From NCBI GenBank assembly GCA_946699065.1, contig CAMPDV010001491.1, positions 51,701 to 115,700 on the forward strand: 64,000 bases of DNA, in the 5' to 3' direction. The notes under the pieces were generated by a model. That model was given only the letters and a program-made list of their open reading frames with translations, searched no databases and was not told the origin of the DNA. The position numbers were made by a program, and so were the translations under genes. Origin of the DNA: Loxodes magnus (taxonomy: Eukaryota; Ciliophora; Karyorelictea; Loxodida; Loxodidae). Each line of letters starts with the position of its first letter. Position 1 is the first letter of the stretch. Below are positions 1 through 64,000 of the stretch, in pieces.

Positions 1-1595
1 TATAAATCATATATAATTCAAGCATTTTATTTATGTATTTTATATACGGTAAATTGTTTATTTAAAAAATAAGCAAAAACAATACTTTTTTACTTAAATA
101 ATTTATATCTCTATAAATGAAAATGCTATAATGGATTTATATTTTCAAATACTTTAGAAATACTCAAAATGTAATTTATTCTTTATTTATATTTATTTTT
201 TATAATTTTCTTAGATAAATGAAATTGCTAATAATAACTATAAAGGCTTTTTACCTTCGATTAAAATTTATGATTATTAATATTCCATCATTTGTATATC
301 AAAACTAAAGCAACCACAAATAAGATTATAATAAATAACTTTATAATTAAGAATAGTTTATGTAGAATAATTATATTTTAATATGCTGATTGTCTGCCTA
401 AATATATGATAAACTTAAAATATTCATTTACAACTCTATGTAAATTGATTTGCTTTTATCTCATTTCTTCTTAAAAACTTAGATTGAATCTATTTGAGTT
501 ATTTGCTTTATAATAGATAAATCTTAGTGAAATTTAATTACTAAAGTTACTTTGTAAAATAACGAAAATTTAATTCTCTTAAGTTTTAATTCATTATTGA
601 CATAATTTAAGTTATATGGATTGTGATTGGTTAATTATGATATTTATCAACCTTTATTATGTAAATATTTAATTTATAGAATTAAAAGCTAAAACTTTAT
701 AAGGTAAAAATAGCATTCTTTTTAACTTTAATCTTATAAATATTTTCCTTTTATCTAATCTTCTCTATAACTTTCACTAAGTAATAAATTTAATTATTTA
801 TAGTTTAATTATTTTAATTAGAGATAGCTATTTTATTTTAACTTTAGTAGAACTGCTCTTTTAAGCTTTATAATTGCTTTTATTTTAGAGATATTAATTT
901 GCTTATTAAGTCAAAGCTAGATAGTTGTATATAACACTTTATTTAAGTAATATATAATCCTATTATTAAAGAAGCTATTATTTTTTCATTCTAGTATAAA
1001 AACATTAATTTCATGCTTAAGGTCATATTTACTTTAAATCATTTTATAATCATAAGCTAGGTATACACTAGACAATAAAAGCTAGGATGGTATAAAATAT
1101 ATAAAGTTAATTGTCTTAAATATATTAGAGTTGAAATATTATAAGAACATACTCTATTAACTTTATAATATTTAGATAGACTCCTCTTTCTTCTATATAA
1201 ATTAATAATATTCTCTCAAATCAGTAAAATATAGAAGAAATTAAGTGATATCTAAATATAAACTATTTTGCTTATTTTTGTTCTAGAAGAAGTTTAATCC
1301 ATTGGCTTTATATGAATCTTTATTAAGATTAACTGCCTTTTTTTTATTTTAATTGTTCTCTTATTGATCTATTAGTTAGTATAATATTTACCAGAATACG
1401 AAGAACAAATTTTAAAAAAGTATATTTATAATTTAATTTGCTTCCTTTAGCCTAAAATAATTTAAATACCTAAAATATGTAAATTGATTTTATATATCAG
1501 TAGAATAAATCATAGATAAGTAAAAAAAATACAAAGATAATTAGCGAAGCAATGAAAATTTAGAATATTAGCTTCTAATTTTTTAATTTTACTCT
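1..1595. other. AT-rich DNA, no gene recognised
   Basis: Very AT-rich sequence with TGA in all frames on both strands at the density expected of noncoding DNA. I see no motif, RNA gene or repeat that recurs elsewhere in the window. It lies downstream of the minus-strand gene that follows. Confidence 0.6.
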
Positions 1596-1598
1596 AGT

Positions 1599-3318
1599 TC
1601 AACTTTTTTTACTCTATTTTGCTTTGATAAGTTGCTATTATTTTTATATGCTTATTTTAAAGTATATTTAATCGAAATGATTCTTAACCTTTTTTTAACT
1701 TTTTTTTTGTTTTTTTAGAAAAAAAACTTAAAATATTAATATTTTAATGAATGGAAGCTAAAATTTTTGAAAGTTATATTATATTTTGATTATATGATGT
1801 TCATTTGCTACTTTCATCCTGTTACTTTTGCTATAAATATCTTATGATATCCTCCCAATCTTTATTTTTAGTTTGATTATCTCTTACTGCAAATAATGCA
1901 ATATCAAGTAGTTCTTTTCTGAAATTACAACCAAGTTTTAGAGTATAAATCCATTAAAAATGGTCATAAAATTGATATTTATAATGCAAAAAGTCGCAAT
2001 CTTATAAAAAGATTCGTAAATTGCTTCAATTTTTATTTTGCAAATACTTAAAGCATCTATTATTAGGTTACTAAATATAAAAATGCTTTTTGTAAAATTT
2101 TACTCTGTTTTCTCCATAAAATAGTAATTGATCAGTGTCATTAATGTTATTCTCCTTGTAAAATTAATCAAGTCAAGTTTTATTAAATTAAAGTATTTCT
2201 CACTTTTCAAGAAGGTTTGATGTATAAAGTTCATCATATCCTTCTCAATATGGTTCTGAGTGTATTTTCTGCAATTTTTATAAAATGTACTCAAACTTTT
2301 TGTTTTTATCTCATGTAAATATTTCAGTTGCATTAAGGAAAATCTAGACAAAATCTCAAGCCTTGTAAGATAATGAAGGATAGAGTAAACGTTATTTAAC
2401 TATATCATCATAGAATTAAAATTGAAACTTGTAAATGTTCTTTCAAAAATGGAAAAATTTATAGTTGCTTTATTTTTCGCTTCGGAGAAATTCGCAATTT
2501 TGCAGAGCAGTATCGCCATCACTTTATATTAACAAATCTTGAGGCTAAAAAAATAAAGGAGTTCATAATCTTTAGTTTTGATGTCATGAAATTTCTTCAG
2601 CTTTCGATTTAAAACTATTTGGCTTAGAAATATTGTAATAAATTATTTGAACATTCTTATATCTAAGAAAATTTAAAATTCGTTAACGCTACTAATTTTC
2701 TCAATCTTACAAGCTATTTTGCTAAAAGAATACAATGTCTCATCCACATAATTAATAAAATATAGTAATAAATGGGATTGTTACTGAATAGTTTGCATTG
2801 CATGAAACTGTTATGTATCTATTTTTTTAAAGATTTTACCTTTATCAAATCTTTTTCGTATCAATTGCTACACAAATACTTAAATTATCGTAAAATTCTA
2901 AAAGCTGGATAGGAGATTGCAAAGTCTCTGTTGATGTGTCTTAAAATTAAATGTTGGAAGTAAAATATTTAGTGAAATCATTTAGATTTAGGTTATCTTA
3001 TATGTGTCTGCTCAATGTTTGATTTTGATTTTTATAAAATGCGTAGTTTTTTTTCTCATCTTAGTTTCTATCACGATTAAAGAAATCAACTTCTTTTTCA
3101 ATTTAGTCAAATTTTTTCAAATTTTCATTAACATTATCTGTTTAATTGTTTTGAACATCTAAACTAGCAATTTAAATATCATGGTCTAAAATAAATTTAG
3201 TTTCATTCAGAAAACTTGAAGCAAACTAACTATCTTTCTTGGCTATAAAAAGGAAATTATAGAAAAAATAAAAAATAACCAAAAAGATAATAAAAAGGAT
3301 AAATATTTTAACTCTCAT
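1599..3318 (-). CDS. hypothetical membrane-anchored protein (UAR = Gln code)
   Basis: Read on the minus strand with TAA/TAG as Gln, an ATG at 3318 opens a frame that begins MRVKIFILFIIFLVIFYFF, a hydrophobic signal-anchor of about 25 residues. A hydrophilic Asn/Gln/Lys-rich segment follows. Near 2845 the frame meets a TGA, and the +1 frame continues without any TGA to 1599 (about 410 codons, including HDIKTKDYELL and FTRRITLMTLINYYF). The length of TGA-free frame is far beyond chance. The frame switch could be a very small intron or a 1-nt indel; I found no GT-AG pair of the right phase that is convincing. The true end could lie upstream of 1599, as only TGA is treated as stop. I do not recognise the family. 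A single-pass type II protein is the best structural guess. Confidence 0.5.
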
Positions 3319-3775
3319 AATAATTTTAAACTTCAAAATGATTTGTAAAATAAAATTGCAATAAAATAAAAAAATTTAATTATATAGAAGTAAAATTAAA
3401 AAAAATAGAAAATTAAATTAAAAGTGTTTAAAATATAATTTTAGATTTTATTTAATAATGCAATAATTAAGTTTATTTTTTATCTAAATTTAAAGCGAAT
3501 AAATTAAATTTATTTATTCTTGTAATCATAGGTTTTGTTTGTAATATAAAGATCGCATATATTGAAGCAATTTTATTTTTTATTTTTTTCTTAAAACCTT
3601 TACATCTTTGATTGAAATATCAATAGATTAGAAAATTATTTAGATATTTGCACATTTTAAATTATTTTTCCTATTTTAGTAATAAATTTTTTCTCAAGTT
3701 TAAAATTAAGCTTCAAAATCTTTCCTTTAAGTTCTTTTTCTGTATAAAATAATCTTTTAAATTGAACATAATGAT
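3319..3775. other. AT-rich spacer upstream of the anchor-protein gene
   Basis: No recognisable gene. This is the 5' side of the minus-strand gene and should hold its promoter, but nothing in it stands out. Confidence 0.4.
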
Positions 3776-4340
3776 CACTATTCTACCACCAATTTTTAAA
3801 GTTAATATTTGCTTTCAAAGTGGCATTCTATCTTACAGAACGCATTAAGCCTAAAGTTCTAGCCAGTATGAGTTTTCATTAAATTTCTTGGATAATTTTA
3901 AATCTATTTGCGTACGAAGATTTAGTATTTTCATTTTTTTGATTTTGACTCTTGACAAAAAAATTTCTACTTATTCATGTGTGTAGATTAGGCGAGTTCT
4001 AGGCACTAAAAGAAATAGCATAGAAGAGCCAGTTTTAAAATTTTAATATCTTGGCAGCATCCATATTTGCTAAATATCATCTGCCAAAATTAGAAATTTT
4101 CTTTGTAAAAGATCTCCTAACAAAGTAAGTTAGGAACTAAGGAAATATATCTCATGCAAACTTGAATCTATGGTACGGCTAGCAAAAATATTGAAAATTA
4201 CGAATCCATATCACAATTAGAAGATATATTATGGCGGAAATTATACAATAATTTTAAGAAAAACAAGATTCGAAGGAATTATAAAAAACATTCTCGAACA
4301 TTTTTTAAAATTTAAAAATCTTATAATTTTAAAAAAAAGC
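3776..4340 (+). pseudogene. decayed ORF of unknown family
   Basis: On the plus strand, UAR = Gln frames give coding-looking segments: LTERIKPKVLASMSFHQ, then ILAASIFAKYHLPKLEIFF, and in another frame SISQLEDILWRKLYNNF. Joining them needs at least one frameshift and reading through two close TGA codons near 3945. The GC content is slightly higher than in the flanks. I cannot assign a family, and chance open frames in AT-rich DNA are a real alternative. Confidence 0.25.
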
Positions 4341-5005
4341 AGAAGCTAAACTTTTAAAAGCAAAGCTACTGAATTTAATTTTTATGAAATTTAAAATTTT
4401 TTTTTAATATTAAAGTTGAAAAAAGTAAACATAACATTTTTCCTAAATGCCATAAAAGAATAAATTTTCCTTTTTAAGTAATATAACTAAATATAAATCA
4501 TTTTAAACTAATTAAAAAAAGTATAATAATTACAAAAATTTTGTCTCTCTGCTAATTTAAAATAAGCAAAATCTACTATATAACATATAAAAACAAAAAT
4601 AAAAAAAAGAGAAATAATATTTAAAACTAAAACACTTATCTACTTAGAAACACTTTGAAAATAAACGAATATGATTTTTAAAACATTTCTAATAAATAAG
4701 TAAAAATAAATCACGCATAAACTTATAGAAACTCTATAAAAATATTGAAGAAAACTAAAAAATTAAAATTCTTTAATATATAGAAGAATAAAAAAGTTTA
4801 AAAATAGTATCTTTTTATATACTTTATGATTGCTTTTAATTTAATATTAATTTAGTTTATTTTATCAAATAACTTATTAATTTCTTTGCTTTTTTTGTTT
4901 TTTAATTATACTTTTAAAATTTAATTTTTTAGATATTTTTCTTCATCATTAATATTTTAATATATAAATCTATAATTTTAAAATAAAATATATTTTTAGT
5001 AAAAA
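4341..5005. other. AT-rich spacer, nothing recognised
   Basis: Over 80% A+T with many A-runs. I see no gene, RNA or repeat shared with the rest of the window. Confidence 0.5.
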
Positions 5006-5007
5006 GG

Positions 5008-5800
5008 ATAAAAAGATGGAAAGCAAGCAATAGAAAATTGAAACGAAAAAGATAGGAATCTTGCATAAAAAATATAGTGTCAAATAAAAGAACTTACTGG
5101 TCCTGATTCTCCTCCATCGGCAAGAGATAAACGACTTTAAGGGAATACTGAGGAGCAGGAATCTAATACAATCGAAGCTTTAAGCAATTAAGTTTGACTT
5201 ATGAAAAAAAAATTGAAAAAAGCAGGATAGAGAAATATTTAATCTCGAGAAAATATAAGAGAACTACTAAAAAATTTGAAGAACTTAATTAGGAAACCAA
5301 CTGCTTAAGGAACCAACTGATAAAAAATCAAATAGTGACTAATGAACAACCCTGAGTATTACCTTAATCTAGATCGAATAAAATTGACATAATGGATATT
5401 GAATAAGATTAATAAATATAGAAAAAATAGAATTAATAAGATCAAAAATAATAATGGAATCTAATAGCTAGAATAGAAAAGAATAGAGAATTACTTGTAC
5501 CTGGAACTCAATTTTAAAACCTTAAATATAGAAGATGCTGTTTTTGCCATTCGAAGAATAATTACTGAAGACCTGCAAAGCTTCAAACAACTAAAGAGAA
5601 AAGAAGTTTAAATAACGAGAAGAGAACCTGCAAGACTATATGTAGTTCCATATTGAGTATTCAAGAAGAAGACTTTCAACAGAGCAAGAAGATCATCACA
5701 GTGGATATCTCCCACATAAAAAACATGGTCGTGGTTTCCACCACATTAAAAAATTGTCAGTGAGAACCTGTCCAGATCCCAGAGAACTCAAACTCTTTTT
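5008..5800 (+). pseudogene. zinc-knuckle (ORF1/gag-like) protein, family copy A
   Basis: With UAR = Gln, and TGA read through, an open frame covers the segment: ELTGPDSPPSARDKR, a Lys/Glu/Gln-rich coiled-coil-like middle, the acidic motif DIMDIEQD, then a Cys cluster RRCCFCHSKNNY at about 5538-5573 resembling a CCHC knuckle, and a basic tail. A frameshift lies in the nine-A run near 5205. In-frame TGA occurs near 5073, 5197, 5354, 5570 and 5760; several sit where Trp is plausible (SNQV-TGA-LM, NNY-TGA-RP). Copies B, C and D share the layout of a D(P/I)M(D/E)(I/V) motif followed by a Cys/His knuckle. Function is inferred: nucleic-acid-binding protein of a retroelement. The 310-bp GC-rich repeat R1 starts about 55 bp downstream. 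Confidence 0.5.
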
Positions 5801-5854
5801 GACTTTTATTTTATTTTATTAATATTATTTTTATATCTTTAATAAAATAAATAT

Positions 5855-6168
5855 AATAATTGAAAAGATGGTGGGAGCTGAGAATGACCTTCGTGACAAC
5901 ACTTTCTGGTTTTATGGTTAGGAACAAGTTCCTTTCCTGTCGCTGAGAAAGTCCCTGGACAGAGTCATTTTCTGAAGGGAACGCTGTCTTTGAGATTATC
6001 CGCTCTTGATAGGGGCTTGAAGCCTGGCTGCTCATAGCGATGGAGTTCCCTCCCTAGCAGCTGTGCCTGGAGCACAACAGGATATCCCCGTCATTCCATA
6101 AAAAGAGAGCGTCGGGTCGTGCAATCGGAAGGGAGTTTCCGGTCCAAAAACTTTTTTAGTTGAAATTA
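5855..6168 (-). repeat. GC-rich 310-bp repeat, copy R1
   Basis: About half G+C, in sharp contrast to its 80% AT surroundings. It is the reverse complement of 16917-17228 at roughly 90-95% identity by eye, with shared edges (TAATTTCAACT at one end, TTTTCAATTATT at the other). Both copies keep an open frame on the same strand (here minus, containing MSSQASSPYQERIISK), and the changes between copies include conservative ones, so a coding role cannot be dismissed. A GCTTCAAGCCC core resembles a polymerase III B box, so a SINE or small RNA is also possible. I recognise no known family. Confidence 0.75.
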
Positions 6169-6169
6169 A

Positions 6170-6688
6170 ATAATTAATTTAAAAAGCTTATTGAAATATT
6201 TTAAAACTATTTCATTTAAAAAAAATTAATTAAAAAACTCTTATTTTAATTTTTATAAATTTAATCATAATTTAATAAAATTTTTTAATCTTTTTATTCT
6301 AAAACTATTGCAAATCTATTTTTATAGAAGGACTAAATACAGTAATTATTAGATAATAAATAAAGCATTTTATTATCCTTAAATATTACAATTCTTTTTT
6401 TATTTAAGCTCTATTTTATTATGCTTTTTTTATTTTTTAATGACTAAGATAAATTAAATTTTTTAATTATTAAATAATATTTTATAAAAGGAATATGTTT
6501 AAATGCATATTTGCTATTTTATTATTAAAGTTTTAAGAATATATATATTTTAATTTATTTTATGATTGAAAGCTAATTGGCGAATTTAAGAATTCTAAAT
6601 ATTTCTTTCATAACTATTCGGCCAACTTTTTATTTTTCGTTTTTTATTATTATTATTAAGCTTTAATTGTTTGATCTGATCTGATCGA
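6170..6688. other. AT-rich spacer
   Basis: No gene recognised. It separates GC-rich repeat R1 from its degraded relative R3. Confidence 0.4.
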
Positions 6689-6689
6689 A

Positions 6690-6940
6690 AGCTCAGCACC
6701 TTGTTCAGCCATAACTCATAATATACGATCTTTAAATACTAACGATTTTCAGTGGCATGTTGGAGGCAGTTGATATTTGGATTCTGCAGTCAGGGAACTC
6801 CATCGCTATGACTATCTGTCGTCAAGCCCCTGCCAAAGTAAACATGATAATTCATCTTGACTTTTATTCAGAATGTTGCATTCATACTAGTAATTTGTTC
6901 TAGTTGTAGACGAAACACTCCTCCTGAAACCGCCAAATTT
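6690..6940 (+). repeat. degraded relative of the GC-rich repeat (R3)
   Basis: The segment 6787-6836 holds GGGAACTCCATCGCTATGA, then TCAAGCCCCTGCCAA, matching the core of R2 (GGGAGCTCCATCGCTATGA, TCAAGCCCCTACCAA) in the same order and spacing. The flanks are GC-enriched but no longer alignable by eye. It lies in opposite orientation to R1. Best explained as an old fragment of the same family. Confidence 0.6.
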
Positions 6941-7031
6941 AAATTATATTTTATTTTTCTAAGAAATTAATTAAAAGCCCTGATTTGATAAATTTTACTA
7001 AAAATTAGAGGAATTTTTATATTTTCTAGAT

Positions 7032-7979
7032 TCATATTTTCAGTTAAGAAAACAAAGATCCATAAAATTACTTTTTTATATTTTTAAATATTAATACAAG
7101 GAAAAAATTAGATTTCTAAGAAATACTTAAAGATTAAAAAAATTTATTTATTACCAGTATAAAGAAAAGTTATTCAGATTTAACTTTTAATTTAATTATC
7201 ATAAAAAGTTAAAGTTAAAAAGCTTTGTTAAAGCCTTAGTAGTCAGCCATCTGACCTATTCTATCAGCTTGTCTCCATTAGTTTGTCTTGAATTCCTACT
7301 AGGCTTAGTTAGGCGGTGTAGCACTTCATTAGTGCACCATCCTTTAATATTCGGAATAGTTTTTATCTTGCACTTAGCGTTCCTAATTATTTATCCAAGG
7401 ATTAAGATTTGAATTAAAGAATTTTTTTCTATAAATTTTTCCGCTTTATGTTGGATATATCCTAAATAGTTTTCTAAAAATATCTTATTTAATCTTTCTT
7501 TAAATTTCGCTTAGTTAATAGCAGTATTTTCATTGGTGTTATTTATTGCACACGTAGCATTTTATTCTTCTTTTAAACTATTATTCCTGTAACACTTATT
7601 TAATTTAAATTTACTACTTATTTTAAATAAACGTTTACTGTTTATTTTAATTTGAGGCTTCTTTTGCTATTTCCATAGGATCTGATTAATTCTGTTAAAT
7701 CGAAAATGGCGTAACCTGAATTTATTATTAAATTTAAAGAATTCTTTGTTCCAGTTTGTTTTCTATTTCTTATGATTATTAATATTGTTTCTCAAGTAAA
7801 GACGCTATTAGTTTTTCTAATTTTTCTACTTTATCAGTGTGGTATCTATTTTTAAACATAAACTCCTTTAATAACTTAGATAATATTTCTATTTTAGTTT
7901 GTGTAAGAAGATTTTTTAATTCTGGATTTCCAAGTGGTTAATGTTCGTCATATCAATCATATTTCTCACTTTTACTCAT
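7032..7979 (-). CDS. zinc-knuckle (ORF1/gag-like) protein, family copy B
   Basis: An ATG at 7979 on the minus strand opens 316 codons with UAR = Gln. Order: a Glu/Lys-rich N-terminus (GNPELKNLLTQTKIEILSK), a Gln-rich coiled coil (QQSQEIENKLEQRILQ), the family motif SDPMEI, then CYVCNKQHQ-TGA-KYC, a CX2CX3HX4C knuckle one residue short of the classical CX2CX4HX4C, and a Gln/Arg-rich tail (ATPPNQAQQEFKTN). Only three TGA codons interrupt it (KYD-TGA-YDEH, HQ-TGA-KYC, VHQ-TGA-SATPP); each is a plausible Trp and there are no frameshifts. It is either an intact gene using UGA as Trp or a lightly decayed copy. The TGA at 7034-7032 is the assumed stop. Likely role, by inference: RNA/DNA-binding partner of a retroelement. 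Confidence 0.55.
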
Positions 7980-7984
7980 TGTAA

Positions 7985-8840
7985 TTATTTCGCTTTTTTA
8001 TTTTTTAGATTATTTTCCTGTTTAACTGTTTTGTTCAAAGTTCTGTTATTTCTTAGAAGCCATTTTATGATATATAATATAAAATTCTTAAATAAAGCAT
8101 TTATTTTATTTATATTTTAAGAGCTAAAAATACTATAATCTTTATGAATATTTACTCTTGATGGTTATTAAATAAACAAAAAAGTTTACCTAGAGATTCA
8201 TAACTTTATTTTGTTATTCTGACTATTTTTATTCCTCACTAAATATAACTATCCATTTTAGCAAATATTTTAATAAAAGTGTATTTTAATATTAACTGGA
8301 GATAACTTTGATTTAATTTAATTTTTAAAGAACTAGAAATTAAAGGATAAATAATTATTTCCAGTTAAATAAGAGATTATAAAACTTATAAAGGCTTTTA
8401 AGGATAAATATTTTCGTCTTTATAAAGAGTTTAAATTTAAAAACCTTTAAAAATATAACTAACCTAAAACTTATTTATGCTTTAACTAAGAATAACTGGA
8501 GATAAAAATGAATAATGAAAGATAGAGTTATAAAATATATAAGTTTGGCTTAAATGCCTTTCTTTAAAAAGAATAATTTAAATTATGAGCTCAAGATATA
8601 TTAATTGACATTATTTAGAACTTAAATGAAAATAAACTGAGTGAATTATAAAAATAGTTAGAATAAGAGATTTCGTACTTTCAATAATATATTAAAATGG
8701 ATAGGATATTTTGAAAAGAAAACTATATAAAAGTGAGAAAATTTTAATTCGGTTTATTATATTCTGGATAATATAGATTTATATTCCTTTTCTAACTTAT
8801 GAATAATAGTTGAGAAGAGAAATAATAATTAATTAAAAAA
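7985..8840. other. AT-rich spacer
   Basis: This is the upstream side of zinc-knuckle copy B and the left flank of the candidate inverted-repeat element. No gene recognised. Confidence 0.4.
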
Positions 8841-8842
8841 AA

Positions 8843-8884
8843 TATTATAGAGAGCGTGGCACTAAGCAAACGCGCAGCTTTTTA
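8843..8884 (+). repeat. left terminal inverted repeat (candidate)
   Basis: This GC-rich 40-mer in AT-rich DNA matches the reverse complement of 20783-20823. Shared blocks are ATTATAGAG, GCGT-GCACT and GCGCAGCT followed by TTTAA. Confidence 0.6.
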
Positions 8885-8929
8885 ATTATAGTCTTTTAAA
8901 GTTTAAAAGTGTATTACGATACATTCTTC

Positions 8930-9160
8930 CCTGCGCTATCATCCCTTGGAAAATTTTTTCTCCTATAGGGTCAGTGTCGGAGTGCTTCCCTAAAGAGACC
9001 TTAATCTCAGACATCGTTCAAAATATTGTTACTTGATGCCTCGGTCTTGACATAATTGGCTCCAGCCAAGATTCTTGTTCATTTCTTCACACAAAGTACT
9101 TCCTAGTTACTGAGTTTCTTTCAATCATAGCGAGAGGATTTCTCCTCCCTATTTGAAATC
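8930..9160. repeat. GC-rich subterminal island
   Basis: A block of near-balanced base composition just inside the left inverted repeat. On the minus strand it holds GGGAGGAG, then CTCGCTATGATT, which recalls the GGGAGG--CTCCATCGCTATGA core of repeats R1/R2, so it may be a further divergent relative. No convincing protein can be read from it. Confidence 0.4.
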
Positions 9161-9431
9161 AATTATAATAGTAAAATTAAAAATTTTAATTTCTATCTTT
9201 AAACTGAGAACTTTTCTAATAATTTTCAATAAGAGCTCAGTAAGTGCCACATTAACTTTAGATATAATATTATTTGCTTATGTGGGTAAGATTTTGATGA
9301 AATTGATCGTATTTTTGATTGCTAACACTATTCAGATATTATAGAGATTTAAAAGTCATAAAGCTTTTAAAGAAAAAAGAAAGGAAGAAATTATCTCTTA
9401 TGACTAAAACTATAGAAACAAACATTTCTCA

Positions 9432-11230
9432 ATGAATCAAATTCCTAAAATAGACAAATTCATCAAAAATTTCATTCAAAATCACTAAAAAGGCATCTTG
9501 AAAATTATAAGCTTAAAAGATGAGATTTTAGAAGAATCTCTGAAAGAAAAAAACAAAAACAGTTCACCAAAACAATAAATAACAAGAAAAGATTTGATTG
9601 ACATTTACAAACTTTTATTATTCAAGATATTTGTAATATTTATATCCTAAGCTATATCTATTGCAACTATATTCTAGTATTCTTAAATATTGAAACTATT
9701 GTATTTTAATTAACTAATTAAATTAAAAATTTTAATATAAGATATTACATTTGTATTAATATTTAGTTAATTATTTTTAATCTATAATCTATTATATGAT
9801 AAGCTCATAAAAATTTTGAAAATACATAAAAAAAAGAGATTTATTTATATTAATTTGGAATAAGCATTTAGAAGTATTTTATAGAGTAACTAAAATTATA
9901 TAAATAGGTTAAAAAAGCTATTCAGGGAATAAAAAAGCTAAATATGATTTTATCTGGAATAAAATATAAACCAGTTTCCTTATTTTACAAAAAGGATTGC
10001 TTTTAAGTAGTTTATTCTATAATATCCAATGAACATTGAACCAGAATAGATAATAAGAAAGAAAAGAAGAAGATAATGGTAGCATTGTAAAAAGCTTAGA
10101 CATTTCTTAAGATTCTGCTGGAGTTTTCAAAATAAGCAAAAGGCTAAGAATTAGAAAATTTGCAGAAAAATAAGTAAGTTGCATGTTGCTCCAAAATAGC
10201 ATTTTAGATTTAAGATACTTAATGAAAAATATTTGCTTTGAAATTTAAAGAAATCTAATTACGCTTTCATAAATAAATATTAGTCATCAATCTGAATTTC
10301 AAATCAATACTTATAATCTAGATAGGTAAAAAGAGTTTTCACTAGATACGTTAATATAACATAACTGAAGAATAATTTAAACTTCTTGTAAGGGAAATTA
10401 TTCTTAATGACATTAAAAATTTATCCAGTGATGAGCCTAATTGAAGATGGTGCTATTGATCATTTAGCTATTAATGATATAATCTTTTTGGATAATTAAA
10501 ATTAAAAAAAAAAGAATAGTTTCATAAAAAATTAAATAGAGGATATAGAAGTTAAGAAATATAATGAAGACATTAAAAGGTTTTAAATTAATTTTTAACA
10601 TGAAAAACAATTTATGAAAATAAAGATAACAAGACTAAATAAAATACGAAGTGAACTTAAAATTTTAAAACTTAATATATAATATAATTAATCTAAATCT
10701 GATTAAATAAAATAAAAAGCAATAGAAAATTATCTACAATTTTAGGATTTTTAATTTTAACTTAAAAACGAAATTATTTAAAATTAAATTTTTTAAATTA
10801 ATAAAGTTAAAATGGGATATTCTCAATTTAGTTAAACATATAAAATAATAAAATTATAGACAATTATCAAATAACTTGAAGGATATTTTTAATAAGATAT
10901 AACAAATCTAAGATAATAAAGCTTTAATTATTTGATATTATATAAGTAATCATTTCATACTAAAATATCTATTTCTTAAGAAAAAATTAAATCTATTATT
11001 TCATTAAATCAGATTAAAATCAAATCATTTATAAAAACTAATACAGTTTTTTAATTATCTTAAAAATAATTATTTATTAGCCTTATATCTTTAGAGGTCG
11101 TGTATGGAATTATTCTTTCAAAGGTTAGATTAACAATTATAAAATTGATTTTTGCTTTAAGTATTTTACTTATATTTGTCATAAAAGGTAAAATAGAAAT
11201 AATGTTATAATGGCTAATAAAATTTAAATT
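9432..11230 (+). CDS. zinc-knuckle family copy C, with long Q-rich open frame
   Basis: An ATG at 9432 opens a frame (UAR = Gln) that meets only about three TGA codons in 600, where noncoding DNA of this composition should show near ten. The first part holds hydrophobic stretches (LLLFKIFVIFISQAISIATI). The family motif PMNIEPEQ comes at 10026 and a knuckle reads WQHCKKLRHFLRFC, with Trp in place of the first Cys. The following FQNKQKAKNQKI and KISKLH match FQQKQKAENLKL and TISKLY of copy D at the same spacing. After a TGA near 10240 the frame continues as a Gln/Lys-rich coiled-coil-like region with a hydrophobic segment (LTIIKLIFALSILLIFVIK) near 11150. The kinship to copy D is well supported. 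Whether the whole frame is one protein, or a broken copy plus chance frame, is not. Confidence 0.4.
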
Positions 11231-11428
11231 ATTGACTGTAATCTTTTATTTATTAAGGTATACAAAGTTGGGCATAATAAATGCAAACAAAACTCTTAAT
11301 TTAAATATCTTTTTAAAAATAAGCAAATTAGAGTTTATATGTTTGAAGAGTACTTATTAGTCATTTAAAATAGCTTTAGTTAGTCAAATAAATCAAGTTC
11401 AAATATTTATGAAATATAATAATATAAA

Positions 11429-11500
11429 TCCACATTAGTCTAGCAGGTTAGGATATTCGGCTTTCACCCGAAAGACCCGGGTTCGAGTCCCGGATGTGGA
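11429..11500 (+). tRNA. tRNA-Glu (UUC)
   Basis: A 72-nt cloverleaf: acceptor TCCACAT pairs with ATGTGGA, D-arm GTCTAGCAGGTTAGGAT, anticodon stem TTCGG/CCGAA around loop CTTTCAC (anticodon TTC at 34-36), and T-arm CCGGGTTCGAGTCCCGG. The internal polymerase III boxes are canonical (A box TAGTCTAGCAGG, B box GGTTCGAGTCC). There is no encoded CCA and no intron, as expected for a nuclear gene. It reads GAA/GAG. All stems pair, so it is probably functional if it is retained in the somatic genome. Confidence 0.97.
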
Positions 11501-11501
11501 A

Positions 11502-11507
11502 TTTTTT
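11502..11507 (+). terminator. polymerase III T-run terminator
   Basis: Six T residues one base after the tRNA-Glu gene, the usual polymerase III stop. Confidence 0.8.
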
Positions 11508-11509
11508 AT

Positions 11510-14500
11510 TTATTTATAGAAAATCAAAAAATATACTAAATTTCATTATGGTTAAAATAAATATAACAAAATCTAATTCACTTAAAAAGCTCTTTTTAAG
11601 GAAACATTTTTTTATTGCTTGAATTACTTAAAATCAGTTTATTAAATGTCAAGTACAATAATTAACGCAAATTTTTTTCTTATTTTATTTCAAAATTAAA
11701 TTAAAATTATTACTCTATGACTAACTATCTTGATTGACTGTATTTCACATATTCATATTGATATTTAAATAAATTTGAATTATATAGTAAAAACTGTATT
11801 AATTGATATTAAGACCATTATTGATTCCAGTGTCTTATAGCTTATTTAAATTTTAGTTGAAGAGTAAGTTGAAATGCAACTTTATGGGTTTTTAAAAACT
11901 AACTTTCCAGATTTAAACTCTTATTTCTTTTTCATATATAACTCCATTTAAATTTATATATTGTTAATAAAGCAAAGTATTATCTAACTATAAATACCAT
12001 ATCATATTCTTTCTTTTTACATAATACAACAAAATCTTAATATGTTATTAATATTTTCAATTGAAACTAGAATCAGAGAAAGATTTATTAAACAAATGAT
12101 GAAACAATTTGATTTTTGAGACATTTGAATTGAGCCATGCTAAATTAATATAACCACAATCAAACGATTTAAAGTAAATGATCAAGCTATTACATAGATT
12201 CTTCAGTTATTTTTAAACTATTAAGAAATACATTTTTATAGAGACTAGATATTTCCTTTCTTTCTAATATAGATAATTTATCGTTTTATAAGATTCTTAA
12301 TTTATGGTACTTTTTACTATTTTATTTATAAACATAATTTTCAGATTGTGATGCTTTCCATAATTATAGAATATTAAAACTTCTAAGTGTTTTTGAAGAA
12401 ATATTTAGGAGAATAAGAAAGGAAAATAAGTTTATAATATGAGTAAAAATTATGATTTAAAAAGTAAAAGCTAAGTAACAATTTAATTGGCTTAATGCTA
12501 AATCATTCTATATGCCCTATAAAAATCTAATTAGTATTTTGAATGATATAAGTCAGAACATACCATTTAATTCCTTCTTCTTAATAATTAATTAGTATAA
12601 CGCAAAATTTATTAAGTCTATATATACTCTTAAATTAGTGAAATGAATGAAGAATTTTAATTTTTAGTATAAATAAACAGACCTAAAGTTTCTTTCGAAT
12701 CTGTTTTTTAAATAATGAATTTTAGAGATTAATTTGTAAATCTCCTTGCTATTTACTTTCTCTACTATTAATAATTCTTCCAATCATCTAAAAATAAGCA
12801 TCTATCATTTAATTTAAAAATCGGGTTATAACCCTCTTTAGTACAGTTTATTTAAAATTCTATATCAGCCTTATTTTTTTAATTGTCCTAAGAATTTTCT
12901 AAAGATTTGCTATCTAAGAAAAAGATTTCATTTTAGCTAAATAAAAATTGCTTTTATTTACTTATTAAATATTATTGTAATCCTAGTAAAAATAAACTTA
13001 ACTTTATTAAAATTACTATCTAGTAGCTCTTACTGTAATATTCTCATAACTGTATATTTTGTAAAAGTATAATAGAAATTAATATAATGAATATATAACT
13101 TAATTCTCAAATATTTCTTTTAGCTATTTAGAATTTATTTTGATCAAATTGTAAAAGATTTAGCAACTATAAATTTAATTTGAGAAAAGAGAGGTTCGAA
13201 TTTATGTCACTTATATCTTTTTTTCTTCTATGTTTATTAATTCAAGCAATAAACTTTCTTATCTAAGATTACAATAAAATTATTTTCTCAATTTAATTTT
13301 ATTTTTGACTATTTTCTTAAGTTTCGCTCAATTTTTTTTAATTTAGTTTTGATTTTTCTTCTTTATAACCATAAATTGCTTTTAAAATGACATGAACTTA
13401 CTTAAAAGTTTTATCCTAAAATTCGTATTTAAAATCCAAATCCTAACAAATATCTTTCATGATATAATGTAGTTAAAGTTCTCTCTATATTTATGATTTG
13501 TTAATTACATTCAAGCTCTTTTCTCTAAACTATTAATTTCGTTCGAAATTTTATATATGCTTATGCATTATTTACTTATAGAAGTACTTAGAATAATCAA
13601 CGACAGTGCTTGTAATTTTATCCTCAGTTAAAAATCAAGCATATTTATTTTTGAATATTTTATGACTAAATAAATTTACTATATCGATATCCAAAAACTT
13701 ACCTAGAAAGATTTAAATATATTTAGAATAAAGTCATTGTATGACATAATATAAAAGAAGATATATCTTATTTTTCTAGTTCTTAATATTCACATCAATT
13801 GCTTTTTTATTTCTTATCATTTTATATCTCTATCACATTTTTTAATCATTGTCTGGATATTATTTATTTTCGTCCCATTTTTTAGAAATATATAACCCTC
13901 ATTCAGATTAATCTATATCCCTTCTATAGATGTAAACTACCATAAATACTTTTCATAATGTTTAATTTCTCTTACTTTGATATTATCATCTTAATCATGT
14001 AAAACTATAGAATATTGAAAGTATATGAGCAACCTATTTATCTGTAATATATTATTTTATCAATCTAATTTCAAATTTACCACTTTCTAGTGCTTAGTTG
14101 AATTTAAATGCGCTGTTTAAATATTTATCAATACAATATAAATCAAGCTATTTTTAAGCCTCTAAATTCCCATTTATTCTATATTTTTCACATAATGATT
14201 AAGCACACACGAAGTTTGTATTTTCTCTATGTACTAACATATTTATAAGTTTTAAGGCGTAAGTAAATAATTCTCTATAAATGCTTAAACTTCTACTCAT
14301 TATTTTAATACTAGTAGAAGCTATTTAAGCAGAAAGTCTTCAAAGCACTGAGTATAAATTCACCTACTATTAGCGTTAGTATTTATTCACTATTAGCAAC
14401 CTGACATTCTCTCCTTATAATAGTATCTTCTTCATTTAGTTAAAGTAAGTTAAAATAGAAACCAGAGTATAAGGATGGATACTTTATCTATCCTAAGCTA

Positions 14501-16915
14501 AATTTAGTTATAGCTTCTTAAGCCTAATTATTATCTGATTTAAAATAATTCAGGTACATCTTTTATAACTATTAACTATAAATGTGATCAAGTAGTCACT
14601 ATTGCTTATCAAAGTTGTTTAGAAGTTAGCTTGTTGAAAGTTAATGCAAAGCTATATTGCTCTTTACTAAAATTGACTTATTTAAATCAAAATTTTTTTA
14701 TTAGGAACATACAGAAATTATTAAATGGTTTGCTATCTTTTGAAGTAACTAAAGCAATAAGTTATCAATGAATTTTTCTTTATCTAAATAAATCAATAAA
14801 ATTAAAATCATACCACTAGAGATTTTATACCTCATAAAGAAACTATGCTTGTTTTACTTTGATTCAATGATTTTACTATTAAAGTTTAAATTATTTGCCT
14901 TATTTTTAAATAAGCAAGCTTTATTAATATATATGAATCCTAACTCTTGGAGTTCTATAAAGTCTGAAGAATATTCTTAAACAATCCTTTTAGTTTGCAA
15001 AATTTGTATTATAGGCATATTTTTTACTTTTTGGGTTAGTAGAAATAAATTTTTAACTTCAAAGCAAAAATGCTAAAAAATATGAAACTGACCAGTCAGT
15101 ATGTTTTGAATAATATCGCTAAGTAATTAACTGGATTATCTCGTTAATCTTAACATGATAAATTTTCTACCAAAGGAAGGAATAAAATTAAACTAATAAG
15201 CTTATAACTTAAATTATTCAAAGAATAGTACTACATAATGTATAAAACTAAAAGTATTAACAATTATAACCATCTGATATACTTCTAATGATAAAATTCT
15301 GTCCTTAATAAGAGCAAGTGAGATATAGTTCGATCATATGAGAAGACTAAGGAAGATATAATTTATCAATTTGTTTCATTTCACATATAGATATTTTAAG
15401 TGTTAAAGAGTAAACTTGATAAATAAAATGTAATACACTAAATTAAATGTAAATAAACTAATACGAGCAAGTTAAAAAGAAATATTATTGTATTTGGTAA
15501 CTCAATCAATTGTTTTATATACCTCTAATTCTATTTTAAGCCAAATATAACTATTTAACTTAAATTAAATTAAAAAATACATTTGATATTCTCTTTTTCT
15601 CTTAAAAAAATGAATCCCTAATTATGTGAAATGTACTAACTCAACAAGATTTTATCTTCTATGATTTTCTTACTTAGCATTAAGACAATAACTTGATATA
15701 CTATTTACTTGGTAGCAACCTATCATATAAAGCTATTTCTTTACTAAACCTCTTTTGCTACGACTAATATTATATATTTCTAGTTTATAAAGCATGATGC
15801 TTTTATCCTTTCTAAATTAATTCTTTCTTAACTAAAATTTATATAGATTCTTAAAGCTTGCATTGTTATTTTCTTTTAGCTAAAATCCAAAACTTACAAT
15901 TAAAAAGAAGAATAAAAATAAAATTTTAAGATTAAGAATGCAAAAATGCTTATAAGTCAGCTGTTAAAGTCAATTAGCTATCATATTTATTCTATCTATA
16001 TTCTTAAGGAATTTTATCATGTCAAAAATGAAAATTGAGAGTGATAAAGATATGAAGGGAGTAATTAAATTTCTTAATGTGGTGATTTAATTATTAGCTT
16101 TATAAAAGTATATTAGAAAACTTAATTTTCAGGTGTAATAATAAGAACATTAGGCGTAAGAGAAAACTAGAAGATATATCTAAAGTATGGTATAAGAATT
16201 ATCTTATCAAAGGTATATAAGCAAACTAGTATTTATAGAGACTTATTAAATAAATCTCACTTTTGCTTACTACTTATTAATAAAGCAAGGTATTATTAAT
16301 TATATTTCGTATGTAGTTATTAATAAAAGCTTTAGTCTGTATGGTTAATTAATTGATGTGTAAAAGCTCTGAAATGCTTTTATATGAAGTTAATTTCGCA
16401 AACAATAGAAGTAGAATGAAAAAATAGGCTTAATAAATAGTCTAGTCTTCAATAGATATTTTTAAAGACATATTACTATTCTTTTCTTGGTCTATTATCT
16501 GAACCATTTAATAAATCATAAAGAAAATAGAAAAATGCTATTGCAGTCCAAAAAACTAATTATAAAAAAGATTTTTAAATGTAAAGATTTAGGTAAAACT
16601 AAGCTAATAAATAACTATTTAATTGTTTTGAACTAACTCTTTAATAAGAATTATTTACTTATAATTTCTAGTCTTTAATTTATCAAATTTCTATTTATAA
16701 TTTAAAACTAGCTACTTAAAGCATTTATTTAGAAATATTAAATTAAGGATCTTTTCTCTTCTTTTTTTACTCTTTCATTAAATAAATTTTTTAAGAATGT
16801 CCCTACAATAAATTATATAGCATATTCTACACTAAAATTGCTTTATTATCATTTCTTCTTTTGTATTCATTTATTCTACTGATTTCCTACAGATCTAGTT
16901 TGTAAGATTAAAATT
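11510..16915. other. long AT-rich stretch, no gene recognised
   Basis: More than 5 kb of about 80% AT DNA. TGA occurs frequently in all frames and no protein motif, RNA fold or repeat shared with the rest of the window was seen. It looks like noncoding germline DNA. Short real exons could be missed by eye. Confidence 0.5.
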
Positions 16916-16916
16916 A

Positions 16917-17228
16917 ATTAATTTCAACTAAAAAGTTTTTGGATCGGAAACTCCTTTCCGATTGCCCGACCCGACGCTCTCTTTTTATGGAATTACGGGG
17001 ATATCCTGTTGTACTCCAGGCACAGATGCTAGGGAGCTCCATCGCTATGAGTAGCCAGGCTTCAAGCCCCTACCAAGAGCGGATAATCTCAAAGACAGTG
17101 CTCCCTTCAGAAAATGACTCTGACCAGGGGCTTTCTCAGCGACAGGAAAGAAACTTGTTCCTAGCCATAAAACCAGAAAGTGTTGTTACGAAGGTCATTC
17201 TCAGCTCCCACCATCTTTTCAATTATTA
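16917..17228 (+). repeat. GC-rich 310-bp repeat, copy R2
   Basis: Inverted partner of R1 (5855-6168), with the same edges and very high identity. A 96-codon open frame starts at 16939 (GGATCGGAAACTCC region) and runs to the repeat edge, containing MELRGYPVVLQAQ and SQRQERNLFLAIKPESVV. It uses CAG/CAA for Gln rather than TAA/TAG, unlike nearby genes. The balanced composition and near-identity of the two copies suggest recent movement or outside origin. Confidence 0.75.
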
Positions 17229-17229
17229 A

Positions 17230-20200
17230 GGTTAAACTTAACTATCTAAAGTTGATTTACTAAAATTTAAGTTTAAAGGAATAAATTTATATAGGATATA
17301 ACATAAGGTATTTATAAGAGCAAAAGTTGAATTAAAGAAAAAGGTTTAGTAAGGGAACAATATACTCTGTTATAGTTGATCTGTAGTAAAAAGAAATCTA
17401 AAGGTATTATTTAATTAAACTGTAAACATTAAAATTATTATCTTTATAAATTAAAAGTTTCTATTTATTAGATATATACAAATAAAAGGGCGAGCTGCAA
17501 TAGTGTTTAGCATATTGAAGAAACTAAAATAATTCTTAATTTTAAGCTAAATAGAAGTTTATCATTGATATTAATTATAAATAATAAGCAAAATAGCTTT
17601 TTATAAAGCCAACTCATTTAAACTTTATCCTCTACATCTAGTTTATTTATATAGCTTCATAATATAAGCTTATTTAACAAATCAGAATAACTACTATACT
17701 CTTCTTAGATTTTCATATGTGTAAGCTAGATCTAATGATTCTAACTAAATTATTAATGATAAAATTCTATAATTTTATGATATTTAACTGTATTTTTGGT
17801 AATAAAATAAGCATAATTTACACTATTTAAGGTTTTAGAAAATCCCAGCAATCCTTTAAAATATTATAAGCTATAAGGTAATTAAATTAGCTTAATATAT
17901 ATATACTAGGAATAAGTTATTTCATGTTAATTAAAATAAGGTAATTCAAATTACTTCATCGAGTATGTTAGATTTAATTCCTTATTACTAGAATATATCA
18001 TAAATTATAAAAATATTACACACTATTCTCCAAATAAAATACTAGCTATCTAAATATTTCTTAGGTATATTAAAGGATTCATATTTAAAAAATTAAAACT
18101 AATCTTTGAATTCTGAATCTTAGACATTAATTAAATAACCCAAAAAAGGAAAATAAAAAAATATAATAAATAATTGAAATAAATTCTAATGCAAAGCAGA
18201 TTTAAGAGCTATAAAAATCTTTAATAGTCTGATTTATGAGAATGTTCTTCATAAATATTAAGATAAATTCATATTAACATGTAGTTTTTTATTAAAATTA
18301 CTTACATACTTATTAAGCTCTATCCAGTTTATTAATTCAAATACATGCTAAATTTTTTTTAATTATTGTTAAGCACAAACAAAAACTGACTAGAATGTAT
18401 TCGTAAATAGCATTGTAAAAATATTAAGTAATTTCTTATTAATTATAATGCTTGTATAGTTCTCATTTATTGCTGGTTAGATTATTTAAAATGATGGTTT
18501 CTTTTAAATTAGAATTTCAACTTTAACTTTAAGAAGTTATCATTAACTTTAATTTAATAATTTAATTTCTCTAGCAACCAAAAATGCCGATTCTTATTTT
18601 TTGTCTGTTTCTTTCGCTTTCTTAATCTCTTTGAAGATAATTCCCTAAAACTCTTCTTTTTTAAAAAGAGTTTGCTGAAAGTTTTTAAAACTAACTTAAA
18701 ATTTTATAATCGATTTAGTTAAATCCTAAAATAAATAGATTCTAATATTTATTTATTTGGATATATTACACATAATTGTTGCAAGTAGACTATTTTATAT
18801 TTAAGAGCTATAAGATTTTGAGAGTTTATGTTTTAAATTTTTTTAAAGAAAGCTATCATTTTTAAAAATAATTGGTCATATAGATTTCTGTTATGCTAAT
18901 TATTTTGTAAGGCTTATTTTAAATAAGGGATAATTCATTCAAAATTTATTCTTCAGATCATCTCTTTTACACTGATATTATGATTTTAAAAATATCAATT
19001 TGATAAGAATAAAATAATTTTAAGGTGATATATAGAATTTCAGCCCAATAGCAATAAAAGCAATGTTGGTTCGTTAATATGTAACATTCCTAAAATTAAA
19101 AACTTTATATATAAGTAAATTTTCTACGTTTAGCTATGGATTTAAAATATATGACTACTAGTTAATTTTTATATATACATTTTATTTTATCTCTCTATAA
19201 CTAAATAAAATTAGCTTCACAATTAATTTTTCCTCTACAATTATTAACAAATTTTCACAAGATTTTAGATAAAAAAGCCTTATATACTTTTTTTGTTATA
19301 CCAAAGTCTTATAAAACTTTAAAGTTTTCTATTTAATGCTTAGACAGGAAATTTATGATTGTTTTAGGTTTAAAAACTTTATAAGATTAGTTTACTTTAT
19401 CCTAGTTAGGAATATTTTAAATTCCTAGCTTTATTCATTATACTGCACATAGATTTTAAATTATTTAACTAAAAATTCTTAAAGATTTTATTTCTCTATT
19501 AACTTCTAAAAGGAATAAAACTATTAATTACACTGAGACTAAATAGTTAACTAAATGAAATTTAGAATCAATCAAGAATGAAATTAATTATGAATTAGAA
19601 AATTTTCTATTATATCAAAGTGAGGAAAACGATAAATATCTCTAAAAGTCTTAGTCAATTAAAAGTTTTAATTTAATAAGGCAAATGTTTGATATAGCAT
19701 TATATTCAGACTTTTAGATTTTTATATAAACATGATATTAAGCTTTTCTCGCCTAATGCCTATCTAATTTTAAACTAAGTTGTATCTAAAAACTTAATTT
19801 TCTTAATTGTTTATTTAGTCAAATATAATAAAAATCCCTTAATTAATTATAATTATTTCTTAAAGAATGTTATTTTATAAAAATATATAGTAGCACTAAG
19901 ATTTTTAAGTTTCTTATGCTGTTTCTTTAACCCAGCTTTGAATATATCATTGCTATATTAAATTTTATTAATGAAGTAGCCAATGTATCATAATGAATTA
20001 GTAGGCTTATTAATGCTATTTTAAATTAATTTTGGATGAATGCTTTAATTATCAAGAGCTATTATAATCTCTTTATAACTATTTAATCTAGATAAATACT
20101 TGAACTTCATCTCTTTTGAAATAGTTTCTAGTTTCTTATCCTGTTAGTACTCTATAGTCAACTTGATTCAACATTTTGGGTAAATTTTGAATTTTGATTA

Positions 20201-20335
20201 TAAAAAAATAAAATAAAATGTTATGACTAGAATTTTAACGAGAGTAAAATGAAATGCTACTAAGATATAGTCGAATACATTTATTTTCATTATTTCTTCT
20301 AAGCTTTTATTATGGATATTATTTTTTAAAACCAC
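17230..20335. other. AT-rich stretch, no gene recognised
   Basis: About 3 kb of AT-rich sequence with no recognisable coding motif or repeat. A short Lys/Glu-rich minus-strand frame near 18560-18700 is the only hint of coding and is too weak to call. Confidence 0.45.
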
Positions 20336-20339
20336 CATA

Positions 20340-20359
20340 GTTGTTCGAAGGTGAACAAC
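20340..20359. repeat. perfect 7-bp-stem hairpin
   Basis: GTTGTTC and GAACAAC flank a 6-nt loop. It marks the outer edge of the GC-rich block inside the right inverted repeat. Confidence 0.6.
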
Positions 20360-20367
20360 AAGGTCAT

Positions 20368-20588
20368 CTTCATCAGAGGTGGGGGAAGTTAAGTACCCGT
20401 AATCGACTTTATATCTTCCTCTGCTTTGGTTTGGCCTCGAGACATAAGATTCTTAGACCTTCGACACTGACTTGGCTTGGCTTCGTTTATTTTTAATTCT
20501 GGAACTAAAAAGAAATAATACTGCGAGCTTCATCAGAGGTGGGGAATTTAAGTACCCATAATTGACACATGTCGTCCTCTGCTTTGGT
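20368..20588. repeat. two copies of a 60-bp GC-rich hairpin unit
   Basis: Units at 20368-20430 and 20528-20588 both read CTTCATCAGAGGTGGGG, then AAGTACCC, then CCTCTGCTTTGGT. In each, CAGAGG can pair with CCTCTG, leaving AAGTACCC in the loop, while the stretch between differs. Conserved pairing arms with a conserved loop and a variable spacer suggest a structured RNA or protein-binding site. Confidence 0.55.
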
Positions 20589-20660
20589 GATACAATGAGA
20601 CACAATCCTGCCATGTCCTTGGACCTCCAGCAAGTATTAAAGATTACGAGTATTCTAAGA

Positions 20661-20776
20661 TTATATCAGTATTGAACATTTTTATCAGTACTGAATAATT
20701 ATACCAGTATTGAACAAGGTTTATCAGTATCTGATAATTTTATCAGTAACAAACATTCTTGTCAGTATGAAACATT
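20661..20776 (+). repeat. tandem array of a 22-24-bp motif (about six units)
   Basis: Six degenerate units of TTATCAGTATTGAACATTTT lie directly inside the right inverted repeat. Units vary in the A/C after CAGTA and in spacer length. Subterminal arrays like this are typical of transposon ends that bind a transposase, but that role is inferred. Confidence 0.7.
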
Positions 20777-20782
20777 TTTTTT

Positions 20783-20823
20783 AAAGAGCTGCGCACCAAC
20801 GAGAGTGCTACGCGCTCTATAAT
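20783..20823 (-). repeat. right terminal inverted repeat (candidate)
   Basis: GAGCTGCGCACC-GAGAGTGCTACGCGCTC-ATAAT is partner to 8843-8884. It can also fold on itself (GAGC/GCTC, GCG/CGC, CAC/GTG with small bulges). Confidence 0.6.
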
Positions 20824-20824
20824 C

Positions 20825-21495
20825 AAATTTATTTATTTATGAAAAATAGAATTTAGTTTGTGTTTTAACTGAACTTATCAGGCAATAAACCTATATATTA
20901 AAGTAAATAGCTATTTAAGTTTCTTTTTTGTTCATAAGTAATTTAAGTTTTTTTAAAAGTATTGATTATAGTTTTTTGCTAGGATGATGTTGGTTATATC
21001 TAGATAAGTTTAAAGTATTTCTTAAACACAAGATTATGATAACTTAAGACTTAATGTAGTTAGTAATAATAACTAATAATTTAAGCTTGATTAATTATTT
21101 GGAATTAATTATAATTAAAAGGGGTATATATGCTAATATTAAGATAGTACATACTGTTATATTTTAGTTATAATCATATAGATTAAGAGATTTTTAAACC
21201 AAATAAAGTATTAAAATTTAATCTAAGAACTACATACTTTAACTTTAATTTGCTTACCTCTAGAAACATTAGTTATTTAATAGCTTTAGTTATAGAATAC
21301 TTTTGCTGATAAGATCAGAAGAATTTATTTAATTTAGTGGCTATTTTTATTTATTTATAAATGCTTATTTATAACTTAATCAAAAAGAGTATATTACATA
21401 GATAAAAAAGGTATAGAACTTTACACTTTACTAAAATAAATTGATAAGGCTTAAACTAATTTAATCTATATTAAGTTTTCATTATTTTATAAAAT
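20825..21495. other. AT-rich spacer
   Basis: No gene recognised between the candidate element and the 3' end of the kelch pseudogene. Confidence 0.4.
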
Positions 21496-21499
21496 CAAA

Positions 21500-23700
21500 T
21501 CAGCCTTTTTTATCTCTTTCAAGTTTAATTTTGTCTAAGTTATCTCCCTCTTCCTGATTATAAGCTTAAACTTCCTTTGTTTATATTTCATTTTACTAAC
21601 TCTCATCAATTGCTGAAGGTATTAATAAAGGCTCTTTCTAAAAATTTAATAGGTTAATATAGCCACTTTGATTCTTCAAGCTTTATTCTTTGTATCTCTG
21701 CTTTAAGAGATTTAAATTTTATTGGAGTGGAGACAACATTTCCGAATAATCATCGTAAAGTTCACCAAGAGAAAATTATTAAGTGACTTATGAAATTTTT
21801 ATTATTTTCTTAAATTTTTACCTAGCTTTTTATATTGAAAATACTTTTCTAGTTTAAGTCTTTTATATAGGATTTAACTAATATTACTCTTTCCATTTAT
21901 TTAATTATTGATCCAAGGTCTTTTTTTCATTTTTTATTTACTTTTTCTTAAAAGTATTCTTTATTCTTCCTTTCAACTTCTCTATGAAGCTCATCAATTT
22001 TCCTAAAACACTCATTAACCTGAAAATAGATTCTAAGATAGTTGCAACCAAATTTACTCAGAAATATTTAAGAATTTATTGAGTCATTAATGAGCTTTCA
22101 CTTGGCTTAAATTTTATTCTTGCATATAAATCTGAAGTTAACTGCATTTCAGTACTTGTTTATTAAGTTCCCTTACTTATGTATCCTGTACTCATTACAT
22201 TATATCCTGTATCTCCATTATGTATTAACTTATCCGGATTGTTTGTTTCAAAAGCAGAAGTTATTGTTAAAAATTCAAGTATGGTTAGCTCTGATCCTCT
22301 GAATACCATTTCTTTATCAGGATTAATAGTTATATTTATGCTTGAAAATTCTTTGGAATAGATGAAGTTGTAGTAGCATTAAACTAAATAGATGAAGCAA
22401 AAGATTTATCTTCCTTTAGACTGAATAAGATGTAAGAAGGTCCGTTTATTTCACATTTCTTGCATGCTTTTTTTTACATAACAGTTTCCATTCACCATTT
22501 AGCATTGAAACTAAGTCCCTTCCATATTATCACTAACTGATGTTATTCCACTTAACTCGAAACTAATGTCTTTATGGCAATCTGAGTATTCTTAAGTTTC
22601 TTAATTTAACATTGTCCGCTATAAGATTCGAATTTTACTATAGATTATAGATTTGACTTAATAGTAGGGTAAGTTTCTTTTAAAATAAGATAGGGAATGA
22701 GAGCTTTACTTTCTTCAATATTATCAAGAGTAAAACTTTTTAAATCATTTAATACAATTCAATGGCTAGTACACCAAAGAAAGAGGAAAATAGTCCACCT
22801 ATAGAAGTTTTCCTTAACTTCATAAACTACCCAAGATCATAGTTATGACTTTTATCATAGTTATCAAATACTTTTATTTTGTTTCTTGACTCTTTTTTGG
22901 TTAAAAACAAAACGCTTAAAAAGCAAATTATTAGGAAAAGTCCTATTGATATATATTAGTTGTAATTCTTAACTTCATCAGCTTTATCTTAATAGCTTTA
23001 AGGTTGCTTTGATTATTACACTTTTTATTTCTAGCTTCTTATAGGAAAAGTAGATCAAACAGGACACTCTAAATAATTCGAGCATTCAATACAAAATTCA
23101 GTTCCTTCTTTATCATTATAGAATCCCTTTGCACAAGGTAAGCATTATCTTTCAGAAGAAGCTCCTAGAATAGGTTACTCCATTACTTTAGGACACTTTA
23201 TGCATTATTGCTTTATTTTGTATAAATACCACAAGGACAAAGGTAGCATTCTCTGTTTTCATATTCATAAGTTCCATAACTATAAGGTAATCCACATAAA
23301 GTTAAACTAGAATTGCATTGTCGAGGAATATTGTGAATTCAAAATTAGTTTATGGAAATTTTGGGAATACTAAAAAGTCCTCAAATATAAACTCCACCAA
23401 AGAACATCAGCCATCTCTTATAATAAATCATGGCATGACCCCAAATACTAGGTGGTAATTTTTCTTTTGTATTGGTGATTTAAATAAATTATTTTATTTT
23501 AAATCTATTAGAATCAAATCATTTAAAGGACGTAATTCTTAGTCTAGTCCTCCATAAATGGCAATAAAATTGTCAAAAGATAATAGCCTGCTTATATAAA
23601 TTAGTCTTCATTGATATTCAAATTAATATCCTAAGATTTATTCTTAGATATTATATTTCTCAGCTGTTGGAATTTTTTAATGCAAAAATTATAAAGTTAA
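21500..23700 (-). pseudogene. kelch / Cys-rich / transmembrane surface protein, degenerate
   Basis: On the minus strand with UAR = Gln the order is: kelch repeats (NFIAIYGGLDQELRPLNDL and WGHAMIYYKRWLMFFGG, 23600-23390); a growth-factor-receptor-type Cys-rich region (GTYEYENRECYLCPCG, CLPCAKGFYNDKEGTEFC, CIECSNYLECPV) at 23280-23060; a membrane span (SIGLFLIICFLSVLFLTKK) near 22930; an extracytoplasmic-type domain (MVNGNCYVK, KACKKCEINGPSYILF) at 22530-22420; a C-terminal hydrophobic segment (NLVATILESIFRLMSVLGK) near 22030; and a long Lys/Gln tail ending at TGA 21502. This layout is typical of expanded surface-protein families of Tetrahymena and relatives. Frameshifts (one in an eight-A run near 22475, others near 23200 and 22340) and in-frame TGA in place of probable Gly codons show decay, unless indels are sequencing errors in homopolymers. 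The 5' end is not located. Confidence 0.75.
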
Positions 23701-23701
23701 G

Positions 23702-25475
23702 AAATAGAAGAACTATGAAAATGTATAAATTTAATTGAGAAACACTAAGAAATAAAAAAATATGCAATTAATTTTGCTAGAATAAACAAAGGCAAAAAAT
23801 AAATTAAAATTTAGGCTTGAAAAAACTCTAAAGGCTTAAATAAGCCAAAGCACGTTCTCAAAATTATCATAACATCTTTATAAATCGCAATTAGAGATCT
23901 AATTCTTGTTCTTTTAAGTTTTGCTCGAATTTATACACTGATATATCGAATGTAAGTTCTACTCATTAGAAACAAGTATTGCTTGAATTTATGGTTATTC
24001 AACTGTTTTTCTAGTTTTCTTTTCATAGTTATGTTAATTTTCAGCATGTGTTATATTTCTTTTTCTTTTAGCGCTGATATCTAGCTGAAAAATTACACAA
24101 AATAACTTTATCAATAGATTTAGGCTTTCTTTTAATGTTATAGCATCTTAGTTTTTTTCTTAAATTTATCTTTTTATTATTGTTGTTTCTCTCATTTTAT
24201 CTTTTGTTTTATTCTATTTATCTTTACTAAAATTGCTTTATGCAATAGCTATTTCATACAATTTTTCAGCTTTTGAAGGTAATTTTCATCAAAATTGGAA
24301 TCTCAAATTCCAACTTTAACTTAAATATAATTTACTTATTTATAAAGTTTCTAGGTGTAATTTATTTTGGTTGATTTAATGAAGTTCTTATTTTATTAGA
24401 TTATAGATTATAGATTTTCATTAGCTTTTAATCATATTATCCCTGTTATCCTTTTCTTGAATAATGTTTAACTAGCTTCAATTTTATTGTTTAATAGCAA
24501 CACCTAGCATGATTAAAAATGAGATCCTTAATTATATAGTAAAATAGCTTATAAATAGAATAAATTGTTAGACTTAGTTAAAGAAATGTAAAGTGAGTTA
24601 AAGCTAAAGGCTTAATATTAAGAGAGATAGTAAATTTAGTATAAATAAGTAATTTTTAAAGGTTTAATCCAAAGCTATTATATAAGCTAGCCTGTTTTTA
24701 GTTGTTAGAAACTTAATTTTATTTTAGTTGATTGATTTTATAATGGTAATTGATGTGAGTATCTTAATAATAGAAATGAGATAATGCTATCTAATACAAT
24801 TTAAATAAAGATAAGTGGTTAAAATAAGATATAATTTTAGCTTATGTTTGGCTTTTAATTAAGCATAATATAATTAATTAATTTGAAAATTCTTTAGAGC
24901 TAAATTTGAGTTATTAATTCATTTTCACTATCCGTTAATCTTTTTTACACTTATCTTAGATTAAATTCAACTTTTCTCTAAAATTTCTCCTGCTCTCCCT
25001 TGCTTAGTTTTTATTTCCTTTTTTTAGTTAATTCATTATATAATAACGTATGTTCATTAGATCCCAAAAAAATATTAGCCAATTACTTTTTAATTTGATA
25101 AAATTCTTTCAATGTATCTTTTCTTCTTTTTTTCTAATATTTCTTTAATGTAATATTTTACTATAAAGTCTATTTATTACTTCAGTTTTTCTTATTTATT
25201 ACGTATTCAGTAATCAAATTTGTAACTGCCTTATATATGTGTATTAGTTCAAAGTTTGGTAAATCTATTAGTTCTAATCTGTTATTGAGGTAAATGTTGT
25301 ACAATTAAGATTTACATCTTTCTCTTTCTTCCATATATTATTCTCATGTAATTATGATGGGAGTTTCGTCTTATACTCCAGTATTGCAGAATTTAGAAAT
25401 GATGATGTGCTATAAAGCAAAACATAGAGAATTGTTGATTGGATACAATAAGATATAGAATAATAGTAGATTAAT
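23702..25475. other. AT-rich stretch, no gene recognised
   Basis: This lies upstream of the kelch pseudogene and may hold its degraded 5' exons. I could not identify further kelch repeats. Confidence 0.4.
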
Positions 25476-26603
25476 AAAATATATTAAGAGTAAATAATAA
25501 TCTATTAGATTAGTTTTAAATAGCTTATACTAGCTAATCTAATACTTATATTATCTCATACTACAAAGAAACATATTATGTTAAGTTTACTCTTTCTATT
25601 AATTCAGAAAATAATAATAGAAGATATTAAAAGTATGCTTTCTTTCTTGAAAGCTTATAAATTTTCTTAACAAAAAGCAACTAATTTTAATAAAGAGAGT
25701 ATTAATAGTGGTAGTAATATAATATAGATTTGTATAGAATAATAGAATTAAGTTTTTATCTTTAAATAATCTAGAATAATTTAGGTGTTATTAACTTGAA
25801 ATGATAATTACAAAAATAACATAAATAATGAATATAATATTAGTTTGCTATAAAAAGAGAAAGTTATCTAAATCTATTTATTACATTTATATATTTTGCT
25901 TAGATCTAACATTATAAGTAATAAATTATATTAGTTTTATTATTTTAAGAGAGACCTTTATAAATAAATAGTTTTAATGAAATAGTAGTAAGAAAGTGGG
26001 TAATTAAAATACTCTATCTTATAAATACTAAAAATGCTTTTTTTTAAATAATTTGATGTTTTTTAATATTTATTTAAGCTAATTAATAAGAAACTTATTT
26101 TATTAATTTTTTTTAATTAGTAAAAAGCTTAAAGAAATCCATTTTTTTGATTAAATATAAGAGAAAAATAATAATTAATAACAGTAGATTTAAAAAAATG
26201 GCAATATTTTATTTATAATTTAAAAGGGTCTACAACGAAATAAGGTTTATTTATTAAGAGTCTTTGATTTAAAGCATAAATAAGTTGTAATTAATAAATG
26301 TATATTAAAGTTATTATAATAGGGAAATAATTCTTCGTTATAAAACTTTTGAAATAATAGTTTATCCTTTTATTTAAAAGTAAAAAGATATAAAATAATT
26401 AAAATTGTAAAAGTTTGTACATTATTAGTTTAATATCTTGTTTTGTTTTAAGACAAAAAAAGAAAAATCAATGTTTAAGAAATAAGATATTTATAAGTAT
26501 GCTTAATAAATAATTTAATTGCTTAATTGTATTGAAATTAAGTAAGTAAAATTCATTGAGTTATTTTGATTAAATATTTATAGAAGTAAGTTATAAAATT
26601 AAA

Positions 26604-27686
26604 ATGGTGAAAAAAGAAACGGAGAAAAAAGAAAAGCAATTTACTAAAAAAATTTTTTTAAGAAAACTCTTAAGAGCGAGAAACCACATTTTAGGGAAAA
26701 TATCTCTACTTCATTTTAAGTATGAAATTCTGCCCAACTTATGCTACTAAAAGTTAATAAATAAGATCAGCTACGACCAAAGTAAAGGTATTTCTTTAAT
26801 ATTTTTTAGACTAAGTCATTAATATCACTTCACCTGCTTTCTCTGTCGCCATAACAAGTGACTTGAATTGAATAGCAACAGGTTCTGGATATCCTGAATA
26901 TTCGATAAAGATCTGAAATTTCCAGACAGGTGCTCTCCAAAGAACTTTGTCGGAACATACTGATTACATTTACTCGGTAGTAATCTCCTTGATTCTAAAT
27001 ATATTATATCAGGATCTTACGATAACACAATCAAAATCTGAAATTTATAGACTGGTTCTCTCATAAGAACCATAACAGGGCATACTTCTCCTATTACCTC
27101 GGTAATAATCTCCCCAGATTCTAACTATATAGTATCAGGATCTGGAGATAAAACCATAAAGGTCTGAAATTTTCACAATGGTGATCTCATAAGAATTTTG
27201 TCGGGACATACTGATTGAGTTAACTCGGTAGTAATCTCCTATGACTCTAGATATATTATATCGGGATCTAAAGATACAACTATAAAGATCTGGGATTTCT
27301 AGACTGGTCAGGTTGTGCGAACTCTTACTGGGCATTCAAACTTAATTTGATCTGTAATAGTGTCTAAGGATAATAGGTATATAATATCTGGTTCTTATGA
27401 CAGGACTATTAAGATATGGGACTTCTCTTCTGGTTAGTGTATTCGTACTCTTTTAGGCCATACAGATGCTGTACGTTGTATTCAGTTAAGTGTTGATTCA
27501 AGTGTTATCTTTTCTGGATCTTTTGACAGAACAATCAAGATCTGGAACTTTGATAAGGGTGAGTGTATATAGACTTTGCAAGGGCATACATATTATATAC
27601 TTTCTATAGCATTGAGTGTTGATAATAGTTTGTTGGTATCGGGAGGATATGACAAGACGATTAGAAAGTGGAGGATTTCGAGTTGA
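26604..27686 (+). pseudogene. seven-blade WD40 protein, copy 1 (left arm)
   Basis: Exon 1 (26604-26787) encodes a basic leader (FLRKLLRARNHILGKISLL). A 22-nt intron (26788-26809, GTATTT...TTTTTAG) follows, and exon 2 encodes seven WD40 repeats, enough for one beta-propeller. Signature pieces are SGSYDRTIKIWDFSSGQ, LLGHTDAVRCIQLSVD and SGGYDKTIRKWRISS. The family acts as a protein-binding scaffold; the partner here is unknown. The conserved WD-position codon is TGA in blades 1-3 and TGG in blades 4-7. A 1-nt deletion near 26990 breaks the frame in blade 2. The TGA at 27684-27686 is the presumed stop, conserved in all three copies. The gene sits about 0.5 kb upstream of the TTA array that precedes LINE-related sequence. 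Confidence 0.75.
26788..26809 (+). other. 22-nt mini-intron in the WD40 gene
   Basis: GT...TTTTTAG. The homologous segment is 21 nt at 46141-46161 and 22 nt at 63575-63596. Removal joins exon 1 to the first WD40 repeat in frame in both the 21- and 22-nt versions, which favours splicing over coding use. Confidence 0.65.
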
Positions 27687-28184
27687 GTAACTTGCTATTT
27701 GACTTAATTAAATTTTACGATTAAATATAAGATATTGATAATGCATTTAAATGAATGTTTAATGATAACTATGTTCTTTGTTATATGAAGTTTTTGTTTT
27801 TTATTTTTTTATTAAAAGGTTGTATATTCTAAAATATTATTGGTTTAAAAAAAAGGTTGAGTAATATAGGTTATTGAAATTATTGAGGTATGTGATTTAA
27901 AGTCGTAACGTTTCAAAATATTAAAAATATAATTTTGGTAAATGAAGACGTATAATAAGTTTAAGTTTAATTTTATGTTATAAAATCTTATAGATTTATT
28001 TTTAGATTTTGTAAAAATTTCAAGTTAATTATAAATTTACATTTTTTTGTGGAGAAGTTAAAATATTATTTATAAGGTTAAAGTTAGTTTATAATCTTGA
28101 TTATTAATTAAAAAATTTAATTAAGTATTTTATTTTATTTTAAATTAAATTTTGTTTTTTTATTATTTATTTTTTATGATTGAT

Positions 28185-28255
28185 ATTTATTAATTATTAT
28201 TAATTATTATTAATTATTATTATTTATTATTATTTATTATTATTTATTATTATTA
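28185..28255 (+). repeat. TTA-rich short tandem array
   Basis: Units of TTATTAATTA. Matching arrays are at 44680-44770, 48060-48175 and 62140-62215, each marking the junction between WD40-side sequence and LINE-side sequence. Confidence 0.8.
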
Positions 28256-28257
28256 TA

Positions 28258-29010
28258 AAATTTGTAATTTTATGTTTAATATTTTTCGTTTCTGATTGGG
28301 AAAAAATTTTCTGATGGTAAATTTTTTATTTATCTTTCAGGTTTAGAGCATGAATTTCATGGAAATAAAAAATTTGTTTTTTGCTCAGCTTTTACACTAC
28401 CAAAGATTTCTGGGACGGAATAAATTTAATTATTTCGGGATAAAAATTCTGAATAGTAATAAATTTTTTTATTTCGGGATGAAAAAAGTTAAAAAGGAAT
28501 AAAATTTCAAAAGAAATTCCAAATATAAAAGATTTTGGAAAAAAATAGGAATTTAAAAAATTTGTTAGTATAATTAGAATTTGTAAATCTTTTTTGCTAA
28601 AATGGTATTTTGTAAAAATAAATAAACTTATTTTTGTTTTAAGGAAAAATTTTTGATTTGAAAAATTTTAACACATTTTTTGTTGTTTTTTTTCAAGAAA
28701 AAAAATTTGATAAGTTTAATTTTTTTGAAATGATAAAAAGCAAAAGTTATTGTTTATGTTTTTGATAAAAATGCATTTTTTTACTTGAAATTAAAATTTT
28801 TTAAATTTGAATTTCTTTTCAAGTAACTGAAAAAACTAGTGATAAAATTTTTAAATTTTATAAGAATTTACTTAATTGAACATGATCTCAATTAAAAAGG
28901 AGAGAAAAGAAAGTAAATAATGAAATTGTGAACAATTATTTTTTATTTTTTAGCTCTGAGTCTTAAACTACAGAAGATTTTCGGGATGGATAAATTAAAA
29001 AAAAGGGTTA
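28258..29010 (+). repeat. 0.75-kb noncoding repeat, copy 1
   Basis: Begins TTTTCGTTTCTGATTGGG and contains GGTTTAGAGCATGAATTT, TTACACTACCAAAGATTT and two ATTTCGGGAT motifs. It ends with a variant of its own beginning (TAAACTACAGAAGATTTTCGG). Also present at 48180-48910 (same strand) and 61050-62120 (inverted, with an extra 320 bp). No coding potential seen. Its constant place after the TTA array suggests a mobile-element end or control region. Confidence 0.7.
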
Positions 29011-29049
29011 GAGTTTTGATAGATATAAAAATTTTTAACAATATTTTTT

Positions 29050-29340
29050 AAATTAAGATATCAAATATTAAGTTTATGAACTTCTTGACACATTGCTAAA
29101 TAAGTTTTATGAGAATCAACATATACTGACGGGAGATTTCAATGCCCTTTTATAAGGTTTTGTAGACAATCCTGAAAATAATTTGATAATATATATAGAT
29201 TATAAGAATTTCTCCTGCTAAATGTCATTGAAATAATGAATGATAGTAACGTTAATACATGTATACAAAAAAAACTGTATAATTGTGGTGTAATGATTAT
29301 ATCATTATAAACACCATTTTAAAGTAAAAATATGGAAAAT
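29050..29340 (+). pseudogene. stray LINE endonuclease fragment (left arm)
   Basis: With UAR = Gln this reads YENQHILTGDFNALLQGF, the GDFNA motif of AP-like endonucleases of non-LTR retrotransposons, then DNPENNL. It lies upstream of and separate from LINE A, in the same orientation, and is inverted at 60820-61030 in the right arm. It is the remnant of another, 5'- and 3'-truncated LINE insertion. Confidence 0.65.
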
Positions 29341-29529
29341 ACTTAAAATTCACTTGTTTAACTAGTGACTCTTCTTTAATTGATTATTAAGAAGCTGCAA
29401 ACTGATAGATCAAACACAGACAGGTGCATAAAAGCCTCCAAATAAAAGAATTATAGTTGGTACAAATCAAATAAGTAAACATAATAATGGATTTATTTAG
29501 AAAATTATTAAATATCTGTAGTCAAAAAC

Positions 29530-31760
29530 TATAAAATAAATTCTTACACGTTCCACTGAAATCACTTCGAAATTCTCTTCATCGTGGGTATCAATTTTGG
29601 CATCTATTGTAAGAAAAATAAACTTATAGATAGAAAAATAGTTTAAACGCCTAAAATATTACCGCAGAAGACACAAAAAGATCATCCAAAAAATCTTTGA
29701 AAAATTAAGATATTATCTAAGACACTCCGATCTCTTAAGATAAGCTTTCAAATCTGAATTAAATTTAAATAAAAATATCCTTTTACAATATAAAAATGTA
29801 CATAAACTTAAGATTTATTTTTAAATAACAGTAATAAATTAGATTAAATTGAATGTAATAAAAACAGTTAAAAGTAAGACAATAATATTATTTCTGTTAA
29901 TTCAAAGTATCACTATTTATCTGATCTTTAGAATTAAAATAAATAACTATAATAAAATTGTGGCCCGATAAATGCAATTCAAAATTAAGCAATTAATAAT
30001 TCGTTTAATGAAAATTAGATTTTTTTAGGTATAAAAGTACTTAAATAAGATATATAAAGACTAATAGATAAGAACTATTTATTAAATGAAAAATTAGATA
30101 GTACAGAAACAAAATACGAACTAGAAAAATAAACCTTGATAAATAACTAGAATCATCAAAAGCATATTATAAAGCATATATTAATAAAATTAATTAGAAA
30201 TACAAAAAAATAAAAATAGTTACTAAAATTTGCCTTATAATATTATTAGGAAAAGCTATTTAAAAATAATTAAATATTATAACAGATAAAAAATAACCTA
30301 TTAATAATTTTAAAGTAGAAGATTAAACTGAACAATTTCATTAGATAATGTTACTTATAAATAATATCTTTCTTTAGTAAAACATAATTAATAACTACTT
30401 TAGAACATTTTTCAATAAAAATTTGAGAGGAATTAGTTTTCATTTTAATCCAAAGAGTAAATAATAGTTCAAGAATAATCAGAATAAACAACTTATGTTA
30501 ATTCTAAAGAGATAACTGTTTAAACAGATTTTGTAATAAAATGTATTAAATAAAGAACTTAAACTAGCAATAGAGTTTTTATAAATTAAGAAGCGTAAAC
30601 GCAATAGATAAATTAGAAATGGATCAAACATAAACTGAAAAATAATTATTATATTCAAAATAGGAATATTTAAAATAATAAATTTCATTCTACTAATAGT
30701 AATTTTCTGGATAACAACACATTTGGTAACTATTTTAAGAAGTTTGATAATAAAAACTAATATTGAACTTGATTTAAACTATATTTTTAATTATAATTAA
30801 TAACTGAAATCTTAAAATTAAAAAGTAACTGATTAAGTATAAATATTATAAAGATAACTTTAAATTTTGAAATTTGAATGAGAAAAGAAATATTCTTAGA
30901 AATCGGATTTATGTAATAATCTTTAATAGAATCTATAACCTAAAGAATTGGATTATTAAAGCATATTGGGTTCGTTACATTTGTAAAAAAATAAGTATAT
31001 CCAAGAAGTTAAAGATGCTTTCACATAAACAAAAATACCTTAACTATAGAATGATTACACACAGGTTGAAATTTATTCCAGTGATTAAAAAATTCAAACA
31101 ATTATTTTTACTTTAGATACGGCTACTGGAACAGACCTACTACATTTAGATTAAATTTCCTAGTGCGAATTTATTTATTCTAAATACATAAAATTGTAGA
31201 AATAATATGATAAACTAATCAATTAAATCAAAGCTTTTGATAAAGTTGCATCAGAAAAATGTATTTTAATGGAAAATCTGGAATAGAGCCAAATTTTAAA
31301 GTAGTAAATTTCTTACAATTTAACATTTCTATCCATAAAATTCTGTGAATAATCTTTTTAGATTTTCAACAACTCTCATTCATAAAATCTAAAATAGGAT
31401 ACTCAAGCAAATTCTTTGGAATAAGATTCTATAAATTAATTAAAGAGAAAATGTCCAGATCCATATTTTCCATCTACTAAATAACATATCAATAAAATGG
31501 AAGAAAATTAGTCTTTCATAAAAAATTACAATGTTAATTCAAAATAGCTAAGAGACTTTATGTTATCTAACTTCTGAAGAAGAACTAATTTCTAAACTAT
31601 AATTTAAAACAGATACGTTGTACTTGACTAAGAACTTGATAAAGGATAGATTGACAGTCAAGTAGTTAAAATTAACATTGATAAGAGATTATTAAAGATA
31701 TATAGCAGAAAATATCTCTATATTATAATTTAATTTCATGACTAAAATAAATAACATTAA
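29530..31760 (+). pseudogene. LINE A ORF1 region
   Basis: The start reads STEITSKFSSSWVSILAS, matching VKITSKFPKKWKLAI at the same place upstream of LINE C, so the region is ORF1 of the same family. A basic, Lys/Ile-rich sequence follows (FKRLKYYRRRHKKIIQKIF) with long TGA-free stretches and coiled-coil character. No zinc knuckle was seen. Short standard-code frames here (for example 30479-30688 and 30874-31116) are shadows or fragments of this region. ORF1 proteins bind LINE RNA; that role is inferred from position. Confidence 0.45.
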
Positions 31761-31794
31761 AAAAATAGGTTCATCTTGAAATGAGGGGACAAAA

Positions 31795-33740
31795 AAAGAA
31801 ATTTTAATTTATGAACCTGGGTGGAAAGGAGGTTCTTAACTAAATCAACAAGGAAAACAAATTATTTTAGATCAAGATAATCACTAAAAAAGAAGTAGCA
31901 TCAATCAAATTAAGATTGGATATGTCAACATAAATGGATTAGCAAGTAAACTATATAAAATAGAAGAATTCATAAGAGGAAATAGTATTGACATTTTTTC
32001 AATTAATGAAACTTGATAAAAACAAGATTTCCATCCAATATTAATATAAGGTTATAGGACTTATTACAAAAATTCAGGAAAAGGAGGAGGTGTATATCTA
32101 GTTATTAAAGAAGAACTCACTAGCACTGAAGAAACTAATATAATTGATGTATCCTAGAATCGATTTATCATAGCCAAACTAGATAATATATTTATTACGT
32201 CCAGTTACATGCCAGATAATAGCGAAAATGAGAACATAAAAGACCAAGCATATGACTATATAAATTTGCTACTTAATCAATTCCCAAATAACCACATATT
32301 CAAATGGGAGATTTCAATGCTCCCCTATAAGATTATGGAGATAATCCTAATAATGACTATGATAATACAAACAGATTCTAGGTATTTCTTATTCAGAAGT
32401 ATCTTGAAATAGTAAATAATATGAACAGCAACACTTGCATACATAAAGGAGCATATTTTATGTATTGCAATGACTATTGTAATAAACAATCACCTGAATA
32501 TTAATCAATTTGAAAACTTCTAGGTTCATTATAACTAACTATTTACTGATCACATACCAATTACGGTAAATTTTCTCTTCAACACAATTCTCTATTAGGA
32601 CATAACTACCTAAAGAAAATATAAAATTAGCAGGCTACAAGACCCTATTGACAGATAAAAATATTAAGAATCTTTTTTTGAAACTTATAATGAATTTATT
32701 TAATCTGATAGGAATAATTTAGAGGATTAATACTAATGTATTAAACGCAATATATAATATAATGCAGATGTAATATTAGGTTCATTTATTCCAGACCCTA
32801 ACTATAATAAACTTACAAAAGACCTCATAATGAAGTATATTGAAGTTAAAAGAGTTAATCAAGTATATAAAGAAACTCACGCGTAGTTTGGAAGAATTAA
32901 TTAATAAGTAATTCCCTTTTTAAGAACAATTGGTAAGAAGGATATTAATATAGAGATTAAGTAACAAGACTATCTGAATGTTACGAAATAGATATTAATA
33001 ATTAGGAATATAATAGTAGCTTTAATACTTTTACAAAATATATTAAAAGTAAGATTCAACATTAATTTTATGAAGTAACTATTAAAAGACTAAAAAGGAT
33101 GTCCACTACAAAGTTATTTATAGAATAATTAGAATAATTAGAATAATAATAATAATTCCCGTAAATTACCTATCCAAAACTAAATAAATAGTATCGAAAA
33201 GAAATAATTAGTATATACAAACTCAGAACCTAAAGTTACAACTTTCGCAAGAATCTTTAAGACAGAAATTATTTAGTTGAAAATTCTCATTGTATGTGTG
33301 GAGATTTGATTAATTTGAACATATTCTGGAATGCGATTGCTATATAGATATGCGAGGATGGTTAAATAGCAAAAATTGGAAAATGCGACATTAGAAAATT
33401 AATAACATATGACCAAATTATATCAATTAATTTCCAAAAAAAAAATTAGAATACATTGATCTGCAACTTAAAATTTTCCATAGGATGTTACTTAAAAGGA
33501 GATTAGAATTATTCGAATTAGAAAAAACTTATAATAAGAAAGTTCTGAGACTAAGGGTAAAGAAGCGAAAGAGCAAGATAAAGATGAAGAGAATAATGAA
33601 AATTAGGAAGGAAAAGAACTAGAAGAAAAAGATGAGCAAGTGGAAGATTAGAATAAATAAACTGATGAAGAAGATAATATAGCTGAAGAAGAAGATGAAA
33701 TAGAAAGTGTTTGAGTTGAAAAACTTTAAAAAAACATTAT
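31795..33740 (+). pseudogene. LINE A ORF2 remnant: endonuclease plus zinc finger, no RT
   Basis: AP-type endonuclease motifs in order: IGYVNINGLASKL, DIFSINET-TGA-Q (catalytic-region ETW), GKGGGVYLVIKEE, ITSSYMPDN, and GDFNAPL near 32313-32333 after a small frameshift. The C-terminal finger is HCMCGD (33294) then EHILECDCYID in a shifted frame, a CXCX7-8HX3C pattern. It ends in an acidic tail (AEEEDEIESV). TGA falls at the Trp of ETW. The RT domain is absent, so it is not autonomous. Confidence 0.75.
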
Positions 33741-34078
33741 AACATCTTAAATTGAAGGAAGTAATTCCAACAATGAAAAGATGTATCAAGACTCTTTTAG
33801 TTAAATTTAAATTTAAGAACAACATGTGTAAGAGAAAGATTTAGATTAGCTATCTATAAATCATTAAATATTGCACTAGTGTTGGGAATAATAGTTGATT
33901 TTTACCTTTCATTATAATATCAGCAATGATAGCTCCAATTTAGCAAAAATAGTTCTACTTAGTAAAAAGATAAAAATTACACCATTTAATATTTATTCTC
34001 AAAATCAGAGCAAAGAAATAAATCTGAAGTAAGATATCTATTTATTAAAAATTAAGAGTTGTCAAGATAATCAAAACC

Positions 34079-34930
34079 TTGCTTACTTATGAATATTTGC
34101 AAATAGATATTATAATTGATTATTTCAAAGAGTTTGATAAACATAACAATATTTAAATTAAAAAAATTTATTCTAAGAATGCCTTTAAAGAAATGCAGTC
34201 ATGTAAACAGTAAAATGATTTGCTAAATTAATAAAAGATACATAAAAAATTTTCTCTTTAATAATATACGCTAAATACAATAGACATCTAATTTAAGAAA
34301 CTATTTCAATCTAAAAAATAATTACTTATACTTATAATTTTAAATATGAACGGAATCATTGATATATCAAAACTCAATTCAATAAACTTTGCTTAAGTAG
34401 ATAGGAATTTGATACATTTGAGCGCATTTTCAAACGTAATCTTTTTTACAGATATTTTAAAAATTTTTAATAAACTTAAAATAATTAATGAAAATAGTGT
34501 AAAAAACTTGTTTTATATGGCTAAAATTATATTAATAAATATTTTACAAAAGATAAGATAATTAAATTAGATAAGTACATAAAAATATTTCATCAATAAT
34601 ATTTAGAAGATCATTAAAGATTATTAAGAACTAGAGTGAAGAGAAAAATAGATTATATTAAAAACCCATAAACAGATTTAATGAACTAAAAAATTCTTTA
34701 TCAAGATAGAGTGAAAGAGAACCATGAATGAAATATATAAACTTTTAAATTTAGCGTAAAAGAAGTAAGAATTTCAGTTTTAAAGGAAGTGTGAAGAGCT
34801 TTGAGATAAAGAGTAAAAGAAGTTTGAGTAAGTAAAAGTTAATTTAGCACATGGTTAAATGCCAATAATTACACAATTATGTCTCAATATTTAAAATATT
34901 TAAACTCTTATAGTTTATTATTAAGACTTA
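34079..34930 (+). pseudogene. unknown ORF between LINE A and LINE B (left arm)
   Basis: A long UAR = Gln frame with few TGA: TYEYLQIDIIIDYFKEF, FKKLFQSKKQLLILIILN, VKNLFYMAKIILINILQK. Near 34635 the left copy has one extra T relative to the right arm, which instead reads ELEEEKNRLYQKPINRF, so the right-arm frame is probably the original. Family unknown. It may be the 3' part of a retroelement or an unrelated gene caught in the duplication. Confidence 0.35.
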
Positions 34931-34934
34931 TTAT

Positions 34935-36040
34935 TTAAACTTTTAAATAGTGAATAGGATTTTTTAATTATTAATTTTAAAAAACTAAAATTAATTATTT
35001 TAATAATTATCATTTATTTTATTATTTTAAGCTAAAATATGGGAATTTTCTAATATAATTGTTGATATATATATAAATAATAAAAATGATAGGATAAATA
35101 AAAGTTAATCTTTTAGCATTTATAATTTTAAAGGATAGTTTTAGTTAAAATATATTTTTAAATAAAAGAAATAAAGTAATTTAATTATAGTTAAATATTT
35201 TATGCAAGTATAATTTTCTTATTATTAGCAAATTAATAATAATGGCTTATATTTAAATTTCTTTAACTGACAATGATAAAATAGATAATTTAACATAATT
35301 ATAATTATAATAAGTTTAATTAAATTGATATATAAATTAATAGTTTATAATTAACTTTAAAATATAATAAAAGTTAGTTAAGATTATTATTATAATTACT
35401 TATATTACTTAGAACTAAAAATTGTACATTCATTAAATTTATAATTATTGATAATTCTTTATTAATTTTATTTTATACAGTTATCTCTAAAGATATGTTT
35501 AACTATATTTACTTTTTAATTCACTAAATTATTGTTTTAATTATTGTAGACATTAATTATCAAATGAGAATTTTTATATTTTTACAATCTAGTAATCAAA
35601 TACTTATTGTTAACCAATTATTTAAAACTCATATCAAAATTATGAAAAGCATCCTCTTTATTATTTTTAAATTGATAAAAGATAATTAATTCTAGCTAAG
35701 CATATAATTATTTAATTATTTTAGATAATATTTTTAATATTAATATCTTACTATTATAAAGGACTATTTTAAACTATATTTTGCTATCATTTAGAATTTT
35801 ATATTATTAAAGCAATAAAGTTAAAATTTCCTTTAGTTTATTTTGAACTTAAATTCCTTTAAAATATTTCTTCCTTTATATTCTTCATGTTTTATTAATT
35901 ATAGTTAAATAAAGAATTCTTTAAATGGCTTCATTAGCAATTTAAATAGTTTTTAGAATTTAAATTTTAATATTTATTTATAAAAATAAATGGTATAAAT
36001 TAAAGCTATTTAGTAATAATATATCACTTTAATAAAAGAG
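34935..36040. other. AT-rich spacer between converging LINE A and LINE B
   Basis: Over 80% AT and noncoding by eye. Near-identical in inverted form at 53290-54400. Confidence 0.5.
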
Positions 36041-36059
36041 TTATTGTATGAAACTGTTT

Positions 36060-38955
36060 ATTTAAATTTTAAATTAAATAATTTTTTGACATCTATAACT
36101 GCATGAATTGCTTCCTTTATTTATAGACATTAGTAAATGTTTTTAATGCTTTTTAATTATAATCTTAATCTCATCAATTTTTAATTACTCTTGTTATAAT
36201 CTCTCTTTTATGTCTTCCTTTTTTACTTTTTCCATTTCTAATAATTCTAATATTCTTGATATAAGTTTCTTATACTTTTATTTATAAATCTAAATATCCA
36301 AAATAAGACTTTGGAGAGAAGTTAATGAGTCCTTAATCATATATTATAAAGCGCTTAAGTCATAATTCCCAATCTTTTACGATAGTCAATCTCTTATATT
36401 GGAATAGTATATGCATTTAAAAATGTGCTAAAATGTACCATACTCTCCACACATACAGTAGGGATTATCAATAGGATAATGAAGATCTTAAAGATCTTTT
36501 CGAAAATTATAAGATTGGGTTCTAAGTTTATATATACTGATAATTTCTTGTCTAAATTATTTGTTCAACTTAGTGTAAGTAATTACTAGAAATTGGTTAA
36601 GTTAAGATTACTTAACTGCTTAGTATATATTTTAGCTTTTTTCATTCTCTTAAATTTTTGAGTAGCTGTATTATAGAAATATTATTGTATTTTGTCTCTT
36701 ATATATTTAATAAAAATTTTTTAATTTGTACTAATCTTGGAATTCTACAGTGCGATACTATAGAGGTCTGATAATTGGTAAACTTTATCATAGCATTGAA
36801 ATCCTTTTTTTCAGTTGGTAATGAAAAGAGAGCCTATTGTCGATGTTGGAAAATCAATATTTTCTTATTTCATTTTATAATAGAGTTTAAAAAACTTTAT
36901 TGCCATAATGTGTTTGAAAGATAACCAGTTTAAATCTATGAAGCATAACTTATTAATGTTGAAGTTGCTAATTAAAGTGCTTTTCTTTAAATCATTCTCA
37001 TACTTGATTCAATTCTATTCAAAACTCATGTTTTTCCTTTCTGAATACACCATGGTACTAGCTTTCCTCCATATTCTGCTTTAGATAGTGTAAAAAATCT
37101 GCATAAAGTTTTAAAATGTCGAGGAGTCACATTCTTATATCTCATAAGTTAAAAAACAGCTTTTTCATTGCAACTATATACTTGATCGCGACTTCTCTGC
37201 AATGAGAATTAAAATTCTTCTTCTAATTTAGCATTACATTTAAACATGTTACTTTTTCCTTTTAAATAATTAGTTAATTATCTAATCATAAATTTAAATT
37301 TTATTATTTATAATGTTTCTTTAAAATTTAGATGCATTCAGATTTGATACCATTGATCTTTAAGTGCGTTTATGTAAAATGCTTACTTGTTTCATTTATT
37401 AACTCCTTCATCTACTTTGTAGTTTTGGAAAGAAAAATCAAATCATCTGCTCATCATCTACATGCGAAGCTAATACTCCAACCCTGGCATTTGAATCCTA
37501 ATTAGGTACTTTTACTTTCCAAATATCTAATTACTACGTCATATGGTCCATGTGACTTTTCTTACATAACTCTATTGTTGTATTATAATGTTCTGATGTT
37601 CTTTCCTCTATTTTAAATGAAGAATTTAGGTTTTTGTAAAACAAATCTAAGGTTTTTATTAGTCCAAATGGTAGTTTAACTCTCTTAAATTAATTTTAAA
37701 AAAGTCTTCTTTCTATTGAGTCAAACATTTTTTCAACATCTATCAGTTTTGCTATCAATTTAGTCTTATCTTTAGCACGTTTCCGATAGTTATCAATTAT
37801 TTGTTTTATTATTCAAATTTATTTAGTTTTTTATCTGATTTTTATAAATCCTATTTATGAAGAACGAATCAAATTTCTCTAATAAATCAGATTGTATAGT
37901 CTTTTTGTTAAAGCTTTATCATATAGTTTTAGAATAGTATTAATAAGAGAAATAGGTTGTCAGTTTTTCCAGTCATCTTTATTTCCTTTTTTAAATATTG
38001 GAATTACCGACAATGTATTTAATTCCTAAGGGATTCTTCCAAATCTTAACATATTATTCAAAAAAGAGTGAAAAATTATTAACAAATATTATCCACCATA
38101 TTTCAGAAGTTCACTTTTTATTCTGTCTGGACCAGCTGCTTTTCCATTCGTAATTTCAATTATAATTTCTTGTATTTATTGTATGGCAAAAAGACAAAAT
38201 CCTTATAAATATGAGAGTTGATAATCTTTAATTTCTTAAATACTATCTTATATTTTATCTATTTTTTAATTACTAAGATTTATTTATTATTTAGTTAGAT
38301 TAGAATGTTTGTTAAAAATGCAATTCTTCCATTAATCAATGGATTTATTTTTGATTTCTTAATTAAAGTTCATTTAATTTATTTTTTAGGCTTTTTAATT
38401 TTCTTAGTAAGTGAAAATATTTCTTTAGCATCTCCATTTAGAAGTAAAAGTTTCTTTTTTGCTTTATTTTTTTACAAATTAGACTTGAAGTCATTCAAAA
38501 TGTCGTTTCACTTTTTCATGAAGATTAGTTATTTATTTATTTATTCTTCCAGATATTATGTGTGCTTCTTTATATACTGAGTTAGCCCTTTTAGACCTAC
38601 ATTTTCTTAGTAAAATCTTGAGGAAATTTGCTATAACTTGAGTCTGGAATAAAGGATCCTAATGTTTAACCAGCATTGTATTAGATGTTATTTTTGATAA
38701 ATTCATATTAAACTTCAAGAATCTATATCTACCTAAAAGAATTCTAGATAAGTCTGTAGAAAATATTCTAAATATTTTTGACGATATATTGCAACTTATA
38801 ACCTATTTATTTTATATTTCCTCAAATTCTTGCACATTTTCAATTAATCTCACATAAAATTAAGTTTTGTTTGTAAATCAATTTGCAGAAAAAATTTTCT
38901 TTTTAAGCTATAATATCATATTATTACTGTTTATCTTATAAAAGAATTGTTTTAA
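36060..38955 (-). mobile_element. LINE B, 5'-truncated, left-arm copy
   Basis: Inverted copy of 50450-53240. On the minus strand it holds the pre-RT linker, RT motifs and C-terminal zinc finger. The palm segment reads ACR-TGA-TGA-ADDL (37443-37466), so both residues before ADD are TGA; LINE C has TGA-TGG there. It abuts LINE C (same strand) at about 38.96 kb, so two LINE insertions lie head to tail. Confidence 0.75.
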
Positions 38956-39002
38956 ACTTAAACTAAACTAAAATAGTCTGGTGACATCTTTAATTGTTAG
39001 AA

Positions 39003-42000
39003 TTACTTCTTTCAATTAAAGATGCTTTAGAATTATTAATAAGTTTTTCATCTCCCGCTTTCATCTTCATCTTATTCTTCAGCTTAATCATCTTAGTTAT
39101 CAATTTTTTCCTTCTATTCTTCCACTTATTCTTTTAGCTCTTCTTATTATTCTTTTTCTTCCTCGTTCTCTTCACTATTTTCTTGATTTTTTACTTCCTA
39201 TTCCTTAGATTCAGGACTTTCCAATCATTCTTCTTCCATTTCGAATAGTTCCAATCTCCTTTTGAGCAGCATCCTGTGGAAAATTTTTATTTGTAAGTCT
39301 ATGTATTCTATCTTGTTTTTTGGGAATTAGTTGATATAATTTTAATCATAGGTTATTAATCTTCCTATATCACCTTATTCAATCTTTGTTTTTAGCCATT
39401 CTCTTATATCTATGTAACAATTGCAATCCATAATATGTTGGAACTTTTCCAATTCTCCACAGATGCAATGAGAATTCTCGATAGGATAATGTCTGTCTTG
39501 AAGATCTTTTCGAAAGTTGTAGCTTTAAGTTCTGAGTTTGCATATACTGATTATTTCTTTTCTATATTATTTATTTAGTTTCGGATAGGTAATTTCTGGG
39601 AATTATCGTTAGTTACAAAATTATTCTATAAAAATCTTCGCAGTTGGCATACATTTAAGTCTTTACTAAGTTATTTTATAGAATTTATGTTGAATCTAGT
39701 TCTTTAAATATTTCGTAAAGGTAGTTAAGCTACTATTATGTTCCTAATTATTAAAGTCAATTTCGTAGTATTCAGATAATCTTGTTAATTAGTCTCTATA
39801 TTAATATCCTTCCTATCAATTATTCATAAAGAGAGTCCCTAATGTTGATTATGGAAGGTTAATACTTTCTTATCGTATTTTATAAAAAAATCTAAAAAAC
39901 CTCAAAGCCATAATATCTTTAAATGGCATTCAGTTAAGATCTATATAACAGGACTCATTAAAAGTGTTTTCAGGTGCTTAGAAGGCTTTCCTTGCTATTA
40001 ATCTCATACTTTTGTCAATTTTATTTAGTGTTCCAGTTGCTCCATTTTAGACTGCTCAAGGTATTAATTCTCCTCCGTATTCAACTTTAGGGAGCATGAA
40101 CATCCGGCACAAAGTCTTAAAATGTCAAGGTGTCACATTTTTATATCTTGATAATGTATATACTACTTTCTTCATAGCAGACAGATAATTAGATGAAACC
40201 GATTTGTAGTGCTCAATTAGATCCTTTTTTGATGAAGAATTACTCCTAAATATGTTACTTATTACTTTTAAATAATTGGATTGTCTTTTATTTTTAAGTT
40301 TAACTTAACTTCTTTTTGATTCTTTTTTAAGAATTAAATAGCTTCGCATTTTGAAGTATTAATATTCAATTAAGTTCATTCGAATACTTTTTATGTTTCA
40401 TTTATTAAAATCTGCATGGACTTTTCAGATTTGGATAGGAGAATTAAATCATCTGCCCATCATCTACATGCGAAGCTTCTGCCAATAGTATTACATTTGA
40501 ATCCTATTATGTTACTTTTACTTTCTAAATATCTGATTACAATATCATAGTACAGCAAAGCAAGCACTGGACCATGTGAGCTACCTTATATAACTCCATT
40601 ATTGTATTTTATCTTCCTAGATAAGGTTCCATCTATAAGAAAGGAGGAATTTATGTTTTTATAGAAAGATTCAAGGGCATTTATAAGTCCTAAAGGAACT
40701 TGACTCTCCTGAGTTAATCGAAAAACAATCTTCTATCTATAGTATCAAACATTTTCTCTCGGTCTATTAGTGTGGCAAGGATTTTTGTCTTCCCTTTTGC
40801 TTATTTGCGATAGGATTCTATTATTTACTATATTGTCCAAATTTGCATAGTAGTTTATTCATGAATCCCATCTAGCTTTCATGAATTAAGTTTCTTTTAT
40901 ATATTTAGTCATATAACCTTTTAATTAAAGCTTTATCATATATTTTTAGTATAGAGTTCATCAAAGAAATAGGTATCCAATTTTTCCAGTCATCTTTGCT
41001 TCCTTTTTAAATATAGGAATAATGATTGACGTATTAAGTTCTTCAGGTATTCTACCTAACCTCAGCATATTATTCAAGAAAGAATGAAGAATCAAAATAA
41101 GATAATAACCTCCATACTTCAATAATTCTCCCTTTATGCCATCTGGATCAGCTGTTTTTCCATTAGGGATTTATTAAATAATTTCCTAAATTTCTTAAAT
41201 CGTAAAGAATTGGAATTCTTGTAAATAGGAAGGTATTTACTCTTAAATTTCTTTAATATTTCAATAAACTAGATTAAAATTTTTGTTACTATTGTCAAGC
41301 TACTATTAAGTAAGATTTTAATGCTTATTAAAAACAAAATTCTCTCATGAATCAACGAATTGGTTTTTAAGCTCTTAATTAAAATTCATTTTGTTTCTTA
41401 TTTTTGGGTTCAGAATCTTTTTCGCTTGTTAAAACATAATTTTTGGTTCTTCATTAAGATTTAGAAATTTCTTCTTTGCTTTATCTTTTAACCATTTTCA
41501 TAGATGATATTTATATTTATTTCAAAGTTTATTAGCTGATTTCTGAAGATTAAGGACTCTTTAATTAATTCTTCCAAAATAAATTTGAGTTTCTTTATAC
41601 TCTTAGTTAGCTCTTTTCGCATCTATATACTTTCTTGCAAGATCTTGAGGAAGTTTGTTGTATTTAAGATCAGGAATAAATGATCCTAGAACTGAATCTG
41701 CGTTTTCTTGAATATTTCTGCTAATGTACATGTACTATTCCTCTAAATTATTTCTATCTATTTGAAAGTAATCATTACAAGTTTGTATAAATGATTGTTA
41801 ATATCTTTATCTATCAATTGGATCTTACAAACGATTAATTTTATATTTTCTCTAAATTATTTTTTCATCATCATAATATTTTGTATTAAACAAAAAGTTA
41901 ACTGTAATTGGAATGGGATCAGTTTTTAAGCAGCCATTGTGAACCTAAAAATTTACAAATTAATTATTATTTAAATGACTACTAATTAAAATATAGTCAT

Positions 42001-42640
42001 TACAGTACAATTTTCTAGTTCCTTTGTGTATGCATGTATTACTAATCGTATTATTAACTATTTGAAGATCATTTTATTGCAAGAATTCTTAAAATCTAGA
42101 TGTGTTGTCATAATCGTTTTAAGTATTATTTCCGTAATTTTATAATAGAGCATTGAAGTCTCCTATCAATATATGAGGATTATTTGGAAATTATCCAATA
42201 TATGTATTAATATAATCATAAGCTTAATCTTTAATAAGACTACTTTTATTATTGTCAGGCATATAGCAAGATGTGATTAATATATTTTCCATTTTGACTG
42301 AAACAAATCGATTTTAGGTTTCTATATTTACTCTAGATTCAGTACTATTGATTTCATCTCTAATAATCAAGCTTACACCTCCTCCTTTATCTGCATTTCT
42401 AAAGTTTGTCCTATATCCTTTTATTAGTATAGGAGGAAAATCTTACTTTTGTCATGTTTCATTAATTGAGAAGATGTCTATGTCATTACTTTTGATAAAT
42501 TCTTCAATCATTAACTGTTTTTCCTGCTATTCCATTAATGTTAACATGTCCAATCTTGATTCGAGTTCTATATTTATATTAATTATTATCTTTATTACTT
42601 TCTTTTGATCCAGCTGGAAGTCCATTTTCGTAAATACAAA
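39003..42640 (-). pseudogene. LINE C ORF2: endonuclease, reverse transcriptase, zinc finger
   Basis: Endonuclease (42640-41950): DIFSINET-TGA-Q, ADKGGGVSLIIRDE, ITSCYMPDNN, PHILIGDFNALLQNYG at about 42.15 kb. Linker: YNKLPQDLARKYIDAKRANQ. Reverse transcriptase: NWIPISLMNSILKIYDKAL (about 40.97 kb), LIDREKMFDTIDRRLFF (motif A Asp, about 40.77 kb), GVIQGSSHGPVLALLYYD (about 40.59 kb, with the QG glutamine written TAA), and WADDLILLSK (motif C, 40448-40459) preceded by TGA. C-terminal finger CICGELEKFQHIMDC at about 39.46 kb, then a Glu-rich tail to 39.05 kb. The domain order is that of APE-type LINEs. Scattered TGA, most at plausible Trp, and few frameshifts make this the best-preserved copy. 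Confidence 0.8.
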
Positions 42641-42899
42641 TATTTTTATTCCCTTGTTAATCATAATCAACATTTACAAATTTTTTACCATATTCCGGAT
42701 GCTGAAGAGAGAATTAGATAATTATAAAAATTACTTATTTATTATATTTTTATAACAGCTTTTGATCCACAAATATTTTGGTTTTTTTTAATACTATCAA
42801 TAGTTCCAAAGGTTAATTCTTAATTTATTGTCACATACTTGCCTTAAATATTACTCATTTCATACTGTGTTTTTCTTCAAGAACCCTATAATATAAATT

Positions 42900-44657
42900 C
42901 CTTGAGTAAAGGCGATTTAAAATTTAAGGATTGCATTATTTTTTCACTTTCTTTTTGATCTCTATATTTAATACTACGTTTAGCTACTGGAATTTAAATA
43001 TAATCTTTTTCCTATTTTCTTTTAAGAAGGTTTGATTTTTTAGCAACTGAACATTTTTAGTTTTCAATTTTATTGAAATCTGTCTAGTTCTATTAATCTT
43101 TTGATTAATGTTTAGCTTTAAGGCTAAATAATCCATTCATTAACATTTTATTAATTTCTTATTATTTTCTCAGATTTTCCTCTTACTTTTAATTGTTACA
43201 TATGAAATCTATATTTAACTAATGATAGGATTACTAGAGTTTTATATAATTCTTTTCTTATAAATTCACTTGGCAAAATTGGTCTAATTGATCAACTTTT
43301 ATTGTGTTAGATGATATATCTAAGCACTGGATTTTTACTTAAATTTGCTTATCCTATCCTATAACATCTGTTTAAGTTTAATTAATTTTGGTTTAATTTG
43401 TTTCTGTTTATGTTTACATTTTCAAAATATATTTTTTAATATTTTTATAGTTGCTTAGTATAAAAGCTTGTTATGTTTTCAATTTCATTTTATTTTTATG
43501 TTAAAATCCTTACAGGATTTATTCTTTTTATTACTGCTGTGGTTGTAATATCCTGATCTGTTCAGAATTATATTGTTATTGATTCTCTAATTCTTAACTA
43601 AAAAATAAGATTTAATTTTATAACTCCTAGCACTGTTTATTGTATTATTGATTTTAAAATTACTAATTTTTTAATTTGACTTTCAGTCTTATTCTTTAGC
43701 TAATAAACTTATTAAAGTTCTCATTATATTTGGTCTGATTATTATTGTTGATATTAATATAACTCAATTAAGCATTGCAGATAGTTAATTTATTAATAAG
43801 TAAATATTTCATTGAATTACAAATTTGTTTATATCGATTTATGATTTTCAACTAACTCAGTTTAAGTCATTTATTGATTAAAATAAGTTTATTCAAATTA
43901 TTAGTTTAAAAAGTCTGTTTAAATTTCCATCTCTCTAGTATTATTCCTTTATTTATAAACTTCTTAAAGTAACTATTAAGTATGATATAATATAAATTAT
44001 TTGATATCCTTAATTTTCTTATTAATTTTATTTATATAAATCTTGTACTGCTCATAGATTGCTTCATATGAGTTAATCATGTCTTAATTGTTTGATTAAT
44101 TTGTGCAAGAATATTTTTTTATTTTTCTAAAGAAATGTTATTATCTGTTAAGTTTTTTATTTATGTCTGAAGCTTTTTTACTTAATTCAAAAGCGTTTAT
44201 TTTATTTTTTAATTAAAAGAGTATCTTAAATATCCATAGTATTATTTCCTGCTTAAAAACTGGTTAGATAATATAATATCCAAAGTATCTTACTATAAAA
44301 AGGATATTTTTGATACGATTGGTGAGACTGAGGTACCAAACTATTTTTTTTATCTATAAGTATATTTCTCAATCTTTAGAATTCTTGATAGCTAATTTCC
44401 ACTTTTTAGGGAATTTCGAAGTAATTTTAACGGAATACGAAGGAACTTGTTAACTGGAGATTAACTACAGATATTTAGTAAAGCTCTTAACAAGTTAATT
44501 ATCTTCTTTACGGATTTGATTTGAAATGAATTAGGGTCACTTTTAGAAAGTAGTCGAGCATCTGCCTATGCTCATTTCATAAGATGGCAGCTTCTTTATT
44601 TTTAGATAAAGAAGAGTCGTCATGATTATAATCCTGCGATATTTAGAAATCATCCAT
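42900..44657 (-). pseudogene. LINE C ORF1
   Basis: ATG at 44657 follows the TTA array. The N-terminus is acidic/polar (EAAIL-TGA-NEHRQMLDYFLK), then a basic segment shared with LINE A (VKITSKFPKKWKLAI), then a coiled-coil-like stretch (DMINSYEAIYEQYKIYINK). At least one frame change is needed near 44470. The end is not defined. Probably an RNA-binding ORF1 by position, without a visible zinc knuckle. Confidence 0.45.
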
Positions 44658-44689
44658 TTTTATTAAAATTTTATAATAAAATAAATAAT

Positions 44690-47650
44690 AAATAATAATT
44701 AATACCAATTAAAAATAATAATAATAATTAATAATAATTAATAATATTAAATAATAATTAATATTAATAATTAATAAAATTACAAATAATCAAAAATAAA
44801 ATTTAAATTAAAATAATTAATTAAAATTTTTAATTAATAATCAAGATTATATACTAACTTTAACCTTATAAATAATATTTTAACTGCTCCACAAAAATAA
44901 TTTACATTTTTACTTAACTTTAAATTTTTACAAAATCTAAAAATAAATATATAAAATTTTATAGAATAAAATTAAACTTAAACTTATTAACCGACTTCAT
45001 TTAACAAAATTATATTTAAAATATTTTTAAACATTACCACTTTAAATCAACATACCTCACTAATTTCTATAACCTATATTACTCAACCTTTTTATAAGCC
45101 AAGAATATTTAAGAATATAACAAATTTTAAATAAATATATAAAGCAAACACTTCATATAACAAAAAGCATTATTACCATTAAACATTCATTTAAATGCAT
45201 TACCAATATCTTATATCTTTAATCGTAAAATTAAATTAAGTCAAATAGCAAGTTACTCAACTCGAAACCCTCCATTTTCTTATCGTCTTGTCCTGTCCTC
45301 CCGATATCAACCATCTATTATCAACACTCAATGCTATAGAATTATATATATGATGTATGCCCTTACAAAGTCTATATACACTTACCCTTATCAAAGCTCC
45401 AGATCTTGATTGTTCTGTCATCAGAACCAGAAAATATTACACTTGAATCAACACTTAACTGAATACTACGTACACCTCTTGCATGACCTTAAAGAGTACG
45501 AATACACTAACCAGAAGAGAAGTCCCATATCTTAATTGTATTGTCCCGAGAACCAGATATTATATACCTATTATTCTTAGACATTATTACCGATGAAACT
45601 CAGCCTGAATGCCCAGTAAGATTTCGTACAAGCTGACCTGTCTAGAAATCCCAAATCTTTATAGTTGTATCAGAAGATCCCGATATAATATATCTAGAGT
45701 CAGGGGAGATTACTACCGATCAAACAGTAGAAGTATGTCCTGTTATAGTTCTTAGGAGAGCACCATTGTGGAAATTTCAGATCTTTATAGTTGTGTCATC
45801 AGATCCTGATACGATATAGGCTAGAGTCAGGGGAGATTACTACCGATAAAACTGTAGAAGTATGTCCTGTTATAGTTCTTTGGAGAGCACCAGTTTACGA
45901 GTTTCAGATCTTTATAGTATTGTCATGAGATGCTGATACGATGTAGTTAGAGCCAAGAGAGATTACTACCGATATAAACTGCATTAGTATGTCCTGTTAT
46001 AGTTCTTTGGAGAGCACCTGTCTGGAAATTCCAGATCTTTATCGAATTTTCAGGATATACTGAACCTGATACAATTCAATTCAGGTCACTTGATATGGCG
46101 ACAGAGAAAACAAGTGAAGAGTGACCAGTGAGGACTTAGTCTAAAAAATATTAAGAAATACCTTTACTTTGGTCATAACTGATCTTTTTTATTAACTTTT
46201 AGTAGCATAAGTTGGGCAGAATTTCATATTTAAAATGAAGTAGAGATACTTATCCTAAAATGTGGTTTCTCGCTCTTAAGAGTTTTCTTAAAAAAATACT
46301 TTTAGTAAATTGCTTTTCTTTTATATCCATTTATTTTTTCTCCATTTTAATTTTTATAACTTACTTCAATAAATATTTAATTAAAATAACTCAATAAATT
46401 TTACTGACTCAATTTCAATACAATTAAACAATTAAATTATTTATTAAGCATACTTATAAGTATCTTATTTCTTAAACATTGATTTTAAAATTCTATTTTT
46501 GTCTTAAAAAGACGATATATTAAACTAATAGTGCACAAGCTTTTACAATTTTAATTATTTTATATCTTTTTACTTTTAAATAAAAGGATAAATTATTATT
46601 TCAAAAGTATTATAATGAAGAATTTCTATCCTTATTATAATAAATTTAATTTGCATTTATTAGTTACAACTTATTTGTGCTTTAAATCAAAAACTCTTAA
46701 TAAGAAAACCTTATTTCTTTATAAACCCTTTTAAATTATAAATAAAATATTACTATTTTTTTAAATCTACTGTTATTAATTATTATTTTTCACTTACATT
46801 TAATCAAAAAAATGATTTATTTAAGTTTTTACTAATTAAATAAAATAAGTTTCTTATTAATTAGTTTGAATAAATATTAAAAAACATCAAATTACTTAAA
46901 ACAAAATTATTTTTAGAATCTATAAGATAAACTCTTTTAATTGCCCCACTTTCTTACTACTATTTAATTAAAGCTTTTTATTTATAAAGGTGTGTCTTAA
47001 AATAATAAAGTAATATAATTAATTTTAATGTTGATTCTAAGTAGTTATATAGATGTAATAAATATAAGTAGTAGAAAGTAAATATTTAAACTAACTATAA
47101 ATGGTGTATCACTAATTTTATCTTACAATAATTAAATAGTAATATTTAATTTTATTATTAAAAATAAGCTTTAATATGTTTAATTATGTCTATTAAATAC
47201 TTAATATTTTATCCTTTTAGCTTTATTAGTTATTAATTAGTTTCTCTTTAATTTATAAAGATATTAGATTAGTTATAATTAATACATTTAGATAACTTTC
47301 TCTTTTTATAGCAAACTAATATTATATTCATTATTTATGTTATTTTGTAATTATCAAATTAATAATACCTAAATTATTCTAGATTATTTAAAGATTAAAA
47401 CTTATTCTATTATTATATACAAATCTAAAAACATAGTTATCACTATTAATACTCTCTTTATTCAAATTAGTTGTTTTATATTAACAAAATTATCAGCTTT
47501 TAAAGAAAGAAAGCATATTTTTAATATCTTCTATTATTATTTTCTGAATTAATAGAAAGAGTAAACTTAACATAATATGTTTCTTTGTAATAAGCATGAG
47601 ATAATATAAGTATTATATTAGCTAATATTAGTTACTTAAAACTAATATTA
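44690..47650 (-). repeat. WD40-bearing block, central copy
   Basis: Inverted relative to 25480-28255. It extends from the TTA array through the WD40 gene to about 1.3 kb beyond its start. More diverged from the two arms than they are from each other. Confidence 0.7.
45257..46345 (-). pseudogene. seven-blade WD40 protein, copy 2 (central)
   Basis: ATG at 46345, mini-intron 46141-46161 (21 nt), presumed TGA stop at 45259-45257. Exon 2 starts QVLTGHSSLVFSVAISSDL, a better GH motif than the other copies. The blade 1 Trp codon is TGG here (KIWNFQTG), whereas the left arm has TGA and the right arm TTG at the same site. The total length minus intron is a multiple of three, but local indels (for example near 45816) disturb single blades. 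Same orientation as LINE C, whose ORF1 begins 600 bp downstream. Confidence 0.75.
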
Positions 47651-48179
47651 ATGTCACAAGAAATTCTAGTCTAGTTGACTTTAGTCATAAGATTAAAAAG
47701 AATACAGTTTTTAGTAGTAATAAGAAAGGATTTAAATAAACATAAAGAAAGTGATAAGCAATATAAATTACAAGAAAAGAGTCTTAAATCTTAAATTTAA
47801 GTTTATTAATTAAAAGATTCAAGACTATCACTTACGAACTAGAATGAAATAGCTTCTAAATTTTAATTTTTTTCTGAATAAAATAAAATAATCAATTACA
47901 ACAAAAATGCATGATTGATATTTAGAAAATATTCAAGCTTTCAAGTAGTAACAGATTGGATATTGAGCATGGGTTTAACAAGTGTTTCTTAAGATAAAAT
48001 AAAATAACAAAAGTTTTATTTTATTTTAATTTAAATTAAATTTTATTTTTGATATTTGTAATTTTATTAATTATTAATATTTATTATTATTTAATATTAT
48101 TAATTATTATTAATTATTTTTAATTGGTATTAATTATTATTTATTATTTATTATTTATTTATTATAAAATTTTAATATT

Positions 48180-48910
48180 TAAGTTTTACATTTTTCGTTT
48201 CCGATTGGGAAAAATTTAATGATGGTAAATTTTTTTATTTATCTTTCAGGTTTAGAGCATGAATTTAATGAAAAATTAAATATTTGTTTTTTCGCTCAGC
48301 GTTTTACACTACCAAATATTTTTGGAACGGAATAAATTTAATTATTTCGGGATAAATAAATCTAAATAGGAATAAATTTTTTTATTTCGGAATAAAAAAT
48401 TTTAAAATTGAATTAAAAATTTTGAAAGTGGATTTTAAAAAAATTTTTAAAATTTCTTTGAAAAATGTTCTAAAATAATTTTGTAAATAGTTATCAAAAA
48501 TCTTTTGGAAATAAAATTTGGAAATCTTTTTTGTCAAAATGGTATTTTGTAAAAATAAAAATTTTTGTTAGGAAAAATTTTTGATTTGAAGAATTTGAAA
48601 GAGAATTTATTTGTTTTTTTATTTAAAGAAAAAAACTTTTGATAAGGTAAATTATTTTTGAAATGATAAAAAAATTATTGTTTATATTTTGGAAAAAATA
48701 AAAATTTTTTAATTTTGAAATTCTTTTCGAGTAAATGAAAAAATTCGCTTTCAAAATTTTTAATGTTGTAAGAATTTACTTAAAAGAAAAGGATCTCAAG
48801 AAAAAAGGAGATATAATAAAATAAATAATGAAATCGTGAAAATATTATCCTTTTTTCGCTCTGAGTTATACGCTACAAAAGATTTTCGGGATGGATAAAT
48901 CCTTTTCTTA
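48180..48910 (+). repeat. 0.75-kb noncoding repeat, copy 2, with TTA array on its left
   Basis: Starts TTTTCGTTTCCGATTGGG, next to the TTA array at 48060-48175, and ends ACAAAAGATTTTCGGGATGG. Same order as at 28.2-29.0 kb but with neither a WD40 gene upstream nor a LINE directly downstream. Confidence 0.7.
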
Positions 48911-48914
48911 AAGA

Positions 48915-50440
48915 GATAGAATTTTAAAGATTTGAAAAGTTTTTTAAATTACTTTTAAGAAGTAAAGATAAAAAAATAAATGACAATTTTAGGAAGAAAC
49001 AAAATCAGTAAAAAATTTTCTATAAAAGGGCTTAAAACTACCTTTTTAATAGATATTGCGAATTTTAAAATAACTAATCTAAAAGGAATTTAAAAATCCA
49101 TTTATAAAAATATGATCAATCAAATAGAAAAAATGAGGTACAATGCATCTGTAATAATAAATTTTAGGCCAATTTACAAAGAATATAAAAAAAGTAATTA
49201 ACAAGGATCTAAATAATATATCTAACCTAACTATATAAAATATAGAAACAAAAATTTATTAATCAAGTTTAAAAATATTCTGCTTTATTATAATAATTAG
49301 AAAAATATTAAAAATCGAAAAGATGAGTAAAAGAGTTTTGAAAAGAACTTACTACGGCTAACTATCTATTTTTAGTTTGCGAAAAGATGTTAATTTAAAA
49401 GAGAAAAACGATTTTTTAAGAAAAATTGCTATATTAAATATTTTTTCTCATTTCGTAATATTAAAAGGAATAGCTTTAAAGATAAGCTTTCTGATTTTAA
49501 GCAACTTGAATATATCTACTATGTATATAGAAAATTGATTTTGTTTATTAATCTTAAATTTGAATTTTCTAATGAAGCTATTTTAATAAAGTTGGAAGCT
49601 TTTGAAAAAATTGATTGATTGTTAATTATATAAAAAACATTTGCTAGTAAACTATAAAATAATTTGAATATATGCAAAATAATAAAAATTTTCACTTTTC
49701 TTGTAAATTATCTTATATTCCATCTAAAATAAGAATAAAATTATATTCTAATATTAAATAATACGAATTACCAAAATGAAAGTGTAAATAATTAAGAAAT
49801 CAATATAGTTTTCATTATATCAAAAAGGTTAAAAGAAAAGCTTTAATCTTTTGTATTAATTAAAATAATATACAAAGTGTAATTTAATAACTATTATAAT
49901 TATATCTATAAAAATTGGCAAATATTTCGTACAATATAGAAAGAAACATATATAGCATAATAAAAGCAAGTTTCTACTAAGCCGATAATGCTAATAGTAC
50001 ACAATTTCATAAATAACCTTAAAATTGAGCTATTTTTGCTATATGCTAAATTATTAGACAACTAAATTATAATTATAATTTCACATTCCTTTAATAAATG
50101 TTTGATTTATTATATAATATAGTATTTTTTAGTTTAAGATACTAAATATTCATAAACATAAAAGCATTTAAAGTGGTTTAATAAATAGGATTTTTATAAG
50201 ATTAAGCACTTATTTAAATTTAAAAGATCTTATCAAGAAATTAAATTAAAATGTTTTAATATTTATTTTCTAATTAAATAGTCATTATTTATTATTCATT
50301 TATCTATTTAATTAATATTTTAAATATTGTAATTATATTTATTTATAAAGTATGATATCAACTGAAAATAGCTAGATATTTAAATATAAAAGCTTAATTC
50401 TTAAAACAATTCTTTTATAAGATAAACAGTGATAATATGA
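48915..50440. other. AT-rich spacer, nothing recognised
   Basis: Very AT-rich. A few TGA-poor stretches near 48950-49500 show no recognisable motif. Ends where the right arm of the large inverted duplication begins. Confidence 0.4.
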
Positions 50441-50449
50441 TATTATAGC

Positions 50450-53240
50450 TTAAAAATAAAATTTTTCCTGCAAATTAATTTATAAAACAAAACTTAATTT
50501 TATGTGAGATTAATTGAAAATGTGCAAGAATTCGAGGAAATATAAAATAAATAGGTTATAAGATGCAATAAATCGTCAAAAATATTTAGAATCTTTCCTG
50601 CAAACTTATCTAGAATTCTTTTAGATAGATTAAGATAATCTTGAAGTTAAAATGAATTTATCAAAATAACATCTAATACAATGCTGATAAGCATTAGGAT
50701 CCTTTATTTCAGACAAGTTCTAACAAATTTTCTCCAGATTTTATTAAGAAATATGTAGGCCTAAAAGGGCTAACTCAGTATGTAAGAAGCACAAATTATA
50801 TCTGGAAGAATAAACTAACAAGTTACTAATCTTCATGAAGCAGTGAAACGACTTTGGAAAAACTTCAAGTCTAAATTGTGAAAGTTTAAAAAAATAAAGC
50901 AAAAAAAGAATTTTTTACTTCTAAATGGAAATGCTATGGAAATATTTTCACATACTAAGAAGATAAAAACCCTAAAAAAAGAAACTAAATGAACTTTAAT
51001 TAAGAAATCAAAAATAAATTCATAGATTAATGGAATAATTGTATTTTTAACAAATATTGCAATCTAACTAAATAATAAATAAATCTCAGTAATTAAAAAA
51101 TAGATAAAATATAAGATAGTATTTAAGAAATTAAAGATTATCAACTCTCATATTTATAAGGATTTTATCTTTTTACCATAAAAGAAATACAGGAAATTAT
51201 AAAAGAAATTACGAATGGAAAAACAGCTGTTTCAGCTCGAATAAAAGGTGAACTTCTGAAATATGGTGGATAATATTTGTTAATAATTTTTCACTCTTTT
51301 CTGAATAATATGTTAAGATTGGAAGAATCCCTTAGGAATTAAATTCATTGTCGTTAATTCCAATATTTAAAAAAGGAAATAAAGATGACTGGAAAAACTG
51401 ACAACCTATTTCTCTTATTAATACTATTCTAAAACTATATGATAAAGCTTTAACAAAAAGACTATAAAATCTGATTTATTAGAGAAATTTGATTCACCTA
51501 CATAAATGGGATTTATATAAATTAGATAAACAACTTAATAAATTTGAATAATATAGCAAATAATTGATAACTATCAGAAACGTGCTAAAAGTAAGACTAA
51601 ATTGATAGCAAAACTGATAGATGTTGAAAAAATGTTTGACTCAATAGAAAGAAGACTTTTTTTTAATTAATTTAAGAGAGTTAAACTACCACTTGGAATA
51701 ATTAGAATCGTTTTACAAAAACCTAAATTCTTCATTTAAAATAGATGGAAAGAACATCAGAACATTATAATACAACAATAGAGTTATGTAAGAAAAGTCA
51801 CATGGACCATATGACGTAGTAATTAGATATTTGGAAAGTAAAAGTACCTAATTGGGATTCAAATGCCAGGGTTGGAGTATTAGCTTCGCATGTAGAGGAT
51901 GAGCAGATGATTTGATTTTTCTTTCCAAAACTACAAAGTAGATGAAGGAGTTAATAAATGAAACAAGAAAGCATTTTACATAAACGCACTTAAAGATCAA
52001 TGCTATCAAATCTGAATGTATCTAAATTTTAAAGAAACATTATGAATAATAAAATTTAAATTTATGATTAGATAATTAACTAATTATTTAAAAGGAAAAA
52101 GTAACATGTTTAAATGTAATGCTACATTAGAAGAAGAATTTTAATTCTCATTGCAGAGAAGTCGCGATCAAGTATATAGTTGCAATGAAAAAGCTGTTTT
52201 TTAAACTTATGAGATATAAGAATGTGACTCCTCGACATTTTAAAACTTTATGCAGATTTTTTACACTATCTAAAGCAGAATATGGAGGAAAGCTAGTACC
52301 ATGGTGTATTCAGAAAGGAAAAACATGAGTTTTGAATAGAATTGAATCAAGTATGAGAATGATTTAAAGAAAAGCACTTTAAGTAGCAACTTCAACATTA
52401 ATAAGTTATGCTTCATAGATTTAAACTGGTTATCTTTCAAACACATTATGGCAATAAAGTTTTTTAAACTCTATTATAAAATGAAATAAGAAAGTATTGA
52501 TTTCCAACATCGACAATAGGCTCTCTTTTCATTACCAACTGAAAAAAAGGATTTCAATGCTATGATAAAGTTTACCAATTATCAGACCTCTATAGTATCG
52601 CACTGTAGAATTCCAAGATTAGTACAAATTAAAAAATTTTTACTAAATATATAAGAGACAAAATACAATAATATTTCTATAATACAGCTACTCAAAAATT
52701 TAAGAGAATGAAAAAAGCTAAATTATATACTAAGCAGTTAAGTAATCTTAACTTAACCAATTTCTAAGTAATTACTTACACTAAGTTGAACAAATAATTT
52801 AGACAATAAATTATCAGTATATATAAACTTAGAACCCAATCTTATAATTTTCGAAAAGATCTTTAAGATCTTCATTATCCTATTGATAATCCCTACTGTA
52901 TGTGTGGAGAGTATGGTACATTTTAGCACATTTTTAAATGCATATACTATTCAATATAAGAGATTGACTATCGTAAAAGATTGGGAATTATGACTTAAGC
53001 GCTTTATAATATATGATTAAGGACTCATTAACTTCTCTCCAAAGTCTTATTTGGGATATTTAGATTTATAAATAAAAGTATAAGAAAACTTATATCAAGA
53101 AGATTAGAATTATTAGAAATGGAAAAAGTAAAAAAGGAAGACATAAAAGAGAGACTATAACAAGAGTAATTAAAAATTGATGAGATTAAGATTATAATTA
53201 AAAAGCATTAAAAACATTTACTAATGTCTATAAATAAAGG
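50450..53240 (+). mobile_element. LINE B, 5'-truncated, right-arm copy
   Basis: RT motifs on the plus strand: WKN-TGA-QPISLINTILK near 51390 (Trp of the NWxPISL motif is TGA; LINE C has TGG), KLIDVEKMFDSIERRLFF near 51605-51660, and ACRG-TGA-ADDLIF at 51888-51917. The SSHGPVLALLYYD segment of LINE C is shortened to KSHGPYD, an eight-residue loss in a conserved RT motif. C-terminal finger: CMCGEYGTFQHIFKC at about 52.9 kb. The endonuclease is missing. Not functional as it stands. Confidence 0.75.
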
Positions 53241-53289
53241 AAGCAATTCATGCAGTTATAGATGTCAAAAAATTATTTAATTTAAAATT

Positions 53290-54400
53290 TAAATAAACAG
53301 TTTCATACAATAACTCTTTTATTAAAGTGATATATTATTACTAAATAGCTTTAATTTATACCATTTATTTTTATAAATAAATATTAAAATTTAAATTCTA
53401 AAAACTAATTAAATTGCTAATGAAGCCATTTAAAGAAATCTTTATTTAACTATAATTAATAAAACATAGATAATATAAAGGAAGAAATATCTAAAAGGAA
53501 TTTAAGTTCTAAGTAAGCAAAAGGAAACTTTAGCTTTATTACTTTAATAATATAAAATTCTAAATGATAGCAAAATATAGTTTAAAATAATCCTTTATAA
53601 TAGTAAGATATTAATATTAAAAATACTATCTAAAATAATTAAATAATTATATGCTTAGCTAGAATTAATTATCTTTTATCAATTTAAAATAATAAAGAGG
53701 CTGCTTTTCATAATTTTGATATGAGTTTTAAATAATTGGTTAACAATAAGCATTTGATTACTAGATTGTAAAAAATATAAAAATTCTCATTTAATAATTA
53801 ATGTCTACAATAATTAAAAAATATTTTAGTGAATTAAAAAGTAAATATAGTTAAACATATCTTTAGAGATAACTGTATAAAATAAAATTAATAAAGAATT
53901 ATCAATAATTATAAATTTAATGAATGTAAAATTTTTAGTTCTAAGTAATATAAGTAATTATAATAATAATCTTAACTAACTTTTATTATATTTTAAAGTT
54001 AATTATAAACTATTAATTTATATATCAATTTAATTAAACTTATTATAATTATAATTATGTAAAATTAATTATTTTATCATTGTCAGTTAAAGAAATTTAA
54101 ATATAGGCCATTATTATTAATTTGCTAATAATAAGAAAATTATACTTACATAAAATATTTAACTATAATTAAATTACTTTATTTCTATTTAAAATATATT
54201 TTAACTAAAACTATCCTTTAATATTATAAATGCTAAAGATTAAATTTTATTTATCCTATCATTTTTATTATTTATATATATCAGCAATTATATTAGAAAA
54301 TTCCCATATTTTAGCTTAAAATAATAAAATAAATGATAATTATTAAAATAATTAATTTTAGTTTTTTAAAATTAATAATTAAAAAATCCTATTCACTATT
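53290..54400. other. AT-rich spacer (right arm)
   Basis: Inverted equivalent of 34935-36040. No gene recognised. Confidence 0.45.
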
Positions 54401-55260
54401 TAAAAGTTTAAATAATAAGTCTTAATAATAAACTATAAGAGTTTAAATATTTTAAATATTGAGACATAATTGTGTAATTATTGGCATTTAACCATGTGCT
54501 AAATTAACTTTTACTTACTCAAACTTCTTTTACTCTTTATCTCAAATCTCTTCACACTTCCTTTAAAACTGAAATTCTTACTTCTTTTACGCTAAATTTA
54601 AAAGTTTATATATTTCATTCATGGTTCTCTTTCACTCTATCTTGATAAAGAATTTTTTAGCTCATTAAATCTGTTTATGGGTTTTTAATATAATCTATTT
54701 TTCTCTTCCTCTAGTTCTTAATAATCTTTAATGGTTTTCTAAATATTATTGATGAATTATTTTTATGTTCTTATCTAATTTAATTATCTTATCTTTTGTA
54801 AACTATTTATTAATATAGTTTTAGCCATATAAAACAAGTTTTTTACACTATTTTCTTTAATTATTTTAAGTTTATTAAAAATTTTTAAATATCTGTAAAA
54901 AAGATTACCTTTGAAAATGCGCTCAAATGTATCAAATTCCTATCTACTTAAGCAAAGTTTATTGAATTGAGTTTTGATATATCAATGATTCCGTTCATAT
55001 TTAAAATTGTAAGTATAAGTAATTAGTTTTTAGATTGAAATAGTTTCTTAAATTAGATGTCTATTGTATTTAGCGTATATTATTAAAGAGAAAATTTTTT
55101 ATGTATCTTTTATTAATTTAGCAAATAATTTTACTGTTTACATGACTGCATTCTTTAAAGGCATTCTTAGAATAAATTTTTTTAATTTAAATATTGTTAT
55201 GTTTATCAAACTCTTGAAATAATCAATTATAATATCTATTTGCAAATATTCATAAGTAAG
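54400..55260 (-). pseudogene. unknown ORF between LINE B and LINE A (right arm)
   Basis: Counterpart of 34079-34930. It lacks the extra base of the left copy and continues as ELEEEKNRLYQKPINRF then NELKNSLSRQSEREP and RFEIKSKRSLSK. A charged helix-rich protein of unknown family; the end is not defined because TAA/TAG are sense. Confidence 0.35.
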
Positions 55261-57356
55261 CAAGGTTTTGATTATCTTGACAACTCTTAATTTTTAATAA
55301 ATAGATATCTTACTTCAGATTTATTCTTTGCTCTGATTTTGAGAATAAATATTAAATGGTGTAATTTTTATCTTTTTACTAAGTAGAATTATTTTTGTTA
55401 AATTGGAGCTATCATTGCTGATATTATAATGAAAGGTAAAAATCAACTATTATTCCCAACACTAGTGCAATATTTAATGATTTATAGATAGCTAATCTAA
55501 ATCTTTCTCTTACACATGTTGTTCTTAAATTAACTAAAAAAGTCTTGATACATCTTTTCATTGTTGGAATTACTTCCTTCAATTTAAGATGTTATAATGC
55601 TTTTTAAAAGTTTTTCAACTCAAACACTTTCTACTTCATCTTCTTCTTCAGCTATATTATCTTCGTACCAGTTTATTCATTCTAATCTTCCACTTGCTCA
55701 TCTTTTTCTTCTTATTCTTCTTTTCCTTCCTTATTTTCATTATTCTCTTCATCTTTATCTTGCTCTTTCGCTTCTTTACCCTTAGTCTCAGAACTTTCTT
55801 ATTATAAGTTTTTTCTAATTCGAATAATTCTAATCTCCTTTTAAGTAACATCCTATGGAAAATTTTAAGTTGCAGATCAATGTATTCTAATTTGTTTTTT
55901 GGAAATTTAATTGATATAATTTGGTCATATGTTATTAATTTTCTAATGTCGCATTTTCCAGTTTTTGCTATTTAACCATCCTCGCATATCTATATAGCAA
56001 TCGCATTCCAGAATATGTTCAAATTAATCAAATCTCCACACATAGAATGAGAATTTTCAACTAAATAATTTCTGTCTTAAAGATTCTTGCGAAAGTTGTA
56101 ACTTTAGGTTCTGAGTTTGTATATACTAATTATTTCTTTTCGATACTATTTATTTAGTTTTGGATAGGTAATTTACGGGAATTATTATTATTATTCTAAT
56201 TATTCTATAAATAACTTTGTAGTGGACATCCTTTTTAGTCTTTTAATAGTTACTTCATAAAATTAATGTTGAATCTTACTTTTAATATATTTTGTAAAAG
56301 TATTAAAGCTACTATTATATTCCTAATTATTAATATCTATTTCGTAACATTCAGATAGTCTTGTTACTTAATCTCTATATTAATATCCCTTCTTACCAAT
56401 TGTTCTTAAAAAAGGGAATTACTTATTAATTAATTCTTCCAAACTACGTGTGAGTTTCTTTATATACTTGATTAACTCTTTTAACTTCAATATACTTCAT
56501 TATGAGGTCTTTTGTAAGTTTATTATAGTTAGGGTCTGGAATAAATGAACCTAATATTACATCTGCATTATATTATATATTGCGTTTAATACATGAGTAT
56601 TAATCCTCTAAATTATTCCTATCAGATTAAATAAATTCATTATAAGTTTCAAAAAAAGATTCTTAATATTTTTATCTGTCAATAGAGTCTTGTAGCCTGC
56701 TAATTTTATATTTTCTTTAGGTAGTTATGTCCTAATAGAGAATGTGTTGAAGAGAAAATTTACCGTAATTGGTATGTGATCAGTAAATAGTTAGTTATAA
56801 TGAAACCTAGAAGTTTTCAAATTGATTAATATTCAGGTGATTGTTTATTACAATAGTCATTGCAATACATAAAATATATTCATTTATGTATGCAAGTGTT
56901 GCTGTTCATATTATTTACTATTTCAAGATACTTCTGAATAAGAAATTCCTAGAATCTGTTTGTATTATCATGGTCATTATTAGGATTATCTCCATAATCT
57001 TATAGAGGAGCATTGAAATCTCCCATTAAAATATGTGGGTTATTTGGGAATTGATTAAGTAGCAAATTAATATAGTCATATGCTTGGTCTTTTATGTTCT
57101 CATTTTCGCTTTTATCTGGCATGTAACTGGACGTAATAAATATATTATCTAGTTTGGCTATGATAAATCGATTCTAGGATACATCAATTATATTAGTTTC
57201 TTCAGTACTACTGAGTTCTTCTTTAATAACTAGATATACACCTCCTCCTTTTCCTGAATTTTTGTAATAAGTCCTATAACCTTATATTAATATTGGATGG
57301 AAATCTTGTTTTTATCAAGTTTCATTAATTGAAAAAATGTCAATACTATTTTCTCT

Positions 57357-57362
57357 TATGAA
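57357..57362. repeat. target-site duplication, left
   Basis: TATGAA directly before the insertion; pairs with 58109-58114. Confidence 0.7.
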
Positions 57363-58108
57363 ACATGAGAAAAAATGGAAAACTTCTTGTAAAAAACCTC
57401 TTCTCAAAAGGATTCATCTTACGAGCAATAAAATATATTTTAAGCACTCCAATTGCTGTAATAAGAAAATTTCAACCTCCTAAGAACAGTTCAAGAACTA
57501 GAAAGAAAAATAGAACACCTGATGTACAATTAATAAGAATAAATGAAAAATGAAAATAAATAGACAGGAAACAAAATAGAAGAGCTAGAGAAAAATTCGA
57601 CTAATTCGCAGAACTAACTGAAAGCATATTTTTGCAAAATATATAGGGGAATGATCCTATGGATGTGGAGAAACAGCCTGCAATAAAAGATATTCCATAT
57701 AGGAAAATACTGCGATGCTGATACTGCAAGAGACCAGGACACAAAGTTAGAAACTGCTTCTAATTCCAATAAAAACAGAAAGCAGAAAATTTAAAGCTAT
57801 GAAGAACCATAAGTAAACTATATTGCACTGCGGAAGGAAGAATTATAGAAGAAGATGTACGCAGGGCATGAAATTCTAGAAGACGTGATTATAGCAGGAC
57901 AAAGAAGAAATGAACAAATGCTTGGAATGAAGATTGATTGAAGCGAGATTACGAAAATGGAGAAGGGAGAGCACAGCACAGATAGATATGTGCTTCAAGA
58001 AGAAGACCCAGAAGAAGACTGGAATGGAAATTTTAACAAAAACTATTAAACTTTAAAAAGTGACGAACCTTATTGATAGGTGGGATCACTATAATTAATT
58101 ATTATTAC
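57363..58108 (+). mobile_element. 746-bp insertion carrying zinc-knuckle copy D
   Basis: Absent from the left arm at 31960-31975. Flanked by TATGAA on both sides (57357-57362 and 58109-58114), one copy of which (TTCATA on the left-arm plus strand) is the empty site, so this is a 6-bp target-site duplication. There are no terminal inverted repeats. It starts 2 nt before the ATG and ends 45 nt after the presumed stop, as expected of a 5'-truncated reverse-transcribed copy, though no poly(A) is present. It is later than the arm duplication. Confidence 0.75.
57365..58063 (+). CDS. zinc-knuckle (ORF1/gag-like) protein, family copy D
   Basis: 233 codons including the TGA at 58061, with no frameshift. 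Order: basic N-terminus (TPIAVIRKFQPPKNSSRTRK), family motif NDPMDVEKQP, a perfect CX2CX4HX4C knuckle C-TGA-YCKRPGHKVRNC at 57716-57757, FQQKQKAENLKL, then an Arg/Lys-rich tail (RRRPRRRLEWKF). Six or more internal TGA codons all sit where Trp fits, including the second residue of the knuckle (TGA at 57719-57721), where an aromatic is usual; two other Trp are TGG. With TGA as Trp the protein is complete, and the insertion is recent, which argues against simple decay. Role, by family: single-strand RNA/DNA binding in a retroelement particle. Confidence 0.7.
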
Positions 58109-58114
58109 TATGAA
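58109..58114. repeat. target-site duplication, right
   Basis: TATGAA directly after the insertion, where LINE A sequence resumes. Confidence 0.7.
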
Positions 58115-60819
58115 TTTTTCTACTTTATATAGTTTACTTGCTAATCCATTTATGTTGACATATCCAATCTTAATTTGATTGATGCTACTTCTTTTTTAGT
58201 GATTATCTTGATCTAAAATAATTTGTTTTCCTTGTTGATTAGTTAAGAATCTCCTTTCCACCCAGGTTTCATAAATTAAATTTCATTTTTTGTCCACTGA
58301 TTTCAAGATGAACCTATTTTTTTTAATGTTATTTATTTTAGTCATAGGATTAATTATAATATAGAGATATTTTCTGCTATATATCTTTAATAATCTCTTA
58401 TCAATATTAATTTTAACTACTTGAGTGTCAATCTATCCTTTATCAAGTTCTTAGTCAAGTACAACGTATCTGTTTCAAATTATAGTTTAGAAATTAGTTC
58501 TTCTTTAAAAGTTAGATAATATAGAGTCTCTTAGCTATTTTTAATTAAAATTGTAATTTTTATAAAAGCCTAATTTTCTTCCATTTTATTGATATGTTAT
58601 TTAGTAGATGTAAAATATGGATCTGGACATTTTCTCTTTAATTAATTTATAGAATCTTATTCCAAAGAATTTGCTTGAGTATCCTATTTTAAATTTTATG
58701 AATGAGAGATTTGAAAATCTAAAAAGATTATTCACAGAATTTTATGGATAGAAATGTTAAATTAGAAGAAATTTAATACTTAAAACTTTGGCTCTATTTC
58801 AGATTTTCCATTAAAGTACATTTTTCTGATGCAACTTTATCAAAAGCTTTGATTTAATTGATTAGTTGGTCATTTAGTTGATCATATTATTTATTATGTA
58901 TTTAGAGACAATAAAGTCGTACTAGGAAATTTAATCCAAATGTAGTAGGTCTGTTCCAGTAGCCGTATCTAAGTCAAAATAACTGTTTGAATTTTTAATC
59001 ACTGGATTAAATTTCAACCTGTGTGTAATCATTCTATAGTTAAAGTATTTTTGTTTATTTGAAAGTATCTTTAAATTTTTGGATATACTTATTTTTTTAC
59101 AAATGTAATTAATTTAATATGCTTTAATAATCCAATTCTTTAGGTTATAGATTCTATTAAAGATTATTACATAAATCCGATTTCTAAGAATATTTCTTTT
59201 CTCATTCAAATTTCAAAATTTCAAGTTATCTTTATAATATTTATACTTAATCAGTTACTTTTTAATTTTAAGATTTCGGTTATTAATTATAATTAAAAAT
59301 ATAGTTTAAATCAAGTTCAATATTAGTTTTTTATTATCAAACTTCTTAAAATAGTTACCAAATGTGTTGTTATCCAGAAAATTACTATTAGTAGAATGAA
59401 ATTTATTATTTTAAATATTCCTATTTTGAATATAATAATTATTTTTCAGTTTATGTTTGATCCATTTCTAATTTATCTATTGCGTTTACGCTTCTTAATT
59501 TATAAAAACTCTATTGTTAGTTTAAGTTCTTTATTCAATACATTTTATTATAAAATCTGTTTAAACAGTTATCTCTTTAGAATTAACATAAGTTGCTTAT
59601 TCTGATTATTCTTGAATTCTTATTTACTCTTTGGATTAAAATGAAAACTAATTCCTCTCAAATTTTTATTGAAAAATGTTCTAAAGTAGTTATTAATTAT
59701 GTTTACTAAAGAAAGATATTATTTATAAGTAACATTATCTAATGAAATAGTTCAGTTTAATCTTCTACTTAAAATTATTAATAGGTTATTTTTTAATCTG
59801 TTATAATATTTAATTATTTTTCAATAGCTTTTCCTAATAATATTATAAGGCAAATTTTAGTAACTATTTTTATTTTTTTGTATTTCTAATTAATTTTTTT
59901 AATATATGCTTTATAATATGCTTTTGATGATTCTAGTTATTTATCAAGGTTTATTTTTCTAGTTCGTATTTTGTTTCTGTACTATCTAATTTTTTCTTAT
60001 CTATAGTCTTTATATATCCTATTTAAGTACTTTTATACCTAAAAAAAATTAAATTTCATTAAACGAATTATTAATTGCTTAATTTTGAATTGCATTTATC
60101 GGGCCACCATTTATTATAGTTATTTATTTTAATTCTAAAGATCAGATAAATAGTGATACTTTGAATTAACAGAAATAATATTATTGTCTTACTTTTAACT
60201 GTTTTTATTACATTCACTTTAATCTAATTTATTACTGTTATTTAAAAATAAATCTTAAGTTTATGTACATTTTTATATTGTAAAAGGATATTTTTATTTA
60301 AATTTAATTCAGATTTGAAAGCTTATCTTAAGAGATCGGAGTGTCTTAGATAATATCTTAATTTTTCAAAGATTTTTGGATGATCTTTTTGTGTCTTCTG
60401 CGGTAATATTTTAGGTGTTTAAACTAGTTTTCTATCTATAAGTTTATTTTTCTTACAATAGATGCCAAAATTGATGCCCACGATGAAGAGAATTTCGAAG
60501 TGATTTCAGTGGAACGCGTAAGAATTTATTTTCTAGTTTTTGACTACAGATATTTAGTAATTTTCTAAATAAATCCCATTATTATGTTTACTTATTTGAT
60601 TTGTACCAACTATAATTCTTTTATTTGGAGGCTTTTATGCACCTGTCTGTGTTTTGATCTATCAGTTTGCAGCTTCTTAATAATCAATTAAAGAAGAGTC
60701 ACTAGTTAAATAAGTGAATTTTAAGTATTTTTCCATATTTTTACTTTAAAATGGTGCTTATAATGATATAATCATTAAACCACAATTATACAGTTTTTTT
60801 TGTATACATGTAGTAACGT

Positions 60820-61030
60820 TACAATCATTCATTATTTCAAGGACATTTAGCAGGAGAAATTCTTATAATCTATATGTATTATCAAATTATTTTCAGGATT
60901 GTCTACAAAACATTATAAAAGGGCATTGAAATCTCCTGTCAGTTTATGTGGATTCTCATAAAACTTATTTAGCAATGTGTCAAGAAGTTCATAAACTTAA
61001 TATTTGATATCTTAATTTAAAAAATATTGT
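60820..61030 (-). pseudogene. stray LINE endonuclease fragment (right arm)
   Basis: Inverted copy of 29050-29340 with the same GDFNA motif near 60.93 kb. Confidence 0.65.
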
Positions 61031-61049
61031 TAAAATTTGTATATCTATC

Positions 61050-62120
61050 AAAACTTTAACCCTTTTTTTTAATTTATCCATCCCGAAAATCTTCTGTAGT
61101 GTAAGACTTAGTCCTAAAAAATAAAGAATAATTTTTCACAATTTCATTCTTTACTTTCTTTTCTCTCCTTTTAATTGAGATCCTGTTCAATTAAGTAAAT
61201 TCTTATAAAATTTAAAAATTTTATCACTAGTTTTTTCATTACTCGAAAAGAAATGCAAATTAAAAACATTTTATATAAAAGACAAAAAAATGCATTTTTA
61301 TCAAAAAAAAATAAACAATAACTTTTGTTTTTTATCATTTCAAAAAAAATTAAACTTATTAATTTTTTTTCTTGAAATAAAAAAACAAAAAAATTTGTTA
61401 AAATTTTTCAAATCAGAAATTTTTCCTTAAAACAAAATAAGTTTATTTATTTTTACAAAATACCATTTTAGCAAAAAAGATTTACAAATTCTAATTATAC
61501 TAACAAATTTTTTAAATTTTAATTTTTTTCAAAAATCTTTTATATTTGGAACTATTTTGAAGATTTATTCTCTTTTAACTTTTTTCATCCCGAAATAAAA
61601 AAATTTATTACTATTCAGAATTTTTATCCCGAAATAATTAAATTTATTCCGTTCCAATAATATATGGTAGTATAAATCGCTGAGCAAATAACAAAGTTGA
61701 AATTTTTCGAAAAAAAATTTTTAATCAAAGGAATCTATAAAAATTAGTTTTCCTAAAAAAAAAACAAATTTTTAAAAAATTTTCCAACAAATATTTTCAA
61801 AAATCGCTTTCAAAAACTATTTTATAATAATATTTTTTTAAACCATTTTAGAAAATTATTTTCAAAATTTTTTATTCCTCATTTAGGTGTTTTTTATTCC
61901 TTTTAAGTTTTTTATTCTGAAATAAAAAAAATTTATTCCTATTTAGAATTTTTTATCCCTAAATAATTAAATTTATTACGTCCCAGAAATCTTTGGTAGC
62001 GTAAAACGCTGATTAACAAAACAAATTTTTAATTTTCATGAAATTCATGCTCTAAACCTGAAAGATAAATAAAAAATTTACCATCAGAAAATTTTTCCCA
62101 ATCTGAAACGAAAAATGTTA
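61050..62120 (-). repeat. 0.75-kb noncoding repeat, copy 3, with internal duplication
   Basis: Two copies of the ATCCCGAAATAA...ATTTATTC block (61590-61660 and 61905-61985) where the left arm has one, giving about 320 extra bp. The TTA array follows at 62140-62215. Confidence 0.7.
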
Positions 62121-62695
62121 AACATAAAATTAAAAATTTTATAATAATAATTAATAATAATTAATAATAATTAATAATAATAATTAATAATAATTAATAA
62201 TCAATAATAAATAATAAAAAACAAAATTTTATTTAATTTAATTTAATTTAAAATAAATAAAATACTTAATTTAAATTTTTAAATTATAATCAAGATTATA
62301 AACTAACTTTAACCTTATAAATAATATTAAAACTACTTCACAAAAAAAAAATTATACTCAACTTGAAATTTTACAATATCTAAAAATAAATCTATAAAAT
62401 TTTATAGAATGAAATAAAATTTAGACTTATTATACGTCTTCTTTTACCAAAATTATATTTTAAATATTTTTAAACATTACCACTTTAATCACATACCTCA
62501 CTAATATCAATAATCTATATTACTCAACCTTTATTTTAAACCAAGAATATTTAACAATATACAACCTTTTAATAAATATAAAGCAAACACTTCATATAAC
62601 AAAGAACATATTTATCATTAAGCATTCATTTAAATGCATTACCAATATCTTACATCTTTAATAGTAAAATTTAATTAAGTCAAATAGCAAGTTAC

Positions 62696-63764
62696 TCAAC
62701 TCGAAACTTTCCACTTTCTTATCGTCTTGTCAAATCCTCCCGATACTAACCATCTATTATCAACACTCAATGCTATAGATTAAATTAAAATTTGTATGCC
62801 CTTACAAAGTCTATATACACTCACCTTTATCAAAGTTCCAGATCTTGATTGTTCTGTCACCAGAACCAGAAAATATAACACTTGAATCAACACTTAACTG
62901 AATACTTGATACACCTCTTGCATGACCTTAAAGAGTACGAATATACTAACCGAAGAGAAATTCCCATATCTTAATAGTACTGTCCCGAGAACCAGATATT
63001 ATATACCTATTATCCTTAGACACTATTACCGATCAAACTAAGTCTGAATGCCCAGTAAGATTTCGCACAAGCTAACCAGTCTAGAAATCCCAAATCTTTA
63101 TAGTTGTATCACCAGATCCCGATATATATATCTAGAGTCATAGGAGAGTACTACCGATCTAACTATATCAGTATGACCCATTAAAGTTCTTAGGAGAGCA
63201 CCATTGTGGAAATTTCAGATCTTTATGGTTTCGTCATCAGATCCTGATATAATATAACTAGAGTCATAAGAGATTACTACTGATCTAACTATATCAGTAT
63301 GACCCATTAAAGTTCTTAGGAGAGCACCATTGCGGAAATTTCAGATCTTTATGGTTTTTTCATCAGATCCTGATACAATGTAGTTAGAATCTGAGGAGAT
63401 TACTACCGATAAAACATCTCAAGTATGTCCTGTTATAGTTTCTTATGAGAACACCTGTCTGGAAATTCAAGATTTTTATAGAATTTTCAGGAATTCCCGA
63501 ACCTGATACAATTCAATTTAGGTCACTTGATATGGCGACAGAGAAAACAAGTGAAGAGATATTAATGACTTAGTCTAAAAAATATTAAAGAAATACCTTT
63601 ACTTTTGTCATAACTGATCTTATTTATAAGCTTTTAGTAGCATAAGTTAGGCAGAATTTCATACTTAAATGAAGTAGAGATATTTTCCCTAAAATGTGGT
63701 TTCTCACTCTTAGGAGTTTTCTTAAAAAAATACTTTTAGTAAATTGCTTTTCTTTTTTCTCCAT
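62696..63764 (-). pseudogene. seven-blade WD40 protein, copy 3 (right arm)
   Basis: ATG at 63764, 22-nt mini-intron at 63575-63596, presumed stop TGA at 62698-62696. Exon 1 has lost one T (in CTTCATTTAAG near 63667), breaking the leader. Blade Trp codons: TTG in blade 1, TGA in blades 2-3 (KI-TGA-NF), TGG in blades 4-6 (KIWDFQTG, KIWEF, KIWNFDKG). Further small indels occur. The region upstream of the gene runs to the window end and still matches the left arm. Confidence 0.75.
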
Positions 63765-64000
63765 TTTAATTTTATAACTTACTTCTATAAATTTTTAATT
63801 AAAATAATTCAATTAATTTTATGAATTAATTTCAATAAAATTAAACAATTAAATTATTTATTAAGCATACTTATAAATATCTTATTTCTTAAACATTGAT
63901 TTTTCTATTTTTGTCTTAAAACAAAACAAGATATTAAACTAATAGTGCACAAGCTTTTACAATTTTAATTATTTTATATCTTTTTACTTTTAAATAAAAG

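Follow-up and report, generated by a model that had tools for sequence, protein, structure and literature searches.

Mobile elements of the ciliate Loxodes magnus appear to follow the context-dependent UGA code of their host

Results

Mobile elements and WD40 arrays of the window

The window, by which we mean the whole stretch of 64,000 nt that was analysed, carries copies of LINE A, LINE B and LINE C, a short insertion with a zinc knuckle (insertion D) and several WD40 arrays. Individual TGA codons at presumed tryptophan positions were located by motif search across all six frames. In the endonuclease, the Trp of the ETW motif is TGA in LINE A copy 1 (32008..32016, + strand, with the codon itself at 32014-32016), LINE A copy 2 (57315..57323, - strand) and LINE C (42452..42460, - strand), so that all three endonuclease copies agree with what a preliminary description of this DNA had claimed for LINE A and LINE C. 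A further family (LINE family 2, represented by L081 and L082) has TGG at the ETW Trp where LINE C has TGA. Profile Exo_endo_phos_2 was matched in the LINE C endonuclease (41900-42550, 1.2e-10).

Exchange between the two codons was also observed in two motifs shared by LINE B and LINE C. The Trp of NWxPIS is TGA in both LINE B copies (NWQPIS; copy 1 at 37948..37965, - strand; copy 2 at 51396..51413, + strand) and TGG in LINE C (NWIPIS; 40965..40982, - strand), as had been reported. The Trp of WADD likewise was correctly described as TGG in LINE C (40448..40459, - strand, codon at 40457-40459) and TGA in LINE B (copy 1 at 37442..37453, - strand; copy 2 at 51900..51911, + strand). The reverse transcriptase segment of LINE C (40241..40747, - strand; RVT_1, 6.2e-14) includes a Trp-TGA in the context VFE-W-T (40376-40378, - strand), which is fixed among the LINE C copies compared below.

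Insertion D (57363..58108, + strand; 746 bp) lies within LINE A copy 2 and is flanked by a 6-bp target duplication. Its CCHC knuckle (57713-57757, + strand) contains C-TGA-Y-C, with TGA at 57719-57721; the zf-CCHC match (0.00045) falls just under the curated cut-off. The element is present in high copy number, with 6,447 first-look candidates in the genome. At least one TGA was found within a 59-residue stretch in 150 of the 150 copies listed, so young copies are not confined to TGG, a possibility raised earlier. TGA as residue 2 of the knuckle, proposed from the window copy, was found there and in six of seven fetched copies; the seventh did not match the knuckle motif. The same element had been called intact. 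Just upstream of the knuckle the frame of the window copy is unlike that of its fetched relatives, and the window copy is therefore not fully intact.

The WD40 arrays (profile match in the window, 1.1e-68) show the same mixture of codons. In the array at 26943..27701 (+ strand) the Trp of the WD position is TGA in the blades with the first codon base at 27039 and 27165 and TGG at 27291, 27417 and 27543. The array at 45300..46042 (- strand) has TGG at 45401 and 45653 and TGA at 45779 and 45906, and that at 62800..63479 (- strand) has TGG at 62840 and 63092 and TGA at 63217 and 63343. Over the 13 blades found with a strict motif, which can miss blades, the count is seven TGG, six TGA and no TAG; the reported mixing of TGG and TGA at this position thus holds.

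Codon usage at LINE C columns across the genome

A genome search with the LINE C reverse transcriptase returned 7,465 candidates, 150 of which were scored. The 30 best-scoring of the 150 listed were fetched, and the sample therefore favours copies close to that of the window. Adding a further locus and the copy of the window gives 32 rows from 31 distinct places, the window copy being counted twice (L034 and winC). Codons were tallied over 956 columns, leaving out cells in poorly aligned stretches; the reference copy shifts frame beyond column 956, and later columns were left out for that reason.

Two sets of columns stood out. At nine columns TGA occupies 240 of 248 cells (the rest being four TTA, two TAA, one CGA and one TGG), and at six columns TGG occupies 157 of 170 (the rest being eight TGA, three TTG, one CGG and one AGA, with no TAG). 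The remaining columns hold nine TGA among 26,614 codons; TGA is thus far from equally frequent at non-Trp columns. The excess of TGA at fixed-TGG columns (8/170 vs 9/26,614; Fisher p = 5e-14) and of TGA over TAG at the same columns (8 vs 0; p = 0.008) is pronounced, although these p-values are indicative only because the copies are related. With near-identical rows removed, 30 rows remain, and the fixed-TGG columns show eight TGA and no TAG in 161 cells, against eight TGA in 24,837 codons elsewhere.

The two codons also replace each other between LINE families: TGG is found elsewhere at five of the nine columns fixed for TGA in LINE C (293, 619, 726, 768 and 806), and TGA at three of the six fixed for TGG (416, 465 and 592). 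Columns 234, 242 and 321, fixed for TGA in LINE C, are Trp in no other family of the comparison. Further cells speak against a Trp reading: LINE B shows TAA at column 242 and CGA at column 703, and column 619 is TAA in LINE B, although it is TGG in family 2. At column 459, TAA is present in 28 of 29 LINE C rows where family 2 has CAA. This exchange, together with the many TAA and TAG codons inside intact eRF1 and kinase frames, bears out the earlier assignment of UAA and UAG to Gln.

Private TGAs also occur in LINE C, at Gly, Arg, Cys, Gln and Tyr columns. One candidate Trp codon was rejected on these grounds: the TGA just before WADD in the window copy (40460-40462) is a private change from Gly (GGA), as Gly is found at this column in 29 of 32 rows and both rows with TGA are the same window copy.

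The 3' end of LINE C was scanned in the 30 loci. A presumed stop position, at SGR-UGA, was located in 26 of them; 24 have TGA there and two have TAA. In 23 of the 26 it is preceded by 58 in-frame codons free of TGA, a count in which related copies amount to few events. Three other copies have TGA-free runs of 51, 40 and 98 codons, where frames may be shifted. The tail of the element starts about 84 bases past the presumed stop. Another in-frame TGA is found about 12 codons past that stop, and either could end the protein. The arrangement is compatible with a rule by which UGA acts as a stop near the poly-A tail.

Kinases, histone H4 and eRF1

Protein kinase domains were used for comparison with ordinary genes of the host; of 136 matches listed, 40 (about every third row) were fetched. 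These contain 44 TGA and 53 TGG in 10,224 codons. The Trp column of DxWSxG is TGG in 18 domains, TGA in 16 and Phe in six, with no TAG; the kinases thus use both codons at the same Trp column, as the families of the window do. Two further Trp-bearing columns have 13 TGA and 5 TGG, and 5 TGA and 16 TGG, with no TAG and one TAA. Other columns account for some 8 to 10 of these TGA codons. Under G-to-A decay, TAG had been expected to match TGA in frequency at Trp columns, and this was seen neither in LINE C (0 vs 8) nor in the kinases (0 vs 16).

These counts bear directly on decay, by which the copies would be pseudogenes with TGG mutated to TGA. The private TGAs described above and the frameshifts in several of the copies read are what decay would leave behind. 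Against it, the nine TGA columns are common to nearly all LINE C copies; such codons must have been present in the copy that spread, a pattern that copies decaying one by one could not produce. The fixed-TGG columns have acquired TGA and no TAG while TGA is rare elsewhere in LINE C, the host kinases use TGA likewise, and every listed copy of insertion D holds it. Decay is thus not the main source of TGA at Trp positions. As a general explanation we consider decay highly improbable; it accounts only for the scattered private TGAs.

All nine histone H4 genes found end in YGFGG-TGA. Two eRF1 paralogues were identified, each with TGG at four of four Trp codons and each ending in TGA, so that UGA was the only stop seen in the 11 H4 and eRF1 genes looked at (11/11). 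The best match to PF03463 (L001) was rejected as eRF1, as it is Pelota. eRF1 has Ala at the position of Ser in the mammalian/human motif NRLSV, a residue which we take to be Ser70. In Blastocrithidia, Gly at the Ser70 site of eRF1 has been tied to UGA readthrough, according to the part of PMC12153298 that treats it.

Since UGA is found at conserved Trp columns and also ends H4 and eRF1, it appears to serve as both tryptophan codon and stop. The preliminary description had offered, as one of two alternatives, that UGA is a sense Trp codon and that no dedicated stop is left. LINE C and the kinases bear this alternative out, with the correction that UGA still acts as a stop (H4, 9/9). The related explanation that UGA is a full-time Trp codon and genes are ended by something else would fit the heavy internal use of UGA in kinases, but TGA ends all the H4 genes found and both eRF1 genes, and UAA and UAG code for Gln; we regard it as exceedingly improbable. 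Recoding specific to retroelements (programmed UGA readthrough), or their transfer from an organism in which UGA is Trp, might be suggested by the many UGAs that LINEs hold, but TGA makes up 44 of the 97 TGA and TGG codons in host kinases, which renders an element-specific mechanism unnecessary and leaves this idea with practically no credibility.

Tryptophan tRNAs

A pattern for tRNA-Trp(CCA), searched on both strands, fits 201 places (not all of them listed) against 84 for a backward control. Of these places, 15 were fetched and gave five tRNA-Trp(CCA) genes, one tRNA-Gly and nine without a tRNA. In four of the five genes (two on contig C67 and two on C148) positions 27 and 43 do not pair, which leaves an anticodon stem of 4 bp, and the gene on C110 has a 5-bp stem. 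A Trp tRNA with anticodon UCA had been proposed as a target for search. With the one pattern searched, 74 places fit (62 distinct TTCA strings), none of which is a tRNA by ARAGORN; the control gave 406 places, so there is no excess.

Discussion

Genetic code of Loxodes magnus

The code of this genome is almost certainly NCBI table 27, which assigns UAA and UAG to Gln and gives UGA two roles, as Trp within genes and as their sole stop. The pattern seen in the window is real but ordinary for the organism, as an ambiguous UGA code has already been described. For L. magnus, the relevant part of PMC11441545 reports table 27, with UGA as Trp or, near the poly-A tail, as stop. That UGA stands for Trp in the LINE, knuckle and WD40 families follows from its use in the ordinary genes of the organism.

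The code of karyorelicts (table 27; Loxodes and Parduczia) shares with our data the assignment of UAR to Gln and the role of UGA as internal Trp and only stop. It also has a UGA-poor stretch ahead of the stop UGA, with which the 3' end of LINE C is compatible. No difference from it was found; the present work also shows it within LINEs, at the level of single columns. Condylostoma magnum, as far as the published account goes, likewise has a context-dependent UGA read as Trp with no UCA tRNA found, but all three of its stops are described as ambiguous, whereas the stops seen here were UGA only (11/11 genes).

It is possible to outline how the two meanings of UGA might be kept apart. As stated for Blastocrithidia and Condylostoma in the part of PMC13092985 concerned, tRNA-Trp(CCA) with a short anticodon stem raises UGA readthrough; such tRNAs are reported in Loxodes as well. 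On the strength of papers on this and related species, the short-stem tRNA-Trp(CCA) would read UGA inside genes. The choice between Trp and stop at UGA has been ascribed to distance from the poly-A tail (PMC4967479; PMC11441545, in the sections that deal with it), and eRF1 may win at UGA close to the tail, as papers on this and related species would support.

The families of the window had been called germline. The assembly searched comprises 705,730,643 bases in 7,843 contigs. Published L. magnus assemblies are of 706 Mbp (macronuclear) and 848 Mbp (micronuclear), and the portions of that study that address the question report no canonical germline-limited sequence (PMC11441545). As our assembly agrees in size with the somatic macronuclear one and no canonical germline-limited sequence is reported in that study, the families are not germline-specific, and the label should be dropped.

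Retroelements and the host code

Retroelements with RVT_1 and Exo_endo_phos_2 domains in thousands of copies have been published for L. magnus (in the relevant part of PMC11441545), a description which LINE C shares; the family names used there, as far as that part gives them, could not be matched to LINE A, B and C. A literature search covering main texts found no published UGA tally for Loxodes LINEs, although supplements may hold one. Our addition is a modest one: the LINEs appear to follow the host code, as they carry internal Trp-UGAs and, in 23 of 26 copies of LINE C, a stretch free of UGA that leads up to the presumed stop. This suggests that mobile elements conform to the context-dependent code of their host.

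A more speculative consequence, which we think very unlikely, is that the ambiguous code subjects the translation of retroelements to a check on length and perhaps restrains elements rich in Trp-UGA. If UGA near the poly-A tail is a stop, a shortened or early-polyadenylated LINE RNA would terminate at its own internal Trp-UGA. Were that the case, a retroelement rich in Trp-UGA might not make truncated but active proteins.

With their many copies, the LINE families provide a natural tally of how UGA and UGG replace one another at identical sites. Frames from this genome need to be read with UGA as Trp; otherwise intact genes and mobile elements resemble pseudogenes.

eRF1 and tRNA Genes

Two eRF1 paralogues, both intact, were identified on contig C196 of the L. 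magnus assembly (19713-20081 and 54613-54981), 35 kb apart. Genes for tRNA-Trp(CCA) form long tandem arrays on contigs C67 (482324-491201, period ~187 bp) and C148 (157295-163349, period ~241 bp). The mismatched 27-43 pair, which leaves a 4-bp anticodon stem, differs between the arrays, being A-C in the genes sampled on C67 and T-C in those sampled on C148. Within the window, a tRNA-Glu(UUC) gene was located on the + strand (11429-11501).

Inverted Duplication and Mobile Elements

The window carries an inverted duplication with arms of ~10.6 kb (28373-38964 and 50391-61695) that are 95-96% identical. The second arm is interrupted by insertion D (57363-58108, 746 bp), whose target duplication is 6 bp long (TTCATA). 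The element has an AT-rich end, and its frame encodes a CCHC knuckle and, as judged by eye, a coiled-coil-like part. The first look of the genome-wide search returned 6,447 candidates; those that were scored, 150 in all, share 90-95% identity with the query. Insertion D appears to be an ORF1-only retroelement that has spread recently, for which HAL1 of mammals is a comparison case.

A 3′ hairpin directly before the element end is common to LINE families C, A, and 2. It was observed in the window at ~39000 (-), ~33770 (+), and ~55560 (-), and at the 3′ ends of the family C loci L034-L063, where the element ends in a (TTTAAG)n-like tail. The family C form is CATCTTTAATTG...CAATTAAAGATG. Bases change between the families, yet the stem folds in all three. 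The shared hairpin is possibly a landing site for the reverse transcriptase.
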